A DNA stretch of 64,000 nucleotides from Halobacillus halophilus DSM 2266 (GTDB taxonomy: Bacteria; Bacillota; Bacilli; Bacillales; Halobacillaceae), in the NCBI RefSeq assembly GCF_000284515.1, contig NC_017668.1, positions 744,001-808,000 on the forward strand, read 5' to 3'. Position 1 is the first letter of the stretch; every line of letters starts with the position of its first letter. Both the position numbers and the translations under genes were made by a program. This document shows positions 1 to 64,000 of this stretch, in pieces. The notes beneath the pieces are model-generated. The model did not search any database and was not told where the DNA came from. It saw only the letters and a list, made by a program, of their open reading frames with translations.

Positions 1-205
1 ATCTTTCGGGCGGCGAAGGAAACGACGAGACTTCCACGGGAGAAGGGACTAGGTGAGATCCCGCAGGGAGTGAAACGAGCGAGGAAGCTCACCGTTCCCC
101 CTAGGAAAGCGAGTTGTTTCCGTAACCTCCCTCATCCTTTTTTGGCGACCGACCCAAGTTATCTCGATACTGAGTCTTACACAAACGGGAGCTTTACTTT
201 AAAAG
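1..205. repeat. MITE-like intergenic repeat, copy E1 (cut by window edge)
   Basis: Non-coding. Contains the palindromic block found in copies at 4.1, 13.2, 23.1, 50.1 and 62.7 kb (CACGGGAGAAGGGACTAGG, GGTGAGATCCCGCAGGGAG, AACGAGCGAGGAAGCTCACC) and ends with the shared terminus: TTATCTCGATACTGAGTCTT at about 154-178, followed by ACGGGAGCTTTACTTT. The left end lies outside the window. No open frame of interest. Confidence 0.8.
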
Positions 206-334
206 CAACGCGGAGGTTTAATAGAGGTAAAGCATAAAAAAAGCCCGGTTCCTCATGAATAGAGTGACCTAGAAAAATGAGACGTAATAAAACACCTTCA
301 AAGTTGTAATACTACACTTGGAGGTGTTTTTCTT

Positions 335-670
335 ATGGGTAAAAAAGTTCACTATCCCGAAGAAGTAAAAAAGAAAGTAGTTCAATTAAAATTAGAAGGG
401 AATCACACGAATCAAGAGTTGATGGACATGTTTGGAATTAAGAATAAGTCCCAGATTAAAACGTGGATGAAATGGTTTAGAAATGGGGAAAACCACCGGT
501 TTGCTCAGCCTATAGGGAAACAATATTCTCACGGGAAAGGGCCGGAAGACGAGGATGAAATGACCCAACTGAAGAAAAAGATTGCCTATTATGATATGAG
601 AGAAGAACTGTTGGAAAAGTACCAGGAAATCGAAAGGAAGTGGTTCCAGAAGTATTCATCCAAATCGTAG
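335..670 (+). CDS. IS3-family transposase OrfA (HTH protein)
   Basis: 111 residues. The N-terminal 60 residues form the helix-turn-helix of the IS3 OrfA group (EEVKKKVVQLKLEG, then NQELMDMFGI). Residues about 75-108 are charged and heptad-like, as in the leucine-zipper segment that links OrfA to OrfAB. OrfA binds the element ends and, when fused to OrfB by frameshifting, gives the active transposase. A GGAGGTG ribosome site precedes the ATG. The stop lies 31 bases inside orfB. The orfB frame is open upstream from about 595, so a -1 shift is possible; a GGAAAAG sequence at 613-619 is one candidate slip site, weaker than the classical A6G. Regulation by frameshifting is family knowledge, not shown here. 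Confidence 0.88.
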   Translation: MGKKVHYPEEVKKKVVQLKLEGNHTNQELMDMFGIKNKSQIKTWMKWFRNGENHRFAQPIGKQYSHGKGPEDEDEMTQLKKKIAYYDMREELLEKYQEIERKWFQKYSSKS

Positions 671-1494
671 AAACATTTAAGCACAAGTATCCTGTGAAAG
701 ATATTTGTGAATGCTTTGGTATAGCTAAAGCCACCTATTATCGCTGGCGGGGAAAGTCATGGGGACCGTCGGTCCTGGAGAAGAAGATCATTGAGCTATG
801 TGAAGATCTAAAATTTAGAGTGGGACACCGTATGGTCCGTGACCTCTTACGTAAGGAATACCAAATCAAACTCAATCGAAATACCGTTCAAAAAATCATG
901 CAGAAATACCATATTCAATGTCGCGTAAAACCAAAGAGACAGTGTTATATCGCAGGGGAAAGTAAGATTGTGGTACCGAATTATTTAGAGAGAAACTTTA
1001 CGTCTACGAGACCTAATGAAAAATGGGTAACAGATATTACCTATCTTCCTTACGGAGAGAAAATGTTATATTTATCAACGATTATGGACTTATACAACAA
1101 CGAAATCCTCGCGTACACGATCAGTGATAAACAAGATACGTCCTTCGTATTAGATACGTTGAGGAAAGCTTGCGAAGGACGTGACGTCTATGAAGTGATC
1201 CTTCATAGCGATCAAGGTTCGCAGTACACGTCCTATGAATTTCAAGAAGAGGCCAAAAAAAGAGGCATTATCACAAGCATGTCCCGACGGGGGAACTGCT
1301 TTGATAATGCCGTCATCGAATCCTTCCACTCCACGATAAAATCGGAAGAATTCAGTCCTCTGGACCGAGGAAAAATAGATCATCATACCGTACGCTCAAA
1401 AATCGATACGTACATGTATTACTACAATTATTGTCGACCTTTTCAAAAACTAAACTGCCAAACTCCAATTGAATTCAGAGTAATGGCAGCCTAG
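640..1494 (+). CDS. IS3-family transposase OrfB (DDE integrase core)
   Basis: 284 residues starting at GTG 640, although in vivo it is probably made mainly as a frameshifted OrfAB fusion. An HTH_21-like region lies at about 45-100 and the rve integrase core at about 125-240. The catalytic triad is visible: D132 in WVTDITY, D191 in LHSDQGSQY and E227 in NAVIESFHS. The D-E spacing of 35 residues is the DD(35)E signature of IS3. It performs strand cleavage and transfer of the element ends. No frameshift or stop disrupts the gene. The stop codon touches the right inverted repeat, which is typical of compact IS elements. Confidence 0.92.
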   Translation: MVPEVFIQIVETFKHKYPVKDICECFGIAKATYYRWRGKSWGPSVLEKKIIELCEDLKFRVGHRMVRDLLRKEYQIKLNRNTVQKIMQKYHIQCRVKPKRQCYIAGESKIVVPNYLERNFTSTRPNEKWVTDITYLPYGEKMLYLSTIMDLYNNEILAYTISDKQDTSFVLDTLRKACEGRDVYEVILHSDQGSQYTSYEFQEEAKKRGIITSMSRRGNCFDNAVIESFHSTIKSEEFSPLDRGKIDHHTVRSKIDTYMYYYNYCRPFQKLNCQTPIEFRVMAA

Positions 1495-1526
1495 GTGTTT
1501 TATTGAGTCTTATTTTACTGTGGCAC

Positions 1527-1556
1527 TCCATGAAGGAATCCGGGCTTATTTTTATT
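1527..1556 (-). terminator. Probable cypC terminator split by the IS
   Basis: Next to the cypC stop the sequence ATAAGCCCGGATTCCTTCATG reads leftward on the minus strand. Its inverted counterpart, AAGCCCGGTTCCTCATGAA followed outward by an A run, lies on the far side of the IS at 234-259. Joined without the IS they would form a long hairpin with a U tract on both strands, so the IS seems to have landed in the loop. Alternatively these are outer extensions of the IS inverted repeats. Confidence 0.5.
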
Positions 1557-2799
1557 GGCGGTGGACGTTTTTAATAATGAATCCACTTTTCGGTAAGGCT
1601 GGCATTTTTCTTAAACTATAACTGTAATCCTGTTTCGGCACCTCATAATCAAGATGGTTCGTCATATAGCGGAAACTGGTTTTCAAAATTTCAATCGTCG
1701 GTTGCTCCCCTGGGCAACGATGGCCTTTATAATAGTCACCGCCTCCTTGTGGAATGAGATCATATAAGCCTCCATTCCAGTTCAGGAAACGATCTGGAAT
1801 AAACTCATCAGGATTTTCCCATAATCGAGGGTCGTGGTTTGTTCCATAAATATCAATCATAACGAGCTGCCCCTCTTTAAAATCATACTGCTGCCATGTA
1901 AAGTCATGATCGACTCTTGCGCCGAGGAAAGGAACGAAAGGATAATAACGACGAACCTCCTGAGTAAATCTTAAGAGATAATCATCCTCATTGGCTGCTT
2001 TTGCAATTGTTCGAGGGAATTGATAGAAAGCAAGAGCTCCAAAAGTAATAAATTTGGATATAGCTACAAGGGGACGAATGACGTTAATCAGTTCAATGGC
2101 AGCCATTCGAGCATCCAAAGGATTTCCGTGCAGGTCTTTATGCATAGCCATCTCGTAGATAGCTGTACCTTTTTGGGCTTGCTGTTTTCCTTCACGAACG
2201 TCTAGAATTAAATCTTCAATCCATTTTTCCGTACGTTTACGTGCTCTTCGGCTTTCTATATGTTTAGGGCCGACAGCGCTGAAACCATCGATCATGTTAC
2301 TTAAATCGCGGGTCCGTTTTTCCACTTCCTTTTCCTTTAAAGGTACTCCTGCCCATTCACAGGCTGTACGGCATAGCAGCTCTCGTGTTTCATCGTACAG
2401 CACTACTTTTTTCTTGCCTTCCCATTTGTTTGCGAACTGATCCCAGTGTTTGTTTGTGATAACTTTTAAAGAAGCCAGTGCTTCAGGCGTCATTAAGGAC
2501 ATGAACAAAAGCTTACGGTGAGTATGAGCTTTTCCATCCATTGTCTGAATAGCGTCTTCTCCAAAAAGAGTTTTCAGAACGCGGCCAGGAAGAGCGTTTT
2601 TACGGTTCATTCGATTAGTATCGTAGAAGAGCTTTGCTCCTTCTTCACCGCTTAGAAGGGCGACCTTTTCTCCGAGAACCCTCGTTTCGTAAACATCCAG
2701 GTGATTGTTTTGAACGCGTTTAGAAATAAATTCATAACCATCCTTGAATATCGCGAGTGTATTATCTATTGTCCTGTCTTTCGGTACTTTTACCGTCAT
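1552..2799 (-). CDS. cypC: CYP152-type cytochrome P450 fatty-acid peroxygenase
   Basis: 415 residues from the ATG at 2799, which follows AAGGAG by seven bases; a start six codons upstream lacks such spacing. The haem-ligand motif GHRCPGEQ places the cysteine ligand at residue 362. EVRRYYPF and IPQGGGDYYKGHR are the signature stretches of the CYP152 (CypC/YbdT) family. That family uses hydrogen peroxide directly to hydroxylate long-chain fatty acids at the alpha or beta carbon, with the substrate carboxylate paired to an arginine; no redox partner is needed. Cytosolic, no signal or membrane anchor. It stands alone, convergent with the IS. The length matches CypC (about 417). Substrate position specificity cannot be read from the sequence. 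Confidence 0.93.
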   Translation of the reverse strand: MTVKVPKDRTIDNTLAIFKDGYEFISKRVQNNHLDVYETRVLGEKVALLSGEEGAKLFYDTNRMNRKNALPGRVLKTLFGEDAIQTMDGKAHTHRKLLFMSLMTPEALASLKVITNKHWDQFANKWEGKKKVVLYDETRELLCRTACEWAGVPLKEKEVEKRTRDLSNMIDGFSAVGPKHIESRRARKRTEKWIEDLILDVREGKQQAQKGTAIYEMAMHKDLHGNPLDARMAAIELINVIRPLVAISKFITFGALAFYQFPRTIAKAANEDDYLLRFTQEVRRYYPFVPFLGARVDHDFTWQQYDFKEGQLVMIDIYGTNHDPRLWENPDEFIPDRFLNWNGGLYDLIPQGGGDYYKGHRCPGEQPTIEILKTSFRYMTNHLDYEVPKQDYSYSLRKMPALPKSGFIIKNVHRQ

Positions 2800-2912
2800 A
2801 TGTAGTCTCCTTTTCAATAAGGGTGTAATAATAAAGATTCCTTTTTAACAGACAGAGTAAACCAGTTAAGGAAACTAATTTGTTAAAAAGTGGAGGCCGG
2901 GAGTTCAATACC

Positions 2913-2958
2913 TTGACTATAAGTAATGATACATTTAAAATCGTAATCGTTACTATTT
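2913..2958 (+). promoter_or_regulatory. Promoter with Zur-type operator for rpsN
   Basis: TTGACT at 2913-2918 and TAAAAT at 2936-2941 are separated by 17 bases. The sequence AAATCGTAATCGTTACTATTT at 2938-2958 overlaps the -10 element and matches the Bacillus Zur box core TCGTAATnATTACGA with two mismatches. Zur with zinc should repress here and release the gene in zinc starvation (inference from the match and from the gene it precedes). Confidence 0.75.
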
Positions 2959-3060
2959 AGTTACTGCACCAGGAAGTTGCTGGATCGTAACAGATGGTGA
3001 AAGCCAGAAATGATTGAACTGATAGAAATTACTAATTTATAGAAAGGGTGAATAAACCAT

Positions 3061-3330
3061 ATGGCTAAGAAATCCAAAATCGCTAAAGAGAAAAAGCGTG
3101 AAGAGATGACAGTGTTTTATGCTGAGAAGCGACGTGAGCTTAAAGAAAAAGGGGATTATGATGCTCTGCGTAAGCTTCCTCGTGATTCATCGCCAACGCG
3201 TGTGAAAAGGCGGTGTGAACTATCGGGCCGTCCTAGAGGGTATATGAGAAAGTTTGATATGTCTCGTATTGCTTTCCGAGAACTGGCTCATAAAGGTCAA
3301 ATTCCTGGTGTGAAAAAAGCCAGTTGGTAA
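3061..3330 (+). CDS. rpsN: Alternative, zinc-independent 30S ribosomal protein S14
   Basis: 89 residues. This is the longer C-minus form of S14 (YhzA/RpsN2 type): it lacks the two CxxC zinc motifs of the standard 61-residue Bacillus S14 and has a single cysteine. The diagnostic C-terminal half, with [15 protein letters not shown] and [16 protein letters not shown], is complete. It binds 16S rRNA in the head of the small subunit. In B. subtilis this paralogue replaces the zinc-bound S14 when zinc is scarce, and the Zur-like operator upstream supports the same role here. It is a monocistronic gene; the ATG follows an AAAGGGTG site. A second, zinc-binding S14 is expected elsewhere in the genome. 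Confidence 0.96.
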
Positions 3331-3406
3331 TCCGGTACATTTCTCTGTAGGAGAGATGAAAGGCAGACGCGGTCTCGTCCGTGCCTGCCTCTATACATAG
3401 CTTTTA

Positions 3407-3735
3407 TTAACCTGCAGTTGTATTAATTGGAGAAGTTTCCATATCCTTGTGTTCCTTACGTTCGGTTTTTGAGAATAGGCGATACACAGCAGGGATAAGC
3501 ACCAGGCTAATGACGGTAGCAAAAAGTAATCCAGAAATAATGAAGGTAGCCATAGGGGCCTGATAATTACCGGCAGACCCTGTAGCGAGAGGGAGCATGC
3601 CGCCTGCCGTTGTGAGGCTGGTCATAAATATAGGACGTACACGATTTTTTCCTGCTTCTACAAGCGATTCTTCAACTACATAACCTTTTCCGTGAGACGT
3701 ATTTAACAGAAAGTTTCTATTAAAACTACCAAGTC
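3407..3735 (-). pseudogene. C-terminal remnant of an RND efflux pump
   Basis: Only the last 100 or so residues of an AcrB/SwrC-type transporter remain, about a tenth of the normal length of 1,000 or more. The reading frame can be followed from near 3735: GKGYVVEES, VEAGKNRVRPIFMTS, TTAGGMLPLATGSAG and the last membrane helix before VYRLFSKTERKE. This is the conserved end of TM11-TM12. The frame upstream of about 3700 seems to shift (VVLIETF in another frame). The break coincides with the edge of repeat E2, so the rest of the gene was probably lost with insertion or recombination of that element. An ATG at 3625 could start a 72-residue peptide but it has no convincing role. Confidence 0.8.
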
Positions 3736-4310
3736 TCCTTTACAGAAAAGCTCCCTTTTCTGTAAGACTCAGTTCCGAGATATTTAGACTGAGAGGACAG
3801 TCCTTCGGGGGATGATTTCGCTTTCCGTGGGAATGCGAGGAGCCTCCTCAGGCATTCGCCTTCCGGGGTCTCCCCTGTCATTTTTATCCCACAGGAGTCT
3901 ACATCATCCCCCTCCGGACTTTGCCAAATCAGAAGCTCGAAACGGCTTTATCCTTCACCGCTTGAGAAGAAATACTACATGAGCTTTATCCTTTTATCAG
4001 GCTGAAACTATGGGATAGAGCCTGTTATATAAGCATTCCAGCCAGGTTAAGGAGAACAGAATTCTCTTTTTCCGAAGGGGCCGTTCTTCCTAATAAAGCT
4101 GGCGTGGTGGGGAAATGGCGAGACTCCCATGGGAGAAGGAACTAGGTGAGATCCCGCAGGGAGTGAAACGAGCGAGGAAGCTCACCGTTCCCCCATAGGA
4201 AAGCGAGTTATTTCCCCACCAGCCCTTCTCCAAATATCGTAACGGACCCAAATTATCTCGAAGTCAAGTCTTACAGTTACCGGCCCTATTGTTTAATAAG
4301 TCTTATTAAA
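3736..4310. repeat. MITE-like intergenic repeat, copy E2
   Basis: About 0.57 kb, non-coding. The left end carries CAGAAAAGCTCCC, GTAAGACTCAGTTCCGAGATA (about 3761-3781). The right end carries TTATCTCGAAGTCAAGTCTT, then CCGGCCCTATTGTTTAATAAG. Between them lie block A (GATTTCGCTTTCCGTGGG to CCCACAGGAGTCTACATCAT, about 3815-3915) and block B (GGTGGGGAAATGGCGAGAC to TTATTTCCCCACCAGCCC, about 4090-4227). It separates the RND remnant from the BCCT gene. Confidence 0.85.
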
Positions 4311-4363
4311 AAAATAAACTGCCTCTATTAACATAGCTAACTGGAAAATAGAACATAAAACAT

Positions 4364-4393
4364 CCCAGGTAAGCTTAGGTTTGCTTACCTGGG
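4364..4393 (-). terminator. Rho-independent terminator of the BCCT gene
   Basis: CCCAGGTAAGC and GCTTACCTGGG form an 11-bp stem around a short loop, just downstream of the BCCT stop on the minus strand, followed by GATGTTTTATG. Confidence 0.8.
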
Positions 4394-4410
4394 GGAGAAA
4401 ATGACGAGGC

Positions 4411-5934
4411 TTAAGAAGTAGCACTCATTTTTTTAGATGAAGTTTTTTTCTTTTCTGCGGCTGTTTCCTGTCGGGCCGCTTTAAAGAAGGAAGCCCCCAT
4501 CATGAGCAGAACAATAGAGAATGGGAGGGCGGCTATGATTAACATATTTTGCAGTCCCTGTGTCCCTCCAAAATAAATAATGATAGCAGCCATGCCGGAA
4601 AGCGCCAGTCCCCAGGTAATTTTAACCATTCCTGAAGGGTTAAGTGCTCCTGAAGTGGATAACATGCCTAGTACAAAGGTAGCTGAATCTGCTGATGTTA
4701 TAAAGAAAATCGCGATAACGAAAATTGTAATAAACGACATGAGTACACCTAAAGGATATTCCTGTAAAACGGCGAAAGTAGCTGTCTCCAGTGAATAATC
4801 CGATATGGTTGCTATACCATACTGTTCAAGGTTAAGCGCCGAGACGCCGAAGACAGTAAAGAAAACAAAACAGATCAGCGAAGGCACCAGCAGCACTCCT
4901 GCCATGAACTCCCGGATGGTGCGCCCGCGCGAGATTCTTGCAATGAAGATCCCGACAAACGGGGACCACGACACCCACCAGGCCCAATAAAAGATGGTCC
5001 AGTCATTAATCCAGGTACGATTTCCTTCATTGAGGGGGGCCACATTGAAACTCATGGAAACGAAATTCGTAATATAACTGCCAAGCGTATTGGTGAACAT
5101 ATTCAAAATATACTGAGTTGGTCCCACTATAAATAATAAGACTAACAAAGCTACCGCGAGAACCATGTTGATGTTACTTAAATATTTAATACCTTTACTA
5201 ATCCCGCTCCAGGCAGAGAATATAAATAAGGCAGTGGAGACCGTAAGAATAATTAATTGAAAAGTAAAGTTTGCAGGTACATTGAATAAAAAGGAAAGTC
5301 CTTGATTAATTTGAGCGGTACCAAAACCAAGCGTAGCAGCAACACCGAACACAGTAGCTACTACGGCTAATGTATCGATGGCTTTTCCCAATATTCCTTT
5401 CATACTTTTTTCACCAAGCAAAGGAATGAGGGTCGCGCTTACGAGACCAGGATACCCTTTATGGAATTTAAAATAGGCGAGCACAAGTGCTACCAATCCA
5501 TAAACAGCCCAGGCACTGACACCCCAATGAAAGAATGAGTATTGCAATGCTTCCTTTATAGCTTCATCCGAACCTACTTCAGCTTCAGGGGCATTTTTAA
5601 AGGCGTGTGCAATGGGTTCAGAAGTTGTCCAGAATACGAGTCCCATGCCCATTCCTGCACTAAAGAGCATAGCGAACCAGGTGGGTAGAGGGAACTCGGG
5701 TTTTTCAGTCTTCTTTCCTAATTTCAGGTGTCCAATTTTAGAGAAAGTTAAATAGACACAAAACAGAAAAATGACCATTACAATTAATAAATAATACCAG
5801 CCAAATCGATTAGCAATAAAGGTAGTGGTTTCGGTCGTGACCGTCTCCAAATTCTCTGGAGCAACGGAACCCCATCCTACTACCAGTGCACAGATAGCCA
5901 GTGCACTCCAAAATACAGTCGTTACGTTTTTCAT
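4411..5934 (-). CDS. opuD: BCCT-family betaine/choline-type transporter
   Basis: 507 residues, 12 predicted membrane helices, with a lysine-rich cytosolic tail (EKKKTSSKKMSATS). The family signatures are present: GMGMGLVFW in the unwound helix (the glycine-rich form seen in Na+-coupled betaine carriers rather than the carnitine exchangers), and the aromatic substrate stretch WTIFYWAWWVSWSPFVGIFIAR. It should import glycine betaine or a related osmolyte with Na+ into the cytoplasm under salt stress, fitting the halophilic setting and the proline operon at 56 kb. GAGGTG lies before the ATG. It is a single-gene unit with its own terminator. Related carriers are OpuD and the BetH proteins; the exact substrate cannot be fixed from sequence. 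Confidence 0.92.
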   Translation of the reverse strand: MKNVTTVFWSALAICALVVGWGSVAPENLETVTTETTTFIANRFGWYYLLIVMVIFLFCVYLTFSKIGHLKLGKKTEKPEFPLPTWFAMLFSAGMGMGLVFWTTSEPIAHAFKNAPEAEVGSDEAIKEALQYSFFHWGVSAWAVYGLVALVLAYFKFHKGYPGLVSATLIPLLGEKSMKGILGKAIDTLAVVATVFGVAATLGFGTAQINQGLSFLFNVPANFTFQLIILTVSTALFIFSAWSGISKGIKYLSNINMVLAVALLVLLFIVGPTQYILNMFTNTLGSYITNFVSMSFNVAPLNEGNRTWINDWTIFYWAWWVSWSPFVGIFIARISRGRTIREFMAGVLLVPSLICFVFFTVFGVSALNLEQYGIATISDYSLETATFAVLQEYPLGVLMSFITIFVIAIFFITSADSATFVLGMLSTSGALNPSGMVKITWGLALSGMAAIIIYFGGTQGLQNMLIIAALPFSIVLLMMGASFFKAARQETAAEKKKTSSKKMSATS

Positions 5935-6129
5935 ATCGTCACCTCGTATGTAGGGGTAATTGTAAATGTGTAAAACGGGCCCTGATATTATATAAGTATA
6001 TCTATCGCTTCCCTAACGACCTCCCAATCAAACCAATAATTAGTAGATTTGGACTGGTAGATGCAGGAAAAGTTTCGTGTTACATTTAGAAAAATAGCTT
6101 TTGCTCCATATTTTTAGGAGGTGGCTGAA

Positions 6130-6615
6130 ATGCTTGAGACCGTTCAAATCGTTAGTATTCAAAAATCTCATTTGCAGCACATGTACTTATGGGAGCTTGA
6201 TAAAGAGATTCAGATGAATACAGGGATTGAACACCCGAGAACATATGAACTTTTTTTAAATTCTTTTGCGAAATACTTTCGTGGAGAGAAGCCCCAATAT
6301 TTTATAAAAGCTGTGGAAGTAAATGGTGAACTTCTTGGAAAAATAGAGCTTTTCTATGATGGAGATAAAAATTATCTCGGAATTTTACTAGCTTCTCAGA
6401 GAGATCAGGGCATTGGAACCAGGGCTCTGAATCTATTTTTAATAGAAGTTAAACAGTGTAGGTATGTTGATCGGGTGTATGTGGAAGTCTATGATGATAA
6501 TGAAAGAAGCTTACATTTCTTTCAGAAGAATAAATTCGTCTATACAGGGGAATCTTCGGCTGAATGGTACAAAAATCAACAGCGGAAATTAGTGACTCTT
6601 GTGCGTGATCTTTAA
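6130..6615 (+). CDS. GNAT-family N-acetyltransferase
   Basis: 161 residues from ATG 6130; AGGAGGTG at 6116-6123 overlaps the alternative GTG at 6121, so the ATG is preferred. It has the GNAT fold order: the acetyl-CoA loop is at QRDQGIGTRALN (a Q/RxxGxG/A motif), followed by the conserved VEVYDDNERSLHFFQKNKF segment in which the substrate-side asparagine and the aromatic pair are kept. It resembles the RimJ/RimL branch that acetylates amino groups of proteins or small molecules. The substrate is not identifiable. It converges on the Gfo/Idh gene and shares a terminator with it. Confidence 0.85.
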   Translation: MLETVQIVSIQKSHLQHMYLWELDKEIQMNTGIEHPRTYELFLNSFAKYFRGEKPQYFIKAVEVNGELLGKIELFYDGDKNYLGILLASQRDQGIGTRALNLFLIEVKQCRYVDRVYVEVYDDNERSLHFFQKNKFVYTGESSAEWYKNQQRKLVTLVRDL

Positions 6616-6668
6616 AAAATCCCGCTCTGCCTCATGTACCGATTGTATGAGACAGAGCGTTTTTTATT
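6613..6668. terminator. Bidirectional terminator
   Basis: CGCTCTG/CTCAT pairs with ATGAG/CAGAGCG, with an A run on the left (6613-6619) and a T run on the right. It serves the acetyltransferase on the plus strand and the Gfo/Idh gene on the minus strand. Confidence 0.9.
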
Positions 6669-7674
6669 TCGAAGGAGTCAGTTCTTGCAAATCAACCCGT
6701 CTTTTTCTTTTTTGTGATAAAGCTGCTCCCTGGTTGATTAGAGTTAAATTCCATGCATCAGTTCTAGTGATGGAAGGGGTGGTTCTTTCTTCAATAGCTG
6801 CTGCCCATTGGTTTATAGGAAGAGGGTATCCAGGAACTTTGGCAGGCTTCGTCCATTCTTCTGTATCCAGTTTTGTGCTCTTAATTCGAATTTCTTTGTT
6901 CTCAATCATAAGCGTGCCTTCCGTTCCATATAACTCGAGCTGGAACGGGCTTTTCGAAGAAATAAAACTGGTCTCAAGAACGGCCATAGCCTGGTTGGTA
7001 TATTCAACTACTGCTACTGACTGATCATCGACACCCCGTTCTGTTAATTGCTGAAGGTGTCCAGTAACCGCGGAAGGCGTACCTAATAACCGGTTTGCTA
7101 GATAAATAGGATGGGCACCGAGGTCAATCATAGCCCCGCCTCCGCATTGAGTGGGATTGAAGAATGTATCAGGAAGCCAGCCTGAAGGGGCTGCATCAGA
7201 GGGAACGGCTCCATTGTGAGCCGCACGGCATCTTACCATCGTTAATTGACCAAGCAGTCCCTGATTCACGGCTTGCTCTGCGTAGATAAAATAGTCATCG
7301 GCCAAACGGGGGAGGGAGACCATCAGTTCAACACCTGCCGCGTCTACTGCGGAAAAAATTTGTTCACAGTCTGCTACAGAAAATGCTAATACTTTTTCTG
7401 TGAAAATATGCTTGCCATGTTTAGCAGCCGCTAAAATCAGGTTCTTGTGCTGGTTCGTAGGGGATGCAATAATTACCGCATCAATGTCTGGATCAGAAAG
7501 GAGAATTTTAAGATCCTGGACAAATGGAACTTCCAATTTCTCTGCCCACTCTTTACCTCTCGCGGGATCCTCATCCCATACGGCTGAGATTGTAATATTG
7601 GGATTATCTTGAGCCTGTGCCGCATAGTCGATAGCGTGCACATGCCACTTACTTAAAAGAGCCACTCGCAACAT
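6664..7674 (-). CDS. Gfo/Idh/MocA-family oxidoreductase
   Basis: 336 residues from the ATG at 7674, which follows AAGGAGGAAGAATT; the start six codons upstream overlaps the ribosome site. It has an N-terminal Rossmann domain (about 1-120), with the FTEKVLAFS segment equivalent to the catalytic EKP motif, and a C-terminal alpha/beta domain with GGGAMIDLGAHPIYLANRLL. Family members oxidise or reduce sugars, inositols and related compounds with NAD(P). The first glycine loop is odd: where relatives have GxGxxG this protein reads LLSKWHVHAIDYA, so cofactor binding may differ. The gene lies just upstream of nothing obviously metabolic; the next gene on the same strand is an RsbR paralogue 30 bp away, so cotranscription is possible. 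Confidence 0.88.
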   Translation of the reverse strand: MLRVALLSKWHVHAIDYAAQAQDNPNITISAVWDEDPARGKEWAEKLEVPFVQDLKILLSDPDIDAVIIASPTNQHKNLILAAAKHGKHIFTEKVLAFSVADCEQIFSAVDAAGVELMVSLPRLADDYFIYAEQAVNQGLLGQLTMVRCRAAHNGAVPSDAAPSGWLPDTFFNPTQCGGGAMIDLGAHPIYLANRLLGTPSAVTGHLQQLTERGVDDQSVAVVEYTNQAMAVLETSFISSKSPFQLELYGTEGTLMIENKEIRIKSTKLDTEEWTKPAKVPGYPLPINQWAAAIEERTTPSITRTDAWNLTLINQGAALSQKRKRRVDLQELTPSK

Positions 7675-7704
7675 AATTCTTCCTCCTTGCACTTCAAAAA
7701 TCTC

Positions 7705-8526
7705 TTAATCTCCCTGGTTTATTGATTCAAGCGCCTGGCGCAGGTCGCTATAGGTTTCCAACTGATCAAAGTTCATTCCTGCCTGAATAGCAGCCATCGC
7801 CATTTCCGTGCGGATGCCAGTCAATACCGTGCGTGTCCCAAGAAGTTCAATGGTCCGGGTTAAGTTAAACAGATCATTAATAAAGATCGTATCAAAGTCT
7901 GCAATACCTGAAAAATCAATGAAAAGGATATGGAGACTGTGTTCTTTAACTTTATGTAACGTTTGATCCATGACTACCTCGAACCTGTCTTGTGAGAATT
8001 CTCCTACAAGCGGGAGGACGGCTTGATGATGGTTGATTAGAACCACAGGGGTAGAGATGGCATTTAAATGTTTTTCCATTTCGGCATGCTCTTTTTCTTT
8101 GGTTTTATTATAATTATCAGTAGTTGCCCGAATCGCTGCATCAAAGGCATAGACAATTTGTTCGGAAACTAGAAATCCTTCTTCTACTTTTCCCACCTTG
8201 ACCAAGTCGGTTGTGCGCATATGTTTAAGTAAAGAAAGTCGGAAAACGCTGAGAACATCGATGGTTTGTTTTAATAGAACACCTTTTTGATAGAAGTAGT
8301 TATCGGAGTCATAACCGATTTCCGCAGCCGTTGTCTCTTCATCCGTTCTCAGTAAACTTTTGGCTACACGGTCTAACAGCCGGCGAAGCATATCAAAGTG
8401 GTAATTTAGATCTTTTTCAGTATAATCAATCCCAAGTTGATCAAGTGTGTGGGGTAAAAGTTCGTTGACGAGTACAGTTTGATGTTCGCTGAAATAATCG
8501 GCCATTTTTTCATTAAGATTTGCCAT
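7705..8526 (-). CDS. RsbR-like stressosome protein with STAS domain
   Basis: 273 residues. The N-terminal part (1-145) is helical and variable, as in the sensor domains of RsbR paralogues. The C-terminal STAS domain (about 155-265) carries AVLPLVGEF and FIDFSGIADFDT, with a serine (S206) at the DxSG position and a threonine (T236) in LTGIR, the type of sites phosphorylated by RsbT in stressosomes. The likely role is a co-antagonist that controls sigma-B activation through RsbS and RsbT. GGGAGGATAACAAT precedes the ATG. A second paralogue lies at 60 kb. No rsbS/rsbT genes are nearby, which is common for the additional RsbR proteins. Confidence 0.85.
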   Translation of the reverse strand: MANLNEKMADYFSEHQTVLVNELLPHTLDQLGIDYTEKDLNYHFDMLRRLLDRVAKSLLRTDEETTAAEIGYDSDNYFYQKGVLLKQTIDVLSVFRLSLLKHMRTTDLVKVGKVEEGFLVSEQIVYAFDAAIRATTDNYNKTKEKEHAEMEKHLNAISTPVVLINHHQAVLPLVGEFSQDRFEVVMDQTLHKVKEHSLHILFIDFSGIADFDTIFINDLFNLTRTIELLGTRTVLTGIRTEMAMAAIQAGMNFDQLETYSDLRQALESINQGD

Positions 8527-8587
8527 ATTGTTATCCTCCCATTTGTAAATAAAAATAAGTCACTTATACGGGTGTAAAAAGGGGGAT

Positions 8588-9334
8588 TCATTCCCCTTTT
8601 ACACCTGGTACAGCAGCATATTGAGTGTGAAAAAACGGTTTAAAAATTCCATTTCTAAAAGCTAAAGGTGTCTGAATCAGTCCGAGCTGGTCGGCGCTAT
8701 ACCTGCCGATGACTCGCTGCAAAGCATAGAGATCATATACACCGTTGCCATCAAAATCAATGGGGTAGAGTTGATTTAATCCCGAAACCCATCCATTCAA
8801 AGGCTGTTTTAGCGTTCCGTTTTCATTATAGATTTCTGCTAAATATTTTGAATCACGATTACTGAGGTCAATTGAATAAGATAGCTGAAGCGTTTGATTG
8901 ACAATTTCTACTCGGTATTGATCTTTGTAGGTAACTGCATATTCAAACCATTCATTAAACTTTTCGTAATCAAACAGCAGGACGGCTTGATTATTTACGA
9001 AGGAATAGAGGTAGAAATAACCGAATCCTCCGCTGCCGCCAGAGTTTATGCTTATTAAGATATCGTCTATTCCATTACCTGTGAAATCTCCAAGGAAAAT
9101 CCTGGGCTGGTAACCCTGACTGGTTGGGAGGGGAATGTGGTAAAGCCGGTTTGAAAACCCGTCCTGTATTACTAAAGTAACGTGGGTAACATAAGGGCTG
9201 TCTTCTAGCTTTTGTCCTGTCAGGTAGATGTGATCCTGGATATGGTCACCATTCACATCCCCCTGGGCATGAGCTGTGACAAAATACCGATATCCTGACC
9301 GCCATTCATTCTGGTTATACACGTATCTATTCAT
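8588..9334 (-). CDS. FG-GAP/VCBS-like protein of unknown function
   Basis: 248 residues from the ATG at 9334, placed by GGAGGAG six bases upstream. Three acidic calcium-loop-like motifs are spaced along the chain: GDVNGDHIQDHIYL near residue 25, GDFTGNGIDDILI near 80 and DFDGNGVYDLYAL near 195. These resemble the DxDxNGxxD loops of FG-GAP/VCBS repeats that build beta-propellers and bind Ca2+. There is no signal peptide or membrane helix, so an intracellular or spore-associated location is possible. The motif between them (INSGGSGGFGYFYLYSF) is the usual beta-strand continuation. The function is not known. It lies 61 bp upstream of the RsbR paralogue on the same strand. Confidence 0.7.
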   Translation of the reverse strand: MNRYVYNQNEWRSGYRYFVTAHAQGDVNGDHIQDHIYLTGQKLEDSPYVTHVTLVIQDGFSNRLYHIPLPTSQGYQPRIFLGDFTGNGIDDILISINSGGSGGFGYFYLYSFVNNQAVLLFDYEKFNEWFEYAVTYKDQYRVEIVNQTLQLSYSIDLSNRDSKYLAEIYNENGTLKQPLNGWVSGLNQLYPIDFDGNGVYDLYALQRVIGRYSADQLGLIQTPLAFRNGIFKPFFHTQYAAVPGVKGE

Positions 9335-9446
9335 TATCTGCTCCTCCATTTTTTGGGACACCTTAAGGAATGTAGAATAGTGTATGCCCAAGATAATGGA
9401 ATTGCGATTCGGCGGGCAGATATGCCCTCAGTTTCAAATACCCATC

Positions 9447-9902
9447 TTACAGACGGCTGAATCCTTCTTGCTCCAAAAAGTTCACGGCTTCTTCGTAGGA
9501 ATTGAAGGTACCTTCAAGCTGTTCTTCTGCGTATACGTTATACCCGTCATCTTCTCTCATAAGAATGAGAGCATGATCGTGCTGATTTAACCATTCTTCC
9601 ATGACCGGATTCTTCTCTGCCTGAGTCATCGCGAGGGAGTCAATGGATTGCCGGATAATGGCTCTTAAGTCTTCCGCTTCATAATCTTTAATGTTGGTCA
9701 TACCTTTTTGATCCGTCGGATAATCTTCTAATTCTCCCGTATATACAAAACCATTTCCATTAGGATGCAGACGGTAGACGACAATTTTTTTATCATATTT
9801 ACTTTCTTCGAAATGAAAATTTAAACGTCCTAAAGATACTTCTTTTTTGTCCAATTCATCAAATTCTTCAATGATGGATACTTTTTCTTCAAATGTTAGC
9901 AT
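9447..9902 (-). CDS. Conserved hypothetical acidic protein
   Basis: 151 residues from the ATG at 9902, which follows AGGAGGCTCTC; a start six codons upstream overlaps this site. It is soluble, acidic and has no recognisable enzyme motif. The middle part (KIVVYRLHPNGNGFVYTGEL) looks like beta structure, and the ends (LTFEEKVSIIEEFDELDKKEV; SYEEAVNFLEQEGF) like amphipathic helices. No signal peptide is present. It is separated from the FG-GAP gene by 112 bp. I do not recognise the family. Confidence 0.7.
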   Translation of the reverse strand: MLTFEEKVSIIEEFDELDKKEVSLGRLNFHFEESKYDKKIVVYRLHPNGNGFVYTGELEDYPTDQKGMTNIKDYEAEDLRAIIRQSIDSLAMTQAEKNPVMEEWLNQHDHALILMREDDGYNVYAEEQLEGTFNSYEEAVNFLEQEGFSRL

Positions 9903-9969
9903 GAGAGCCTCCTGAACCATGTATTAATTTGTTTAGTATAGCATATGAGGTGACGACAAAGCACGGCTA

Positions 9970-9998
9970 TTGTCATATTCGGTAATCAGTGGTATAGT
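9970..9998 (+). promoter_or_regulatory. Sigma-A promoter for a candidate small RNA
   Basis: TTGTCA at 9970-9975 and TATAGT at 9993-9998 are separated by exactly 17 bases, within an intergenic region whose flanking genes are both on the minus strand. There is no plus-strand gene downstream before the terminator at 10096-10128. Confidence 0.6.
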
Positions 9999-10004
9999 AG
10001 TTAT

Positions 10005-10128
10005 GCGATGAGCTGTTTGCGTAAGACGAAGTATGAGCTTTAAAAGCTAAACGACGAATGTGGTCGTCGGTACATTCGCGGCAATATATCAGAAAAGCCT
10101 TCCCATCTTGAATGGGAAGGCTTTTTTT
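10005..10128 (+). ncRNA. Candidate small RNA of about 120 nt
   Basis: A transcript started by the promoter at 9970-9998 would end at a strong terminator (AGCCTTCCCAT/ATGGGAAGGCT plus seven T). Between them are further pairings, for example AGCTTTAAAAGCT near 10038 and CGACGAATG...CATTCG at 10052-10080. A frame starting at ATG 10008 has only 11 codons and no ribosome site, so a protein is unlikely. I do not recognise a known RNA family. The terminator also has a weaker T run on the other strand and may serve the DUF1206 gene, so the RNA remains a proposal. Confidence 0.45.
10096..10128. terminator. Terminator (candidate sRNA, and DUF1206 gene)
   Basis: A near-perfect stem of 11 bp with a short loop. 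The T run is long on the plus strand (TTTTTTT) and shorter on the minus strand (TTTTCT). Confidence 0.85.
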
Positions 10129-10134
10129 AATGTT

Positions 10135-10992
10135 TTATTTTCTCTTACCAAAGCTCATATGCTCGTAGCGTCCTCGTATGATCTGGTAAATTCCATAAAG
10201 GATTAGTCCTGCGGCCACCACACCCAGAATCCATTGACCGAACGGGTTCTGAGCTACTTCAGACAGGGCGCCGTCAAGCCCTTTTGCCTGATCTGGATTG
10301 TGAGTAAGGGCGGTTTGTACGAAGAAATAACCAATGAGGCCGAGAACAGAACCACGTGCGATTAGTCCCGCGGTACCTGATTTTCTAGCAACATTATATT
10401 CGTGGTGATCCATTTCTCCGGTTCTGAATTTCTTCAGGAACTTCTGCGTTGCCCCTCCAATGAATTCATAAAGACCATATCCAATAATAATGACTCCAAT
10501 AGCTCCTATAATCCAGGCTCCAAACGGTTGTGCCAGCAATTTGGCAGACATTGTCTGCTTGGAACCTCCACCTCCACTGCTGCTTCCAGCACTGGAAGCA
10601 ATGTTAATGGCGTTGAGGGCCAGAGCTCCATATACGACACCGCTCACCATATAACCGACTCTGGAAATAATTCCTTTGGCACCTGTACCCTCATTTGTAG
10701 GGTCTTTGATAGCCTTTATAAAAACCCAGACAATGTAACATATAAGTCCAATTCCAATAATCCATAAAATGATATTGCCTGAAGGAACACCTGCTAAGGA
10801 TCTCAGCATGCCGGAAGTACCTGTCGTCTTACCGCCCACACCGATAGCAGCCATAAAGGCAAGGATTCCTACAAGGGCATAAACAACACCTTTAGCCATA
10901 TACCCGAATCGTGCCAGCCGTCTGATCCACGGTTTTATTTCCTCTTTAGCATCTTTGGCTTTCTGCGCATTAGAAGATGCAGTAGAACTCAT
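10135..10992 (-). CDS. DUF1206-family membrane protein
   Basis: 285 residues built of three copies of a DUF1206 unit. Each unit starts with a short RxGYM/ARGSVLG-type motif and has two membrane helices: about 25-90 (RRLARFGYMAKGVVYALVG), 105-175 (ISRVGYMVSGVVYGALAL) and 205-275 (GLIARGSVLGLIGYF). Six helices in all. A glycine/serine-rich loop lies near residue 138. The function of the family is unknown. GAGGTG precedes the ATG. A sigma-B-like promoter at 11039-11064 suggests stress induction. It is monocistronic. Confidence 0.85.
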   Translation of the reverse strand: MSSTASSNAQKAKDAKEEIKPWIRRLARFGYMAKGVVYALVGILAFMAAIGVGGKTTGTSGMLRSLAGVPSGNIILWIIGIGLICYIVWVFIKAIKDPTNEGTGAKGIISRVGYMVSGVVYGALALNAINIASSAGSSSGGGGSKQTMSAKLLAQPFGAWIIGAIGVIIIGYGLYEFIGGATQKFLKKFRTGEMDHHEYNVARKSGTAGLIARGSVLGLIGYFFVQTALTHNPDQAKGLDGALSEVAQNPFGQWILGVVAAGLILYGIYQIIRGRYEHMSFGKRK

Positions 10993-11038
10993 GATCGAAC
11001 ACCTCGCTTAGTAATTTTTCTAGGGTTTCAAATAAGAG

Positions 11039-11064
11039 TTTCCCTATTATTGTAATATAGAAAC
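11039..11064 (-). promoter_or_regulatory. Candidate sigma-B promoter of the DUF1206 gene
   Basis: On the minus strand GTTTCT (11059-11064) and GGGAAA (11039-11044) are 14 bases apart, close to the sigma-B pattern GTTTaa/GGGtAt, 47 bases before the start codon. The rest of the gap to 11312 shows only a TATAAT at 11281-11286 that may be the -10 of the next plus-strand gene. Confidence 0.5.
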
Positions 11065-11312
11065 TAAAAAGGGTGATAAAATTATAATCAAATATTTGGC
11101 AATGAATCATACCTGCTAATTTAAAAAATAAAAGCCCTGTGTTCTGAAAAGGAGAGGCTGTAAAAAGGCAAGTACGTCCAGGACCGCAACGTCGTTTGTA
11201 CATGAAAAGACTAATCCAGGAAGGAAGCCATTTTTCAGAAAAAATGGTGATGAAGGGTTATGATTTATTTTTTGATACCTTATAATAAAATTAGAGAAAA
11301 GAAGGTGTAAAC

Positions 11313-11543
11313 GTGTATTTAACCCTAACAGAAACAGCCGAATTTTTAGATTTACCAGAAGAATATGTGCTAAAGATGATTCGGGTGAATAAAATCCGAG
11401 CCGTTTATGATGGTGAACAGTACCTTGTTAATAAGAATCAATTTAGTACTCATGTTGAACAGATGGAGAAATACCGGGAAATGATTCAAGATTATTTAAA
11501 TGAACCTATTCCAGAAGACCCTGATGTAAAAGATGAAGATTAA
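11313..11543 (+). CDS. Small excisionase-type helix-turn-helix protein
   Basis: 76 residues, GTG start behind AAGAAGGTG. The N-terminal 45 residues are a MerR/excisionase-type (HTH_17) DNA-binding fold: YLTLTETAEFLDLPEEYVLKMIRVNKI followed by the wing with the typical YLVNKNQF. The C-terminal tail is acidic (NEPIPEDPDVKDED). It may be a small transcription factor or an orphan binding module. There are no phage or plasmid genes around it, so it is probably a chromosomal regulator rather than a true excisionase. It converges on the RidA gene with a shared terminator. Confidence 0.75.
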   Translation: MYLTLTETAEFLDLPEEYVLKMIRVNKIRAVYDGEQYLVNKNQFSTHVEQMEKYREMIQDYLNEPIPEDPDVKDED

Positions 11544-11548
11544 AAAAA

Positions 11549-11575
11549 GCAGAGCTTCCAAGGCTCTGCTTTTTC
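11549..11575. terminator. Bidirectional terminator
   Basis: AGCAGAGC(C) pairs with GGCTCTGCT; A run to the left, T run to the right. It serves the HTH gene and the RidA-type gene. Confidence 0.88.
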
Positions 11576-11576
11576 T

Positions 11577-11957
11577 TTATTGGCGGGATGCAATGGCTTC
11601 AATTTCTACTTTAGCGCCTTTAGGAAGTCGGCTGACCTCGACAGCAGCACGTGCAGGATAAGGCTCGCTTAAATAGCTTGCATAGATGTCATTTACCGTT
11701 ACGAAGTCATCCATTGAATCCAGATAAATATTCATCTTCACTAAATTCTTATAAGACAGTCCGGCTTCTTCCAGGATTGCTCCGATATTTTTCATTACTT
11801 GATGAGTCTGGTCCTGAACGTCGTCTGATACAAACTCCATAGAAACTGGGTCAAGTGGAATCTGTCCTGAAATAAATACTAAATTACCGAGGTCACTAGC
11901 CTGGGAATAGGGACCAATTGCGGCAGGTGCATGATCTGTCTGAATGGGCTTAAACAT
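11577..11957 (-). CDS. RidA-family enamine/imine deaminase
   Basis: 126 residues from the ATG at 11957, chosen because AGGAGTGACTTTT precedes it; the GTG three codons earlier overlaps the ribosome site. Typical YjgF/YER057c/UK114 features: IGPYSQA near residue 15, VFISGQIPLDP near 30, and the conserved arginine in YPARAAVEVSRLPKGA near 100, followed by the terminal VEIEAIA. RidA proteins are cytosolic trimers that hydrolyse reactive 2-aminoacrylate-type enamines released by PLP enzymes. It is monocistronic. Confidence 0.92.
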   Translation of the reverse strand: MFKPIQTDHAPAAIGPYSQASDLGNLVFISGQIPLDPVSMEFVSDDVQDQTHQVMKNIGAILEEAGLSYKNLVKMNIYLDSMDDFVTVNDIYASYLSEPYPARAAVEVSRLPKGAKVEIEAIASRQ

Positions 11958-12166
11958 AAAAGTCACTCCTATACTGTAAAGATGAATCTATCCTAACACG
12001 AGATGAAAAAAATCAGAAATAGATCTATTTATTCCCTGGGCAATAATCGACAACTTTCCTGCATACGGCAAAGGTTTTTTGTAATTAAATTTAACATTAA
12101 ATCTTTTAATAGTAAGTTTAAGGGGGAGGACCTGGGGAAAATGAATTCCAGGAAGGGAGTGGAAGT

Positions 12167-12340
12167 TTGGATTACAAAGCACGCTTAGAGAAACAGATTG
12201 AAGAACTTAGAATTCGTATGTATGAAATTTACAACCAGAATCCTACCGATGATGAACTTGTTGAAATCTCCCAAGAGCTGGATGACTTATTAAATAAATT
12301 CGGAAAATACAAACACAATCTTCCAACCAATCAAGAGTAG
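12167..12340 (+). CDS. Spo0E-like aspartyl-phosphate phosphatase
   Basis: 57 residues from a TTG start at 12167, preceded by AAGGGAGTGG; it could also start at ATG 12215. The sequence shows the Spo0E family pattern: two helices around LEKQIEELRIRMYE and the signature SQELDDLLNKF (SQxLDxLL). These small proteins dephosphorylate Spo0A~P and delay sporulation. There is no membrane segment. The gene is monocistronic and is followed by two terminators in tandem. It is short, and the non-ATG start makes it easy to miss. Confidence 0.85.
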   Translation: MDYKARLEKQIEELRIRMYEIYNQNPTDDELVEISQELDDLLNKFGKYKHNLPTNQE

Positions 12341-12400
12341 GGAGCTTTCCTTACCTAATAAGCTTGATGTATAGATTGAGCTGTGGTAGGTTTAGGTTAA

Positions 12401-12470
12401 TGCCACTTCAATGGTCGTATAAAAACGACTGCGGGAAACTTAACCATTTTCCATTGAAGTGGCAGTTTTA
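12401..12470 (+). terminator. Terminator 1 after the Spo0E-like gene
   Basis: TGCCACTTCAATGG pairs with CCATTGAAGTGGCA (14 bp), followed by GTTTTA. The loop of about 36 bases holds an inner hairpin (GTCGT/ACGAC). It is unusually large for a simple terminator. Confidence 0.75.
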
Positions 12471-12483
12471 ATTTATCGACAAA

Positions 12484-12512
12484 ACCTTTCCAATCTGGAA
12501 AGGTATTTTTTT
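12484..12512 (+). terminator. Terminator 2 in tandem
   Basis: ACCTTTCC pairs with GGAAAGGT, followed by a long T run. It backs up the larger hairpin 14 bases upstream. Confidence 0.85.
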
Positions 12513-12569
12513 GAGCAAATTCGAATAATTAGAGTGTTCATTTTTTATAAGAGGAGGCACTGTAAAATC

Positions 12570-13610
12570 ACCAACTTGATTTTACAGAAAAGTTCCCGAA
12601 ACTTGAAGATTTGATTTCGAGATAGTTGGGGTCCGTTGCAAACAATAGATGAGGGCGGCTACGGAAACAACTCGCTTTCCTGCGGCCCTACAAGACGTAA
12701 GGTAGATCGACGATGCCACAGGACGTGGAAACCTTAGTCGAACATCCCCCCTTGTGCTGAGCTTCCTAGAGCAAGCTCTGCGGGGTCTCGCCGATCATGT
12801 TCATACCATTCTTACACTTTTTTAGTCTTACTCGAAAATCAGAACACAAACCACAAGGAGAGCTATTCAACTCCAGCACCTAGCGGCTAGTGAGACTTCC
12901 CTCACTTCTGTACGATAAGACAACATCGAATCGCTCCGCTCTTTGTGTTTTCTTTATCTCCGCCAGCTCAGTCCAGTTCATACGCCGCTGACCAAGGTGC
13001 TTCCGCTTTTAACCTAGGAGTCTACATCGCCCCCCTCAGGCCCTATCCAGATCAGAAACTCGAAACCATTTAAGACATCAACGGGTTCAGGAGAAAAAAG
13101 CATGTGCTCATGAAGCTGTTCTTATGCTATAAAGATGTAAAATATCCTGTCATAAAAGCATTTAGGACCGATTAGGAAGGAGAGCATTCTCTCTTATAAA
13201 AGCGTCCGTTATTCTCACTAGGGCGAGGTTGGTGGGGAAATGGCGAGACTCCCATGGGAGAAGGGACTAGGTGAGATCCCGCAGGGAGTGAAACGAGCGA
13301 GGAAGCTCATGGTAAAAGGAGGATCGACTAAGGTCGCCACGTCCTGTGGCAACGTCGATCGACCCTACGTCGTGTAGGGCCATAGGAAAGTGTTCAAATG
13401 TGGAATCACCCCGAAAGACACGACCAGCATAAGCCGAGCATCAAAAGGATGGTGGTTTTTCCGTCCGTTGATGAACGGCTTATGTCTCGAGTGTCTGGGT
13501 GATGGAACAAGACGAGTTATTTCCCCACCAACCCTTATCCACCTAAGGTAACGGACCCATTTATCTCGAGATCGAGTCTTCAACTATCTGGCCCGATTGG
13601 GGAATAAGTG
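12570..13610. repeat. MITE-like composite repeat, copy E3
   Basis: About 1.0 kb, the largest non-coding element with E10. Left end: CAGAAAAGTTCCCG, GAAGATTTGATTTCGAGATA, GGGTCCGTTGC. Right end: GTAACGGACCCATTTATCTCGA, GAGTCTTCAAC, TGGCCCGATTGGGGAATAAG. The interior has block B arms, two copies of a short hairpin unit (GCCACAGGACGTGG at about 12715; GCCACGTCCTGTGGC at 13337-13351), a 230-bp module shared with E10 (about 12800-13020), and a hairpin module shared with E9 (about 13390-13510). Its nested order suggests one element inserted in another. Confidence 0.82.
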
Positions 13611-13657
13611 TCCTCTAAACAATCACCAACGTTTATTCGAGACAAAAAGGAGGAAAC

Positions 13658-13699
13658 ATGAAAAACTCTTTGGAAGTCTGCAGCTATTTGAGTAGGTGA
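13658..13699 (+). CDS. Possible 13-residue peptide or gene remnant
   Basis: AAAGGAGGAAAC is a near-perfect ribosome site five bases before an ATG that opens a 13-codon frame ending in TGA. It starts about 50 bases after the edge of repeat E3. It could be a leader peptide for cstA, a small protein, or the stub left from a gene cut by E3. The short length gives no family evidence. Confidence 0.3.
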   Translation: MKNSLEVCSYLSR

Positions 13700-13771
13700 A
13701 TATTACGATCAATAGTTCATGATCCTGGTAAAATTTACACGCCTTCATTCCTTATATGACAGGATTAACTA

Positions 13772-13787
13772 ATGCAAACGCTTTAAT
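13772..13787. promoter_or_regulatory. Candidate cre site (CcpA) upstream of cstA
   Basis: ATGCAAACGCTTTAAT fits the cre consensus WTGNAANCGNWWNCAW with one mismatch. It lies about 110 bases before the cstA start, consistent with repression by preferred carbon sources. Confidence 0.55.
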
Positions 13788-13894
13788 GATAAGAAAAAAA
13801 AGAGAAAAAAATTAATTTTCGGAAATTGGGTTGTCTTTCCATGATGGGCTCGCTAGAATACTTCTTACATTCATTTTTGAAAGGAGGCTCAGCG

Positions 13895-15340
13895 ATGGTC
13901 ACATTTATCGCTTCCATCTTATTACTTATTGTCGGTTACATTGTTTATGCGAAGGTGGTGGAGCGAATTTTTGGTATAAACGATCAGCAGGAAACTCCTG
14001 CTTATACCAAAAATGACGGCTTCGATTTTATGCCTATGAGCTGGTGGAAAGCGAGCTTAATCCAACTGCTTAATATTGCTGGACTTGGCCCTATTTTTGG
14101 CGCTGTATTAGGCGCATTGTACGGCCCTGTAGCATTTATATGGATTGTTATAGGTTCCATATTTGCAGGGGCAGTGCACGATTACTTCTCCGGGATGCTT
14201 TCCCTTCGCCATAAAGGCGCTCAATATCCGGAATTAGTCGGTAAATATTTAGGCAAGCCGGTAAAAACAGTAATTAATTTACTTTCCATCGCACTAATGG
14301 TGCTCGTCGCTGCAGCCTTTACGGCAGGACCGGCCCAGTTAATGGCCGAGGTTACGCCCCTTGGATTCTTTACATCGATCATTATTATCTTTGCTTATTT
14401 CCTGGTAGCTACCGTGCTGCCTGTCAATAAAGTCATTGGAAAGGTATATCCGATCTTTGGTGCTGTTTTAATCTTTATGGCAGTTTCTATAGGGATTGGG
14501 ATTTTCTTTTTCGACCAATCGATCCCTAACCTAACCCTAAGCAACTTGCACCCTCAAGAACTGCCGGTCTGGCCCATGCTGATGGTTACAATTTCCTGCG
14601 GGGCTATATCCGGTTTCCATAGTACGCAAAGTCCAATCCTTGCCCGTACGTTGAAAAAAGAAAGCGAAGGACGTAAAGTGTTCTTCGGAGCTATGATCGC
14701 CGAAGGGATTATAGCACTCATATGGGCTGCAGCTGGCATGACGTTTTTTGGAAGTACAGGTGCTCTGCAAGCCGCGCTTGATGCAGGTGGACCAGCCGGT
14801 GTTGTAAACGAAATCAGCAGTACAACACTTGGTACCTTTGGAGGAGTTCTTGCCGTGCTTGGTGTGATTATCCTTCCGATTACCACAGGAGATACCGCTC
14901 TTCGTTCTTCAAGGATGATGCTTGTAGATGCGGTAAGACCTCTTCTTAGTAAGGAACTGAATGGGAAATGGGTACCGATTCTATTTGCCATTCCTGTAGC
15001 TATTCCAGCTTTCTTATTAACTCAGATGGATTACAGCTTTCTATGGCGCTATGTAGGGTGGTCGAACCAGGTGGTAGCTACCGTGATGCTATGGACAGGT
15101 GCTATGTATTTGCTCAAGAATCATAAGTTTCATTGGATCTGCAGTGTACCGGCCTTATTCATGACAGCCGTCGTGAGTTCTTACATTTTTTATGCCCCGG
15201 AAGGTTTTGGGCTCGCTTACTCCACTTCCATGATTATCGGTGCAGTTATATGGACAGCCGTGGCTTTATGGTTCGTTAGACAGCTATTTAAACAGAAACA
15301 AACGATAAATGAAGAAGTGGTGGCTAAAAAAGCCGGATAA
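13895..15340 (+). CDS. cstA: CstA-family (carbon starvation) transporter
   Basis: 481 residues from the ATG at 13895, which follows AAAGGAGGCTCAGCG; a longer frame from 13826 has no ribosome site. About 14 membrane helices. Family motifs include PIFGAVLGALYGPVAFIWI, GAVHDYFSGMLSLRHKG and SGFHSTQSPILARTLKKE, with TTGDTALRSSRMML in the second half. CstA/BtsT proteins import pyruvate or peptides when carbon is scarce. This is the shorter, Bacillus-type form without the long C-terminal domain of E. coli CstA (about 700). The cre-like site upstream fits catabolite control. It is monocistronic with a clear terminator. The substrate (pyruvate versus peptides or amino acids) is uncertain. Confidence 0.9.
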   Translation: MVTFIASILLLIVGYIVYAKVVERIFGINDQQETPAYTKNDGFDFMPMSWWKASLIQLLNIAGLGPIFGAVLGALYGPVAFIWIVIGSIFAGAVHDYFSGMLSLRHKGAQYPELVGKYLGKPVKTVINLLSIALMVLVAAAFTAGPAQLMAEVTPLGFFTSIIIIFAYFLVATVLPVNKVIGKVYPIFGAVLIFMAVSIGIGIFFFDQSIPNLTLSNLHPQELPVWPMLMVTISCGAISGFHSTQSPILARTLKKESEGRKVFFGAMIAEGIIALIWAAAGMTFFGSTGALQAALDAGGPAGVVNEISSTTLGTFGGVLAVLGVIILPITTGDTALRSSRMMLVDAVRPLLSKELNGKWVPILFAIPVAIPAFLLTQMDYSFLWRYVGWSNQVVATVMLWTGAMYLLKNHKFHWICSVPALFMTAVVSSYIFYAPEGFGLAYSTSMIIGAVIWTAVALWFVRQLFKQKQTINEEVVAKKAG

Positions 15341-15348
15341 TTTAACAA

Positions 15349-15382
15349 AGAGCCGTTCCTATCTAATAGGAACGGCTCTATT
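15349..15382. terminator. Terminator after cstA
   Basis: AGAGCCGTTCCTAT and ATAGGAACGGCTCT form a 14-bp stem; T-rich on the plus strand, and A-rich on the left so it may also stop the convergent peroxiredoxin gene. Confidence 0.85.
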
Positions 15383-15394
15383 AATGGAATATTT

Positions 15395-15901
15395 TCACTT
15401 AAGGTTTTTTCTGATATACTGGATAATTTTACGGAGTTCCTTCGGATGCGGGCGGCCAAAAGGACTCGTCTGACGCTGCTGATAAAGTAGTTTTCCATCT
15501 CCATCTGTTAAAAAATAGGCAGGTTCCCCATGGGTCCCATGATCTTCATAAGGACTGTTTTCATCATGATAGTGAATTCCGTATTGATTAAGAACATGAA
15601 GTTCTTGATCAGCTAAAACCCTTAGGGAAAGATCGTGTTTTTTCACCATGTTATAGAGACCGTCCTTATGGTCTGCCGAGATAGTTGTAAGATGTACCTG
15701 GTGGTTATCGAAGTATTCATGACTCTCTTCTAAATCTTTTAACTCTTGTATGCAGGCAGGGCACCAGGAGCCCCTGAAATAAATCAGCAGGTGCCAGTCA
15801 TCTCCATTTTCCTGGAGGAATTCTTTTAATGAAAAATTATTCCCGGTAACGGACGGCAGGGTGAAGTCAGGAACTTGGTCGTTTAGGCTCAATGGACTCA
15901 T
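15395..15901 (-). CDS. Peroxiredoxin-like thiol protein (AhpC/TSA, Bcp type)
   Basis: 168 residues with a thioredoxin fold. The active site is GSWCPACIQEL near residue 48, so both a peroxidatic-type and a resolving-type cysteine sit in a CPAC motif; classical 1- or 2-Cys peroxiredoxins have a TxxC motif, so this belongs to the AhpC/TSA relatives that may act as thiol-disulfide reductases. The N-terminal VPDFTLPSVTGNNFSLKEF is typical of the family. It has no signal peptide, so it is cytosolic. The most likely role is peroxide or disulfide detoxification. It is monocistronic; the ATG follows AAAGGAGG. Confidence 0.85.
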   Translation of the reverse strand: MSPLSLNDQVPDFTLPSVTGNNFSLKEFLQENGDDWHLLIYFRGSWCPACIQELKDLEESHEYFDNHQVHLTTISADHKDGLYNMVKKHDLSLRVLADQELHVLNQYGIHYHDENSPYEDHGTHGEPAYFLTDGDGKLLYQQRQTSPFGRPHPKELRKIIQYIRKNLK

Positions 15902-16021
15902 GAGTTGACCTCCTTTTTGTCTATTACTTAAACAATACCCTTTCTTACAGAGCCTAACACAAGGTTTGTTATAAAATGGAAGTGGGAATGTGTAGTAAGG
16001 ATTAAGAAAGAAGGAGGAATA

Positions 16022-16651
16022 ATGATGAGTAAACTAAAAGCTTTGTTTATTAATACTTCCTTAAAGAAGTCGGAAGAACCATCCAATACACAAGCCCTTT
16101 GGGAAGAAGTAGAGAAAATCTATGATAAAAAAGAAGTAGAATATGAGTCTCTTCGCTTGGCGGACTACCATATACCACCAGGTATCAGCGCGGATTTAGG
16201 CGGTGGAGATGAGTGGCCGCAAGTTTTAGAAAAGATAAAAGCCTCAGATATTTTAATTGTTGGATCTCCTATTTGGCTGGGGCAGCAAAGCAGCATTGCC
16301 ACCACCTTAATTGAAAGACTAAACGGCAGCGGAAGTGAGACCAATGAAAAGGGGCAGCCTATTTTCTATAACAAAGTAGCCGGAATAGTTATTACCGGGA
16401 ATGAAGACGGTGCGAAGAAGGTAGCCGAAAGCATTCTTTATCGGCTTGCAGCTCTTGGATTTACCATTCCGCCTAATGTGGATGCTTACTGGGTAGGGGA
16501 AGCAGGTCCAGGACCATCCTATATGGAAGCGGAAGGTATTCAAAATGACTTTACTAAAAGCCGAGTCAAAATGCTTGGATACAACACCACTCATCTGGCT
16601 GAAATCTACCGGAATCATCCGATTCCTGCAGAAGGGAATACAACAGAATAA
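16022..16651 (+). CDS. NADPH-dependent FMN reductase / flavodoxin-like protein
   Basis: 209 residues; AAGGAGG precedes two adjacent ATG codons, either of which may be used. The flavodoxin-like fold is indicated by the N-terminal LKALFINTSLKKSEEPSNT phosphate loop and by the motif ILIVGSPIWLGQQSSIATTLIERL, which in this family stacks on the flavin. It probably reduces flavins or quinones with NAD(P)H in the cytosol. The gene is divergent from the peroxiredoxin gene, with 120 bp between them that may hold both promoters. The exact substrate cannot be assigned. Confidence 0.85.
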   Translation: MMSKLKALFINTSLKKSEEPSNTQALWEEVEKIYDKKEVEYESLRLADYHIPPGISADLGGGDEWPQVLEKIKASDILIVGSPIWLGQQSSIATTLIERLNGSGSETNEKGQPIFYNKVAGIVITGNEDGAKKVAESILYRLAALGFTIPPNVDAYWVGEAGPGPSYMEAEGIQNDFTKSRVKMLGYNTTHLAEIYRNHPIPAEGNTTE

Positions 16652-16664
16652 GCTTTAGGTGAAA

Positions 16665-16726
16665 AGCAGTTCCGTAAAAGCGTCCACTATATGATGGACA
16701 CGCTGCTACGGAACTGCTAATTTTTT
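16665..16726. terminator. Bidirectional terminator with inner hairpin
   Basis: AGCAGTTCCGTA pairs with TACGGAACTGCT; the loop holds GCGTCCA/TGGACACGC. T run on the plus strand. It separates the flavodoxin-like gene from the converging thi operon. Confidence 0.82.
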
Positions 16727-16736
16727 GGATGCTTTT

Positions 16737-17513
16737 CTAGAGATGGAATAATCTTACAGTATTTTGATAAATGATGCGGTACACAGTCTGCAAAGGCAGG
16801 CATTTAATTTCACTGATTTTAGCGATCGAGTCGTGCATCATAACAGGATGAGTCATCTTGTCTTTGAACGGCCCTTCAAAAGGCCAGGGGCCATCCGTTT
16901 CAACCATAATCCGGTTCAAAGGATATACCTCGATCAATTTCTGAATTTTAGTTTTGTAAACACAATCAGGTGTGACAGAGATATAATAGTCATTTTCCAT
17001 TAAAGTCTGGATTGTAGTAGCACTTCCTTTAAACCAATGGAAGTGGGCATTTCTGACACCATATTTTTTTAACAGATCGCAGACGAGATCAGCATCTTCA
17101 TAGATAGCATGTAAAACAATAGGCTTGTTCAGCTCTGCCGCAAGCTTAATAAAATGTTCAAGCAATTTTACATAAGCTTCCACATCTATAGATGGATCTT
17201 CTTTTCTGGAATAGTAGGGGAGTCCAACTTCTCCAATGGCAGAGATGCTGCTGCTATATCTTCGAGCGAGCGAAGTAATATCCTCGATTTCCTCCTTTGA
17301 AGGAAGCGGCTGCTCGGGATGGTAACCAAGCGCCGGTTTAATTCTCTTATCATCTAGAGCGATCGTAAGATTCTTGATTCCTGAAGTGAGGTGACTGGAT
17401 ACGGTAATCATGGATGCTATACCGTTGGCCTCGAGACTTTCAAGGATTTCTCTTCGGTCCTTTTCTGTGTAAAGATCAAAATGAATATGGGCATCTACGA
17501 TAGAAGCAGTCAT
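16737..17513 (-). CDS. TatD-family metal-dependent hydrolase in thi operon
   Basis: 258 residues, TIM-barrel. Metal ligands are visible: VDAHIHFD near residue 6, ALGYHPEQ near 82, GEVGLPY near 114, VLHAIYED near 157, AHFHWFKG near 180 and VETDGPW near 230. The ATG overlaps the thiZ stop by ATGA, so it is the last gene of the operon under the THI-box. TatD proteins cleave DNA or related phosphodiesters, but the operon position suggests action on a thiamine-related compound, for example deformylation or hydrolysis of a pyrimidine degradation product. That is inference; the family gives only the metal-dependent hydrolase chemistry. Confidence 0.85.
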   Translation of the reverse strand: MTASIVDAHIHFDLYTEKDRREILESLEANGIASMITVSSHLTSGIKNLTIALDDKRIKPALGYHPEQPLPSKEEIEDITSLARRYSSSISAIGEVGLPYYSRKEDPSIDVEAYVKLLEHFIKLAAELNKPIVLHAIYEDADLVCDLLKKYGVRNAHFHWFKGSATTIQTLMENDYYISVTPDCVYKTKIQKLIEVYPLNRIMVETDGPWPFEGPFKDKMTHPVMMHDSIAKISEIKCLPLQTVYRIIYQNTVRLFHL

Positions 17514-18247
17514 ACCAATACCTTCAATTCTTCAAAAATTTCTTTCTTCCAGTTTAAAAATTCACGGGTCAGCATAAGAGAAGAATGCCGGGGTCTGGCA
17601 AAAGGGATATTGAACTCTTTCTGGACCTTTGCCGGCCGATCTGATAATACAATTACCCGGTCTGATAGAAATATAGCTTCCTCAATATTGTGGGTAACAA
17701 ATAGAATAGATCGCCGATGTTCTGTCCAAATCGACAGCAGCCATTCCTGCATGTCCATCCTGGTAAACTCATCTAAAGCGGAGAAGGGCTCATCTAAACA
17801 GATTAAAGATTGCGGACTGAGCAGGCTTCTTATGAAGGAAGCTCTTTGTTTCATCCCACCGGATAATTGGGAGGGATAGGCCTGTTCATACCCTTCAAGT
17901 CCGGCCAGTTGAATCATTTTGAGAGCTTCTGCTTTATTTGGCTTTTCGATAATTTCACAGCCCAGAATCACATTTTCCAGAATAGTGCGCCAGGGAAGGA
18001 GAGAAGGACTTTGCGGCATATAACTAATTCTGCCTTTTTCACCAGTGGTTCGCTCTCCATTAATATAAATATCCCCTGAGTCGGGTGGGTAGAGCCCGCC
18101 AATTAAATGAAACAGCGTACTTTTCCCACTGCCGGAAGGCCCTAGTATGGAAACAAATTCTCCTTCCTGAATAGAGAAGCTCACATTTTGAAGAATAATA
18201 GAGGAATCAAAAGATTTCGTCAGCTGATCGACGACTAATTTATTCAT
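17510..18247 (-). CDS. thiZ: ABC transporter ATPase for thiamine-precursor uptake
   Basis: 245 residues from the ATG at 18247, preceded by AAGGAAGTGG; starts three codons upstream overlap this site. Walker A is GPSGSGKST, the signature is LSGGMKQR and Walker B is LICLDEPFSALD, followed by the VTHNIEEA switch histidine. It powers import with the ThiX permease. The stop overlaps the TatD start by four bases and the start overlaps the thiX stop by eight, so the genes are translationally coupled. Under THI-box control. It resembles the nitrate/sulfonate/taurine-type ATPases; the operon defines the substrate as a pyrimidine thiamine precursor. Confidence 0.92.
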   Translation of the reverse strand: MNKLVVDQLTKSFDSSIILQNVSFSIQEGEFVSILGPSGSGKSTLFHLIGGLYPPDSGDIYINGERTTGEKGRISYMPQSPSLLPWRTILENVILGCEIIEKPNKAEALKMIQLAGLEGYEQAYPSQLSGGMKQRASFIRSLLSPQSLICLDEPFSALDEFTRMDMQEWLLSIWTEHRRSILFVTHNIEEAIFLSDRVIVLSDRPAKVQKEFNIPFARPRHSSLMLTREFLNWKKEIFEELKVLV

Positions 18248-19010
18248 GAGCACCACTTCCTTTCCTTTGCCAGTTTGTGAGTCTATTTTCTAATAAGTTA
18301 ATTAGCAGGAAAAAAAGCAGACTTAACCCCATTATTAAAAAAATGGCTACAAAAACCCGGTCTGTACGGAAAGAGGAAGAAGCGAGGGTCATATAGACTC
18401 CTATGCCTCTATTGGCCCCGAGCCATTCCGAGATAACAGCGCCCATGACACTGTAGGCTGCTGATATTTTCACCCCTGAAAAAATAGCCGGCAGGGCGTT
18501 TGGCCATTCCAGTTTCCTGAAAATCTGTCCCTTCGTAGCACCTGCCATTTTCATATAATGCATCCATTCAGGGTTTGTCTGACGAAGACCATCCATGGCT
18601 GCAATCGCAATAGGAAAGAAGCAGACAAGTACGATAATAATCAATTTAGGTAACGCCCCGAATCCAAACCATATGACAAGCAAGGGAGCAAGGACGATGA
18701 TCGGGATGTTTTGTGACAAGATGAGTAAGGGATACAAGGCTTCTCTTACTACTGGAAGCAGGTGAAGAAAGACCGCGAGTAATAACCCGAACATAACCCC
18801 AATCATAAATCCTGAAAACGTTAAACGAATGGTTGAAAAAAGGTGGGGAGCGTAATCCGTCCAGCCGTTTATGCCAGTTTCCATAATTAAGCTCGGCGGT
18901 GGTAAGAGCCATTCTGGGATGTCAAACCAACGGCTGCAGAGCTCCCATAAAAGAATGAAAAGGAGGAGAACCGCAACGGGCCTCCATCCTCTGATGAATC
19001 TTTGAGTCAT
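18240..19010 (-). CDS. thiX: ABC transporter permease for thiamine precursor
   Basis: 256 residues, about six membrane helices, binding-protein-dependent permease of the SsuC/TauC type. The EAA cytosolic loop that contacts the ATPase is at about residues 165-185 (MKMAGATKGQIFRKLEWPNALP). The start ATG overlaps the stop of the thiamine-binding gene (ATGA), so it is coupled to it. Together with ThiY and ThiZ it should transport formylaminopyrimidine or HMP across the membrane. Assignment rests on the operon and the riboswitch. Confidence 0.9.
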   Translation of the reverse strand: MTQRFIRGWRPVAVLLLFILLWELCSRWFDIPEWLLPPPSLIMETGINGWTDYAPHLFSTIRLTFSGFMIGVMFGLLLAVFLHLLPVVREALYPLLILSQNIPIIVLAPLLVIWFGFGALPKLIIIVLVCFFPIAIAAMDGLRQTNPEWMHYMKMAGATKGQIFRKLEWPNALPAIFSGVKISAAYSVMGAVISEWLGANRGIGVYMTLASSSFRTDRVFVAIFLIMGLSLLFFLLINLLENRLTNWQRKGSGAHE

Positions 19011-19300
19011 GTTCGATATTTCGATGTTAAATCATCCATCGAAGCTCCTGATGGCTGATAAAGAACTTTAATCTGAGAAATGACATTGCTGCACCCTTTT
19101 TCAACCATAGCTTCGTTCATTTTTTCGATTAAACCAAAAATTGTGGAGAGCTCTCCTTCGATCGTTGTTTCAAGAGGATGGACTTCGTACTTTAGTCCCG
19201 ATTTTTCAATGAGTGAAATCGCATGATCCACATAAGGGATAACATCCTCGTTCTTCTCGGTTTTTGGTATGATTTGAATGCTGACAAGTGAATTAGACAA
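19007..19300 (-). CDS. MTH1187-family thiamine-binding protein
   Basis: 97 residues, TTG start eight bases after AAAGGAGG. It is a single ferredoxin-like domain of the MTH1187/DUF77 family (VSIQIIPKTEKNEDVIPYVD; YEVHPLETTIEGE; VISQIKVLYQP). Relatives, including YkoF, bind thiamine or the pyrimidine moiety and are often found in thiamine uptake operons. It is the second gene after thiY and is coupled to thiX. It has no signal peptide, so it acts in the cytoplasm, perhaps as a substrate sensor or carrier. The role is inferred. Confidence 0.85.
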   Translation of the reverse strand: MSNSLVSIQIIPKTEKNEDVIPYVDHAISLIEKSGLKYEVHPLETTIEGELSTIFGLIEKMNEAMVEKGCSNVISQIKVLYQPSGASMDDLTSKYRT

Positions 19301-19314
19301 CTCATTTTCCTCCT

Positions 19315-20310
19315 TTATTCTGGTAAAAATTCGTTCGTAAATGCCTCATTAGCCTTCAGTTTTTCTTCAAGCAAGTCATGATTGTACATCCACTCGGCGT
19401 AACTGCTCCAGACCTCTTCCTTTTGGATGCCCCACTGATCTGCATCATCTTTATATTTAGGTGACAGCCATTCTTGACTGGCTTTTACCAGCTCTGGATC
19501 GAGGTCCGGCACAGCTTCTATGAGAATATCAGCCGCCTGATCAGGTTTTTCGATCGCAAATTCGTATCCTTTTGAGACAGCAGCCATAAATGCTTGTACA
19601 GTCTCAGGATTCTCATTCATCATCGTTTCGCTCGTCGTTAAGACAGGTGTATAATAATCCAATTTCTTAGAGTAGTCCGTTAGGTATTGCATATTAAGCT
19701 CTTGTCCTCGAAGTTCGGCTTCCACACCTGTCCACCCGTAATAAATCCAGGCAAAATCGATATCCCGTTCTACGGCCGTAAAAAAGTCCGTATTTCCCAT
19801 ATTTACAATTTCAACCTCAGAAACATTAGCATTTTCTTTCTGCATGAGAGAAGAGAGGACCGCTTCTTCTACAGGAGCACCCCAACCTCCGTACGTCTTT
19901 CCTTCGTAATCAGCTGGAGAGGTAATGCCTTTATCCTTGGGAGAGGCAAAACCTGACGTATTATGCTGGATAATAGCTCCGATCGATACCACAGGAATGT
20001 CCTGAATACGAGCTTCTGTCAATGTTTCTTGAGCACTGATCCCAAATTCTGCTTTTTGCGAGGCGACAAGCTGATCGGCACCCGCTTCACCTGGAAGCAT
20101 GATTTCCACATCCAGTCCTTGCTCCTTAAAAAAACCTTCAGCCTGAGCCACATAAATTCCGGTGTGGTTGGTGTTAGGCGTCCAGTCCAATACCAGTTTA
20201 ACCGAGTTCGTTTCCTCTTGCTTGGCTGCAGCTTCTTCACTTTTTCCGTCATTGGATGAGCAGCCCATTACTGATAAAGCCATCATGAATAGGATGATTA
20301 TTTTTTTCAA
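19315..20310 (-). CDS. thiY: Lipoprotein substrate-binding protein for thiamine precursor
   Basis: 331 residues, TTG start behind AGGAGGGAATCAA. A lipoprotein signal with the lipobox SVMGC places the mature protein on the outer face of the membrane at Cys17. The fold is the NMT1/THI5-like solute-binding type: LDWTPNTNHTGIYVAQAEGFF near residue 42 is the diagnostic start of pyrimidine-binding ThiY proteins. It should bind N-formyl-aminomethyl-pyrimidine or HMP and deliver it to ThiX/ThiZ. First gene of the operon, directly behind the riboswitch terminator. Confidence in the substrate comes from the THI-box and the family. Confidence 0.92.
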   Translation of the reverse strand: MKKIIILFMMALSVMGCSSNDGKSEEAAAKQEETNSVKLVLDWTPNTNHTGIYVAQAEGFFKEQGLDVEIMLPGEAGADQLVASQKAEFGISAQETLTEARIQDIPVVSIGAIIQHNTSGFASPKDKGITSPADYEGKTYGGWGAPVEEAVLSSLMQKENANVSEVEIVNMGNTDFFTAVERDIDFAWIYYGWTGVEAELRGQELNMQYLTDYSKKLDYYTPVLTTSETMMNENPETVQAFMAAVSKGYEFAIEKPDQAADILIEAVPDLDPELVKASQEWLSPKYKDDADQWGIQKEEVWSSYAEWMYNHDLLEEKLKANEAFTNEFLPE

Positions 20311-20396
20311 TTGATTCCCTCCTAATTATATGTTCATCAGAGAGATTAATAGAGTAGAGGGAAGAACCGGCGGAGGTATTCCAGAGTTTAATGCAT

Positions 20397-20430
20397 ACAA
20401 AAAGCACCCTGGTACCATAACCTAGGGTGC
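20397..20430 (-). terminator. Riboswitch-controlled terminator before thiY
   Basis: On the minus strand GCACCCT...AGGGTGC is followed by TTTTTG, between the THI-box and thiY. It is the likely expression platform that closes when TPP is bound. Confidence 0.82.
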
Positions 20431-20465
20431 ATATATAGTAATCGATCAGAAATATCGCTACTTAT

Positions 20466-20556
20466 GTTTCCTACGCTGGTATCAACCAGTTCAGGTTCTA
20501 AGGGTCAGTATCATTAAAGGATACAATCTCAACCAGCTACACTGGTCCCCCTACAT
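20466..20556 (-). promoter_or_regulatory. TPP riboswitch (THI-box)
   Basis: On the minus strand the conserved elements are in order: GTAGGGGGACC, GCTGGTTGAGATTG, ACTGACCCTTAGAACCTGA, ACTGGTTGATACCAGCGTAGG. The CUGAGA-type and ACCCUU...GAACCUGA pyrophosphate- and pyrimidine-binding parts are intact (here GTTGAGA). It controls thiY, the thiamine-binding gene, thiX, thiZ and the TatD gene by transcription termination. Confidence 0.95.
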
Positions 20557-20708
20557 TGAAACTATTCAATTTGATGAACAACGTTATAATTTTACTGTGC
20601 CATAACGAAGTAGATTTAGCAAGTACTATAATCTTATTCCTAGTAAACAGATAGGCTTTTTGTGTTAAGATAAAGGAAATCGTTATTACAGAAAGGGAGT
20701 TCCTTTTT

Positions 20709-21653
20709 ATGAGTAAAATTTATATACTTCACGAGAACGATGAGTGGACCGTTCACTTAACAGAACGTTTAGAAGAATTAGAACTGCCATATGAATTATG
20801 GCACCTGGATCAAGGTACATTAGACTTAACAGCAGAGCCGCCGGAGGGAATTTTCTATAATCGGATCAGTGCATCCTCTCACACGAGAAATCACCGCTAC
20901 GCTCCTGAATTTGCTGGGGCAGTCCTTTCCTGGCTGGAACGCCACGGCAGGACGGTCGTAAATGGAACAGAAGCATTGAACCTTGAAATAAGTAAAGTGA
21001 ATCAATACATGGCACTGAATCAACAAGGGATCCGTACTCCAAAAACGATCTCAGCTGTTGGGAAAGAGAATATATTGAAAGCTGCAGATAAGCTGGGAAT
21101 GGATTCATTTATCACAAAGCACAACCGGGCTGGTAAAGGACAGGGCGTACAGCTGTTTCATTCTAAAGAAGCACTTCAGGAATATGTGGAAGGCTCTGGA
21201 TTTGAAGAACCTGTCGATGGTATCACCTTAATTCAACAGTATATCGAAGCACCAGAGCCGTATATCGTACGTCATGAGTTCGTAAACGGGAAGTTTCTTT
21301 ATGGAGTGAAAGTAGACACGTCCGAAGGGTTTGAATTGTGCCCGGCTGATGCGTGCTCGATTGAGGATCAGTTTTGCCCAACCGATGCAGAAGAATCAGA
21401 GGAAAAAGCAAAATTTGAAATTCTGGAAAATTACCGTCCAGCAATTATTGACGACTTCGAGGCTTTTCTACAGGCGAATCATATCCAAGTGGCCGCTATT
21501 GAAGCTATTCAAGATCAAGATGGGAATTTATATGCTTACGATGTGAACACGAATACGAATTATAACTCGGATGCGGAAGCAAAAGCCGGCGTGTACGGAA
21601 TGCTTGAGCTTGCTAAGTATTTAGGGCACCTGCTGGATCCAGTACGTGTTTAA
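20709..21653 (+). CDS. ATP-grasp ligase (RimK-like)
   Basis: 314 residues, AAAGGGAG site before the ATG. The ATP-grasp fold covers about residues 90-300: FITKHNRAGKGQGVQLF holds the ATP-binding lysine and glycine loop, and AYDVNTNTNYNSDAEAKAG near the end provides the magnesium-binding D/N residues. The N-terminal 85 residues read as a Rossmann-like pre-ATP-grasp domain. Relatives of RimK and LysX join an amino acid or peptide through an amide bond via an acyl-phosphate. The substrate is unknown, and no partner gene is adjacent. Cytosolic, monocistronic. Confidence 0.8.
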   Translation: MSKIYILHENDEWTVHLTERLEELELPYELWHLDQGTLDLTAEPPEGIFYNRISASSHTRNHRYAPEFAGAVLSWLERHGRTVVNGTEALNLEISKVNQYMALNQQGIRTPKTISAVGKENILKAADKLGMDSFITKHNRAGKGQGVQLFHSKEALQEYVEGSGFEEPVDGITLIQQYIEAPEPYIVRHEFVNGKFLYGVKVDTSEGFELCPADACSIEDQFCPTDAEESEEKAKFEILENYRPAIIDDFEAFLQANHIQVAAIEAIQDQDGNLYAYDVNTNTNYNSDAEAKAGVYGMLELAKYLGHLLDPVRV

Positions 21654-21657
21654 TAAA

Positions 21658-21692
21658 GAAAGCCATTTTCCTCAGAGGAAAATGGCTTTCTT
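21658..21692. terminator. Bidirectional terminator
   Basis: AGAAAGCCATTTTCCTC pairs with GAGGAAAATGGCTTTCT. It stops the ATP-grasp gene and the converging yutJ-like gene. Confidence 0.9.
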
Positions 21693-21706
21693 AAATAGAA
21701 ATTAGT

Positions 21707-22765
21707 TTAATGGCGTTTGCTTAACCAGAGAACTCCTGATTTGGCGAGCCTTGGTAAAACACCGGTCATCGGTTTTTGCAGCATGTTGCCAAAGCCATCA
21801 TTCTTACCAAGAGAACCTAAAGCGCCTTTTAGTTTAACCTCGCCTGGAGGAACCGGAACACGATTTTTAAGAAAGGCCAATATGACTTCCGCTACTTTTT
21901 CTCCTTGTTGTCCTGCTAATTGTGCACTTGGAGAGTGTTCGGCAGATGCGCAGTCTCCGATCACGTAAACGTTTTGGTGGCTTGGAACCTGATAGTAATC
22001 ATTTACAATAACCTTATTTTGAATATCTTTATCAAAAGGAAGCTCTCTAACCAGGTAATTCGGCTGCACGCCTGCTGTCCAGACCGTAACATCATTCATA
22101 TAGCAGAGACCGTTATTGCAAACGCCGTCTCGTTCAACGTATTCTACGTTCGCGTTATGAATGACCTCCACATCGCGCTCATGGAACCATTTTTCTACAT
22201 ACTTTTGAATTTTATGGTCGAATGCTTTCAGTACCGTCTCACCACGATCGAGCAAACGAATGTTTAAATCAGAACGGCTTTCGCGTACTTCTGAAGCCAC
22301 TTCGATACCGCTTAATCCCGCTCCGACAATCGTCACTTTTCCGTAGGCTCCCAAATTATTAATGGAGTAGCCTGCGCTTCGGGCTTGGGAGAAAGATTGT
22401 ACACTTTCCGTAAACTCCCTTGCGCCTTCAATTCCGTGATAATTGTCCTCACATCCAAGGCCGATTACAAGATAATCGTACTCGATGTCATAGGCAAAGT
22501 TCTTCATTAGAACCTTTTCGTTTTCAACATCAATTTTTTCGATCTCGTCAAATACATACTCCACTTGATCATGTTCTGGAAAGTCCACACGGGCATGACG
22601 ATCTGACTCAGTACCGGCAGCAATTGTGTAAAATTCTGTTTTTAGTGAATGGTAGGGGTTACGGTCCACAACAACGATATGTACATCTTTTGGTAAATCA
22701 TCTAAAAGACCATGTAATATATTGAGGCCACCGTACCCGCCGCCTAAAATGACTAACCGTTTCAT
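21707..22765 (-). CDS. yutJ: Type-II NADH dehydrogenase-like flavoprotein
   Basis: 352 residues. The FAD loop LGGGYGGLN is at residues 7-15 and the NAD(P) loop IVGAGLSGIEVASE near 145; VIGDCASAEHSPSAQLAGQQG near 265 is the second FAD motif typical of the NDH-2 family. It matches the shorter YutJ form (about 355) rather than full NDH-2 enzymes near 400; it lacks their C-terminal membrane-anchoring helices, though the tail is basic. It may transfer electrons from NAD(P)H to quinone or another acceptor. Monocistronic. A weak cre-like site lies upstream. Confidence 0.85.
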   Translation of the reverse strand: MKRLVILGGGYGGLNILHGLLDDLPKDVHIVVVDRNPYHSLKTEFYTIAAGTESDRHARVDFPEHDQVEYVFDEIEKIDVENEKVLMKNFAYDIEYDYLVIGLGCEDNYHGIEGAREFTESVQSFSQARSAGYSINNLGAYGKVTIVGAGLSGIEVASEVRESRSDLNIRLLDRGETVLKAFDHKIQKYVEKWFHERDVEVIHNANVEYVERDGVCNNGLCYMNDVTVWTAGVQPNYLVRELPFDKDIQNKVIVNDYYQVPSHQNVYVIGDCASAEHSPSAQLAGQQGEKVAEVILAFLKNRVPVPPGEVKLKGALGSLGKNDGFGNMLQKPMTGVLPRLAKSGVLWLSKRH

Positions 22766-22831
22766 GCATCAACACCACCTTTTTAAATTCATTCTCAGCT
22801 GCTCACATTCAGGTGCATCACCGATTTATGT

Positions 22832-22845
22832 CGAAAACGCTTACG
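22832..22845. promoter_or_regulatory. Weak cre-like site upstream of yutJ
   Basis: CGAAAACGCTTACG is a degenerate cre (CGTAAGCGTTTTCG on the minus strand) with two mismatches to TGNAANCGNWWNCA, about 67 bases before the start. Confidence 0.3.
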
Positions 22846-23009
22846 GTTTTCTCACTATTTTAAGATTATCAAAATTCTGCCTGAAAAACTAGAAGAAGTG
22901 AACAATTCGTGACAAGTTTCACGAGTTCCTCTTATTTTGTGAGAATTTCTCTAAAAATATCATAGTTATAACAAGGATTTATTAAATCACCATATAGCTT
23001 GTTAAACAT

Positions 23010-23460
23010 AAGATCCAAACACTGGAATAATCGAACTCAAGATATTTGGGCCCGTTACTAAAATGGGTACGAGGGTTGGTTGGGAAATAATTCGCTTTCC
23101 TGCAGGGGAACTGGCAAGCCTCCTCGTTCGTTATCACTCCCTGTGGGGTCTCGCCTCGCTCCTTCTCCCACGGGAGTCTCATCATTTCCCAACCAGCCCA
23201 ACTGATATTTAGTGAACGATCCCTGCCGATAGAAAAAGTGGAGAACCTAAAATCGTGTTAAAGGCTTTTATAGAAACATTTATCCCCTCTGGACAGACTC
23301 GGAATTTAAAGTTGGTTACAGGTCATCCTCCTCAAATGGAGCCATATACGTAGAGAATTTCGAGCTCTCCATGATCGCAAAGAGCCGTTCCCTGGAGCCC
23401 ATTTCTCCACACAATATCTCGAAACTGAGTATTCAACTATACGGCCCTTTAGTGCAAGAA
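23010..23460. repeat. MITE-like intergenic repeat, copy E4
   Basis: Non-coding. Left end: AATCGAACTCAAGATATTTGG and CCCGTTAC at about 23028-23058. Block B lies at 23074-23200, from TTGGTTGGGAAATAATTCGC to GGGAGTCTCATCATTTCCC. The right end is AATATCTCGAAACTGAGTAT, CAACTATACGGCCCTTTAG at about 23412-23450. The middle part (23230-23400) has few of the usual modules and is partly unique. Confidence 0.75.
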
Positions 23461-23576
23461 CTTCTTTTAGTACAGCTGAATTAGCTCTTTGACCAGGTAT
23501 GGTGCAAATATCTTTATGGTAGTGAAAGGAAAATGGTAAGGTTATTACATAAAACCAGCGTAGAAAGGAATTCTGC

Positions 23577-24644
23577 ATGAAACACGTACATAGTGATATT
23601 ATACAATTTCGGGGAAGTCATTATAATTTTGGCTATTATCAGGGCGAGTTATTACGAAATTCGTGGTCTGTTAAAAATAGAGAAAAGCAATGGAAAGTGA
23701 GAAAACCTCGTTTCACCGTAGAAGAACAAGAGGTGAAAGAAGCCATTACGCGTTTTGCTCCGGGCCTATGGGATGAACTTCTTGGACTTAGAGATGCTCT
23801 CGGCTGGCCGATGGAACGTATTATGATGGAGTTTGGCGGGTATCGAATTGACTACAAACGTTCCGGCTGTTCCATCATAACCGGGGAAGGTTATTTCATT
23901 CGGAATTATGACTATATGCCGAAAACCTATGAAGGGCGCTACAGTCTTTTTCAGCCAACAGATCAAGGATACGCTATGATCGGACCGACCCAAAGAATTA
24001 CAGGAAGAATGGACGGTATGAATGAAAAGGGACTTGTACTCGGATATAATTTTATGCACAGGAAACGTCCGGGGGATGGGTTTATATGCTGTGCGATCGG
24101 GCGTATGATACTCGAATCCTGCGCTAGTGTTGAAGAAGCGGTGACTATGCTTAAAGAAATTCCTCACCGTCATTCATTCAGCTATACCGTTTTTGATAAG
24201 AGCAACCAAACATTTGTAATTGAAGCTTCCCCAAGAGGGGTAGAGGTGAGAGAATCGAATGTCTGCACCAACCACTTTGAAATTTTGACCAAAGAAAATC
24301 GGAACCACCTTGTTGATTCTAAAAAGCGGGAAAGCGCGATCAATACAAACCGCAGTTCCTTGCAAAATGCGGAAGAAGCGTTTGAATTCATGAATGGAAC
24401 TACAAGAGGCGTGTTTTCTAAACTATACAGCAGCTGGGCCGGTACCATTCATACAGCGGGCTACCTTCCACAGGAAATGAAAGCCTGGTTTTCCCTTGGA
24501 GGAGACCAGCCTCCGGTAGAATTTGATTTTAACCAATGGCTGCGAGGGCAAGACATCCAACTGGAAAAAATAACAGGACTTGTCGATACGGATATTCCGT
24601 TCGCCCATATGGAAGACGGGGCTTACTGGTCAGGTAAAAAATAA
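23577..24644 (+). CDS. C45-type autoproteolytic acyltransferase/amidohydrolase
   Basis: 355 residues, Ntn-hydrolase of the acyl-CoA:6-aminopenicillanate acyltransferase (AAT) family. The autoprocessing nucleophile is the cysteine in RSGCSIITGEG near residue 98, which becomes the N-terminal residue after self-cleavage; FIRNYDYMP follows, as in choloylglycine hydrolase and AAT. Further family marks are GRMDGMNEKGLVLGYNF and the terminal WFSLGGD-type segment. Enzymes of this fold hydrolyse or transfer amides; the substrate here is not known. No signal peptide, so cytosolic. It lies behind E4 with a weak ribosome site (AGAAAGG). Confidence 0.82.
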   Translation: MKHVHSDIIQFRGSHYNFGYYQGELLRNSWSVKNREKQWKVRKPRFTVEEQEVKEAITRFAPGLWDELLGLRDALGWPMERIMMEFGGYRIDYKRSGCSIITGEGYFIRNYDYMPKTYEGRYSLFQPTDQGYAMIGPTQRITGRMDGMNEKGLVLGYNFMHRKRPGDGFICCAIGRMILESCASVEEAVTMLKEIPHRHSFSYTVFDKSNQTFVIEASPRGVEVRESNVCTNHFEILTKENRNHLVDSKKRESAINTNRSSLQNAEEAFEFMNGTTRGVFSKLYSSWAGTIHTAGYLPQEMKAWFSLGGDQPPVEFDFNQWLRGQDIQLEKITGLVDTDIPFAHMEDGAYWSGKK

Positions 24645-24647
24645 GGA

Positions 24648-24682
24648 AAACCTTCTGCTTACACGAGCAGAAGGTTTTTTAT
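24648..24682 (+). terminator. Terminator after the C45 gene
   Basis: AACCTTCTGCT pairs with AGCAGAAGGTT, followed by TTTTATA. Confidence 0.88.
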
Positions 24683-24730
24683 AATATCTTCATCCGCTAA
24701 ACTTAAAGAAAGTGAAAAAGGAGAGAGTTT

Positions 24731-25396
24731 ATGAAAAATGTAATGGTTTCCTGGAGTGGAGGTAAGGACAGTTCCCTTGCGTTGTTTAAAATGCTGAATG
24801 ACCCAACTATTAAAGTCAAAGGGTTATTTTCTACCGTTTCTTCTGAAAGCGACCGCCTGCCGATGCATGAAGTTAAGCGAACCTGGCTTACAAGGCAGGC
24901 GGAAGCGATTGGTCTGCCTCACTACGAATTAGAATTGCCTTTACAGGCGTCAAATGAAATTTACGAAAAAGAGCTCCATAAGCAGTTTGAGCAGTTCAAA
25001 AAACAAGCAGTTCAGGCTATCGTGTATGCTGATTTGTTTCTCGAGGATATAAGGAACTATCGTGATGAACTATTGAAACGAATGGACATGCAAGGCGTTT
25101 ACCCACTCTGGGGTACGAATTCTGAGGAAATCGCCCATGAATTTCTAAGGCGAGGGTTTAAGGCAGTGATTACGACGGTTGATACTGACCAGCTTTCTGG
25201 AGAGTTTGCGGGTCATATGTACAATGAAGATTTCTTAAGACAGCTTCCAGCATCCGTGGATCCTTGCGGTGAATATGGAGAATTTCATACATTTGTTTTC
25301 GACGGACCTATATTTAATCAACCGATCTCTATAAGAACAGGGGATTCTTTTTCGACGATGAATGAACGATTTGGTCATATAGAGCTGAAGGAATAA
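24731..25396 (+). CDS. Dph6-like PP-loop ATPase (diphthine-ammonia ligase family)
   Basis: 221 residues. The PP-loop SGGKDS is at residues 9-14 for ATP pyrophosphate binding. The second half has the family motif LWGTNSEEIAHEFLRRGFKAVITTVD and the HTFVFDGPIF segment near the C-terminus that recurs in the MJ0570/Dph6 group. In eukaryotes Dph6 amidates diphthine on EF-2; bacteria lack diphthamide, so the bacterial proteins act on an unknown acid, probably by adenylation and ammonia transfer. Ribosome site AAAGGAGAG. Cytosolic, monocistronic or weakly linked to the gene before it. Confidence 0.88.
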   Translation: MKNVMVSWSGGKDSSLALFKMLNDPTIKVKGLFSTVSSESDRLPMHEVKRTWLTRQAEAIGLPHYELELPLQASNEIYEKELHKQFEQFKKQAVQAIVYADLFLEDIRNYRDELLKRMDMQGVYPLWGTNSEEIAHEFLRRGFKAVITTVDTDQLSGEFAGHMYNEDFLRQLPASVDPCGEYGEFHTFVFDGPIFNQPISIRTGDSFSTMNERFGHIELKE

Positions 25397-25557
25397 TTTA
25401 AACAAATCTTAAGAGTGGGCAGTTCTGGTAACATTTGTGTCTTTCATTAACCGGTTTGTCCTCTTAATTTTTATTATTTTTAAGAGAATAGCGGTATATA
25501 AACTATGATAGGATGGTAATGATATCAGTTATTAATTACTTTATTATGGAGGTTACT

Positions 25558-26337
25558 ATGGAAGATTTACTAAAAATGACAGGTAAGAATGTAGTCATCA
25601 TGGGTGTAGCGAATAACCGCAGTTTGGCCTGGGGTGTCGCCCAGTCCCTTTATAAAGCAGGGGCAAACCTCATCTTTACATATAGAAAAGATCGTTCCTA
25701 TACAAAGCTAAAGAAGCTGCTGGATGAGAATGAAATGGCGGCGGCAGCGGTCGTGCCCTGTGATGTAAATAACGATGAAAGCATCCAGGAAGCTTTTCAG
25801 ACGATTGGAGAAAAAGTTGACTGTATTCATGGGGTTGTACACTCCATTGCTTTCGCTCACGCGGAGGACTTAAAAGGTGAATTTCTGAATACTTCAAGAA
25901 GCGGCTTCGCCTTTGCTCAGGATACAAGCGCCTATTCCCTAATTGCTGTGGCCAAAGCAGCTCATCCTTATATGAAAGAAGGAGGCGCGATAACAGCGAT
26001 GAGCTATCTCGGAGCTGAGCGCGTAGTAGAAGGTTACAATGTAATGGGAGTGGCCAAAGCATCACTCGAATCTACTGTAAAATATTTAGCCGCAGATTTA
26101 GGAAAGCACAACATCCGTGTGAACGCTCTTTCAGCGGGAGCGATCCGCACACTTGCAGCAAAAGGAGTACCTTCATTCAACGAAATACTCCACAAGATTG
26201 AAGACACTGCGCCGCTTCGAAAAAATGTAACCAAGGAAGAAGTTGGAGATATGACGCTTGCCATGATGAGCCATCTTTCCAGAGGGGTTACAGGTGAAAT
26301 TGTATATGTAGATTCAGGTTATAACATACTTGGATAG
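25558..26337 (+). CDS. fabI: Enoyl-ACP reductase (NADH)
   Basis: 259 residues from ATG 25558, which follows TGGAGGTTACT; the longer frame from 25513 has no ribosome site. It is a short-chain dehydrogenase fold. VVIMGVANNRSLAWGVA is the FabI nucleotide loop, CDVNNDES contacts the adenine, and the active site YNVMGVAK has the Y-x6-K spacing of enoyl reductases instead of the usual Y-x3-K. SAGAIRTLAAKG is the substrate loop. It reduces trans-2-enoyl-ACP in the last step of the fatty-acid elongation cycle and is the triclosan target in many species. Monocistronic, with a hairpin terminator; no FapR-like operator is obvious. Confidence 0.95.
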   Translation: MEDLLKMTGKNVVIMGVANNRSLAWGVAQSLYKAGANLIFTYRKDRSYTKLKKLLDENEMAAAAVVPCDVNNDESIQEAFQTIGEKVDCIHGVVHSIAFAHAEDLKGEFLNTSRSGFAFAQDTSAYSLIAVAKAAHPYMKEGGAITAMSYLGAERVVEGYNVMGVAKASLESTVKYLAADLGKHNIRVNALSAGAIRTLAAKGVPSFNEILHKIEDTAPLRKNVTKEEVGDMTLAMMSHLSRGVTGEIVYVDSGYNILG

Positions 26338-26346
26338 CTTGAAAAA

Positions 26347-26379
26347 AGTCCGATTCTCCACCGAGAATCGGACTTTTTT
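26347..26379 (+). terminator. Terminator after fabI
   Basis: AGTCCGATTCTC pairs with GAGAATCGGACT, followed by a T run. Confidence 0.9.
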
Positions 26380-26424
26380 AAATTCAAGAGGTAATTAAAT
26401 TAGAGACTTGAAGTCTCAGAGTTA

Positions 26425-26505
26425 AGCGAATCATCTTCCGCAGGACCTTCAAGTAAATTAATATCTCGAATCAGATTCTTCCTCGACCCGGCCCGGAAGT
26501 TCATC
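26425..26505. repeat. Degenerate end of the MITE-like family
   Basis: AAGCGAATCATCTTCCGCAGG, ACCTTCAAG, AATATCTCGAATCAGATTCTT and GACCCGGCCCGG follow the order of the right end of full copies (CCCGCAGGACCTT, ATATCTCGAAACTGAGTCTT, CCGGCCC) with many substitutions. It looks like an old solo remnant in the 340-bp gap between fabI and gdh. Confidence 0.6.
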
Positions 26506-26591
26506 AACTAGCCAACAAAAAGTCTAACAAATGCAATCTATATAGTGGTGTTAATCGATAGAAATGTGAAGTTATTTCTTGGAAAGAAAAC

Positions 26592-26616
26592 GTTTCATAC
26601 TTCTAATTTAGGGAAA
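26592..26616 (+). promoter_or_regulatory. Candidate sigma-B promoter of gdh
   Basis: GTTTCA (26592-26597) and GGGAAA (26611-26616) are 13 bases apart, near the sigma-B consensus. They lie about 65 bases before the start codon. An overlapping palindrome GAAAACGTTTC could alternatively be a weak cre. Confidence 0.42.
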
Positions 26617-26678
26617 AGTAAGCATTAGACAAGGAAATAAGACGCAGGACAAAAAGTACAGAATGGAGGATCAGTAAG

Positions 26679-28055
26679 ATGCAAAAACAACAGACCATTA
26701 TTGAAGAATCTCTAAAAGCTTTAATGGAAGATGAATCGTTCCTGCCTGATCTCCAGGCACAGACACGTGAACAGGCCTTTAAATCCCTGGTAGCTTTACT
26801 TTCCACCCCCAATCATATACATAAATCCTTTTTGAGGGTGACGCTGGATGACAACACCATTGTTCGTATACCGGCATTCCGGGTCCAGCACAGTGATACG
26901 GTTGGGCCATACAAAGGCGGGGTACGATTCCACGAATCCGTAAACGAAGGAGAAGTTTCGAACCTGGCCAAGCTGATGACCTTGAAAAACGCACTCCATG
27001 AGCTTCCTTTTGGCGGTGGTAAAGGTGGGGTCGTTATTAAACCCAAGGAGTACAACATCAAAGAGCTCAATCTGATATGTAAGAAATATGTACAGTATTT
27101 CGATGATATACTAGGTCCCGATAAAGATATTCCTGCTCCGGACGTAGGAACCGGTGAACGGGAGATGGACTGGATGATGGGCGAATTCAAAAACATTCAT
27201 CCCGGTGAACCTTACCGCAACAGCTTTACAGGAAAGAGTGTAGTTAACGGCGGATCACTTGGAAGACGTGAAGCTACCGGTAAAGGAGTTTACTTCACCT
27301 TCCGTTATATGATGCACAATTTCTTAAATGAAAATAGAAAGTGGTTGTCCGACACCGATAACATTTTTGCAAATACTGCTTTAAATCATCATGATCAAAA
27401 ACTGAGCATGGCTATACAAGGATTTGGTAACCTGGGTTCTGTAGCTGCTCTTGAGGCTTATCAGTGCGATTATCTTCAGAACAAAATTGTAGCAGTCAGC
27501 GATCACAATGTTATGCTTTACAATAATGACGGGCTAGATGTCCCTGCCCTCATCAAGTTTACTGAGGAATCAGATGGAGATCTTCCAACGACGGAAGAAG
27601 AGTTGGAAGAGCATGAAATTAAAGCCGAGATTAGAGAGCGTGATGAACTGCTGGAAATGGATTGTGACGTTCTTCTGCTTGCTGCGCTTGAGGATCAAAT
27701 TCATGAAGATAATATGGAACGGATTCAGGCTTCTATGATCATAGAAGGGGCGAACGGTCCAATTACAGAAGATGCTGACCGGTATCTTGCAGACAAAGGT
27801 GTCCTAATTGTACCGGATATTCTTGCGAACGCAGGCGGGGTTATTGTTTCGTACTACGAATGGATTCAAGGCCGTGAAGCGCAATTTATGACAGAGGATC
27901 AGGTTTTTGAGCGTTTATTTGATAAAATGAAATACACGATGGACACGATTTTACCACAGTTCTTTGGAGATCCATTCCCGCTTAGACAGAACTGCTATAT
28001 TCATTCGGTTATGAAATTATCCACGATTATGTATCGTCAAGGGAAACTGTATTAA
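26679..28055 (+). CDS. gdh: Glutamate dehydrogenase-family enzyme
   Basis: 458 residues. GPYKGGVRFHESV (near 77-89), LPFGGGKGG with the catalytic lysine at about 115 and PAPDVGTGEREMDWM with the catalytic aspartate at about 155 define the family. The Rossmann loop is QGFGNLGS near 247-254. It interconverts glutamate and 2-oxoglutarate. It is about 30 residues longer than B. subtilis RocG/GudB (about 425), mainly through an extra segment at about 216-240 just before the nucleotide domain; an acidic stretch lies at about 290-325. In halophilic bacilli glutamate is both a compatible solute and the proline precursor, so the enzyme can supply the proHJA pathway. Leucine or another amino acid as substrate is not excluded. 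Confidence 0.9.
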   Translation: MQKQQTIIEESLKALMEDESFLPDLQAQTREQAFKSLVALLSTPNHIHKSFLRVTLDDNTIVRIPAFRVQHSDTVGPYKGGVRFHESVNEGEVSNLAKLMTLKNALHELPFGGGKGGVVIKPKEYNIKELNLICKKYVQYFDDILGPDKDIPAPDVGTGEREMDWMMGEFKNIHPGEPYRNSFTGKSVVNGGSLGRREATGKGVYFTFRYMMHNFLNENRKWLSDTDNIFANTALNHHDQKLSMAIQGFGNLGSVAALEAYQCDYLQNKIVAVSDHNVMLYNNDGLDVPALIKFTEESDGDLPTTEEELEEHEIKAEIRERDELLEMDCDVLLLAALEDQIHEDNMERIQASMIIEGANGPITEDADRYLADKGVLIVPDILANAGGVIVSYYEWIQGREAQFMTEDQVFERLFDKMKYTMDTILPQFFGDPFPLRQNCYIHSVMKLSTIMYRQGKLY

Positions 28056-28066
28056 TCAGTGAGAAG

Positions 28067-28097
28067 AACCAGCCAATCTATTTGGCTGGTTTTTTTA
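28067..28097 (+). terminator. Terminator after gdh
   Basis: AACCAGCCAA pairs with TTGGCTGGTT, followed by a T run. Confidence 0.88.
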
Positions 28098-28296
28098 ATA
28101 AAAATGAAACTAATAGACCGGGGGAGACGTATAACTATATAGAACGTCAGGGAAAGCCTGCAGGTTTCGAACGACTTGAAATTTTACGGATTCCTATAGA
28201 ATAGAATATAGTTAGTCTATAGGAACTTTTGGCTCACCGCTTTTCATTGAAAAAACAGGGGAGGTAAGTCCTGAATAGACTTGGAGGAGGAGAAAG

Positions 28297-31029
28297 TTGG
28301 ATAAACAGATAAATAACATTCGACCACTGCAGAATAAGAAACAAAAGAAGTACCTTGGCTTAGCAGGTAAAATTTTTGGAGTTTTGATTGTGCTTGCTTT
28401 TCTACTATGGCTTACCCTAAGTTGGATTACCGATTATATTTGGATGGATTCTCTGGGATTCGAATCGGTGTACACCACAATATTCAGCACTAAGATCTTA
28501 CTTGGTATTATAGGATTCATTGTTTATTTCGCACTGACATATGTAACGCTTTCATTAATCAGAAAAGGGTACATCCGCTATTTTGAAAGGGATGAACTCC
28601 CATCCGTAATCCGGGAGAAGAAGTGGGGGCGCCTCATTAGTGTTGGAGTTGCGGCCTTAGTTGGCTTGTTCGGAAGCAGTATTGTTCAAAGTATAGGATG
28701 GGAATTGTGGCTGAAGTTCTTAAATAATTCTTCCTTTGGGGTGAATGATCCTCACTTCTCCATGGATATTTCCTTTTATATGTTTGAACTGCCATTCATT
28801 AATTTTGCTGTAAATACTCTAATGGGCTTAGGGATTTTTCTACTTCTTGTTGAAATCGGCTTTTATTCCGCTTTTAATATGTACCGAAAAAGCCGTTTTG
28901 CCCAGCTTCATATGGGCGGCACCCTGGCCGTAATAGCGCTGCTATTGGCTATGCAACATGTATTAGCTCCCTTCGGCACGCTCCTGACTAATGAAGTGAA
29001 CATATTTCAAACCAGCGTGGTGCACGGGTTAAGTTACACAGATGACGCCGTAAATATCCCTGCCTCCTATGTGTTAGCCGGAGCAGCCATTATCGGAGCT
29101 GTCTGGATGATTATTGCTTTGATGCGTGGTAAATATAGAGCCATGTTGATTCCTGTCATTGCTTATATAGGAATAGTCGTGCTAAGTCAGGGAGCATCTA
29201 TTATAGTCCAGAACTATGTAGTATCCCCAAATGAATTCTCAAAAGAGACTCCTTATCTTGAGCACAATTTGAATTTTACTCGGACCGCTTATGATCTGGA
29301 GGCGATTGATGAACGCCAGCATCCAGGAAATGAAACGCTCGATCAATCACTGATTGAAAGTAATCAGTTGACCATTAATAACGTCCGGATCAACGATGCT
29401 AGACCGATTCTTGACATTTATAATCAACTTCAAACATTCAGGACCTACTATGAATTCAATGATATCGACATAGACAGATACCAGGTAGATGAAGAATATC
29501 AGCAGGTATTCCTTGGAGCCAGAGAGTTAAACACGGATGATCTTCCGTCTCAGGCTAAAACATGGGTGAACGAAAACTTAAGATATACTCATGGTTATGG
29601 TATAGCTATGAGTGACGTGAATAAAATCACGGCTCAAGGACAGCCGGAGTATATGCTGAAAAACCTCCCTTCTCAAGGGGTCATGGACATCTCTCGTCCG
29701 CAAATTTACTTTGGTGAAGAAAGCTATCAAAATGTAATTGTGAACAGTGGTGTAGATGAATTTGACTACCCTTCCGGTGAGGAAAATAAATCCACCCGCT
29801 TTGAAGCAGACACTGGTATCCCGCTAGCGGGTCTGAACCGGGCGCTTTTCAGTTTAGAAGCTGGATCCTTCCGAATGTTTGTATCGGATCAGGTGACCGG
29901 CGACAGTCAGCTGCTGGCTGAACGAAACATTATGGACCGAGTTGAAAAAATTGCTCCTTTTCTAAATTACGATGAGGATCCTTATATCTTCGTTCGTGAA
30001 GACGGCAGTCTTTCGTGGATGATTGATGCGTACTTAACAGCCGAACGGTATCCTTACTCAGAGCCGCATAAAGGGGAAGAAAATTATGTCCGAAACTCTG
30101 TAAAGGTAACGATTGACGCTTACACAGGTGAAGTAGACTTTTACGCTGTTAATCCGGATGAACCGCTTCTTCAAACGTATCAGAAAATGTTTCCGGACCT
30201 CTTTACAGAAGACATACCGGCTGATATTCAGTCCCACTTCCGTTACCCAGTGGATCTGTTTAAAATACAAGCATCCATGTATGGTACTTACCACATGACC
30301 AATCTGGAAGTATTTTATAACCGGGAAGACTACTGGGAATTTCCTACTGAAAAGTATTTTGATGAGGATATAGAGATGGAGCCTTATTATATTACGATGA
30401 AGCTTCCGGAGAGTGATGAGGAAGAATTTGTACTTATGACTCCTTACACTCCAAGAAATCGTCAAAATATGATTGCCTGGATGGGAGTAAGAAACGATGG
30501 GGAGAACTACGGAGAAACATTTGTCTACCGTTTCCCTAAACAAGAGAATGTCTATGGTCCGCAGCAAATTGAAAATCGAATTAACCAGGACAGTAACATT
30601 TCTCAGCAATTGAACCTCTGGTCTCAGGGCGGTTCCGAAGTCATTCGAGGTAATCTGCTTGTCATTCCGATTCAGGATACGGTGTTGTACGCTGAACCGA
30701 TTTACATTGAATCCTCCAACGAAACGTCCCTGCCTGAAGTCAAACAGATTATATTGGCTTATGGCGATCAGATTGTAATGGAACCTACATTTGACCAGGC
30801 GCTCGAAAGTCTTCTTGCTCGAACCGATCCAGACGTTGAACCGAGTGAGGGTGAAGAAGAGCAGCCTGAAGGAAATGAAAACGCTCAAGACTTGGTAGAA
30901 TCAGAACAAAAACTCCAGGAGCTTTCCACTTTATTTGAGGAATATCAAAATGCGCTATCCAATGGAAATTGGGAACAAGCGGGCACGATTATGAGTGAAA
31001 TAGAAAGTATGCTGGGTGAAGCGAATTAA
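28297..31029 (+). CDS. UPF0182 family large membrane protein
   Basis: 910 residues from a TTG start seven bases after GGAGGAGGAG. The first 310 residues hold about seven membrane helices (for example FGVLIVLAFLLWLTLSW, ILLGIIGFIVYFALTY, IALLLAMQHVLAPF). The rest, about 320-910, is a large, probably extracytoplasmic domain with the UPF0182 signatures NLNFTRTAYDLEAI, GYGIAMSDVNKITAQGQPEY and PTFDQALESLL. The end is acidic with a coiled-coil-like tail. The biochemical function of the family (COG1615) is unknown. It is single-copy, monocistronic, and has no recognised motif for catalysis. A 240-bp gap before it shows no clear operator. Confidence 0.92.
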   Translation: MDKQINNIRPLQNKKQKKYLGLAGKIFGVLIVLAFLLWLTLSWITDYIWMDSLGFESVYTTIFSTKILLGIIGFIVYFALTYVTLSLIRKGYIRYFERDELPSVIREKKWGRLISVGVAALVGLFGSSIVQSIGWELWLKFLNNSSFGVNDPHFSMDISFYMFELPFINFAVNTLMGLGIFLLLVEIGFYSAFNMYRKSRFAQLHMGGTLAVIALLLAMQHVLAPFGTLLTNEVNIFQTSVVHGLSYTDDAVNIPASYVLAGAAIIGAVWMIIALMRGKYRAMLIPVIAYIGIVVLSQGASIIVQNYVVSPNEFSKETPYLEHNLNFTRTAYDLEAIDERQHPGNETLDQSLIESNQLTINNVRINDARPILDIYNQLQTFRTYYEFNDIDIDRYQVDEEYQQVFLGARELNTDDLPSQAKTWVNENLRYTHGYGIAMSDVNKITAQGQPEYMLKNLPSQGVMDISRPQIYFGEESYQNVIVNSGVDEFDYPSGEENKSTRFEADTGIPLAGLNRALFSLEAGSFRMFVSDQVTGDSQLLAERNIMDRVEKIAPFLNYDEDPYIFVREDGSLSWMIDAYLTAERYPYSEPHKGEENYVRNSVKVTIDAYTGEVDFYAVNPDEPLLQTYQKMFPDLFTEDIPADIQSHFRYPVDLFKIQASMYGTYHMTNLEVFYNREDYWEFPTEKYFDEDIEMEPYYITMKLPESDEEEFVLMTPYTPRNRQNMIAWMGVRNDGENYGETFVYRFPKQENVYGPQQIENRINQDSNISQQLNLWSQGGSEVIRGNLLVIPIQDTVLYAEPIYIESSNETSLPEVKQIILAYGDQIVMEPTFDQALESLLARTDPDVEPSEGEEEQPEGNENAQDLVESEQKLQELSTLFEEYQNALSNGNWEQAGTIMSEIESMLGEAN

Positions 31030-31048
31030 CGATTTATAACATAAAAAG

Positions 31049-31082
31049 ATGCTTTCCATGTTAAAAGGAAAGCATTTTTTTA
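31049..31082 (+). terminator. Terminator after the UPF0182 gene
   Basis: ATGCTTTCC pairs with GGAAAGCAT, followed by TTTTTTAT. Confidence 0.88.
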
Positions 31083-31134
31083 TTTTTCCTCTGAGAGTTC
31101 TCGTTATTGATCACCCCCAAATAAGCCCCATTAT

Positions 31135-31260
31135 CTCCGTCATTTTCACCCAGTCCATACGCCGCTGACCAAGGTGCTTCCGCTTTCAACCTGGGAGTCC
31201 CGCCATGTCCTACCAATCCAGTGTTTTCTCATGAACGGACCTGGAGAAGTGGAGAACTTT
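31135..31260. repeat. Remnant of the MITE-like family
   Basis: CCAGTCCATACGCCGCTGAC, CAAGGTGCTTCCGC and AACCTGGGAGTC match the module inside E3 (12970-13030) and, inverted, E10 (63000-63050). ATGAACGGACCTGGAG near the end resembles the GGTCCGTT flank. No intact terminus is visible. Confidence 0.65.
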
Positions 31261-31266
31261 CTCCCT

Positions 31267-31842
31267 TCAACTAATCTTTTCTTCGGGCTGATCCTTATAA
31301 AACTGCCAGTTCACTCCGTCCTGCCATAAATCTTCGAACACTGAACTCAGCTGCCGTCCCATTCTTTCGTCGTCTACCCGAAGCAGGATTTCATCATTTT
31401 TTCTCTCGGCATTATAAGTGAAATTATAAGAACCGACTAAAGCATGGATGCGGTCAGAAATCAGCATTTTAATATGCATCGTTCCGTCGTGGGTGTTGGT
31501 ACGGACGGAAACCCCGTTGTCCGTGAGTTCCTTAATATTTTTGATCTGAGATTCGAACGATTTTAGCTGTTCCCGGTCAGTAAATACTCGCACTATAACG
31601 CCTCGTTTCGACGCTTGAATCAGCTCAGCGGCTATATGGTGGTTGGAAAAAAGAAAAATGGCTACATCAATGGTTTTCTCAGCATTTTGAATGGTTTCTA
31701 TGATCTCTTTTAAAGGAGAGCGCTCCGTTTTGGATAGAAAATAAGCGAGGGAATACGTCTCTTTCTTTTGCCTAATTGTCCACCTATACGTAATATAAGA
31801 GCTTGCCAAGATGGAGCATCCGGCGGTTATTAGGATTTCCAT
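31267..31842 (-). CDS. Membrane-anchored phospholipase D-like protein
   Basis: 191 residues from the ATG at 31842, which follows AGGAGGAACTAT; a start seven codons upstream lacks a site. One N-terminal membrane helix (MEILITAGCSILASSYIT). The rest is a single PLD/nuclease domain with one HKD motif, H123-x-K125-x4-D130, followed by GSYNFTYNAE. Single-HKD enzymes of the Nuc type act as dimers and cleave phosphodiesters of DNA or lipids. The topology places the domain on one side of the membrane after a single helix; orientation is not certain. Monocistronic. Confidence 0.82.
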   Translation of the reverse strand: MEILITAGCSILASSYITYRWTIRQKKETYSLAYFLSKTERSPLKEIIETIQNAEKTIDVAIFLFSNHHIAAELIQASKRGVIVRVFTDREQLKSFESQIKNIKELTDNGVSVRTNTHDGTMHIKMLISDRIHALVGSYNFTYNAERKNDEILLRVDDERMGRQLSSVFEDLWQDGVNWQFYKDQPEEKIS

Positions 31843-31983
31843 ATAGTTCCTCCTATCCTTCATCTATATTTATGTGAACCCATTTTTGTCCTATTCAATC
31901 CGTCTTGTTTGAATGTCACTGGTCCATAAGGAGAATAAATTCAACCGAGTACACCCAAATTAATAAAAAAGGAGGAAATATGT

Positions 31984-32202
31984 ATGGGTAAAGATTCACA
32001 GAACGTTCATTCTGAGAGTTCACCGCACCCTGATGGGAATAGGGAAGGAGTAATAAGTAATTCTAAAGGGTTGCAGATGGGTGTTACCGTGGATGCGAAG
32101 CGGTCTTGGAAAGGAAAAGAAAAAGAATTGAACTTGCAGCCCGATGAAAAAATAAAAGAATTTAAACAGCATATGGAAAATATAACGGGGAAGGAAGACT
32201 AA
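31984..32202 (+). CDS. Small hydrophilic protein of unknown function
   Basis: 72 residues, highly charged, no hydrophobic segment. AAGGAGGAAATATGT precedes the ATG. Glycine- and serine-rich in the first half (SESSPHPDGNREG), lysine/glutamate-rich in the second half (RSWKGKEKELNLQPDEKIKEF). It could be a small spore- or stress-related protein, but I see no family signature. It is divergent from the PLD-like gene and has its own terminator, so it is likely to be a real gene. Confidence 0.65.
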   Translation: MGKDSQNVHSESSPHPDGNREGVISNSKGLQMGVTVDAKRSWKGKEKELNLQPDEKIKEFKQHMENITGKED

Positions 32203-32216
32203 TGTTCAAAGATGCT

Positions 32217-32252
32217 AAAAAAGCTCACAGCCATAAGCTGTGAGCTTTTTCT
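32217..32252. terminator. Bidirectional terminator
   Basis: AAGCTCACAGC pairs with GCTGTGAGCTT; A run to the left and T run to the right. Shared by the small protein gene and the converging ppc. Confidence 0.9.
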
Positions 32253-32275
32253 ATAGGGTCTGATATTTTTTATAA

Positions 32276-35035
32276 TCAGCCTGTATTACGAAGACCAGCT
32301 GCAATACCACTTATGGTCAGCAGGACTTCGGTTAGTAGTTCATCATCTTGATCTTCCGATGCGCGCAGCTCTTTAATCAGCTCCACTTGAAGGAAATTCA
32401 GCGGATCGACGTAAGGGTTACGCAGGCGTACGGATTCTTTGATCGTCGGCTGATGAGTGAGTAATTCTTCATCCCCTGAGATCTTCAGAAGAATTTCTTT
32501 GGTTCGCTCGTATTCGTCAACGATGTTATTAAAGATTCGTTCACCAAGCTCCTGGTCATTAACCAGCTGTGTATATTCCTGTGCTGTTTGAATATCAGCT
32601 TTAGTAAGAGCCATCTGTAAGTTGTTGATGGTGGAGCGGAAGAACGGCCAATTAATATACATCTGCTTAAGCTGTTCAAGTCTGTCATTATCATTTTCAA
32701 CGTAACTCGCGAGGCCTGAACCTGCTGCATACCAAGCAGGGATCAGCTGACGGTTCTGTGACCATGCGAATACCCATGGGATCGCACGCAGATTCTCAAA
32801 CTTGGAACTGTCTTTACGCTTCATTGGACGTGAGCCAATGTTCAGTTCACTGATTTCTTTTAATGGCGTCGCTTCGTTGAAGTAGGTCAGGAAGTCTTTA
32901 TCGCCGAATACCAGGGATTGATATTTCTTCAGTGAAATTTCAGCAATTTCTTCCATCGCCTGTTCCCATGCGTCTTCGCGATTATGAGCTTGTTCTGATT
33001 CCTGGGAAACATTGGCTGCCCCTTCGAGTAAGGTGGATGCGCCTTGCTCCAGGCTGCGGTACGCAATATCTTTTATCAAATAGCGGGAGGAAAGAACTTC
33101 CCCTTGTTCGGTAATTTTTACACCGTCCCCCAGTGTTTCTTCCGGCTGGGAAAGGAGGCTTCGGTTTAGGGGACCGCCACCGCGACCCAAGGAACCGCCG
33201 CGCCCGTGGAAGAACTTCAGTCCGACGTTATACTCGCGGGCCATTGTATGAATTTCCTGCTGGGCTTTGTATAGTCTCCAGTTAGCTGTTAATGTACCGC
33301 CATCTTTACTGCCGTCTGAATAACCAAGCATGATTTCCTGATGATTATTTCGGTGCTTAAGATGTTTCGCATAGACATCCATCTCAAATAACGTCTTCAG
33401 GATTTCAGGTCCAGCTACGAGGTCATCAACGGTTTCCAGTAATGGAGCTACGTTAATATTGCTTTCAACCGTTCCGTCAGCATGCAGACGGTAAATGCCG
33501 GCTTCTTTAGCAAGCACGAGAACTTCTAACAGGTCGCTTGCAGATTCCGTCATACTAATCAGGTAAACTTCAATGGAGCGCTTCCCGAACTCAATATGTG
33601 CGTTACGAATCATTTGGAAGACGGTAAGCATTTCCTGAGTGCTGTCTGAATAATCCTCGTTTAATAATGAAATAGGACGCGGGTCCTTCAATACGTTTTG
33701 CAGAACCTCAATTTTCTTGTCTTCAGCAAGTTCACTATAATTATCTTCAATACTTACCTTACGCAACAGCTCGTCCACTGCTGATTCGTGTTCACCACTA
33801 TGGTTCCGTATATCGAGAGTTGCTAAGTGGAACCCGAACAATTCGACCTGGCGAATCAGTTTGCGCAGTTTTTTCAATTCGCGTCTGGCAGGCTGGTGCG
33901 TTTTGGCGCTTTTCTGAATTTGATAAAGATCTTCAAGCAGTTCATCAGCATAATCATAGCCGAGATCTGATTGACCGACCTGGCGCAAACGTTCCAGAAC
34001 GATAGCAAATTTACGGCGGTAAATCTCTTTTTCCACGCGCCATTTCTTCCCTTTAGGGAGCTGCGGTTCTTCTTTCTCTATGGATGCCATTAATTCGTCA
34101 GTAACCGTTACTTGCGCAGAAGAATGACTGAAACGCTTCATTAACTCTACGAGCACTTCTTCATACTTATTCAGGACAAGATTACGCTGCTTCTGTAAAG
34201 TCTGCCACGTAATGTCAGGGGTCACGTTCGGATTTCCGTCACGATCGCCTCCAATCCAGGAACCGAAACGAAGGAAATTAGGCACATCCCAATCTTCTTC
34301 CGGATAGTTCTCCTCGAGACAATATTCCAGTTCCTGATGGATTTCTGGAAGCACATCGAAAAGTGTTTCATCAAAGTAATAGAGGCCGTTTCGCACCTCA
34401 TCCATTACAGTCGGCTTACGATCACGCAGTTCATCCGTCTGCCATAGAACGCTGACTTCGTTTTGAAGACTGTCCTTCAGGCTGTCTCTTTCATTCTTAG
34501 TAAGTTGAGGATTATCCAGCTTCTGCAAAATAGTAGCAATTCTCTTCTGGATTTCCAGCACGGTTCTTTTTGTAGCTTCTGTTGGGTGTGCGGTAATAAT
34601 CAGTTCAAGAGAGAGATGATCCAACACATTTTGAATCACATCTTTTGAAAAATTATTATTCTTTAAATTAAGTACGGCGCTTTCTAGAGAGAAAGGCTGA
34701 GCTCCGTGATCTTCTCTTAGTTGATACTCGCGGCGTCTGCGGATACGGTGGTTTTGTTCAGCTATGTTAACGAGGTGGAAATAAATTGAGAAAGCCCGGA
34801 TCACCTGGGATCGCATAGGAGGCTTGAGGTTTTGAATTTCTTCTTTCAGTTGATTATAAGTAGATGTACTATGATTGTTTCGAAGATCTTTCGTCAATTG
34901 ACGAATAGTTTCAACTTTGTTTAATAACTCTTCTCCGCCGTGATGGACAAGTAGATTACCGAGCATTTTACCCAGTTCATTAATGTCCCGGCGTAAGGGA
35001 GTTGTATGATCGTTTGTTTTTGGTTGATTAGTCAC
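32276..35035 (-). CDS. ppc: Phosphoenolpyruvate carboxylase
   Basis: 919 residues, GTG start behind GGAAGGTGAAAG. Family signatures: ITAHPTEATKRT near residue 150 with the catalytic histidine, FGSWIGGDRDGNPNVT near 245, FFHGRGGSLGRGGGP near 595 (the glycine loop over the active site), and the invariant C-terminal end RNTG. It adds bicarbonate to PEP to give oxaloacetate and phosphate, refilling the TCA cycle and feeding aspartate, glutamate and proline synthesis; this is a plausible link to solute production here. Monocistronic, with a promoter at 35100-35127. B. subtilis uses pyruvate carboxylase instead, so ppc is a difference. Confidence 0.97.
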   Translation of the reverse strand: MTNQPKTNDHTTPLRRDINELGKMLGNLLVHHGGEELLNKVETIRQLTKDLRNNHSTSTYNQLKEEIQNLKPPMRSQVIRAFSIYFHLVNIAEQNHRIRRRREYQLREDHGAQPFSLESAVLNLKNNNFSKDVIQNVLDHLSLELIITAHPTEATKRTVLEIQKRIATILQKLDNPQLTKNERDSLKDSLQNEVSVLWQTDELRDRKPTVMDEVRNGLYYFDETLFDVLPEIHQELEYCLEENYPEEDWDVPNFLRFGSWIGGDRDGNPNVTPDITWQTLQKQRNLVLNKYEEVLVELMKRFSHSSAQVTVTDELMASIEKEEPQLPKGKKWRVEKEIYRRKFAIVLERLRQVGQSDLGYDYADELLEDLYQIQKSAKTHQPARRELKKLRKLIRQVELFGFHLATLDIRNHSGEHESAVDELLRKVSIEDNYSELAEDKKIEVLQNVLKDPRPISLLNEDYSDSTQEMLTVFQMIRNAHIEFGKRSIEVYLISMTESASDLLEVLVLAKEAGIYRLHADGTVESNINVAPLLETVDDLVAGPEILKTLFEMDVYAKHLKHRNNHQEIMLGYSDGSKDGGTLTANWRLYKAQQEIHTMAREYNVGLKFFHGRGGSLGRGGGPLNRSLLSQPEETLGDGVKITEQGEVLSSRYLIKDIAYRSLEQGASTLLEGAANVSQESEQAHNREDAWEQAMEEIAEISLKKYQSLVFGDKDFLTYFNEATPLKEISELNIGSRPMKRKDSSKFENLRAIPWVFAWSQNRQLIPAWYAAGSGLASYVENDNDRLEQLKQMYINWPFFRSTINNLQMALTKADIQTAQEYTQLVNDQELGERIFNNIVDEYERTKEILLKISGDEELLTHQPTIKESVRLRNPYVDPLNFLQVELIKELRASEDQDDELLTEVLLTISGIAAGLRNTG

Positions 35036-35099
35036 ACTTTCACCTTCCTGTAATTACACTTATTTTATAGTTACTTGAAAGTTACCTTATGTTTTCATA

Positions 35100-35127
35100 A
35101 TGTTATCAGAATAATGGGCATAGTCAA
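35100..35127 (-). promoter_or_regulatory. Probable sigma-A promoter of ppc
   Basis: TTGACT (35122-35127) and TAACAT (35100-35105) on the minus strand are 16 bases apart, about 65 bases before the ppc start. The rest of the 314-bp gap to the next gene (35036-35349) is AT-rich and without further clear signals. Confidence 0.55.
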
Positions 35128-35349
35128 ATACTTCGAACCGTAACGATGACAGCAGATTGAGGGATTTTGGACAGGGTTAAATTGGTAAGAGTATATAATA
35201 TAAGTAATGTAAGCGTTATCTTTTAAGGGGAGGGAAGAAGGACCTATTTTTGTAATTTTTTTTAAGATTGAGTTACAAATGGTTTGCTTATCGTTAAAAA
35301 AAGGAAAGAAATGTTATTATAGTAGCAATCAAATTATAGGAGGATCTCC

Positions 35350-36222
35350 ATGTCTGTACAATTAGTACTTGATTCCAAGTCAACATTAGGTGAAGGTCCA
35401 AGCTGGGACTCAGAAAAGGAAGTTCTGTATTGGGTAGATATTGTCGGGAAGAAGATTCACCGATATGATCCCGTCCAGCATGAAAATACGACGGTAGAAT
35501 TGGAGCAGTATCCTGGTACCATTCAACCGCGTGAGGATGGCGAAGTCATTCTTGCGCTTCAAAATGGCTTTTACTTTTATAACTGGATGTCAGAAACTCT
35601 GGAGCCTATAACCGATCCGGAAAAACACTTACCAGGCAATCGGTTTAATGATGGTAAATGCGACCCTGCGGGAAGGTTTTGGGCAGGGACTATGAATTTA
35701 GAGGAGCAGCAGGACAAAGGAGCTCTCTACAGGCTGGATACGAATCTTGAAGTTACAGAGAAGCTGAATGGACTCAGCATATCCAATGGGATCGCATGGT
35801 CACCTGATCATGCCTATATGTATCATATTGATACGCCCACCAAACAAGTGATGCGATACGACTTTAATATGGAGACAGGGGAAATTACCAATCCGAAAAC
35901 CGTGGTAACCATTCCGGATGATCAAGGGTCGCCGGATGGCATGACCATTGATGAAGAAGGGATGCTATGGATCGCTCATTTTGGCGGAGCAGGCGTTTCC
36001 AGATGGGACCCTGAAAAAGGAGAGTGTTTAGAATTCATCGATGTCCCGGCTGCAAATGTCACATGCTGTGTATTTGGCGGTAAGGATATGAATGAACTCT
36101 ATATTACGACAGCCAGAAAAGGTATGAGTGATGAGGACTTAGAGAAGTATCCGGAAGCAGGAGGACTGTTTAAATTAAAAACAAAAGTCCGTGGGCTTCC
36201 GTCTTATCCATTTAAAGGGTGA
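35350..36222 (+). CDS. yvrE: SMP-30/gluconolactonase-family lactonase
   Basis: 290 residues, six-bladed beta-propeller. The metal-binding residues typical of SMP-30 are in place: the glutamate in LGEGPSWDSE near residue 15, the asparagine in RFNDGKCDPAGRFWAGTM near 100, the asparagine in GLSISNGIAWSPD near 148 and the aspartate in GSPDGMTIDEEG near 198. The propeller binds one Ca2+ or Zn2+ and hydrolyses sugar lactones such as gluconolactone. AGGAGG lies before the ATG. Similar in length to YvrE of B. subtilis. Monocistronic; the substrate is inferred from the family. Confidence 0.9.
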   Translation: MSVQLVLDSKSTLGEGPSWDSEKEVLYWVDIVGKKIHRYDPVQHENTTVELEQYPGTIQPREDGEVILALQNGFYFYNWMSETLEPITDPEKHLPGNRFNDGKCDPAGRFWAGTMNLEEQQDKGALYRLDTNLEVTEKLNGLSISNGIAWSPDHAYMYHIDTPTKQVMRYDFNMETGEITNPKTVVTIPDDQGSPDGMTIDEEGMLWIAHFGGAGVSRWDPEKGECLEFIDVPAANVTCCVFGGKDMNELYITTARKGMSDEDLEKYPEAGGLFKLKTKVRGLPSYPFKG

Positions 36223-36224
36223 AG

Positions 36225-36300
36225 TTTAAAAGCAGTTGACATATAAATCAATATCCCGAAATCAATTCTTACAGAATCCGGGGCTCAACTGTAAGAACAA
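36225..36300. repeat. Short remnant of the MITE-like terminus
   Basis: AATATCCCGAAATCAATTCTT, ACAGAATCCGGGGCTCAACTG follows the order of the family terminus (TATCTCGAAATCAAGTCTT ... CCGG). No interior modules remain. Confidence 0.5.
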
Positions 36301-36331
36301 CACGGTAATTTAAAAGAGCCATATTATTAAA

Positions 36332-36368
36332 AAGGAAGCTTCCTAGTACGAGGAAGCTTCCTTTTTTT
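36332..36368. terminator. Bidirectional terminator overlapping a coding end
   Basis: AAAGGAAGCTTCCT pairs with AGGAAGCTTCCTTT. The stop codon of the acetyltransferase gene (36343-36345, minus strand) lies in this hairpin, so its last codons and the stop form one stem arm and the loop. Confidence 0.88.
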
Positions 36369-36885
36369 GGTGGGATGAGTGTGGTTCCCACTCCGTTCGC
36401 AACAGACTCATTTCTAATAGGTTCCAAAATGATCCGTTTACTTTCCGGTGGTCTCTAAGCAGTCCATCTTTTTGAAAACCGGCTTTTTCATAGCAGCGGA
36501 TCGCCGGTTGATTAAAATCAAAGACACCAAGGGCTACCTTATGAAGCTTAAGTTCCTCAAAAGCAATAGCTGTAACCTCGGCAATCATTTGTTCTCCAAT
36601 TCCACGGTTTTGATGTTCTGGACTTACCAGGACTTTACCGATTCGGGCTGATTCATTCTTCTTATCTATTCTTCCTAAAGAAATGTGTCCGACCACTTCT
36701 TTGGATTCAGAATCCCATGCTTTATACACGATGCGGTCAGGCTGGCGGGTATAAGAGTCCAGCTGGTTATGATCCAGAGGGAATTGAAAAATGGGGCCTC
36801 CCCATTTCATTAAGAAAGCCTCTGTAGGAATCCAGCCAATCAGCTGATCATAATCTTCGCTTGAAAAATTCTGTAATTCAATCAA
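36343..36885 (-). CDS. GNAT-family N-acetyltransferase
   Basis: 180 residues. The acetyl-CoA loop is EHQNRGIGEQMIAEV near residue 95 and the C-terminal part GVFDFNQPAIRCYEKAGFQKDG is the classical RimJ/RimL-like segment. It acetylates an unknown amine. The start overlaps the end of the HAAS membrane gene by eight bases, so it is translationally coupled and under the PadR operon. Its last codons lie inside the terminator hairpin. It is presumably unrelated in chemistry to the membrane protein but may be co-regulated with it. Confidence 0.85.
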   Translation of the reverse strand: MIELQNFSSEDYDQLIGWIPTEAFLMKWGGPIFQFPLDHNQLDSYTRQPDRIVYKAWDSESKEVVGHISLGRIDKKNESARIGKVLVSPEHQNRGIGEQMIAEVTAIAFEELKLHKVALGVFDFNQPAIRCYEKAGFQKDGLLRDHRKVNGSFWNLLEMSLLRTEWEPHSSHQKKEASSY

Positions 36886-37903
36886 CTTGTTCCACCTCTA
36901 CCTTTTTGTATTTCCTTCCTTTTCTTGCCTTATTAAATCCCTCAAATATATCTATTCCAGAAAAAACTACAGCGGTTATTACAGCCGTTAGCCTGATCCA
37001 CTGAGTTAGATTCGATAAATCGGATTGGAGAGCTGTTTCAAGCTCTGTAACAGCGGCTGGATTAAACAAATCTGGATGGCTGATCATCAGACTTAATAGA
37101 ATGATCCAAAGAACGTTATATAGTGTATTAATAAAAGCCAGTTTTATCGTCCACTGCTTTAAGAACCATTTATAAATGATTATAGCAAGAGAACTTCCTG
37201 CTAATATAGCAATGTAAGGCCAAAAACTAGTGAGGATTTCTTCGTTAAATATCGTGGCGGCCTTATTTAAACTTTCACCATTTTCCTGCTCGTATATAGC
37301 AAAAAGACGGGAAGCATTCAGATAAACCGTTATGCCAACAGCGGTCCAGATAAGTCCCCCTGCCAGTTCCCAGTTCGATATCAATCGTTTCTTTGGAATG
37401 GCTGGTTTATTCTTCAACTGATCTGGAGTCCAGGCTTTTCCGAAAGGTTCCTCCTCTGATTTCGTGGACCGTTCGACAACAGCAAAAATAACTGTAATCC
37501 AGAACACAGATTGAATCCCAGCAGATGCTGCCGCAAAAGAGGTTTGAATGAAGATCGATAGAATAATAGAAATCATACTTGTTTCACCAGAGAAAGAAAG
37601 AATCTCTTCAGCCACTACGGAGATGACAACAATGATCATAATAATAGGAAGAACGAGCTTTAAAATGTTCAAATACTGATCGTATAAGGCAGGACCAATT
37701 AAATAGGAAGGACGATCACTATAGCGTCTGGCGAGTACAGCCGGGTCGCCCAGGTTCGTTAACACAGCTCTTACATCTTTTTCTGATGGATGCTCAGGAA
37801 GCATATCTTCAATAGTGGATTGGAGTTCGAGGGCAACATCGTCCTGCATTTTCTCTGGGAGTCTTCGAGTGACCTCGTAAACATACGGTTTAATTAAGTC
37901 CAT
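36878..37903 (-). CDS. HAAS-domain membrane protein
   Basis: 341 residues. The N-terminal 65 residues are the HAAS helical domain (YVYEVTRRLPEKMQDDVALELQ, then VLTNLGDPAVLARRY), which is found at the start of membrane proteins cotranscribed with PadR regulators. About seven membrane helices follow, for example LKLVLPIIMIIVVISVV near 80. The tail is basic. The gene overlaps the PadR stop by 14 bases and the acetyltransferase start by eight. The function is unknown; the pairing suggests a membrane sensor or a protein whose level is set by PadR in response to envelope stress (inference). Confidence 0.82.
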   Translation of the reverse strand: MDLIKPYVYEVTRRLPEKMQDDVALELQSTIEDMLPEHPSEKDVRAVLTNLGDPAVLARRYSDRPSYLIGPALYDQYLNILKLVLPIIMIIVVISVVAEEILSFSGETSMISIILSIFIQTSFAAASAGIQSVFWITVIFAVVERSTKSEEEPFGKAWTPDQLKNKPAIPKKRLISNWELAGGLIWTAVGITVYLNASRLFAIYEQENGESLNKAATIFNEEILTSFWPYIAILAGSSLAIIIYKWFLKQWTIKLAFINTLYNVLWIILLSLMISHPDLFNPAAVTELETALQSDLSNLTQWIRLTAVITAVVFSGIDIFEGFNKARKGRKYKKVEVEQVD

Positions 37904-38237
37904 CCTTTTCCTCTCCTTGTAGTAAATTATGAAGTTGTAAAGAAGTTCTTTCCCATTCTGCTTTCAGCTCATTAAAGATCTCATAACCATAATCACTCAG
38001 TACGTAATACTTTCTAGGCCGACTTTCCGACGTATCCCACGTGCTGGTTACTAATTCCTGTTTTTCCAGTCGTCTGAGCAAAGGGTAAAGTGTACTTTGA
38101 TCAATAACAATGCCCGAAGATTCCAAGCGCTGAACAAGTGAGTATCCATACTGAGGAGACTTTAATTGGCTGAGCACAGCAAGCGTCAAAGAGCCCCTTC
38201 TCATCTCCGTAATTAAGGAATTTAATAATTTACTCAA
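37890..38237 (-). CDS. PadR-family transcriptional regulator
   Basis: 115 residues from a TTG start at 38237 behind GAGGTGGCTCA; frames beginning further upstream run through the promoter. The winged-helix core is LTLAVLSQLKSPQYGYSLVQRLESSG, then TLYPLLRRLEKQELVTSTW with the conserved LYP motif at the recognition helix, and SESRPRKYYVLSDYG as the wing. It probably represses its own operon (this gene, the HAAS protein and an acetyltransferase). An inverted repeat that could be its operator lies just upstream. Confidence 0.9.
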   Translation of the reverse strand: MSKLLNSLITEMRRGSLTLAVLSQLKSPQYGYSLVQRLESSGIVIDQSTLYPLLRRLEKQELVTSTWDTSESRPRKYYVLSDYGYEIFNELKAEWERTSLQLHNLLQGEEKDGLN

Positions 38238-38263
38238 TGAGCCACCTCGCTCTCTCTTTATAG

Positions 38264-38276
38264 TGTATATCATACA
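38264..38276. promoter_or_regulatory. Candidate PadR operator
   Basis: TGTATATCATACA is a 5-3-5 inverted repeat (TGTAT/ATACA), 27 bases before the padR start. TGTATGACATA follows at 38281-38291 as a possible second half-site. Autoregulatory binding is inferred. Confidence 0.5.
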
Positions 38277-38428
38277 CCATTGTATGACATATAACAATAA
38301 CATTATTACGGCGTCCTAAAAGGTAAAACCCTTTCGCTTTAAAGTGGCAAATTTTTTTAGTTTCTAACAGGAGCAATTCAATGATAAAGTAGATAAGAAG
38401 TTTAAGATTGAAGTAAGGAGGGAGTCTA

Positions 38429-39910
38429 GTGGCTGACCAGGAAAGTAACGAAGTCATAGATGAAGCATTAGGAGAGAAAGACATTCGACGGTTAGAATTT
38501 CGTGGTGGTGTATTTGCTGCGACGATTCCTTTAGTGTTTTTCATTATTTGGGCGATTGCCTTAAGTGTAACGGAATTAGTAACCGAGCAGTCCCTTGTAC
38601 TTGGGATGGTAATCGGGATAGCCATTGGTTTGTTTTTCTGTAAATCCCAGTGGGCAGATTATGCTCAAAGTTTATTTTCAGGAATGGCTCAGCCCGTAGG
38701 TGTTATTGCTGTTATCGCCTGGTTTTGGGCAGGGATGTTTGCGAAGCTATTATCGGCCGGTGGGCTTGTAGATGGCCTGATCTGGTTTGGTTTTCAGACA
38801 GGATTAGAAGGTGGCGCTTTTGTAGCCATTACTTTCTTATTGTCAGCTCTGTTCGCAACGGCCGTAGGTACAGGTTATGGTACAGTAGCTACGTTCGGCG
38901 TCCTAATGTATCCGGCTGGTGTCATTTTAGGGGCAGATCCCGTAATATTACTTGCCGCTATCTTAAGTGGTGCGGTGTTTGGAGACAATCTGGCTCCTGT
39001 ATCTGATACCACCATCGTATCTGCGACTACTCAGGAAGCAGATGTACCTGGGGTTGTTCGCTCAAGGTTCAAATATTCCATAACGGCTGCTATTCCGGCT
39101 CTTATTCTATTTATTATTTTTGGTGGCGGCGGAGAACAGGGAAGTACAGAAGTTATTAATCAGCTGCAGGCGCAAGTAGCTCCTGACGGGTTGATTATGC
39201 TCCTGCCATTCATTCTCGTACTCTATCTGGCACTGAGCGGGCATCACTTGCTTACCTCATTGACATGGGGGATCGTCACTTCCATCGGACTCATTGCTGT
39301 GTCAGGTGTTTCCTTAACAAAAGTTCTTCACATTTATAAAAATGATTCTGGAGAGGCTGTTGTGGAGGGCGCCTTAATGAGTGGAATAGGCGGCTATTTT
39401 AATATGGCCATTCTAATTCTATTAATTTTGGCTGCTGCCCATTTGCTTGAGGTAGCCGGTACAATGGAAGTTATTAAAAATTTCTTCCTTGGAATAATTA
39501 AAAATGTGGTTCGCCGGGCGGAACTTTCGATATTTGGAATTGTAGCCTTTTTAAATGTGTTTATCACAATAAACACAGCGGCAGAAATTGCTGCAGCTCC
39601 ATTTGTCAGAAAGCTTGGGATAGAGATGAATATCCATCCATATCGCAGAGCCAACTTCCTCGATACGGTGACTTCATCATTAGGCTACATTTTTCCGTGG
39701 AGCGGTGGAGTGCTTCTCGCATGGGCTACGATCCAGGGAGCTGCGGAAGAGTATGACTTCCTTCCGGTTGTTGGTCCAACAGAAGTCTTTCCATATGTGT
39801 TCCAGGGCTGGGGACTGCTCATCGTTATGTTTGTTGCAGCCATGACTGGCTGGGGACTACGTTATAGTGGGAAAAATGGGGAAGAAGTTAAACCAACAAA
39901 ACATTCGTAA
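38429..39910 (+). CDS. NhaC-type Na+/H+ antiporter
   Basis: 493 residues, about 12 membrane helices, GTG start behind AGGAGGGAG. The family motif GDNLAPVSDTTIVSATTQEAD near residue 190 and the preceding FATAVGTGYGTVATFGVLM are typical of NhaC antiporters; GSGYGTVA-like and IFPWSGGVLLAWA-type motifs mark the half-helices of the transport site. It should exchange cytoplasmic Na+ for H+, or exchange malate/lactate in relatives such as MleN, contributing to Na+ and pH balance in a salty environment. It is monocistronic. Exact ion or substrate remains uncertain. Confidence 0.88.
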   Translation: MADQESNEVIDEALGEKDIRRLEFRGGVFAATIPLVFFIIWAIALSVTELVTEQSLVLGMVIGIAIGLFFCKSQWADYAQSLFSGMAQPVGVIAVIAWFWAGMFAKLLSAGGLVDGLIWFGFQTGLEGGAFVAITFLLSALFATAVGTGYGTVATFGVLMYPAGVILGADPVILLAAILSGAVFGDNLAPVSDTTIVSATTQEADVPGVVRSRFKYSITAAIPALILFIIFGGGGEQGSTEVINQLQAQVAPDGLIMLLPFILVLYLALSGHHLLTSLTWGIVTSIGLIAVSGVSLTKVLHIYKNDSGEAVVEGALMSGIGGYFNMAILILLILAAAHLLEVAGTMEVIKNFFLGIIKNVVRRAELSIFGIVAFLNVFITINTAAEIAAAPFVRKLGIEMNIHPYRRANFLDTVTSSLGYIFPWSGGVLLAWATIQGAAEEYDFLPVVGPTEVFPYVFQGWGLLIVMFVAAMTGWGLRYSGKNGEEVKPTKHS

Positions 39911-39913
39911 TAG

Positions 39914-39955
39914 AAAATCCTCCCTGGGCGGCTTGCCGCAGGGAGGATTTTTTTA
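39914..39955. terminator. Bidirectional terminator
   Basis: AAATCCTCCCTG pairs with CAGGGAGGATTT, with a long T run on the plus strand and an A run on the left. It separates the antiporter from the converging DinB gene. Confidence 0.9.
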
Positions 39956-40438
39956 TTGGATATGAGCTTTTGTTTCTTTCATTTGATCTAAATGACGAAG
40001 CTCGTGCCAGCCGATAAATTCTACCCACTGTTCAAGGTTCAGGTCACCGAAAGAGGGATGAGGGAAAGCGCGATTCTGAAGTGTTTCCTTATCCTTATTA
40101 TGAACTAGGAAATAAGTGGCTTCACGCGTATGTTCCAAACCTTTCTTTGCCTCTTCCAACGTGTTGAATTCGCCTTTTGGTTTCAGGGGTTGAGGTGCCT
40201 CTACTTTATAGTCGCGGTTGGTTGTCTTATGAAGCGGCTTTTCATTTACCTGCTGCTCATCCCCCTGTTTGATCGCCTGATTCATCTGATGGACAATCAT
40301 TTGTTCCATTAAGTACAAATGCTCTAAGACTTCTAAAATAGACCAGGAATTTTCATCCGGTTTCGTGCGTGCTTCCTCGTTAGATACCTCTTCCACAAAA
40401 GCTAGTAATTCGTTTCTTTTTTCTTCTATTCCGTACAT
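39953..40438 (-). CDS. DinB-superfamily protein
   Basis: 161 residues from the ATG at 40438, which follows GGAAAGGATGG; much longer frames upstream lack a site and run into the promoter region. It is a four-helix bundle with the three metal-binding histidines of DinB/YfiT proteins: H39-type in EVLEHLYLMEQM, and the pair in WHELRHLDQM near residue 150. The family includes thiol-dependent S-transferases using bacillithiol in low-GC Gram-positives, and damage-induced proteins of unknown role. The substrate is not identified. Divergent from the gamma-glutamyltransferase gene. Confidence 0.82.
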   Translation of the reverse strand: MYGIEEKRNELLAFVEEVSNEEARTKPDENSWSILEVLEHLYLMEQMIVHQMNQAIKQGDEQQVNEKPLHKTTNRDYKVEAPQPLKPKGEFNTLEEAKKGLEHTREATYFLVHNKDKETLQNRAFPHPSFGDLNLEQWVEFIGWHELRHLDQMKETKAHIQ

Positions 40439-40614
40439 CTTGTAACCATCCTTTCCAAGTATAGGATATTTCGAGTCTACCATATGTAGCCGCTTATTTT
40501 CCTCTATTAAATATGTAAACGGTTTTTCTTTTAATAGAAGACATAGTAAAATGATGAGAAGATTGAAAAAATTTACTTTTCTACTTTTCTTACAAGTGAA
40601 AGGAGCACGATTAA

Positions 40615-42228
40615 ATGCAGCACTTAGACTATCTCTATCACCCCTATGAAACTGCAAGAAATTCGACCATTGCGAAGAACGGAATGGTTGCAACCTCACA
40701 GCCGCTTGCATCTCAGGCTGGGCTATCCATTTTGCAAAAAGGAGGAAATGCGATAGACGCAGCCATAGCAACCGCCGCCGCGCTAACGGTTGTGGAACCT
40801 ACTTCCAACGGAATTGGTTCAGACGCCTTTGCTCTCGTATGGACAGAAAATAAACTTTACGGACTGAATGGCAGTGGACATTCACCTGCTTCTATATCTA
40901 CGGAAGAAATAAAAAAACGAGGATACGATGAGATGCCGAAGTTTGGCTTTGAGCCTGTTACTGTTCCTGGAGCACCCGGTGCATGGGCAGAACTATCCCG
41001 CCGTTTTGGGAAACTTCCATTTAAAGAATTGTTCGCTCCCGCTATTCAATACGCAGAAGAAGGATATCCAATCTCTCCAGTGCTGGGGAAATTCTGGAGT
41101 ATGGCTGCAGCCAAATTCCGTGAAACGTTAAAAGGGGAAGAGTTCACCCACTGGTTCGATACCTTTGCCCCTAATGGGATAGCTCCTGAAATCGGTGAAG
41201 TCTGGAGCTCGGAAGGTCATGCCCATACTTTGAGAAAAATAGCTGAAACCCATGCGGAAGATTTCTATAATGGAGAAACAGCCGATCAAATCGATGCTTT
41301 TTCTAAACAGTACGGCGGTTTTATTTCTAAAGAAGACTTAGCCAGCTATCAACCGGAATGGGTTGATCCAATTTCTGTGAATTACCGTGGTTATAACGTG
41401 TGGGAAATCCCTCCGAACGGCCAGGGACTTGTGGCGCTTTCAGCTTTGAACATGCTAAAAGGGTTTGACATACTTGAAAAAGAAAGTGATTCTACATATC
41501 ATAAGCAAATAGAAGCTATGAAACTCGCTTTTGCAGACGGAGAAAAGTACATTGCTGATGCCTCTTCTATGGAAGTAGACATCGATGATTTATTAAATGA
41601 TGATTATTCAGCTGAACGCAGATCTTCTATTACAGAAGAGGCGGGCGTGCCGGAAGCGGGCGTACCCCCGAAAGGAGGAACCGTGTATCTCGCTGCCGCG
41701 GACGGGGAAGGGAACATGGTATCGTTTATTCAAAGCAACTACATGGGATTCGGTTCTGGATTAGTGGTTCCTGGAACTGGCATTGCTCTTCAAAACCGTG
41801 GTCATAACTTCACCATGGAACAAGGGCATGCCAACTCTCTGGAAGGGAATAAGAGATCGTATCATACCATTATCCCTGGCTTTTTAACGAAGGGAGATCA
41901 GCCCGTTGGACCATTTGGCGTCATGGGCGGATTTATGCAGCCCCAGGGCCACGTTCAGGTTGTTATGAACACGGTTGATTTTCATTTAAACCCGCAGTCC
42001 GCACTTGATGCTCCACGATGGCAGTGGATGAAAGACAAAACAGTGTGGGTAGAGCCGAACTTCCCTAAGCATGTTGCCGAAGCTCTCGCGCGCCGCGGAC
42101 ACGAAATCAGCGTTCAGCTGGAAACAGGTGCTTTCGGGAGAGGCCAGATCATATGGCGTGATCCGGAAACAGGAGTTTTATATGGCGGCACGGAGTCGAG
42201 AACAGATGGCACGATCTCCGCTTACTGA
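40615..42228 (+). CDS. ywrD: Gamma-glutamyltransferase-like protein (YwrD type)
   Basis: 537 residues, AAAGGAG site before the ATG. It is an Ntn-hydrolase that should cleave itself before a threonine: GGTVYLAAADGEGNMVSF near residue 355 carries the nucleophile threonine, and SNYMGFGSGLVVPGTGIALQNRG follows with the oxyanion residues. The N-terminal half has the family segment GGNAIDAAIATAAALTVVEP and the substrate-binding GHSPASIS. No signal peptide is present, unlike the secreted Ggt enzymes, so it is an intracellular YwrD-like member. It may hydrolyse gamma-glutamyl compounds or acylated amines. In B. subtilis ywrD lies near the ywrA/ywrB chromate genes, and the same link is seen here. Confidence 0.9.
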   Translation: MQHLDYLYHPYETARNSTIAKNGMVATSQPLASQAGLSILQKGGNAIDAAIATAAALTVVEPTSNGIGSDAFALVWTENKLYGLNGSGHSPASISTEEIKKRGYDEMPKFGFEPVTVPGAPGAWAELSRRFGKLPFKELFAPAIQYAEEGYPISPVLGKFWSMAAAKFRETLKGEEFTHWFDTFAPNGIAPEIGEVWSSEGHAHTLRKIAETHAEDFYNGETADQIDAFSKQYGGFISKEDLASYQPEWVDPISVNYRGYNVWEIPPNGQGLVALSALNMLKGFDILEKESDSTYHKQIEAMKLAFADGEKYIADASSMEVDIDDLLNDDYSAERRSSITEEAGVPEAGVPPKGGTVYLAAADGEGNMVSFIQSNYMGFGSGLVVPGTGIALQNRGHNFTMEQGHANSLEGNKRSYHTIIPGFLTKGDQPVGPFGVMGGFMQPQGHVQVVMNTVDFHLNPQSALDAPRWQWMKDKTVWVEPNFPKHVAEALARRGHEISVQLETGAFGRGQIIWRDPETGVLYGGTESRTDGTISAY

Positions 42229-42267
42229 AGGAAAGAGGAGAGTCGGATTGGAAGGAGAGGAGAAGAA

Positions 42268-42843
42268 ATGCAGCAATGGAATCTCTTTATAGCCTTTTTT
42301 CGTGTGGGAATGCTCGGTTATGGAGGAGGTCCTGCTTCCATTCCGCTGGTCCATAAGGAAGTGGTTGAAAAATATGAATGGCTCACGGACGATGAATTTG
42401 GCGATGTCCTGGCTTTAGGTAACTCGCTGCCAGGTCCCATTGCTACAAAAATGGCAGGGTACATAGGTTATCGAGTTTCAGGAATCATAGGGATGTTGAA
42501 TGCTGTATTAGCAACCATTATACCTACAATTGTCATCATGATTGTGCTGATTACTTCCTTAAACAGTTTTCGCGACCAGGCCTGGGTCAATGGGATGACA
42601 CGAGCCGTGGTTCCGGTGGTAGGAGTTATGCTTGCCAAGCTGACTTATGATTTTCTAAAAAAAGCTCAAGGGAATCTGGGGTGGATCGTCTCGCTATCTC
42701 TTGCGGTTGTCTCTCTCTTACTGATTGAGTGGATCGGCTTGCATCCTGGTCTCCTTATCTTTGCGCTGTTACTATATGCTTTGCTTAAACCTGTAAAAGC
42801 TAAAGATAAACCAAATCATAAAAGTCAGGAGCAGTCATCATGA
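42268..42843 (+). CDS. Chromate transporter, half-length (first subunit)
   Basis: 191 residues with about six membrane helices. It is half of a CHR transporter: GYGGGPASIPLVHKEVVEKY near residue 15 and LALGNSLPGPIATKMAGYIGY near 52 are the signature loops. In the short-CHR type two half proteins pair to give the full transporter; here the partner is the next gene, overlapping by ATGA. These proteins export chromate (or another oxyanion) driven by the membrane potential. It follows the gamma-glutamyltransferase gene by 39 bp and may be in one operon with it. It corresponds to YwrB of B. subtilis in length. Confidence 0.88.
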   Translation: MQQWNLFIAFFRVGMLGYGGGPASIPLVHKEVVEKYEWLTDDEFGDVLALGNSLPGPIATKMAGYIGYRVSGIIGMLNAVLATIIPTIVIMIVLITSLNSFRDQAWVNGMTRAVVPVVGVMLAKLTYDFLKKAQGNLGWIVSLSLAVVSLLLIEWIGLHPGLLIFALLLYALLKPVKAKDKPNHKSQEQSS

Positions 42844-43370
42844 TTTTTTGGAAACTATTTGTTGCTTTTTTTATACCTGGAATTATTGGTTATGGGGGAG
42901 GTCCTGCTTCAATCCCTTTGGTAGAAAATGAGGTTGTGGGACGATTTGGATGGATGAGTGTGACGGAATTCAGCGAAATGCTTGCTATGGCAAATGCGCT
43001 GCCAGGGCCGATTGCTACAAAAATGGCCGGTTTTATCGGCTATCAGCAGGCAGGGGTTCTGGGTGCAGTGGTCGGTGTCTTTGCCACAGTTACTCCATCG
43101 CTTATTTTAATGATTGTCCTGCTTAGCGTTCTATATAAATTTAAGGATTCGCCAAGGGTCAAACGGATGACCAATTTAATCCGCCCGGCGATTGCTGTGC
43201 TTCTTGGAATTATGGCGTACCAGTTTTTTTGGAATTCCTATGAAGCCGCAGGGTTCCTGCAAACAGTAATCCTGATCATCGCCAGTTTCTTGTTACTTGA
43301 AAAAGTAAAACTGCACCCCGCCTTTGTAATCCTTGGATCGCTCATATACGGCGCCTTGTTCTTAGGTTGA
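42840..43370 (+). CDS. Chromate transporter, half-length (second subunit)
   Basis: 176 residues, the partner of the half transporter upstream. GYGGGPASIPLVENEVVGRFGW and MANALPGPIATKMAGFIGY repeat the motifs of the first subunit, so the pair arose by duplication. About six membrane helices with the opposite predicted topology, as in other short-CHR pairs. Translation is coupled through the ATGA overlap. The substrate is chromate by family; no chromate reductase or regulator is adjacent, so another anion is possible. It resembles YwrA. Confidence 0.88.
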   Translation: MIFWKLFVAFFIPGIIGYGGGPASIPLVENEVVGRFGWMSVTEFSEMLAMANALPGPIATKMAGFIGYQQAGVLGAVVGVFATVTPSLILMIVLLSVLYKFKDSPRVKRMTNLIRPAIAVLLGIMAYQFFWNSYEAAGFLQTVILIIASFLLLEKVKLHPAFVILGSLIYGALFLG

Positions 43371-43384
43371 ACAAAGCAGATATT

Positions 43385-43800
43385 AAACATAAAGGCCGGA
43401 TTGTTGAAGACTCAGTTTCGAGATAAATTGAGTCCATTGCCTGAAATCGATGAGGGGCGGCTACGTGAGAAGAACGGACCCTACTATTGGAGAAGCTAGT
43501 GTCCTACATCAGCTTTAAATACTTCTATAGCAGGGGTTATCCCACGTGCACGCTCATTGTTATAGGTTTAACCCCACCGTAAACCATGGCGTTCCGAACA
43601 TGATATCGAGTTCCCTATTTAGCAAGGTCCGGAGGGAGACGATGCAGACTCCTGCGGGATGAACATGATCGGTGAGATCCCGCAGGGCTGTTAAGCCCGA
43701 GGAAGCTCACCTCATGCCCGCGGAAAGCGAAATCGTCCCCCGGAGGATCTTCCGCTCCACCAATTGTCTCGAAACTGAGTCTTCAAGTAATGGGAGCATA
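43385..43800. repeat. MITE-like intergenic repeat, copy E7
   Basis: Left end: AGGCCGGATTG, TTGAAGACTCAGTTTCGAGAT, TTGAGTCCATTGC (43392-43440). Right end: ATTGTCTCGAAACTGAGTCTT, CAAGTAATGGGAGC (43760-43798). Block A fills the interior: CAAGGTCCGGAGGGAGACGAT (43624), ACTCCTGCGGG, GGTGAGATCCCGCAGG, CGCGGAAAGCGAAATCGTCC. The rest of the 590-bp gap up to 43960 is AT-rich with no gene seen. Confidence 0.85.
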
Positions 43801-43960
43801 TCTTTAATGAGGAAATTTAAGGTAGTACAAGAACTCGCAGTTTTCGGACTCTCTTTAATCATCATTCCAGCAAAATCCCCCTTTGTGAAGAAGGAGTACC
43901 TTAGGAATAGAGCGAATATCCTAGTTAGGAAATAACTATTCGATTAAAGGGGAGAGAAGA

Positions 43961-44659
43961 ATGAGCAAATATTCTATTGAACAATTTATAAGAGAAACAA
44001 AGCAGGACGACGCTGAGAATGATTACTTCGAGCTGGAAACCCCACGGATCCTGGAAGTGAACCTGACCGAACAGGTGTGGGCTAAAGCTGGATCCATGAT
44101 CTCGTATAACGGGCAGATCAAATTTGAAAGAGAAGGATTCCTTGAGCACGGTGTAGGTCGTTTCGTGAAAAAGGCCATGAGTGGAGAAGGAAGCTCTCTG
44201 ATGAAAGCTACCGGACGCGGCAGCCTTTACTTAGCTGATCAAGGCAAAAAAATTACTATTCTGGAACTGGATAACGAAGAAATTACAGTGAATGGCAATG
44301 ATCTTCTCGCCTTTGAGCCAGGCGTAGACTGGGATATTCAACTGATGAAAAAAGTTGCCGGAATGATGTCGGGCGGCTTATTCAACGTTAAACTGAAGGG
44401 AAGAGGTAAAGTAGCGATCACGTCTCATTACGAACCGCTTACCATTATGGTGCGCCCGGGGCAGCCAGTAATTACCGATCCAAATGCTACGGTCGCCTGG
44501 TCGGGTCATTTGCAGCCTGAGTTTCGTACAGATATAAGCTTTAAAACTCTCATTGGACGGGGAAGTGGAGAATCGATCCAAATGGAATTCAAAGGCGACG
44601 GCTTTGTCATCGTCCAGCCGTTTGAAGAGATTAATACTTCAGGCGAGCGCGGCAAATAA
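43961..44659 (+). CDS. AIM24-family protein
   Basis: 232 residues, beta-rich. The segment VWAKAGSMISYNGQIKFEREG near residue 40 is the AIM24 (TRAP-like) start, followed by GRGSLYLADQGKKITILEL and the second half VRPGQPVITDPNATVAWSG near 165. Such proteins in bacteria are small beta-sandwich proteins of unknown function; the yeast relative affects mitochondrial inner-membrane organisation. GGGGAGAG precedes the ATG. Cytosolic, no signal peptide. Monocistronic. Confidence 0.85.
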   Translation: MSKYSIEQFIRETKQDDAENDYFELETPRILEVNLTEQVWAKAGSMISYNGQIKFEREGFLEHGVGRFVKKAMSGEGSSLMKATGRGSLYLADQGKKITILELDNEEITVNGNDLLAFEPGVDWDIQLMKKVAGMMSGGLFNVKLKGRGKVAITSHYEPLTIMVRPGQPVITDPNATVAWSGHLQPEFRTDISFKTLIGRGSGESIQMEFKGDGFVIVQPFEEINTSGERGK

Positions 44660-44776
44660 AGATTTGTCGAATGATGGAGAGTTCAATATGGACTGGCATT
44701 TTCTTATGACAGTCTGAATAGAGTAAAAGACCGGGAGCTGAATATGTTTTTTTCCAAAAAAATTTTAGCTTCATCC

Positions 44777-44805
44777 TTTACTTCACTGCTAAAACGTTGT
44801 AAGAT
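44777..44805 (+). promoter_or_regulatory. Sigma-A promoter of the S-box leader
   Basis: TTTACT (44777-44782) and TAAGAT (44800-44805) are 17 bases apart, about 30 bases before the start of the S-box. Confidence 0.65.
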
Positions 44806-44835
44806 ATGAAATAACTTAAAAATAAATAACGGAAA

Positions 44836-44957
44836 CTTCTTATCCAGAGAGGCGGAGGGACTGGCCCTTTGATGCCCGGCAACCATCGAATCAATCTAAT
44901 GATTGACGAGAACGGTGCCAATTCCTGTAGGATGGTGACATCCTAAGAGATGAGAGG
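44836..44957 (+). promoter_or_regulatory. SAM-I riboswitch (S-box)
   Basis: The consensus elements are in order: CTTATCCAGAGAGG, GGAGGGACTGGCCC, TGATGCCCGGCAACC, AACGGTGCCAATTCC, TAAGAGATGAG. P1-P4 can all be formed. It is followed by the terminator at 44977-45010 and msrA. High SAM should favour termination. S-boxes normally control methionine and SAM synthesis or uptake genes. Confidence 0.96.
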
Positions 44958-44976
44958 ATCGTACGGACTATAATAC

Positions 44977-45010
44977 GACCCCTTTTCTTGGATAAGAAAA
45001 GGGGTCTTTT
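44977..45010 (+). terminator. S-box-controlled terminator before msrA
   Basis: GACCCCTTTTCTT pairs with AAGAAAAGGGGTC, followed by TTTT. It is the expression platform of the S-box. Confidence 0.92.
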
Positions 45011-45075
45011 CGTTGTCATATACCCGTGAAGGCTCTCGATAGAAGTTGCGTTAAAAAGGAAAGGAAAGATGAGAT

Positions 45076-45549
45076 ATGGCGAAGGCAATTTTTGGAGCAG
45101 GGTGTTTCTGGGGAGTAGAAGCATTCTTTGAAAAATTTGAAGGCATTACATCTACACGAGTAGGTTATATTGGCGGGAATCTGGATAATCCATCTTATGA
45201 ACAGGTGAAAACGGGTAAAACAGGTCACGCAGAAGCTGTGAAAGTAGAGTATGACCCGACTGTCATTACTTATTCTGAACTGGTAAATATCTTTTTTGAA
45301 ACGCACGATCCAACTTCAAAAAATCGTCAAGGTGCCGATATTGGCCACCAATACCGCTCGGCGATTTTTTACAATGATGCAAGTCAAAAATATATTGCTG
45401 AAGAAAAAATTAAAGAGTGGGATGAAAAAGGCACATTCAAGCGCCCGATTGTAACAGAGGTTGTTAAGACCACCACTTTCTATGAAGCGGAAGAGCATCA
45501 TCAGAAATATTTGCAGAAGAACGGTTCCGTAGCATGTGGAATCGGTTAA
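45076..45549 (+). CDS. msrA: Peptide-methionine (S)-S-oxide reductase MsrA
   Basis: 157 residues. The active site GAGCFWGVE places the catalytic cysteine at residue 10; GHAEAVKVEYDP and GADIGHQYRSAIF are conserved around the substrate pocket. A resolving cysteine lies near the C-terminus (VACGIG). It reduces methionine-S-sulfoxide in proteins and free methionine using thioredoxin. The S-box in the leader links its expression to low SAM, suggesting it serves to recover methionine. AAAGGAAAG precedes the ATG. No msrB follows, unlike in many bacilli. Confidence 0.95.
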   Translation: MAKAIFGAGCFWGVEAFFEKFEGITSTRVGYIGGNLDNPSYEQVKTGKTGHAEAVKVEYDPTVITYSELVNIFFETHDPTSKNRQGADIGHQYRSAIFYNDASQKYIAEEKIKEWDEKGTFKRPIVTEVVKTTTFYEAEEHHQKYLQKNGSVACGIG

Positions 45550-45568
45550 AAATGCTTATCCTTGAAAG

Positions 45569-45605
45569 GCGCTCAGAGTATTTACTCTGAGTGCTTTTTT
45601 TATTT
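45569..45605 (+). terminator. Terminator after msrA
   Basis: GCGCTCAGAGTA pairs with TACTCTGAGTGC, followed by a T run. Confidence 0.88.
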
Positions 45606-45701
45606 TTAGGGTTGCGAAGTTACGCACAGAACCAGGAAGGGAAAACCTTTGAACAGAGCGAAATGAGTGAGAGATAGGCTTCGTGAAGGGGGGGAGCGGA
45701 T

Positions 45702-46802
45702 TTGTTATGGATCAATGAATCGATACTAATCATCATGTGTTTGTTTATGGTGGCAGGGGCCCTGGATTACTATGTTCTTAATCAGCGTTTATCTTTAGGA
45801 AAGCATTTCTATGATGCCTTTATGATGATGGGGCCGCTAGCCTTATCCATGGTAGGAATCATTTCGCTAGCTCCCGTCTTGTCAGAAATCGCTGCACCGG
45901 TTATTGGTCCTGTCTTTAAAGCACTGGGTGCCGATCCCTCTATGTTTGCTTCTATGATTTTAGCGATTGATATGGGAGCGTATTCCCTGGCCGAAGCGTT
46001 AGCCTTAACGGATGAAGCGGCGGTGTTTTCATGGGCGTTTTTAGGAACTATGATGGGTCCGACGCTCGTCTTTACTATACCGGTCGCTCTTACTGTTATT
46101 CAAAAAGAAGACCGTCCTTATTTCGCAAAAGGGATCCTCATCGGAATAGTGACAATCCCGATCGGCTGTCTGGCAGGCGGAGCGATCGCAGGATATGAAT
46201 GGTTATGGATGCTGCAAAACTTATTGCCGGCGCTTCTCCTTTCTATTCTTATCGGGATAGGATTATGGTTGTTTACGGATGGGGCTATACGTGTCTTTGC
46301 CTGGTTTGGAAAAGGAGTCGAAATCCTTATTATTACTGGACTTGCAGCCATTACGATCGAAACGCTCACGGAATTCACCCTCATTTCAGGCATGGCCCCG
46401 CTTTCTGACGGGGTCTCTATTGTAGGCAGGATTACCGTTACCCTTGCAGGAGCTTATCCTTTAATCGCTTTTTTAAATCAAAAAGGGGAAAAGGTATGGA
46501 ATCGGTTGAGCCAGAAGATTGGTTTAAATGCTTCCGCTATGACCGGCCTTTTGGCTTCCCTTGCCCATCATTTACCCATGCTCGCCATGATGAAGCATAT
46601 GGATCGCCGGGGGAAAATAGTGAATTCGGCTTTTGCGGTAAGTGGAGCTTTTGTACTGGGGAGCCACTTTGCTTTTGTAGCAGGAATTGAAAAAGATATG
46701 ATTGTTCCTGTTATTGTGGGCAAGCTGATCGCTGGAGGACTCGCTGTAGGTATGGCCTTACTTTTAACAAGAAGGAATGAGCAGATGACTTTAACCAAGT
46801 AA
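45702..46802 (+). CDS. eutH: EutH-type ethanolamine transporter
   Basis: 366 residues from a TTG start behind AAGGGGGGGA. About ten membrane helices. EutH signatures: LAIDMGAYSLAEAL near residue 90, MMGPTLVFTIPVAL near 118 and NASAMTGLLASLAHHLPMLAMM near 270. EutH brings ethanolamine into the cell by facilitated diffusion when its protonated form is scarce. There is no eutBC, eutT or microcompartment gene near it, so the import must feed another pathway such as phospholipid turnover or a catabolic set elsewhere. It may be transcribed together with the peroxiredoxin gene 50 bp downstream. Confidence 0.88.
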   Translation: MLWINESILIIMCLFMVAGALDYYVLNQRLSLGKHFYDAFMMMGPLALSMVGIISLAPVLSEIAAPVIGPVFKALGADPSMFASMILAIDMGAYSLAEALALTDEAAVFSWAFLGTMMGPTLVFTIPVALTVIQKEDRPYFAKGILIGIVTIPIGCLAGGAIAGYEWLWMLQNLLPALLLSILIGIGLWLFTDGAIRVFAWFGKGVEILIITGLAAITIETLTEFTLISGMAPLSDGVSIVGRITVTLAGAYPLIAFLNQKGEKVWNRLSQKIGLNASAMTGLLASLAHHLPMLAMMKHMDRRGKIVNSAFAVSGAFVLGSHFAFVAGIEKDMIVPVIVGKLIAGGLAVGMALLLTRRNEQMTLTK

Positions 46803-46852
46803 TTAACTAGGCTATAATCGACGTGAACCTAACCATAAAGGAGTTTTTTCCT

Positions 46853-47506
46853 GTGAAGACAGAAATGAAAGAGCGCTACAACGAATACATTGAAAAATTC
46901 AAAGCGACGGCTCCTGGAGATGTGCAAGAGAAAATGAAGCAGGCCATTCAAGAACTGGAGCAATCTTCTGATGGAAAAGGTCTATCCGAAGGCGAAAAAG
47001 CTCCCAATTTCAACCTTCCTGATGCGAAGGGAAATTCAATAGAATTATACAAACAACTGGAAGAAGGACCTGTCATATTGACGTTTTACCGTGGAGGCTG
47101 GTGTCCTTATTGTAATATGGAACTCCGGGCTTACCAGGAGATTCTTGGTGACATTCACGATAGTGGGGGCGAACTAATTGCGATCAGTCCTGAACAGCCT
47201 GATCACTCTTTATCCACCGCTGAGAAAAATGACCTCCAGTTCCATGTTGTAAGTGATGTTGGAAATGAAACGGCTAATCAGTATAATCTCGTTTATCAGC
47301 TGCCGGATTATCTTGTGGAAGTGTACAAAGAAAAAGGTTTGCGAGTGGACGAGCATAACGGGGATGAAGCGTGGACTCTTCCTGTTTCTACAACCTATGT
47401 TATTGATCAGGACGGAACCATTGTTTATGAATACACCAAAGAAGACTACAAAGATCGTGCAGAGCCTTCAGAAGTACTGAAGCAATTAAAAAAAGTACGA
47501 GTATAA
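46853..47506 (+). CDS. Peroxiredoxin-like AhpC/TSA-family protein
   Basis: 217 residues from GTG 46853, preceded by AAAGGAG nine bases upstream; the longer frame from 46823 has no ribosome site. It has a thioredoxin fold with the site YRGGWCPYCNMELRAY near residue 85, a CxxC motif. The N-terminal 50 residues are an extra amphipathic helical part. VYQLPDYLVEVYKEKG and STTYVIDQDGTIVYEY are typical of the AhpC/TSA relatives that act as thiol peroxidases. Cytosolic. It probably removes peroxides, and in its operon context may protect an ethanolamine-related pathway only indirectly. Confidence 0.83.
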   Translation: MKTEMKERYNEYIEKFKATAPGDVQEKMKQAIQELEQSSDGKGLSEGEKAPNFNLPDAKGNSIELYKQLEEGPVILTFYRGGWCPYCNMELRAYQEILGDIHDSGGELIAISPEQPDHSLSTAEKNDLQFHVVSDVGNETANQYNLVYQLPDYLVEVYKEKGLRVDEHNGDEAWTLPVSTTYVIDQDGTIVYEYTKEDYKDRAEPSEVLKQLKKVRV

Positions 47507-47510
47507 AAGG

Positions 47511-47548
47511 AAGCACAACCCCAGTTCGACTGTGGTTGTGCTTTTTTA
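47511..47548. terminator. Bidirectional terminator
   Basis: AAGCACAACC pairs with GGTTGTGCTT, with a T run on the plus strand. It lies between the peroxiredoxin gene and the converging ykuK-like gene; the stop codon of the latter is at its edge. Confidence 0.88.
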
Positions 47549-48070
47549 TTTTGTGTATTTGTTAGCATAGCTGCTCGCGGCAATCGAATCTGGCTTAATT
47601 TTCGGTTCGATCCCAAGCGATTCAATTCGGGCTACCATTTCATTTACATATAGTCTTGTCCGGTTCCGCTCTCCTGAACCAATGTCAATATGTCCCTCCA
47701 TTGTAAAAGTAGCCCCTTTATAAATATGAGGCAGAATGATATCAATCATTTCATTTTTCTTATCTTCCGTGAATAAAGAAGCGATATGTTCGGTAAGTGA
47801 TGTCTCATAGGAGATTCGTTCATGCAGCGTGGTCATTTTCCGTGAAATAAGCTTCTTACAGAAACACGCCCACGCGCCTTTTCCAACACGCTGGATGACG
47901 ATCCCTGTAATAAAAATGGTATGAGAAGGGTGGATTTGAGAATCAGTACCAAGCATTAAACGGTAATTTCCGAGCGGATCCTTTTTCATGAAGGTCAGGA
48001 TATGGTCAAATACTTGATCAAAGTCCATCTTTTTGTGGGTTATGTTTTGGAACTTGAGGTCCTTTTCCAT
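47546..48070 (-). CDS. ykuK: YkuK-family ribonuclease H-like protein
   Basis: 174 residues from the ATG at 48070; AAAGGGG lies eight bases before it, whereas the GTG three codons earlier overlaps that site. The DUF458/YkuK family shows a ribonuclease H-like fold: YRLMLGTDSQIHPSH near residue 37 and the conserved ATFTMEGHIDIGSGERNRTRLY near 115. Biochemical activity is not established for the family; the acidic residues suggest a nuclease or a nucleic acid-binding role. Monocistronic and cytosolic. Confidence 0.88.
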   Translation of the reverse strand: MEKDLKFQNITHKKMDFDQVFDHILTFMKKDPLGNYRLMLGTDSQIHPSHTIFITGIVIQRVGKGAWACFCKKLISRKMTTLHERISYETSLTEHIASLFTEDKKNEMIDIILPHIYKGATFTMEGHIDIGSGERNRTRLYVNEMVARIESLGIEPKIKPDSIAASSYANKYTK

Positions 48071-48295
48071 CTCGGTCACCCCTTTGTATGTTAAGCAAGG
48101 GCATTACATGCTGCCTTCCTTATTATAAGATATTCATCAACTCTTACTTGAATGCAGATTCAGAAGAGGTGGCGGAGTAATTTAACTTTATCACGTTTAT
48201 AACGGGAGTATCCCTCCTTTATTATAAAATTATGTAAGAATTTAATGAAGATTAGTAATAGAAGGGATACAAAAAGAGTTTAATTACCCTCCTCC

Positions 48296-49000
48296 TTAAG
48301 AAACACGGTTCTTTTGAAACCAGCTGAAGAAAATAATGAATAATAGAATGACGACAAAAGCACCTGTAATAAATTTGATAAGTGTGTTTTCCTGATAAGC
48401 AAAGATTGCTCCATAGCCCCATATGAAAACGAGAGGAAACCACGTATCTTTCTGAATAAAATAAAAGGCAAGGGCAATGAGTCCCCCTACTGCAAGAATA
48501 AAAGCGGACCATCCCAGTTCTCCAATGGCAAATAGTTCTTGTACTCCATTTGCTTTCAAAACGACAAAGGTATCCACAATAGTAGCTATAGAGGTCCAGG
48601 CGAGGTAAATGGAAAAGGGAGTTCTATATTTTTGGGTAGAGAGATTAAGTCTTTGAATGATCGTATATACCACACAGAGGGTAAGCAACGATAAAGTAAT
48701 GAATAGTAGCGACGGAGTGGTTCCTACAATAACCGTAGTCCCGGATAGGAACATACTTAAAGGAAACCATAGCCCGATATGATCAACGACACGATCAAGC
48801 TCTTCATTTGCAAAGAATGATTTCATTAGAAAGATGAAAAGAAGTAAGTAAATAACGAACCAAATAGAAAAGGCAAACGGGGCAGGCATAACATATACAT
48901 TAGCGGTAGATGGCTGCAAATTTTGTGATAAGAAGAAGGAAGCGGTGAGCAGATACATAAAGCTGGCTAAATTAATCAACTTCAAACCAAGCAGTCTCAT
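48296..49000 (-). CDS. TspO/MBR-like membrane protein
   Basis: 234 residues, about seven membrane helices. It resembles tryptophan-rich sensory proteins in the motifs MPAPFAFSIWFVIYLLLF near residue 40 and IYLAWTSIATIVD near 130, but it is longer than classic TspO (about 155 residues) and has two additional helices. Possible roles are small-molecule (tetrapyrrole) binding or transport. The ATG has a fair ribosome site (AAAGGAG). A 225-bp gap before the next gene on the left shows no terminator of note. Confidence 0.72.
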   Translation of the reverse strand: MRLLGLKLINLASFMYLLTASFFLSQNLQPSTANVYVMPAPFAFSIWFVIYLLLFIFLMKSFFANEELDRVVDHIGLWFPLSMFLSGTTVIVGTTPSLLFITLSLLTLCVVYTIIQRLNLSTQKYRTPFSIYLAWTSIATIVDTFVVLKANGVQELFAIGELGWSAFILAVGGLIALAFYFIQKDTWFPLVFIWGYGAIFAYQENTLIKFITGAFVVILLFIIFFSWFQKNRVS

Positions 49001-49135
49001 GTGATGATCTCCTTTACTCTGTGATGTTAATCTCGCTGCTGTTCAATCGTCCAGGGCAGGGCAGCTTGGAGCTAGTACAGTGTATGTGCCAATTTGAATT
49101 AAATGACAAGAAGAAGGAACCACAACGATGCCAGA

Positions 49136-49903
49136 TTAAAGATTTCTCTCTTTGTACTCTTTTAATGCATCACGGATGGCTGCTTTGTATTGTGTGAAGG
49201 CTTCCGTTTGGTTAGTAGCATCATTTCTGGAACTGTAGCTAATCGTTCCATTTTCAAAAAATGCTTTTCTTTGCGCTCGTGTTAGTTCCAACTGAACGCC
49301 CTCTCCGGTTTTAGTTTGATTCACAATATTATTTGGATGGTCGCCGTCCAGGTGCTCGGGGGCTTCCTTAACACGGAAGCCGCTTGATTCTAAATGCTCA
49401 GAAATTAAGCCTCTCAAATCCTCGTTTAATCCACCTAGTAGTGTTCTTTTCATTTCCCCTTCAGCCCCATGGATGGAAATATGGATTGACGCTTCGTTCG
49501 CCATAGAACGAGCCTGAGGTTCATCAAAATTGACAGAACTTATATGTAAATTATTAAAATTTCCGGAACTAAGCTTTCCCTTAAAGGTATAAAAACTGTA
49601 TTCTTTCCCGGCAACAGCATCTGCCAGCTGTGAAGTTACCTGCTCAATTCCTCCTCCATGAATGGCACTTACGAGTACACGGCTATTTGGGGATTGGCGT
49701 TTTTTGATTTCCCAATCTTCACTTTCTTCGTATACGTCACTTAACTCCGTGAATGTGCAGAATCGATCACCCTCTGCTGGACACTCCACGGAAGAAAAGC
49801 TTCTGCTAAAGATGTTATTTTGAAGCAGCAGGGTTATGGCAGCCGCAGAAGCAGCCAGCGTAAACGCTCCAATAATTAATTTAGTTTTAAACATAGGCAT
49901 CAC
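49136..49903 (-). CDS. Poly-gamma-glutamate hydrolase-family protein
   Basis: 255 residues or one to three fewer, as ATG codons follow the GTG start closely. An N-terminal membrane anchor or signal (LIIGAFTLAASAAAITLLLQ) suggests export. The catalytic part shows VLVSAIHGGGIEQVTS near residue 75 and ASIHISIHGAEG near 145, with the zinc-binding histidines of the PghP/DUF867 family, which cleaves gamma-polyglutamate and is common in Bacillus phages and prophages (YjqB, YmaC, YoqZ). Here the gene is isolated, with no phage genes nearby. It could degrade capsule or environmental polyglutamate for use as nutrient. Confidence 0.85.
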   Translation of the reverse strand: MMPMFKTKLIIGAFTLAASAAAITLLLQNNIFSRSFSSVECPAEGDRFCTFTELSDVYEESEDWEIKKRQSPNSRVLVSAIHGGGIEQVTSQLADAVAGKEYSFYTFKGKLSSGNFNNLHISSVNFDEPQARSMANEASIHISIHGAEGEMKRTLLGGLNEDLRGLISEHLESSGFRVKEAPEHLDGDHPNNIVNQTKTGEGVQLELTRAQRKAFFENGTISYSSRNDATNQTEAFTQYKAAIRDALKEYKERNL

Positions 49904-49969
49904 ACTCTCTCTAAAGTGTCCAATCTTTACTGGACCTTACGAATAGGATCTGTTAAATCGCAGTGTTGA

Positions 49970-50545
49970 TCTTACAGAAAAGCTCCCGTTACTTGAAGAC
50001 TCAGTTTCGAGATAAATGGGTCCTTTACGTTAGATGGACAAGGGCTGGTGGGGAAATAACTCGCTTTCCTATGGGGGAACGGTGAGCTTCCTCGCTCGTT
50101 TCACTCTCTGCGGGATCTCACCTAGTCCCTTCTCCCATGGGAGTCTCATCATTTCCCCACCACCCCCACTCTATTAAGAGGAACGGACCCTTCTTTAGTA
50201 GTGTAGGCGTTGAAGTTGATCCTTTCTAAATCCAGTAGTACCAGGCTTTTTCTAACATTACCTAGAGAAAACGGGGACTCATGGCATGATTTCTATATTT
50301 CCAATCCAAGTGATTTTTGCCAATGTTTCGAGTCTCTCATTTCAGCAAGGTCCGAAGGGGGACGATGAAGACTCCTGTGGGATAAACATGATCGGTGAGA
50401 CCCCGGAAGTCGAAGACTGAGGAGGCTCAGCACATGCCCACGGAAAGCGGAATCGTCCCCCGCAGGACCTTACCTACAAACCGATATCTCGAAACTGAGT
50501 CTTCCACAATCCGGCCCTATTGCGTAATAAACCTTTTCTGAAAAA
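49970..50545. repeat. MITE-like intergenic repeat, copy E8 (clearest copy)
   Basis: Left end: ACAGAAAAGCTCCCGTTACT, TGAAGACTCAGTTTCGAGATA, GGGTCC (49975-50033). Block B: GGTGGGGAAATAACTCGCTT to CCCATGGGAGTCTCATCATT (50050-50160). Block A: CAAGGTCCGAAGGGGGACGA to CGGAATCGTCCCCCGCAGGA (50345-50468). Right end: GATATCTCGAAACTGAGTCTT, CCACAATCCGGCCCTATTG, CGTAATAAACC (50482-50530). Non-coding; it fills the 760-bp gap between the polyglutamate hydrolase and the next gene. Confidence 0.88.
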
Positions 50546-50617
50546 AATAAACAACTGCGTTTAACAGAGCTTACGAATAACAATGATTGAATCGTTCGGA
50601 CAAGGTTAAATAACTTC

Positions 50618-50655
50618 CATAAAAACAGGAACCTTCCTGAGGGGGAAGAGTTCCT
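50618..50655 (-). terminator. Terminator of the small membrane protein gene
   Basis: On the minus strand AGGAACTCTTCC pairs with GGAAGGTTCCT, followed by GTTTTTATG. Confidence 0.75.
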
Positions 50656-50666
50656 TATATTCTGTG

Positions 50667-50894
50667 CTATAAGATAAAAATCCAGATGAGAATAATAGAG
50701 AGGACAAAAGTAATGGAATAAATAACCGTAAGCATAGGTATGCTCGAATTTTTAGTTTCGTTTTTCAGACTATCAATTTCATTTTTGGAAGAGCTTTTCT
50801 TCTCCTGTTTGGTCATTTCCTTAGCAATCATGATTGTGCTGACAAGGGCTATGATGGAAACGATGATCACCACTGCATAATAAATCGGGTACAT
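50667..50894 (-). CDS. Small two-helix membrane protein
   Basis: 75 residues. Two membrane helices, at about 3-25 (YPIYYAVVIIVSIIALVSTIM) and 52-75, are separated by a lysine/serine-rich hydrophilic loop (KQEKKSSSKNEIDSLKNE). AGGAGCGG precedes the ATG. No family recognised. The promoter, ribosome site and terminator make a real gene likely. A function in envelope or stress response is possible but not shown. Confidence 0.65.
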   Translation of the reverse strand: MYPIYYAVVIIVSIIALVSTIMIAKEMTKQEKKSSSKNEIDSLKNETKNSSIPMLTVIYSITFVLSIILIWIFIL

Positions 50895-51156
50895 AGATAT
50901 CCGCTCCTATCACTCATACTTACTCCTATTATAAATTATGATGAGGTTTGCCGCGAAACATTCACCCTCTCCAGTATGCTTTCATAATGGATCCTTACAC
51001 GCACGAAGGGTTATCTTCATCTTTCATGATACTAGAATCATTCCCGTGAACGTCTCTTTTAAATCTAAAGAATCCTTTTTGTTCTAGTACACGTACCCTG
51101 AATATAGGTTTTTGAGAGAGGAATGATCTGCAGGTAGGTTTACCCTGGTTACATAA
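50895..51156. other. Intergenic gap without recognised feature
   Basis: About 260 bases between two minus-strand genes. I see no repeat module, RNA motif or convincing open frame here. Confidence 0.6.
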
Positions 51157-51191
51157 TGAATCCCCATCCGTCTGACGGGTGGGGATTCGTT
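51157..51191 (-). terminator. Terminator of the MFS transporter gene
   Basis: AATCCCCATCCGTC pairs with GACGGGTGGGGATT; stems both strands, located directly downstream of the MFS stop. Confidence 0.82.
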
Positions 51192-51198
51192 TAGGTGC

Positions 51199-52686
51199 TT
51201 AATGTTCTCCAACTGCCTCGTGTTCTCCAGGTGTTTCGTGCTCTGTCTGTTTCGCTCGTTTAACGAAAAGGGAAGCGATAAATCCGATGGCAGCTAAAGT
51301 AAAGGCAATAAAGTAAACCAGTTCAACACCGGCGACAAGTGCTTGACTCATGACCGTTTCAGATTCAGGATTTTGTGCATTGTTTAAATAGCTTTCCTCT
51401 CTAGTAGTCATCAGACTGATGAACACAGCAACTCCTACAGCACCGGATACGGGCTGTAAAGTATTCATAATTGCCGTACCGTGAGGATAAAGACGTTTAG
51501 GAAGCTGATTCAATCCGTTCGTCTGAGCTGGCATCATAACGGCCGATATGGAGAGCATGAGCAATAGGTAGCTAAGTGCGATCCGCCAAATGGGTGTATC
51601 CATACTCACTTGGCTCAAGGAAAACAAGGTTCCCATCAGGATAGCTGTCGCTGGAATAATCAGCAGTCTCGGACCAAACTTATCAAAAAGTTTTCCCATT
51701 ACTGGAGACATGAGGCCATTCAATAAAGCTCCTGGCAGCAGAATTAGTCCAGCTGTTGCAGCAGGGAGAGCGAGTGGTCCCTGCATATACATCGGCAGAA
51801 TGATTTCGGAGGAAAACATCGAAACCATTACAATGATGAATAACACAAGACCGATGGTAAACATCGGATATTGGAATACGCGTACGTCAAGAAGCGGTTC
51901 TTCCAGTTTCAGCTGGCGAATTGAAAAGAAGATGAGGGATACAGCCCCCGCGATAATCATGGCAAGTACCTGGGGATCAAGGAAACTCGCTTCTCCTTCT
52001 CCAGCTGAACTAAACCCTAGTACAATTCCGCCAAAACCGACAGTGGAAAGTACAATAGAGAGAATATCGACTTTTGGTTTTGTTACTTCTCCTACGTTTT
52101 TTAAGAACTTATAGGCGAATGCAATTGAGAATAGAGCAAATGGAATAACGGTAATAAACAAATATCTCCATCCTAAATACTCCACGATAATCCCTGATAA
52201 TGTGGGACCAATCGCCGGCGCAAACATGATGACAAGTCCAATCATGCCCATAATTGCCCCGCGTCGTTCGGGTGGAAATAAAAGCAGGAATGTATTAAAG
52301 ATAATCGGAATTAATAATCCTGTTCCAACCGCCTGCAGCAGTCTGCCAGCAAGCAGAACACCAAACGAGGGAGCAGCAGCACAGATTAAAGTCCCAATCG
52401 TAAAAATAGTCATCGTCCCTAGAAACATTTGTCTCGTGGTAAACGTTTGAAGCAGCAGAGCAGAAACGGGAATCAGTATTCCCATCACCAGCATAAAGCC
52501 GGTAACCATCCACTGTACCACAGGAGCGGTAATGTTAAATTGTTCCATTAATGTCGTCAAAGCAATATTCAAAAGCGTTTCATTTAAAATAGCAAAGAAC
52601 GCCCCAATAATCAGTGAAATCATAACGGGTTTTACATTAAAGTCAGGATCGTCGGCTAAAAATTCATATTTGGTTTTATCGTCCAC
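51199..52686 (-). CDS. DHA2-type MFS drug exporter
   Basis: 495 residues from GTG 52686, seven bases after AAAGGAGG; a frame nine codons longer crosses this site. About 14 membrane helices. The motifs LQAVGTGLLIPIIFNTFLLLFPPERRGAIMG (motif A/B region, cut here from the longer pattern) and PAIGPTLSGIIVEYLGWRYLF (motif C, drug/H+ antiporters) mark the EmrB/QacA subfamily. It should export lipophilic cations or drugs using the proton gradient. Monocistronic, with no adjacent TetR or MarR regulator, so control is not visible. The substrate is unknown. Confidence 0.9.
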   Translation of the reverse strand: MDDKTKYEFLADDPDFNVKPVMISLIIGAFFAILNETLLNIALTTLMEQFNITAPVVQWMVTGFMLVMGILIPVSALLLQTFTTRQMFLGTMTIFTIGTLICAAAPSFGVLLAGRLLQAVGTGLLIPIIFNTFLLLFPPERRGAIMGMIGLVIMFAPAIGPTLSGIIVEYLGWRYLFITVIPFALFSIAFAYKFLKNVGEVTKPKVDILSIVLSTVGFGGIVLGFSSAGEGEASFLDPQVLAMIIAGAVSLIFFSIRQLKLEEPLLDVRVFQYPMFTIGLVLFIIVMVSMFSSEIILPMYMQGPLALPAATAGLILLPGALLNGLMSPVMGKLFDKFGPRLLIIPATAILMGTLFSLSQVSMDTPIWRIALSYLLLMLSISAVMMPAQTNGLNQLPKRLYPHGTAIMNTLQPVSGAVGVAVFISLMTTREESYLNNAQNPESETVMSQALVAGVELVYFIAFTLAAIGFIASLFVKRAKQTEHETPGEHEAVGEH

Positions 52687-52767
52687 AAGTAAGCCTCCTT
52701 TTTTAGCAGTCACAACCTATTATTATAAAGGAAGAAATGAGGGAGCGATAGTAAAAGTACTTTACAC

Positions 52768-54450
52768 CTACATATGTTCAGGAGCCTCAATACCTAGCAG
52801 ACGGAGCCCGTCTTTTAGAACAACCGTAAAGACGTAAATAAGGGTTAAGCGAGCATTCTGCTGGTCATTCTGTAGGATTTTTGTGTCCGCATAATACTTA
52901 TTAAAAGCCTTCGTTAGCTCAAGTAGGTATTTAGCGATGATGGAAGGATCATGATTTGTATTGGCTTTAAAAACCGTCTCTGGATAATGGCGGACCCATT
53001 TCACAAGTGGCCAGGCAGGTTCTTCTTTGAGAGAAGCGTCTGCTGTTTCTATGTGAAATTCTCCTTTTTCAAGCAGTGAGCGTCCTCTGACATAAGCATA
53101 CTGCAGGTAAGGAGCAGTGTTTCCTTCAAAAGTCAGCATGTCTTCAAGCGAGAACTCTACATCATTGCGGCGATCGTGCTTTAGGTCGTGGAAGATCACG
53201 GCTCCAACACCCACTTGTTTCGCAATTTCCTCCTTGTTTTGTAATTCGGGATTTTTCTCTTCAATATTGGAGGCAGCTTGTTGTATAGCTTCGTTCAGTA
53301 CTTCCTCAAGCAGGATCGTTTTCCCCTGACGTGTGGACATTTTCTTTCCATCTGTGAGCATCATACCAAAAGATATATGCTTAAGCTGATCTGCCCAGTC
53401 AAAGTCAAGTTTGAGTAATACATGCTTCACTTGCTCAAAATGTAACGATTGTTCATGTCCCACAACATAGAGAGCTTCTTCAAATTCATATGTCTGATAA
53501 CGGTCAATAGCAGCCGTTAAGTCTCTTGTCGCATAAATGGATGTTCCATTGCTTTTCTGGATCAGGCAGGGAGGAAGCCCCTCTTTATCAAGACGAACCA
53601 CTTGGGCACCTTCAGATTCTTCAAGCAGTTGTTTTTCCTGCAACAGCTTCACCGTTTTGTCCATTTTGTCATTGTAGTAAGCTTCTCCTCGAGTCAGATC
53701 GAACTCAATACCGAGAAGTTCATAAACCTTTTCGAATTCTTCAAGGGATACAGCTTTAAACCATTTCCACAGCTTTAGTGCTTCTTCGTCCTGCTGCTCC
53801 AGTTTCTTAAACCATTCCCTTCCTTCTTCAATTAAGGAAGGATCGTCTTTTGAGGCCTGATGAAAATGGACATAAATTTTCGTAAGTTCCTTTAAGGGAT
53901 TCTCTCGTACCTTCTCTTCATTGCCCCAGTGCTGGTAAGCAGCAAGAAGCTTTCCGAACTGAGTGCCATAATCCCCTATGTAGTTAATTTTTACGGTAGT
54001 ATAGCCGCATTTTTCCGCCAGATTCGAGAGAGCATTTCCTATAACTGTGGAGCGGAGGTGTCCCATAGAAAAAGGTTTAGCGATATTCGGTGCAGACATA
54101 TCCAATACGACCGTTTTACCTGTGCCGAAGGAGTGGCTTCCATAAGAGGATGGATCGGTAAGTACCTGCTTCATGGTTTGCTCCGTCACAAAAGCCTGAT
54201 TTAGAAAAATGTTAATATACCCGCCTGCTGTTTGAACTTTTGCGAATAGATCATGTTTAAGCTGCGGTGCCAGCTGAGAAGCGATCTCTTTGGGATTTCT
54301 TTTAAAGAAAGAAGCCAATGAAAAACAGGGAAAGGCTAAATCCCCTAAATGCGGTTGTTTAGGAATTTCAATTTTGTCGTACACCCATTCTCTTGAAAAC
54401 TGTTCACCTAGAAGATGGGATAGCTGTAGAGCCAGAATGTGCTTTTCCAT
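52768..54450 (-). CDS. argS: Arginyl-tRNA synthetase
   Basis: 560 residues, class I. The HIGH motif appears as FSMGHLRST near residue 128 and the KMSKS motif as KMSTRQGKTILL near 370; the DALR anticodon-binding domain is the last 120 residues, ending in RLLGIEAPEHM. The N-terminal 110 residues form the Add-1 domain that reads the D-loop. It charges tRNA-Arg. It is controlled by the T-box leader directly upstream. GGAGGAATTATAA precedes the ATG. The genomic place, next to an MFS exporter, differs from the usual argS locus, so this may be an additional synthetase; the window cannot tell. Confidence 0.95.
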   Translation of the reverse strand: MEKHILALQLSHLLGEQFSREWVYDKIEIPKQPHLGDLAFPCFSLASFFKRNPKEIASQLAPQLKHDLFAKVQTAGGYINIFLNQAFVTEQTMKQVLTDPSSYGSHSFGTGKTVVLDMSAPNIAKPFSMGHLRSTVIGNALSNLAEKCGYTTVKINYIGDYGTQFGKLLAAYQHWGNEEKVRENPLKELTKIYVHFHQASKDDPSLIEEGREWFKKLEQQDEEALKLWKWFKAVSLEEFEKVYELLGIEFDLTRGEAYYNDKMDKTVKLLQEKQLLEESEGAQVVRLDKEGLPPCLIQKSNGTSIYATRDLTAAIDRYQTYEFEEALYVVGHEQSLHFEQVKHVLLKLDFDWADQLKHISFGMMLTDGKKMSTRQGKTILLEEVLNEAIQQAASNIEEKNPELQNKEEIAKQVGVGAVIFHDLKHDRRNDVEFSLEDMLTFEGNTAPYLQYAYVRGRSLLEKGEFHIETADASLKEEPAWPLVKWVRHYPETVFKANTNHDPSIIAKYLLELTKAFNKYYADTKILQNDQQNARLTLIYVFTVVLKDGLRLLGIEAPEHM

Positions 54451-54471
54451 TTATAATTCCTCCTTCAATTA

Positions 54472-54690
54472 AAAAAACCTCGTCTCCTGAAAGAGACGAG
54501 GTATAACTCGCGGTACCACTCTTATAGCTGTATAGCCACTCGGTATTGTTAACGGGGGTTGCCCCGGCCTATCCCTACTTGATTCAGGCAGGCTTCTCAA
54601 AAGTCCGGTTCACTTACGGATATAGGTTCAGGCTCTCACCGTCCCTGAATCGCTTGCCCCTCACACATAAGCTACTCTCTTTTTTTTTGG
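54472..54690 (-). promoter_or_regulatory. T-box leader of argS
   Basis: On the minus strand stem I carries AGGGACGGTGAGAGCCTGA, and the antiterminator has the T-box core AGAGTGGTACCGCGAG, followed by the terminator CCTCGTCTCTTTCAGG, AGACGAGGTTTTTTT. Uncharged tRNA should base-pair with the GGTACC-region bulge and stabilise the antiterminator. An arginine specifier is expected; both CGT and CGG triplets are present in the 3' half of stem I, and I cannot decide between them. Confidence 0.93.
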
Positions 54691-54802
54691 AATTTAATTA
54701 ATTTTAGAAAAGTATAGCGGATGGAGCTTGGATTTGCAAGATGATTATGGAATAACAATGGATGACGTGGGAAAAATATCATGGAAATGAGGTGAGAGTG
54801 TT

Positions 54803-55414
54803 ATGGACTGGATATGGAAAGCGATACTGATTATCATCGTAGGGACGATTATCCTTAGAATTGCAGGGCGTAAATCAATCTCTCAAATGACGCTGTCTCA
54901 GACAGTCATTATGATTGCGATCGGTTCCCTGTTGATTCAGCCGGTTGCCGGGAGAAACGTGTGGGTTACATTTGGCGTAGGTGGAGTGCTCGTATTAACC
55001 TTGATTGCTATGGAATTTATGCAAGTGAAATTTGATTTTATGGAAAAATTTTTAACAGGGAAATCTAAGCCAGTGATCGTAAATGGTCAATTAAATGATC
55101 AGAACTTAAAGAAAATGAGGCTGACCGTTGACCAGTTGGAAATGAAATTGAGACAGCAAAGCGTTACCTCAATTCAGGACGTAAAATCAGCGACCCTCGA
55201 ACCTAACGGTCAGATTGGTATAGAACTGAAAGAAAATTATAAACCAGCTACCAAACAGGACGTAGAAGAAGTACGGAAAGAATTAATGGCTTTAAAGAAC
55301 CTGTTAGGATCGAATACGGCATACCAGGCACCGCAGACAGCACAATCAGCAAACATTTTTCAGGAAGTGGAAACGAAAAAAAACCAGAAGGATATTCCAG
55401 ACCGCCTACAGTAA
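54803..55414 (+). CDS. DUF421-family membrane protein (YetF/YdfR type)
   Basis: 203 residues. Three membrane helices occupy the first 75 residues (AILIIIVGTIILRIAGRKS; VIMIAIGSLLIQPVAG; VLVLTLIAMEF). The soluble DUF421 domain follows (KSKPVIVNGQLNDQNLKKMRL) with the conserved SIQDVKSATLEPNGQIGIEL. The family includes YetF/YrbG; the role in Bacillus is not settled. GAGGTGAGAG precedes the ATG. The thioredoxin-like gene follows after 87 bp, a pairing that recalls ydfR-ydfQ in B. subtilis. Confidence 0.85.
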   Translation: MDWIWKAILIIIVGTIILRIAGRKSISQMTLSQTVIMIAIGSLLIQPVAGRNVWVTFGVGGVLVLTLIAMEFMQVKFDFMEKFLTGKSKPVIVNGQLNDQNLKKMRLTVDQLEMKLRQQSVTSIQDVKSATLEPNGQIGIELKENYKPATKQDVEEVRKELMALKNLLGSNTAYQAPQTAQSANIFQEVETKKNQKDIPDRLQ

Positions 55415-55501
55415 AAGCGTTTTTTAACACATAGGCAGAATGAAAGAAACTCTGGTTAAATCTTGGTACAATAGAAACAAGATTAATTAGAGGTGAGTTA
55501 T

Positions 55502-55831
55502 TTGAATTCATTACATTCATTAGAATCTATTCAATCGTTTATTAACCGTGAACGATTGTCACTTGTTTATATATCACAACCGAATTGCTCCGTCTGCCAC
55601 TCGTTAAAACCACAGGTCGAGGAGTTGCTGGAGGAATACCCTGGCATATCATCTGTCCATGTGGACGCAAGCGAAGTACCTGAAGCAGCCGGGCAGTTCT
55701 CTGTGTTCTCTGTTCCGGCAGTCCTTGTTTTCTCTGAAGGTAAGGAGCTGTTCAGAAAAGCACGCTTCGTACCACTTGGAGAACTGAATCAGCAGCTGGT
55801 GAAGTATAATCATTTTATTAATGAAGTTTAA
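55502..55831 (+). CDS. Thioredoxin-like protein (YdfQ type)
   Basis: 109 residues from a TTG start at 55502 behind AGAGGTGA; the GTG nine bases before overlaps this site. Thioredoxin fold with active site SQPNCSVCHSLKPQ near residue 26: the CSVC motif is unlike the canonical CGPC, so the redox potential and partner specificity may differ. The cis-proline region is FSVPAVLVF near residue 75. Cytosolic. It may act with the membrane protein upstream. Confidence 0.8.
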   Translation: MNSLHSLESIQSFINRERLSLVYISQPNCSVCHSLKPQVEELLEEYPGISSVHVDASEVPEAAGQFSVFSVPAVLVFSEGKELFRKARFVPLGELNQQLVKYNHFINEV

Positions 55832-55842
55832 GCAGAAAATAA

Positions 55843-55878
55843 GAAACTTACGGGCGCCATAAGCCCGTAAGTTTTTTT
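55843..55878 (+). terminator. Terminator after the thioredoxin-like gene
   Basis: AACTTACGGGC pairs with GCCCGTAAGTT, followed by TTTTT. Confidence 0.9.
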
Positions 55879-55979
55879 GTGCGATTTTATTGAAACACTC
55901 TTAGGACGGAAGAGGTTGGAGCTGTCTTTTGAAAAAGCTCCACTAAACGTCGTAGATAAAATCTGATACAAGATACTCC

Positions 55980-56300
55980 ACTAAAGAGCCGGATAATGTA
56001 AGACTAAGTTTCGAGATAATTCGGGTCCGTTACGATATGTGGAGAAGGGCTGGTGGGGAAATAACTCGTCTTGTTCCATCACCCAGACACTCGAGTCATA
56101 AGCCGCTCATCAACGGATGGAAAAACCGCCATCCTTTTGGTGAGCGGCTTATGCTGGTCGTGTCTATCGGGGTGATTCCACATTTGGCCCTACACGACCC
56201 TGCGTCGTGCAGGGCCGGAAAGCGAAATCGTCCCCGGAGGACCTTCCGCTCAACAAATATCTCGAAATCAAGTCTTAAACAAACGGGAACTTTTCTGGAT
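55980..56300. repeat. MITE-like intergenic repeat, copy E9
   Basis: About 0.32 kb. Left end: AGAGCCGGATAATG, TAAGACTAAGTTTCGAGATAA, GGGTCCGTTACG (55985-56036). Right end: CAAATATCTCGAAATCAAGTC, TTAAACAAACGGGAAC (56253-56291). The interior holds a hairpin module with CATAAGCCGCTCA/TGAGCGGCTTATG arms (56096-56153), shared with E3, and the GGCCCTACACGAC...GTGCAGGGCC unit (56188-56213). An open frame across it is shared with E3 but probably not coding. Confidence 0.82.
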
Positions 56301-56540
56301 TAAGCAACGTGAGGAAAAGGTTTTGGAAAATTGCTATAACCCCTACCACGATAAGTTTTTTGAATATTTACTTAATTCGTATTATTGGGTTTTATATGGG
56401 AATTCGTAAAAAATCAGTTCTCAAATACAGCCGTGAGAAGTCATTTTTTGCGATGAGAAGCGATGAGGATGAAATATCTCGCTTTGAAACCGTTTACACT
56501 AACTAATTGGCTCATATAGACATCATTTGGTAAATACCCC

Positions 56541-56568
56541 TTGATTCAATTTTTGCCAGTGTTATGAT
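56541..56568 (+). promoter_or_regulatory. Promoter of the proHJA operon
   Basis: TTGATT (56541-56546) and TATGAT (56563-56568) are 16 bases apart. Transcription should start near 56575, which supports the proH start at 56624 over an ATG at 56564. Salt control is expected from the operon's role but no specific site is visible. Confidence 0.6.
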
Positions 56569-56623
56569 GAAAAACGTCATAAAGAAAGCGAACAAAAAAT
56601 ACGAACGGGAGAGATTAACTCAA

Positions 56624-57466
56624 ATGATCAAACAAACGATTGCTTTTTTAGGTGCAGGCTCTATGGCTGAAGCTATGATTTCAGGTATGGTTGAATCCGG
56701 GAACATTTCAGCAGATCAGATCATTGTAACCAATCGAAGTAATCAAGATCGATTAAATGAGATTAATGATAAATATGGAGTACGTACAGTATTAAAAGAT
56801 GATTTAGACTTTTCACAAGTGGATCAACTTATTCTGGCTATGAAGCCAAAAGATATTGATGCCGTACTTGAAGACTTACGTTATAAATTAAATCCGAATC
56901 AAGTACTTGTATCCGTGCTCGCTGGCATTTCTACTTCATATATGGAAGACCGTCTCAATGATGGTCAGGAAGTTATTCGAGTGATGCCGAACACATCCAG
57001 TACGCTTCGCGAATCAGCAACCGCAATGTGCCCTGGCCACTATACAGACATGGAAAATGTTCTAGTGTCTAAGGCTCTCCTACAGTCTATTGGAGAAGTT
57101 TTCATTATTCCAGAGGATAAAATGGATGTCTTTACCGGAATTGCCGGAAGCGGTCCTGCTTATTTCTACTATTTAATGGAGCATATTGAGGAAACTGGCC
57201 GTGCAGAGGGTATGGATTCCAAAACACTCAGGGAAATTGGAGCACAAACCCTGCTCGGTGCAGCAAAAATGATGCTGGAGGGCGAAGAAAGCCCAGCGGA
57301 ACTTCGTAAAAAAGTTACCTCTCCAAACGGTACGACAGCGGCTGGTCTTGATGCACTGGAAGAAAGTGGCGGCGGAGACGCGATCTCAGCAGCTATTAAA
57401 GGTGCAGCCGGACGCTCGAAAGAACTAAGTAAAGAAATAGAAGGCCTGTTAGTAGGCAGTAAGTAA
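56624..57466 (+). CDS. proH: Pyrroline-5-carboxylate reductase
   Basis: 280 residues from ATG 56624, with GGGAGAG upstream. AFLGAGSMAEAMISGM is the NADPH-binding loop, VIRVMPNTSSTLRESATAM lies in the middle domain and GIAGSGPAYFYYLMEHIEE near residue 170 is the ProC signature for substrate and dimer contacts. It makes proline from pyrroline-5-carboxylate in the last step of the pathway. In Halobacillus the three-gene order proH-proJ-proA serves salt-induced proline accumulation, separate from housekeeping synthesis; the order here is identical. The last codons lie in the first copy of a tandem repeat. Confidence 0.95.
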   Translation: MIKQTIAFLGAGSMAEAMISGMVESGNISADQIIVTNRSNQDRLNEINDKYGVRTVLKDDLDFSQVDQLILAMKPKDIDAVLEDLRYKLNPNQVLVSVLAGISTSYMEDRLNDGQEVIRVMPNTSSTLRESATAMCPGHYTDMENVLVSKALLQSIGEVFIIPEDKMDVFTGIAGSGPAYFYYLMEHIEETGRAEGMDSKTLREIGAQTLLGAAKMMLEGEESPAELRKKVTSPNGTTAAGLDALEESGGGDAISAAIKGAAGRSKELSKEIEGLLVGSK

Positions 57467-57539
57467 ATAGCAGTAAGTAAATAGCAGTAAGTAAATAGCA
57501 GTAAGTAAATAGCAGTAAGTAAATAGCAGTAAATAAATA
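57456..57539. repeat. Six tandem copies of a 14-bp unit (VNTR-like)
   Basis: Unit GCAGTAAGTAAATA at 57456, 57470, 57484, 57498, 57512 and 57526; the last copy has one substitution (GCAGTAAATAAATA). The first copy includes the last two codons and stop of proH. The unit has stops in several frames. The gap to proJ is thus mostly repeat. Confidence 0.97.
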
Positions 57540-57569
57540 ACTCGATGCAATACGTTAAATAGGAGTGAT

Positions 57570-58700
57570 ATGTTGACTCAAGATAAAAAAAGGGTAGTTA
57601 TAAAAATAGGAAGCAGTTCTTTAACCAGTTTGCACGGTGAAATTAGCCGTCGGAAACTCGAAAAACTAGTAGATGAAGTCGTCCAATTAAAGGACGATGG
57701 CCACGAAGTATTACTCGTATCCTCGGGTGCAGTAGCGGCAGGCTACCGTAAGCTCGGATGCCTGGAGCGTCCAAGCACTTTACCTGAAAAACAAGCCGCC
57801 GCCTCTATTGGTCAGGGATTACTGATGGAATCGTATTCCGATCTTTTCCTGTCTAATGGTTATATTGGATCCCAGATATTAATCACACGCAGTGATTTTT
57901 CTGATGAAGATCGTTATAACAACGCTCGTAATACTATTAACGTATTGCTTGAACGCGGAATCATCCCCATCGTAAATGAAAATGACACCATCACCATCGA
58001 CCGTTTGAAATTCGGTGATAACGATACATTGTCCGCTAAAGTAGCTGGACTTGTCGATGCTGATCAATTAGTGATCTTATCGGATATCGATGGTTTATAT
58101 GATGCAGATCCTAGAAAAAATGAGGATGCTGAACTACTCAATAAAGTCCACGAAATCACCCCAGAGATTGAAGCAGCAGCTGGCGACCCAGGAAGCGCCG
58201 TCGGTACAGGGGGCATGAAATCCAAAATAGACGCCTTTAAGATTTCTATGGCTTCCGGTATATCTTCCTTCTTAGGAAAAGCAGGTACCGACAACATTGT
58301 TTATGATGCTGTCTACCACAACGCAAGAGGAACCTATTTCGAAACCGCACCGGAAACCGAGAATCTCGACCAGAAGAAACAATGGATTGCTTTTAACTCC
58401 GGTCCTGAAGGCGAAGTCATTATTGACCATCGCGCTAAAGAATCTATTGTAGAAATGAAGAGAAGCTTGCTTCCTATGAATGTGCACCACGTAAAAGGAC
58501 GTTTCAAAAAAGGTGCCGTTGTGCGTATTCATGATTTAGAAGGCGAAGAGATTGGTCTGGGCGTAGTGAATTATTCCTCAGAGCAAATGAAGGAAATGAT
58601 TACTCTAACAGAACCTGAACTCGAATCTTATGAAAAAGCAGCGATTGAACGTAAAGATTTTGTCTGCCATTTAGACGTAGCCCTGCCCGCAGGCGTTTAA
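57570..58700 (+). CDS. proJ: Glutamate 5-kinase
   Basis: 376 residues, AGGAGTGAT just before the ATG (TTG at 57573 would have better spacing). KRVVIKIGSSSL is the amino-acid-kinase phosphate loop, VNENDTITID near residue 138 and VGTGGMKSKI near 215 are family motifs. Residues about 285-370 form a C-terminal PUA domain, as in proB. It phosphorylates glutamate to gamma-glutamyl phosphate, which is channelled to ProA. Proline feedback sensitivity cannot be judged from the sequence; osmotic isozymes are often less inhibited. Second gene of the operon, 103 bp after proH because of the repeat. Confidence 0.95.
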   Translation: MLTQDKKRVVIKIGSSSLTSLHGEISRRKLEKLVDEVVQLKDDGHEVLLVSSGAVAAGYRKLGCLERPSTLPEKQAAASIGQGLLMESYSDLFLSNGYIGSQILITRSDFSDEDRYNNARNTINVLLERGIIPIVNENDTITIDRLKFGDNDTLSAKVAGLVDADQLVILSDIDGLYDADPRKNEDAELLNKVHEITPEIEAAAGDPGSAVGTGGMKSKIDAFKISMASGISSFLGKAGTDNIVYDAVYHNARGTYFETAPETENLDQKKQWIAFNSGPEGEVIIDHRAKESIVEMKRSLLPMNVHHVKGRFKKGAVVRIHDLEGEEIGLGVVNYSSEQMKEMITLTEPELESYEKAAIERKDFVCHLDVALPAGV

Positions 58701-58720
58701 AATAATCAAGGAGGTCTTTG

Positions 58721-59983
58721 ATGACACTAACAAAAGATAATGTGAACGTTGAAGCACAAGCGATTGAAGCGAAGAAAGCGTCCAAGAGTTTAATGATTCT
58801 TTCCGATAAGGAAAAGAACGATGCTCTTCACCATATCGCGGATGTTCTGGAACGTGATTTCGAAGCGATTCTTGCAGCAAATGAGAAGGATTTACGAAAC
58901 GGAAGAGAACAAGGCTTTACGGAAGCATTTATGGATCGACTTTCTTTATCACAAGAGCGAATTCGTGACTTTGCACAAGGCTTACGCGATGTAGCTGAAC
59001 TTGAAGATCCGACTGGTAAAAAGCTTTCAGACTGGACGCTTGAAAACGGACTTCAAGTTGAGAAAGTTACCGTGCCTCTTGGCGTAATTGGCATGATCTA
59101 TGAAGCTCGTCCAAACGTAACTGTAGACGCAACCGGTCTTGCGCTTAAATCCGGGAACGCGATCGTGCTGAAAGGCGGATCTTCAGCTATTAATTCTAAC
59201 CAGGCAATCGTAGAAGTTATCCACAAAGCCCTGGCGGAAACAAAAATCCCACAAGAATCCGTGCAGTTTATTGCGTCCACAGACCGTGCCGCAACAAACC
59301 AGCTTTTCACCATGAAAGAACATGTCGACGTACTCATCCCACGTGGCGGAGGTAAACTGATTCAGGCAGTTGTGGAAAACGCAACGGTTCCTGTGCTTGA
59401 AACAGGTGTAGGAAACTGCCACATCTATATTGATAAAGATGCCGATGTGGAAAAAGCCATCAGCATCCTTGTGAATGCAAAAACAGACCGTCCTGCCGTT
59501 TGTAACGCAGCAGAAACCTTAATTGTGCACAAGGATTGGCTGGCTCAACACAGTGATGAGCTAATTAGTGCTCTGAAGAAAGAAAACATCCATGTACATG
59601 GAGATGAGCATGTCCTTACTATTATTCCAGACGCCGTGCCTGCCGGTGAAGACGACTGGAAAAATGAATATTTAAGTACAGATATCGCTGTGAAAGCTGT
59701 CGACGATCTTGTTGATGCGATTGCCCACATCGAAACGTACGGCACAAAACACTCTGAAGCTATCGTCACCGAAAATCAGGAGGCAGCTGATAAATTCTTA
59801 GCTATCGTAGACGCAGCAGCGATCTACCACAATGCCTCGACTCGCTTTACGGATGGAGGCGCTCTAGGTTTCGGAGCAGAAATCGGCATTTCCACACAAA
59901 AATTACATGCCCGTGGCCCAATGGGGCTTCCAGCACTTACGACTGTGAAGTTTCTTATGAAAGGTACGGGTCAAATTAGATAA
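58721..59983 (+). CDS. proA: Gamma-glutamyl phosphate reductase
   Basis: 420 residues from ATG 58721, behind AAGGAGG. An aldehyde dehydrogenase-like fold: LGVIGMIYEARPNVT near residue 115 and GGSSAINSNQAIV near 148 bind NADPH and substrate, and KTDRPAVCNAAETL near 255 holds the catalytic cysteine. It reduces gamma-glutamyl phosphate to glutamate semialdehyde, which cyclises to pyrroline-5-carboxylate for ProH. The gene starts 20 bp after proJ. End of the operon, followed by a short terminator. Confidence 0.96.
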   Translation: MTLTKDNVNVEAQAIEAKKASKSLMILSDKEKNDALHHIADVLERDFEAILAANEKDLRNGREQGFTEAFMDRLSLSQERIRDFAQGLRDVAELEDPTGKKLSDWTLENGLQVEKVTVPLGVIGMIYEARPNVTVDATGLALKSGNAIVLKGGSSAINSNQAIVEVIHKALAETKIPQESVQFIASTDRAATNQLFTMKEHVDVLIPRGGGKLIQAVVENATVPVLETGVGNCHIYIDKDADVEKAISILVNAKTDRPAVCNAAETLIVHKDWLAQHSDELISALKKENIHVHGDEHVLTIIPDAVPAGEDDWKNEYLSTDIAVKAVDDLVDAIAHIETYGTKHSEAIVTENQEAADKFLAIVDAAAIYHNASTRFTDGGALGFGAEIGISTQKLHARGPMGLPALTTVKFLMKGTGQIR

Positions 59984-60003
59984 AATAAAGTATGACATGA
60001 GAA

Positions 60004-60031
60004 GGGACTCCTAATAAGGGGTTCCTTTTTT
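60004..60031 (+). terminator. Terminator of the proHJA operon
   Basis: GGGACTCC pairs with GGGGTTCC through some G-U pairs, followed by TTTTTTAT. Confidence 0.72.
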
Positions 60032-60118
60032 ATATTGGGAATGGGATGGAAGGACTATTGATAATCACTTTATGTATTTCGGTAGATTTTCTTTTCATAT
60101 ATACACAAATGGTTTATC

Positions 60119-60149
60119 GAAAAAAACCCTCTATTAAGAAGAGGGTTTA
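60119..60149 (-). terminator. Terminator overlapping the RsbR-like coding end
   Basis: On the minus strand AAACCCTCTTC pairs with AGAGGGTTT, followed by a long T run. The last five codons and the stop (60134-60136) lie in the stem and loop. Confidence 0.88.
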
Positions 60150-60991
60150 GAAGTATATATAGGATCACGATCAATAGCTTGAGCAAGAGTAGGGGTTATC
60201 GATATTTGGCCAAAGTCGATGCCCAGCTGGACAGCCGTATGAGCAATTTCAGGACGGATGCCTGAAAGGGTGGTAGAGACTCCGATCAGCTGCAGCCCGC
60301 TGATCAATTGAAAGATTTGGTGAGCTACCATTGTATCGACTAAATACACACCTGACAGATCAATAAAAAGCTGGTCAATTCCTTTATCGGTGCACCCTTT
60401 TAAGGTGTTATCCATAATGGCACTGGCCCGTGAAGAATCAATATCTCCAACAAGGGGAAGCAAGGCTCGTCCATTTGAAAGATCAATAAGGGGGGAGCTA
60501 AGTTCATTAATCGTTTTCTGCTGTTTGTCTATCCGTGTATCAAGTTGATTGGATTTTTCTTCAACTACTCGCATCGTTACGATATCAAATGCTTTAATGA
60601 GTACCTCTTTCCATCGATCGATCTGCTCCTGAGTATAAGCATGATCGGATACGGCAATAAACTCTTTGACAAAATACAAATATTGATCACGAACACGTAA
60701 GAATTCTCTCATAATAAGATAGGTAGGCGTACTCAGATGTTCCGGATCACTGGCTATTTTCATAACCCAATCGTCAAACTCTTCAAGAAACTGATCCATT
60801 GGTTGAATAAAGACCTTACATAAGTGCTGATGAAATTCAAAGTTCTGCCCTTTTAACGTTTCAATGACTTTAGGATCTTTGGAGGCATAAACCCCTCTAG
60901 GATCGCTTTTATCCAGGGACTCGTACCATTGCTCAGTTAAATCCTCGGCTTTATGCAACAAAAAATCATGCAATTCTCTATTTCTTTGCAT
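60134..60991 (-). CDS. RsbR-family stressosome protein
   Basis: 285 residues. The N-terminal 145 residues form the non-haem globin-like sensor domain of RsbR proteins (LLHKAEDLTEQWYESLD; PTYLIMREFLRVRDQYLYF). The STAS domain is at about 160-275: ALLPLVGDIDSSRAS, then LFIDLSGVYLVDTMVAHQ with a serine (S213) in the DLSG position and S243 in LSGIRPEIA, the kind of sites phosphorylated by RsbT. It is closer to RsbRA-type proteins than the paralogue at 8 kb. It modulates sigma-B activation in the stressosome. The stop lies inside its terminator. No rsbST genes are near. Confidence 0.9.
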   Translation of the reverse strand: MQRNRELHDFLLHKAEDLTEQWYESLDKSDPRGVYASKDPKVIETLKGQNFEFHQHLCKVFIQPMDQFLEEFDDWVMKIASDPEHLSTPTYLIMREFLRVRDQYLYFVKEFIAVSDHAYTQEQIDRWKEVLIKAFDIVTMRVVEEKSNQLDTRIDKQQKTINELSSPLIDLSNGRALLPLVGDIDSSRASAIMDNTLKGCTDKGIDQLFIDLSGVYLVDTMVAHQIFQLISGLQLIGVSTTLSGIRPEIAHTAVQLGIDFGQISITPTLAQAIDRDPIYTSKPSS

Positions 60992-61191
60992 TCTATTACT
61001 CCTCTCATAACGCTAAGCTGTCATCATTTCCGTGTGTGGAAAAACAAGGAAACCTTATGGAGCCATTATAATACATTTCAAAAGTGAATGGAGAATTATC
61101 GGTAGATTTAATTATAATTCTTATAAAAGAAAGAGGGTTTGTAAAAGATTTGTCGAATATAACATTAATTTAATATGTGGAGGCGAAAAGC

Positions 61192-61656
61192 ATGACAATG
61201 AGAGAGGTATTTTTAGATCAACTAGCCGCCATTTATGACGAAAACAACTGGTTTGTCTGCTATGAAATGTCTATTCAGGATTTAGAAGATTACCAGGTTC
61301 ACGAAAGACCGGATGACGAACAAACCCACTCTATTGCAGAACTCCTCAATCATCTCTACTTTTACAACTACCGTTATTTATGCCGCTTCAGGGGGGAGGA
61401 AATAGATGAACTTCCCAGATACTACGATACGTTCCAGGATCATGGCACTCTGTCATGGAGACAGGTAGCTGCCAGCAACAGCGTCGTTTTATCCGAATTT
61501 CGTAAAGAAATTAAGCGATGCAGTGACGAAAAGCTTGAGAAATGGGCTACTACCCTGTCACACCTCTTTATTCATAATGCCTATCATATCGGACAGGTCG
61601 TTCATATCCGCAAACAATTTGGCACCTGGAGTCTCTCTCCCGTAGTTAGGGGTTAA
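61192..61656 (+). CDS. DinB-family protein
   Basis: 154 residues from ATG 61192, which follows GGAGG; a start five codons earlier lacks a ribosome site. A four-helix DinB fold with the metal histidines in SIAELLNHLYFYNYRYL near residue 45 and FIHNAYHIGQVVHIRKQ near 130. It may be a bacillithiol-dependent transferase or an unrelated DinB-like protein. Cytosolic, monocistronic. It differs clearly from the other DinB gene at 40 kb. Confidence 0.82.
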   Translation: MTMREVFLDQLAAIYDENNWFVCYEMSIQDLEDYQVHERPDDEQTHSIAELLNHLYFYNYRYLCRFRGEEIDELPRYYDTFQDHGTLSWRQVAASNSVVLSEFRKEIKRCSDEKLEKWATTLSHLFIHNAYHIGQVVHIRKQFGTWSLSPVVRG

Positions 61657-61726
61657 AAACCTTCGCAAAAAAAGTCTATTGTTTTTTTAGAAACCAGGTA
61701 ATCTGGTTGTCCATTTAAAAGTTAAA

Positions 61727-61758
61727 AATAAACCAGGGATCCTTCCCTGGCTTATTCC
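61727..61758 (-). terminator. Terminator of the spore coat gene
   Basis: On the minus strand AGCCAGGGA pairs with TCCCTGGTTT around a short loop, ending in a T-rich stretch. Confidence 0.75.
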
Positions 61759-61760
61759 TA

Positions 61761-62285
61761 TTAACCTTCGCATACATGCATAGGAGCAAAGTCAGCTTCT
61801 GTTACAGGGACTGGGGTAGTTGTATCAAGACATGTGATTCCGCAGATGCAGTTAAGGTCAAACGTCATACAGATTCCTGTAGATTTGAATTCTGTAACCC
61901 CGTTTACCAAGTCACATACATCTCTTTTACTGCAACGGCTGTTTAAGGTCATGCTATTGTTGTCTGGTTTAAGCAGCTCAAGTTTGATACAGTTTTTCTT
62001 GTCGTCTGTAAATTTAATAGCTTTGAAGATGGGAGTCTCTACACAGTAGAACGTGTCATTAATCTTTTTAACACCGCTGGCAAAGAAAGGTTTGCAATCT
62101 TCGCAGTAAAGAATGAAAGGAATGGTTGTATCCCCGTTCCCGCCTGTAGCAGGACCTACTAGATCACGGATAGACCGTTCACAGCTGACATCACATTCGT
62201 CAGCCATAGCCACCTCTGCTTGAGCATCTAGAATTTTCTTAAGAATGTCGCGTACGCAGTTCCCTTTGTTTGAATGATATGACAT
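61761..62285 (-). CDS. cotZ: Spore coat protein of the CotY/CotZ (ExsY) family
   Basis: 174 residues from the ATG at 62285, behind AAAGGAGAG. Cysteine-rich: CVRDILKKILDAQAEV near residue 9 and CEDCKPFFASGV near 62 are conserved in CotY, CotZ and ExsY, which self-assemble into disulfide-linked lattices in the outer crust or exosporium. A further seven or so cysteines are spread over the C-terminal half. The mother-cell sigma-K is expected to drive it: a CATAGAATG stretch 40 bases upstream is a loose match to its -10. Only one family member is visible in the window, so CotY and CotZ cannot be distinguished. Confidence 0.93.
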   Translation of the reverse strand: MSYHSNKGNCVRDILKKILDAQAEVAMADECDVSCERSIRDLVGPATGGNGDTTIPFILYCEDCKPFFASGVKKINDTFYCVETPIFKAIKFTDDKKNCIKLELLKPDNNSMTLNSRCSKRDVCDLVNGVTEFKSTGICMTFDLNCICGITCLDTTTPVPVTEADFAPMHVCEG

Positions 62286-62513
62286 TAAAATATCTCTCCT
62301 TTTCATATTGATCATTCCTTATCATTCTATGTAAGCTAAAGATTAGCGCCTGTACATCTGTCTATTTTCTATAAGATCAATAAAAATTTTAAGTTTCTAT
62401 AATTTATAGGGCATCTACCAATACAAAAGGAAAAAGACAACATATAATAGGGTATCTATAATTAATGGTTATAGATTCATGGTTCACCACACTATGAGAT
62501 TTTCCCTACGTTT

Positions 62514-62544
62514 AGACGCAAGCCGTACACTTGCGTCTTTTTTT
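62514..62544 (+). terminator. Orphan terminator on the plus strand
   Basis: AGACGCAAG pairs with CTTGCGTCT, followed by TTTTTTT. No plus-strand gene lies upstream between the end of DinB (61656) and here, so it may end a short untranslated transcript beginning after about 62400. Confidence 0.75.
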
Positions 62545-62589
62545 GTGTTCCTGGAAAGATATATAAGCATTGCATGGAAACTTAATAGC

Positions 62590-63545
62590 TTATTAAACAA
62601 AAGGGCCGGATTGTGGAAGACTCAGTTTCGAGATATTTGGGGCCGTTACGTTAAATGTAAGTGGGGGCTGGTGGGGGGGAAATGACTCGCTTTCCTATGG
62701 GGGAACGCTGAGCTTCCTCGCTCGTTTCACTCCCTGCGGGATCTCACCTAGTCCCTTCTCCCATGGGAGTCTCCCCATTTCCCCACCAGCCCAACTATAT
62801 GAGTAGAAACGGACCTATCGGAAAGAGAAGTTCTTGGCTTCCATCACCTGGCTAAAATGCTTATATATCAGGCAATTATGCAAAATCATCAACTTTAAAA
62901 CGCCTATCATCGCATCCTGTTATTTCTCGGAAAGATGGTGCTTTTTTGAGTGGTTTCGAGGCTGTCATTTGGCCAGGTCCGGAGGGGAACGAGGAGACTC
63001 CTAAGTTAAAAGCGGAAGCACCTTGGTCAGCGGCATATGGACTGGACGTTCAATTGTGAAGGTGCCTTGTTCAGCCTCGACCAGCTTAAGAACGACCATG
63101 AAAGGAAGTGCTTTTCTTCCTATCATGGTTGGACTTAAGACCTCGAGAGGCTAGGCACCGAAACTAGCCTGGAATTGGCGGAGATAAAGAAAACACGAAG
63201 AGCGGAGCGATTCGATGTTGCCTTATCGTACAGAAGTGAGGGAAGTCTCACTAGACGCTAGGTGCTGGAGCTGGAGAGCTCTCCTTGTGGTTTTATCTTC
63301 TGATTTTCGAGTAAGACTAAAAAAAGTGTAAGAACGGGATGCACATGACAGGTGAGATCCTGCAGGCTTCAGCCCGAGGAAGCTCAGCGCAGATGAGGTT
63401 CGACTAAGAACGCCACGTCGTGTGGCAACGTCGAACGACCCTGCGACGTGCAGGGCCGGAAAGCGAAATCGTCCCCCGAAGGACCTTCCTCATAACCAAT
63501 ATCTCGAAGTCAAGTCTTCCAGTATCGGGAGCTTTACTGTTAGGT
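62590..63545. repeat. MITE-like composite repeat, copy E10
   Basis: About 0.95 kb. Left end: TTATTAAACAAAAGGGCCGG, TTGTGGAAGACTCAGTTTCG, GGGGCCGTTACG (62589-62650). Right end: CAATATCTCGAAGTCAAGTC, CCAGTATCGGGAGC (63498-63533). Interior: block B (62665-62793), the start of block A (TTTGGCCAGGTCCGGAGGGG, 62970), then the 330-bp module shared with E3 in opposite orientation (63000-63340), the GCCACGTCGTGTGGC hairpin unit (63411-63425) and the end of block A (CGAAATCGTCCCCCGAAGGA). It seems to be block A with another module inserted in it. Confidence 0.85.
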
Positions 63546-63567
63546 CAATATCTAATAAGATCAACGA

Positions 63568-63600
63568 AAAAAGCTGCCAGTAAAAACTGACAGCTTCTTT
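63568..63600 (-). terminator. Terminator of the last minus-strand gene
   Basis: On the minus strand AAGCTGTCAGT pairs with ACTGGCAGCTT, followed by TTTTTCG. Confidence 0.85.
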
Positions 63601-63608
63601 CATTGATC

Positions 63609-63914
63609 TTATTTTTTTCGCTTTACGGTTTTATCTTTTATAGTTTTCCAGGCTTTAGAAGATGTATCGGAAGTCTTATCAATAGCTTCATTGCCCTTAT
63701 CAGCTACTTTTTTAATAATATTCCCGGAAGAATCAATCGTTTTACCGAGAAGGCCTCCTTCACCTGTGATCGACTTTATAATCTTGCCTGAAGTATCCAC
63801 TGTGTTGTGAACAACCTGATTGGCTTCTTTACTAACGTTCTTAATCAAGCTTTCTTTTTGTTCATTAGAGGACTTTCTATCATTCGCGGAGTTTTCATTC
63901 TGATGGTCACGCAT
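63609..63914 (-). CDS. Small repetitive hydrophilic protein
   Basis: 101 residues from the ATG at 63914, seven bases after AGGAGGG; a longer frame to 63998 has no site. Lysine-rich, acidic and basic residues alternate, with loose internal repeats of about 22 residues built on a DTSGKIIK pattern (DTSGKIIKSI, DSSGNIIKKV, DTSSKAWKTI). It has no membrane segment. Such LEA-like or amphipathic repeats occur in stress and desiccation proteins, but no specific family is recognised. The first 25 residues are polar (NENSANDRKSSNEQ). The region beyond 63915 to the window end shows no other gene. Confidence 0.65.
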   Translation of the reverse strand: MRDHQNENSANDRKSSNEQKESLIKNVSKEANQVVHNTVDTSGKIIKSITGEGGLLGKTIDSSGNIIKKVADKGNEAIDKTSDTSSKAWKTIKDKTVKRKK

Positions 63915-64000
63915 GTTTGCATCCCTCCTGTAAAGTGTCCTACATCTCATACATATGGGTAAAGCAGGATAATATGACAGATAAAAATGAATACTCACTC

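Follow-up and report, generated by a model that had tools for sequence, protein, structure and literature searches.

Many intergenic gaps of Halobacillus halophilus are occupied by repeated non-coding blocks that are miniature transposons (MITEs), and the motif that recurs near their ends, T, is part of a cassette site that an earlier sequence-only reading of this DNA had missed. Judged from sequence comparisons, T appears to be a recombination site used for stringing together swappable genes in this and related bacteria. As a whole, the observations are best explained by IS1595-family MITEs that carry the sites of an integron-like cassette system with a XerA-like recombinase, an explanation we regard as likely. 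The terminal inverted repeats (TIRs), target site duplications (TSDs), shared site, cassette boundaries, ORF orientation and adjacency of the recombinase to a double site can be read directly from the DNA, and from them we infer which enzyme would carry out which step and whether the system may be active at present.

An IS1595-type MITE family in the intergenic gaps

The sequence-only reading proposed a MITE-like family in the gaps of the window, by which we mean the whole stretch of 64,000 nucleotides analysed here. The family is real and large, but its ends had been misplaced and its description was incomplete. A search of the genome found 362 places that match the 17-nt core of T, compared with one for the reversed control. 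Among the 11 places originally listed in the window, T is present with at most 3 mismatches at nine (11 matches, and none in 100 shuffles), but the place at 31135 has no site. The reading took T and the outer parts AAAAGCTCCCG and AATAGGGCCGG for the termini, which is wrong, because the TIR sits farther outside. The true ends carry GGCTCTGTTAAA-n6-TGTTGATTTT, about 49-65 bp outward of T. This TIR is about 28 bp long and lies at a fixed distance from T, about 49 bp on the A side and about 65 bp on the B side.

For the MITE statistics we used the window together with 30 loci of 3 kb and further sampled genome stretches. We surveyed TSDs in 52 T..T' units, a few of which are array sites rather than MITEs. 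Both TIRs are well kept (at most 4 weighted mismatches each) in nine units, and in every one of these the two flanking 8-mers are the same at 6-8 positions (8/8 in four, 7/8 in two and 6/8 in three). In the other 43, where a TIR is degenerate or misplaced, the flanking 8-mers agree at 6 or more positions in four. Because the TIRs are degenerate in most copies, the mobility of the MITEs may be long past. That two different outer parts can occur at the two ends of one copy had been seen correctly but understated: by an automatic rule, 49 of 54 T..T' units combine an A end with a B end, and of the five exceptions, two resemble misread B ends when inspected by eye. No window copy contains an ORF of at least 100 aa, in agreement with the earlier statement that the elements have no transposase gene. 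An "empty" MITE of about 100 bp, which we had predicted, was not found in the fetched loci, where the shortest TIR pair spans 192 bp.

T is embedded in a 44-nt site that consists of a left arm, a 6-bp spacer, a right arm of 7 nt (N7) plus GAAG, and then the rest of T. The MITE spacer is GCTCCC on the A side and GGGCCG on the B side. A model of this site that was trained on other loci places 17 sites in the window, each of which scores above 20 bits, as no site does in five dinucleotide-preserving shuffles. They comprise seven pairs, the one site of the copy that the window edge truncates, and singles at 26462 and 36252. The features are as follows.

1-228: E1, cut by the window start; T' 160-179; right TIR 201-228 (5 mismatches); site 48.4 bits
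3713-4338: E2; A site T 3763-3782; B site T' 4254-4273; right TIR 4311-4338 (5 mismatches)
12556-13643: E3; A site T 12605-12624; B site T' 13562-13581
12687-12753, minus strand: Rfam Bacillaceae-1 (RF01690) hairpin inside E3, 50.5 bits
13312-13378, plus strand: Rfam Bacillaceae-1 (RF01690) hairpin inside E3, 70.1 bits
22975-23470: E4, approximate outer limits; A-side T 23025-23044 (weak, 20.6 bits); B site T' 23415-23434
26462-26481, minus strand: single degenerate site, a remnant, 24.9 bits
31131-31199: element-interior fragment, 86% to 12954-13022; no site
36229-36322: short copy of about 94 bp with one site and one TIR; T' 36252-36271; TIR 36293-36320 (3 mismatches)
43370-43815: E5, approximate limits; B-side T 43406-43425; A-side T' 43765-43784
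49946-50571: E6, the best preserved; TIRs 49946-49973 and 50544-50571; A site T 49995-50014; B site T' 50485-50504
55960-56310: E7, approximate limits; B-side T 55999-56018; A-side T' 56258-56277
62580-63560: E8, approximate limits; B-side T 62616-62635; A-side T' 63500-63519
63388-63454, plus strand: Rfam Bacillaceae-1 (RF01690) hairpin inside E8, 58.1 bits

Only E6 has two clearly readable TIRs, and the TSD TACGAATA flanks it on both sides. One TIR is readable in each of E1, E2, E3 and the 36229 copy; in E4, E5, E7 and E8 no TIR stands out from the shuffled background. The whole E1 copy (G000:C1:743615-744228, 614 bp) has the TSD AAAGCATA (8/8). The flanking 8-mers agree at 6/8 positions in E2 and also in E3, which has its left TIR at 12556-12583 (4 mismatches) and a poor right TIR. 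Of the three supposed remnants, the one at 26425 is indeed a remnant, but 31135 is an interior fragment only and 36225 is a short copy.

A transposase with the same ends, which the reading had suggested looking for, exists in relatives. There, an IS1595-family transposase (PF12762, NF033547) shares the MITE TIRs, which is why we class the elements as IS1595-type MITEs. The autonomous IS1595 element with these TIRs has TAATATAA on both sides. Together with the TIRs and the 8-bp TSDs, it supports the earlier idea that the elements were probably mobilised in trans. Intact homologs of 83-90% identity were found in two of 44 genomes (two in G031 and one in G029), and the H. halophilus genome itself has IS1595 genes as fragments only. 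In one G031 copy (L155), both TIRs are accompanied by a passenger ORF, a single outer site and one T'-C20-T site; by eye, the sequences of L137 and L155 part at the outer site's GCCCC core. In the intact IS1595 element of G029 and in the Pontibacillus element the TIRs are present and the site is absent, and the site is therefore not a general part of IS1595.

Two other transposase families were considered as partners and rejected. ISL3 (PF01610) has seven matches in 3 of 22 genomes, and no MITE TIR pair frames the seven fetched loci. IS6 (PF13610) has no match over the cut-off in the 22 genomes, with weak matches in four. As separate observations, single TIR-like matches occur at some of the seven ISL3 loci, and a Geobacillus plasmid (L130) has one TIR near pieces of an IS1182-type transposase, with no second TIR. 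Viral contigs gave two exact TIR matches, and neither of those two loci contains T.

Within the elements, interiors occur in both orientations, independent of the outer ends. This independence would be expected if a separate, T-ended transposon had jumped in either orientation into an IS1595 MITE. However, gene cassettes and the two-armed site described below are likewise bounded by T, the bases adjoining T differ as sets between the A and B sides and are no duplication, and 49 of 54 units pair an A end with a B end; we consider this reading very improbable. Across 101 ends, N7 shares 0.97 bits with the outer part A/B (shuffled maximum 0.51) and 0.28 bits with the inner module P/Q (shuffled mean 0.30). 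N7 follows the outer part and not the interior, which leaves integrase exchange at the spacer unsupported as the cause of interior inversion. The earlier suggestion that the elements spread by recombination fits the interior (both orientations occur, and end modules differ at E3 and E4) but not the whole unit. One 2-kb T..T' unit with an IS4-type gene (C1:3139004) proved to be an element into which that IS had inserted.

The interior modules include Rfam family RF01690, which has 18 matches above the gathering score in sampled stretches of this genome, three of them in the window, and which makes up 10 of 11 and 5 of 6 Rfam matches in two further sampled sets. The match lies between T and T' in 17 of the 18 cases and between two same-direction sites in one. 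A table row in PMC2864571 rates Bacillaceae-1 as certainly an RNA; unlike that published family, the sequences here are a repeat module of a mobile element.

If the copies were old and immobile, the orthologous gaps of relatives should all hold the same copies at equal divergence. For E2 to E8 and the 36229 copy, the outcome in G001 and G019 is mixed, with some copies absent and others shared. G001 lacks E6, and neither genome has the 36229-36322 copy at the orthologous place. E7 (the 55980 copy) is present in G001 and aligns throughout; E8 (the 62590 copy) is represented there by a B end and T only, i.e. the B-side site alone. The G001 counterparts of the copies at 3713, 12556, 23000 and 43370 differ in interior or completeness: that of E2 is a B-side site only, and E5 has orthologs in G001 and G019 that are oriented as here and have a longer interior. 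The A-end module of E3 is P here and in G019 and Q in G001, while its B end is P here and in G001; that of E4 is P here and Q in G019, with Q at the B end in both. Clean between-species inversions of E3 and E4 are rejected, because one end's module differs while the other end's is kept. The comparative evidence that bears on mobilisation in trans is the presence/absence differences between species.

Gene cassettes bounded by the same site

The 44-nt site model finds 283 sites above 17 bits in 22 loci and none after mononucleotide shuffling; the loci described by the site models are also those used to iterate them, and a Neobacillus-type model was still growing at its last round (32 to 60 hits). 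Under the site model, MITE ends and array sites score alike. In 42 loci of Halobacillus and relatives, 276 sampled cassettes are bounded by the site; array loci were picked for having hits, and array frequencies apply to these loci rather than genome-wide. The cassettes are about 0.7 kb and form long arrays that run largely in one direction. The longest ORF ends toward the site in 236 of the 276, is opposite in 31, and nine have no ORF. Of 105 cassette proteins scanned (ORFs of at least 85 aa, 12 loci), acetyltransferases are the commonest in Pfam, with 10 matching Acetyltransf_1, and one matches the AbiJ defence model. An H. halophilus array matched nothing in a phage collection and 15 plasmid records, 13 of them over one PadR/permease-prefix gene pair.

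We found 39 homologous cassette pairs. In 36 the two cassettes come from different loci; some of these loci adjoin each other in a single array. Where homologous cassettes sit in different surroundings, the similarity between them spans the stretch between two successive 6-bp spacers and nearly stops there. In gap-free alignment windows (24 left and 19 right among the 39 pairs), identity is 0.41 beyond the left spacer (baseline 0.32) and 0.37 behind the next T (baseline 0.31). Left-arm identity is 0.59 at the left end and 0.95 at the right (baseline 0.47); N7 identity is 0.88 at the left end and 0.61 at the right (baseline 0.50). In 4 of the 24 left windows the neighbouring cassette is also shared, so that some arrays have longer blocks in common. 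The pattern is as expected from site-specific exchange and suggests that cassettes are exchanged as units, with the crossover in the site.

Alternatively, the elements could be plain IS1595 MITEs with passenger genes, in which T is a subterminal binding or hairpin sequence, no integron-like recombination takes place, arrays arose from nested insertions followed by transposase loss, and interiors were shuffled by RecA-dependent recombination. T does lie inside some IS1595 elements, one H. halophilus array ends beside an IS1595 remnant, and MITE interiors exchange at T, as expected from homologous recombination between repeats. Yet the limits of exchanged cassettes fall at the 6-bp spacer, with N7 carried along on just one side; the ORFs are polarised with respect to the site; some intact IS1595 elements lack T; and nested insertion should, we reason, leave TIRs between genes. 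With the recombinase evidence given below, we consider this alternative improbable.

An inverted T' is present at 15/20 or better in 35 of 323 sites (shuffled maximum 14), and 19 of the matches at 12 or better lie at -40, i.e. are two-armed sites. The mean fold z is -1.4 (120 sites). These values leave strong single-strand folding unsupported as a rule for all sites.

A XerA-like recombinase beside the two-armed site

In several genomes, H. halophilus included, a XerA-like tyrosine recombinase adjoins the double site, T'-C20-T. A recombinase of at least 85% lies beside the two-armed site at five of six loci, the site in G066 being weak. In other genera, its relatives of 64-68% are accompanied by repeats that share the core GCACCC-GTTAGTT-tAAG, and in five of seven loci one such repeat directly follows the recombinase gene. 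Searches around the Pontibacillus litoralis recombinase (97%), the 52-54% homologs in G021 and G002:C20 and a 62% Sporosarcina fragment turned up no site; distant matches (at most 45%, L281-L344) have none under the Halobacillus-type model, the sole model scanned there. There are 33 distinct two-armed 60-mers, 17 of which have neither this recombinase nor an IS1595 transposase within 2.5 kb; the two-armed-site counts include places fetched twice (L206/L270, L249/L267 and L254/L269). The recombinase also lies beside the two-armed site where no such IS1595 gene is near, which counts against plain MITEs with passenger genes. The tyrosine recombinase at L049 is a 23% phage-type integrase and not the XerA-like enzyme.

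Could this be a true IntI integron, with attI and attC, that annotation tools overlooked? Integrase, double site and array occur together, ORFs have the site at their 3' end, in a minority of sites another inverted T' lies some 80 bp upstream, and the arms AACTAAC/GTTAGTT are near the integron core consensus. The recombinase, however, scores 97.5 bits against TIGR02249 (cut-off 265) and 221.7 against the XerA model NF040815 (cut-off 220). The IntI structure 2a3v (PDB) aligns to it over only about 60 C-terminal residues, while Xer structures align over most of its length. On the profile score and these alignments, we saw no IntI signature in the recombinase, nor, given the short 2a3v alignment, the IntI-specific additional domain as defined in a passage of PMC9668308. 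A true integron is, in our judgement, very improbable.

Proposed explanation and comparison with known systems

We propose that the elements are non-autonomous IS1595-family transposons with a recombination site behind each TIR of about 28 bp. The TIRs and TSDs suggest that the TIR-bounded unit was moved by an IS1595 transposase, which would also have made the 8-bp target duplications. Exchange of cassettes would run from spacer to spacer, and the XerA-like tyrosine recombinase adjoining T'-C20-T is its most likely agent; this two-armed site would be the analogue of attI. Because some IS1595 elements carry a two-armed site behind the transposase, they could capture cassettes and spread them. 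The window elements would be the extreme case, in which TIRs and site halves surround an ORF-less interior of palindromic modules, among them the Bacillaceae-1 hairpin. The MITE interior would have been turned or partly replaced at T itself, inside the arm, which makes homologous recombination between T copies more likely than an integrase reaction. We count against our explanation that N7 in the MITEs goes with the outer part, unlike in cassette exchange at the spacer.

More broadly, we lean towards the view that Bacillaceae have an integron-like system of their own, with a XerA-type recombinase, a two-armed insertion site and arrays of dozens of cassettes; that IS1595 transposons spread insertion sites and cassettes round the genome and multiplied ORF-less cassettes into an intergenic MITE family; and that cassette capture had a separate Gram-positive origin. 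If true, this family of soil and marine bacteria would have, in the cassette system, a route of accessory-gene shuffling, integron-type recombination could have its origin tested outside IntI, and the intergenic palindromes of Bacillaceae, including an Rfam "sRNA" family, would be explained as modules of site-carrying MITEs.

Like other bacterial MITEs, the elements are gene-free, intergenic and present in high copy, with TSDs and a TIR common to an autonomous IS; unlike them, they have an interior that is bounded by recombination-site sequence and occurs in both orientations. IS1595-family insertion sequences share the transposase family, the 8-bp target duplication and the passenger ORF, but here some copies have a cassette-type site behind the transposase and others lack it. 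The dif site has an 11-6-11 geometry with a 6-bp spacer. Xer/dif-dependent modules thus resemble this system in its probable 11-6-11 core with a 6-bp spacer, and differ in that this system has a recombinase to itself. Among the three of seven matches listed for this genome, the other tyrosine recombinases are distinct from it and share 34% and 28% identity with the G002 protein.

Integrons, superintegrons and CALINs are described in passages of PMC8618304 as a tyrosine recombinase gene with a site behind it and long arrays of mostly single-ORF cassettes. The present system is alike in these respects and in the site at the 3' end of the cassettes, and also, by the same passages, in having some ORF-less cassettes and arrays without an integrase. 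Firmicutes are listed there among the phyla with integrons, and PMC9024848 describes for this phylum one complete integron (Limnochorda pilosa) and a few CALINs, complete integrons being very rare there with current tools. Unlike integrons, the system in Bacillaceae has a XerA-like recombinase without the IntI signature, and its sites also lie on some IS1595 elements and on MITEs.

Ends of the intergenic elements and their probable transposase

The intergenic elements of the window share a short motif, T (GAAGACTCAGTTTCGAGATA), matched there 11 times at up to 3 mismatches, against none in 100 shuffles. The sequence-only reading had taken them for a repeated family, and a search of the genome and its relatives bears this out: the 4.17-Mb H. 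halophilus genome holds 362 matches to the 17-nt core of T (2 mismatches), compared with 1 for the backward pattern. Counting this genome, 44 of 61 carry at least one match; high counts, reaching 264 elsewhere, are confined to the same bacterial family, several genomes of which have merely 0-8, and counts in other families (0-2) equal the control.

T and its inversion, T', pair into units with two outer end types, A and B. When we aligned T copies from the sampled stretches (62 ends of type A and 57 of type B, including some array sites or chance matches), conserved sequence ran far beyond the limits previously set as the element termini, which must be given up. A and B ends alike terminate in GGCTCTGTTAAA-n6-TGTTGATTTT, with the outer end 49 bp from T at A ends and some 65 bp from it at B ends. 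This terminal inverted repeat (TIR) pattern has 51 + 55 matches in the H. halophilus genome (3 mismatches), versus 0 for the reversed control. Both TIRs are kept (at most 4 weighted mismatches) in 9 of 52 units, and the flanking 8-mers agree at 6-8 positions in all 9 of these and in 4 of the remaining 43; target site duplications, proposed earlier as a check, are thus found at every TIR-keeping unit. One window element reads as follows:

49946-50571, element E6, flanked by TACGAATA on either side

Transposases of the ISL3 and IS6 families were considered as partners and do not fit. When plasmid records were queried with one element end, the TIR part matched in Geobacillus, Parageobacillus, Aneurinibacillus, Pontibacillus and others, whereas a few further cases matched in the T part. 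In Pontibacillus sp. ALD_SL1, an IS1595-family transposase (E 2.5e-62 against NF033547) is framed by TIRs, with TAATATAA on either side. It is matched in 18 of 44 family genomes, and three copies are intact, two in the relative G031 (89-90%) and one in G029 (83%); all other matches, including those in H. halophilus, are pieces. At locus L155, the G031 copy is bounded by TIRs on both sides and carries a passenger ORF and one outer site; a 60-bp double site (two-armed, T'-C20-T) lies between transposase and passenger. No T-type site is present in the G029 copy or in the Pontibacillus element. A transposase gene with the same ends, which the sequence-only reading had said to look for, therefore exists in Pontibacillus and at L155. 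As to mobilisation in trans, sequence comparison of TIRs and target duplications supports copying by the IS1595 transposase, and the window elements would be MITEs in which TIRs and site halves enclose an ORF-less interior.

On Aneurinibacillus plasmid pAT1 (L133:2501-3287), a TIR pair surrounds an annotated GNAT gene, with no annotated transposase and no T site; this is perhaps a gene-carrying non-autonomous element.

Outer ends and interiors of the MITEs

That both outer parts can occur on one copy holds widely, since 49 of 54 units pair an A end with a B end. With P and Q denoting the interior modules next to T, 23 of the 54 units score as A-P/B-Q, 19 as A-Q/B-P, and 12 are mixed or unclear. 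The A end of window element E3 carries P in H. halophilus and G019 and Q in G001, and its B end carries P in H. halophilus and G001. For E4, H. halophilus and G019 differ at the A end (P and Q, respectively) and share Q at the B end. From the orientation counts and these end modules, interiors change at T, by whole orientation within the family and by single-end replacement between species. Spread by recombination, as suggested earlier, agrees with such changes of the interior. No clean inversion was seen between orthologous copies; E5 has the window copy's orientation in G001 and G019, with a different interior length. In the 101 ends that were classified, N7 (the 7 nt next to T on its outer side) associates with the outer part rather than the interior, so interiors would have been turned or replaced at T after copying more likely via homologous recombination.

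Q has at least two versions at element ends, the GAGCGGAAGG and GGAGAAAGGGGCTCC types (e.g. at E4 and its G019 ortholog). At L059:1370-2925 (within G000:C1:3139004-3141080, the H. halophilus contig), one MITE copy is interrupted by an IS4-type element, which used it as a target; inspection by eye shows a direct repeat of about 11-12 bp. Matches to Rfam Bacillaceae-1, which appears in a table of PMC2864571, fall between T and T' in 17 of 18 cases and between two same-direction sites in the other; stem-loop families of Bacillus are a subject of PMC2267715. Other window features are:

10005-10123, plus strand, BsrF-like RNA
20451-20562, minus strand, TPP riboswitch
44837-44956, plus strand, SAM riboswitch
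54489-54697, minus strand, T-box leader
57442-57553, 14-mer GCAGTAAGTAAATA in tandem copies

Cassette arrays

At C1:3654300-3662200 of H. halophilus, T sites are repeated, mostly in one direction, with roughly one site for each small gene or pair of genes, and the array terminates in a T'-C20-T site adjoining an IS1595 remnant. When 5.7 kb of it was compared with 44 genomes, many short matches fell on the site itself, and the longer ones coincided with single cassettes or cassette parts (e.g. G002, 91% over q1779-2841; G034, of another genus, 89% over q4549-5375). A model built from eight sites found 283 in 22 loci, picked for having matches, versus 0 after mononucleotide shuffling. The longest array sampled has 43 same-direction sites in 40 kb (G008, L212 and L213). 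Among 276 site-to-site cassettes from 42 loci (median 701 bp), 236 have a longest ORF (at least 50 aa) whose 3' end faces the site, 31 have one in the opposite orientation, and 9 have no such ORF.

Each site consists of a left arm, a 6-bp spacer, a right arm (N7 onward) and the rest of T. Homologous cassettes form 39 pairs, 36 of which span different loci. Their identity starts at one spacer and stops at the next: it is 0.41 outside the left spacer (baseline 0.32) and 0.37 behind the next T (baseline 0.31), from 24 left and 19 right usable windows, of which 4 and 1 have shared neighbours. Left-arm identity is 0.59 at the left end versus 0.95 at the right (baseline 0.47), and N7 identity 0.88 versus 0.61 (baseline 0.50). 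Because the spacer is conserved everywhere (baseline 0.79), the exact exchange base cannot be located.

Some cassette sites (e.g. L048:18286-18344) are preceded by a terminator-like, G+C-rich hairpin with T-runs, seen by eye. Beside the H. halophilus array end, L049:2478-4234 holds an ORF with a metalloprotease-like motif (by eye) and a second resembling phage integrases (one 23% match).

A tyrosine recombinase at double sites, and likeness to integrons

A 280-aa tyrosine recombinase adjoins a double site in G002, and homologs of 85-98% do so in G008, G066 (a weak site), Sediminibacillus terrae and H. halophilus:

C1:669136-669975, recombinase; double site at about 670080-670139, array behind

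No double site lies beside the Pontibacillus litoralis copy. R138, K162, H229, R232, H255 and Y264 are invariant in the five aligned sequences. Relatives at 64-68% occur in Neobacillus mesonae (three loci), Bacillus sp. EB01, B. sp. ISL-18, B. timonensis and Alkalihalobacterium chitinilyticum. The repeats at their loci are different ones that share the core GCACCC GTTAGTT tAAG; iterating a model on them gave 60 matches above 12 bits versus 0 in shuffled sequence, and in 38 cassettes the ORF faces the site in 28, is opposite in 9 and absent in 1. Among 33 distinct double sites, 9 lie within 2.5 kb of this recombinase (3 of these repeat a place already counted), 7 lie that close to the IS1595 transposase or a piece of it, and 17 are near neither. 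We suggest that cassettes enter at the double site through the action of the recombinase, which would also exchange them at the spacer, and that some IS1595 elements with a double site behind the transposase (L155, L137) could capture and transport cassettes.

Among the open-access titles and abstract openings listed, this system is not described. Passages in the literature give one complete integron and few CALINs for Firmicutes (PMC9024848), report no integron in 103 complete Firmicutes genomes (PMC2426708), name Firmicutes among integron-bearing phyla (PMC8618304) and describe an extra domain in IntI (PMC9668308). The recombinase lies below the cut-off of IntI model TIGR02249 (97.5 vs 265), fails the XerC and XerD models and barely passes XerA model NF040815 (221.7, cut-off 220). 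At a minority of cassette sites (L203, L251, L198 and others), another T', in inverted orientation, lies some 80 bp upstream, and there site and upstream T' form a long imperfect palindrome, a likeness to integron attC.
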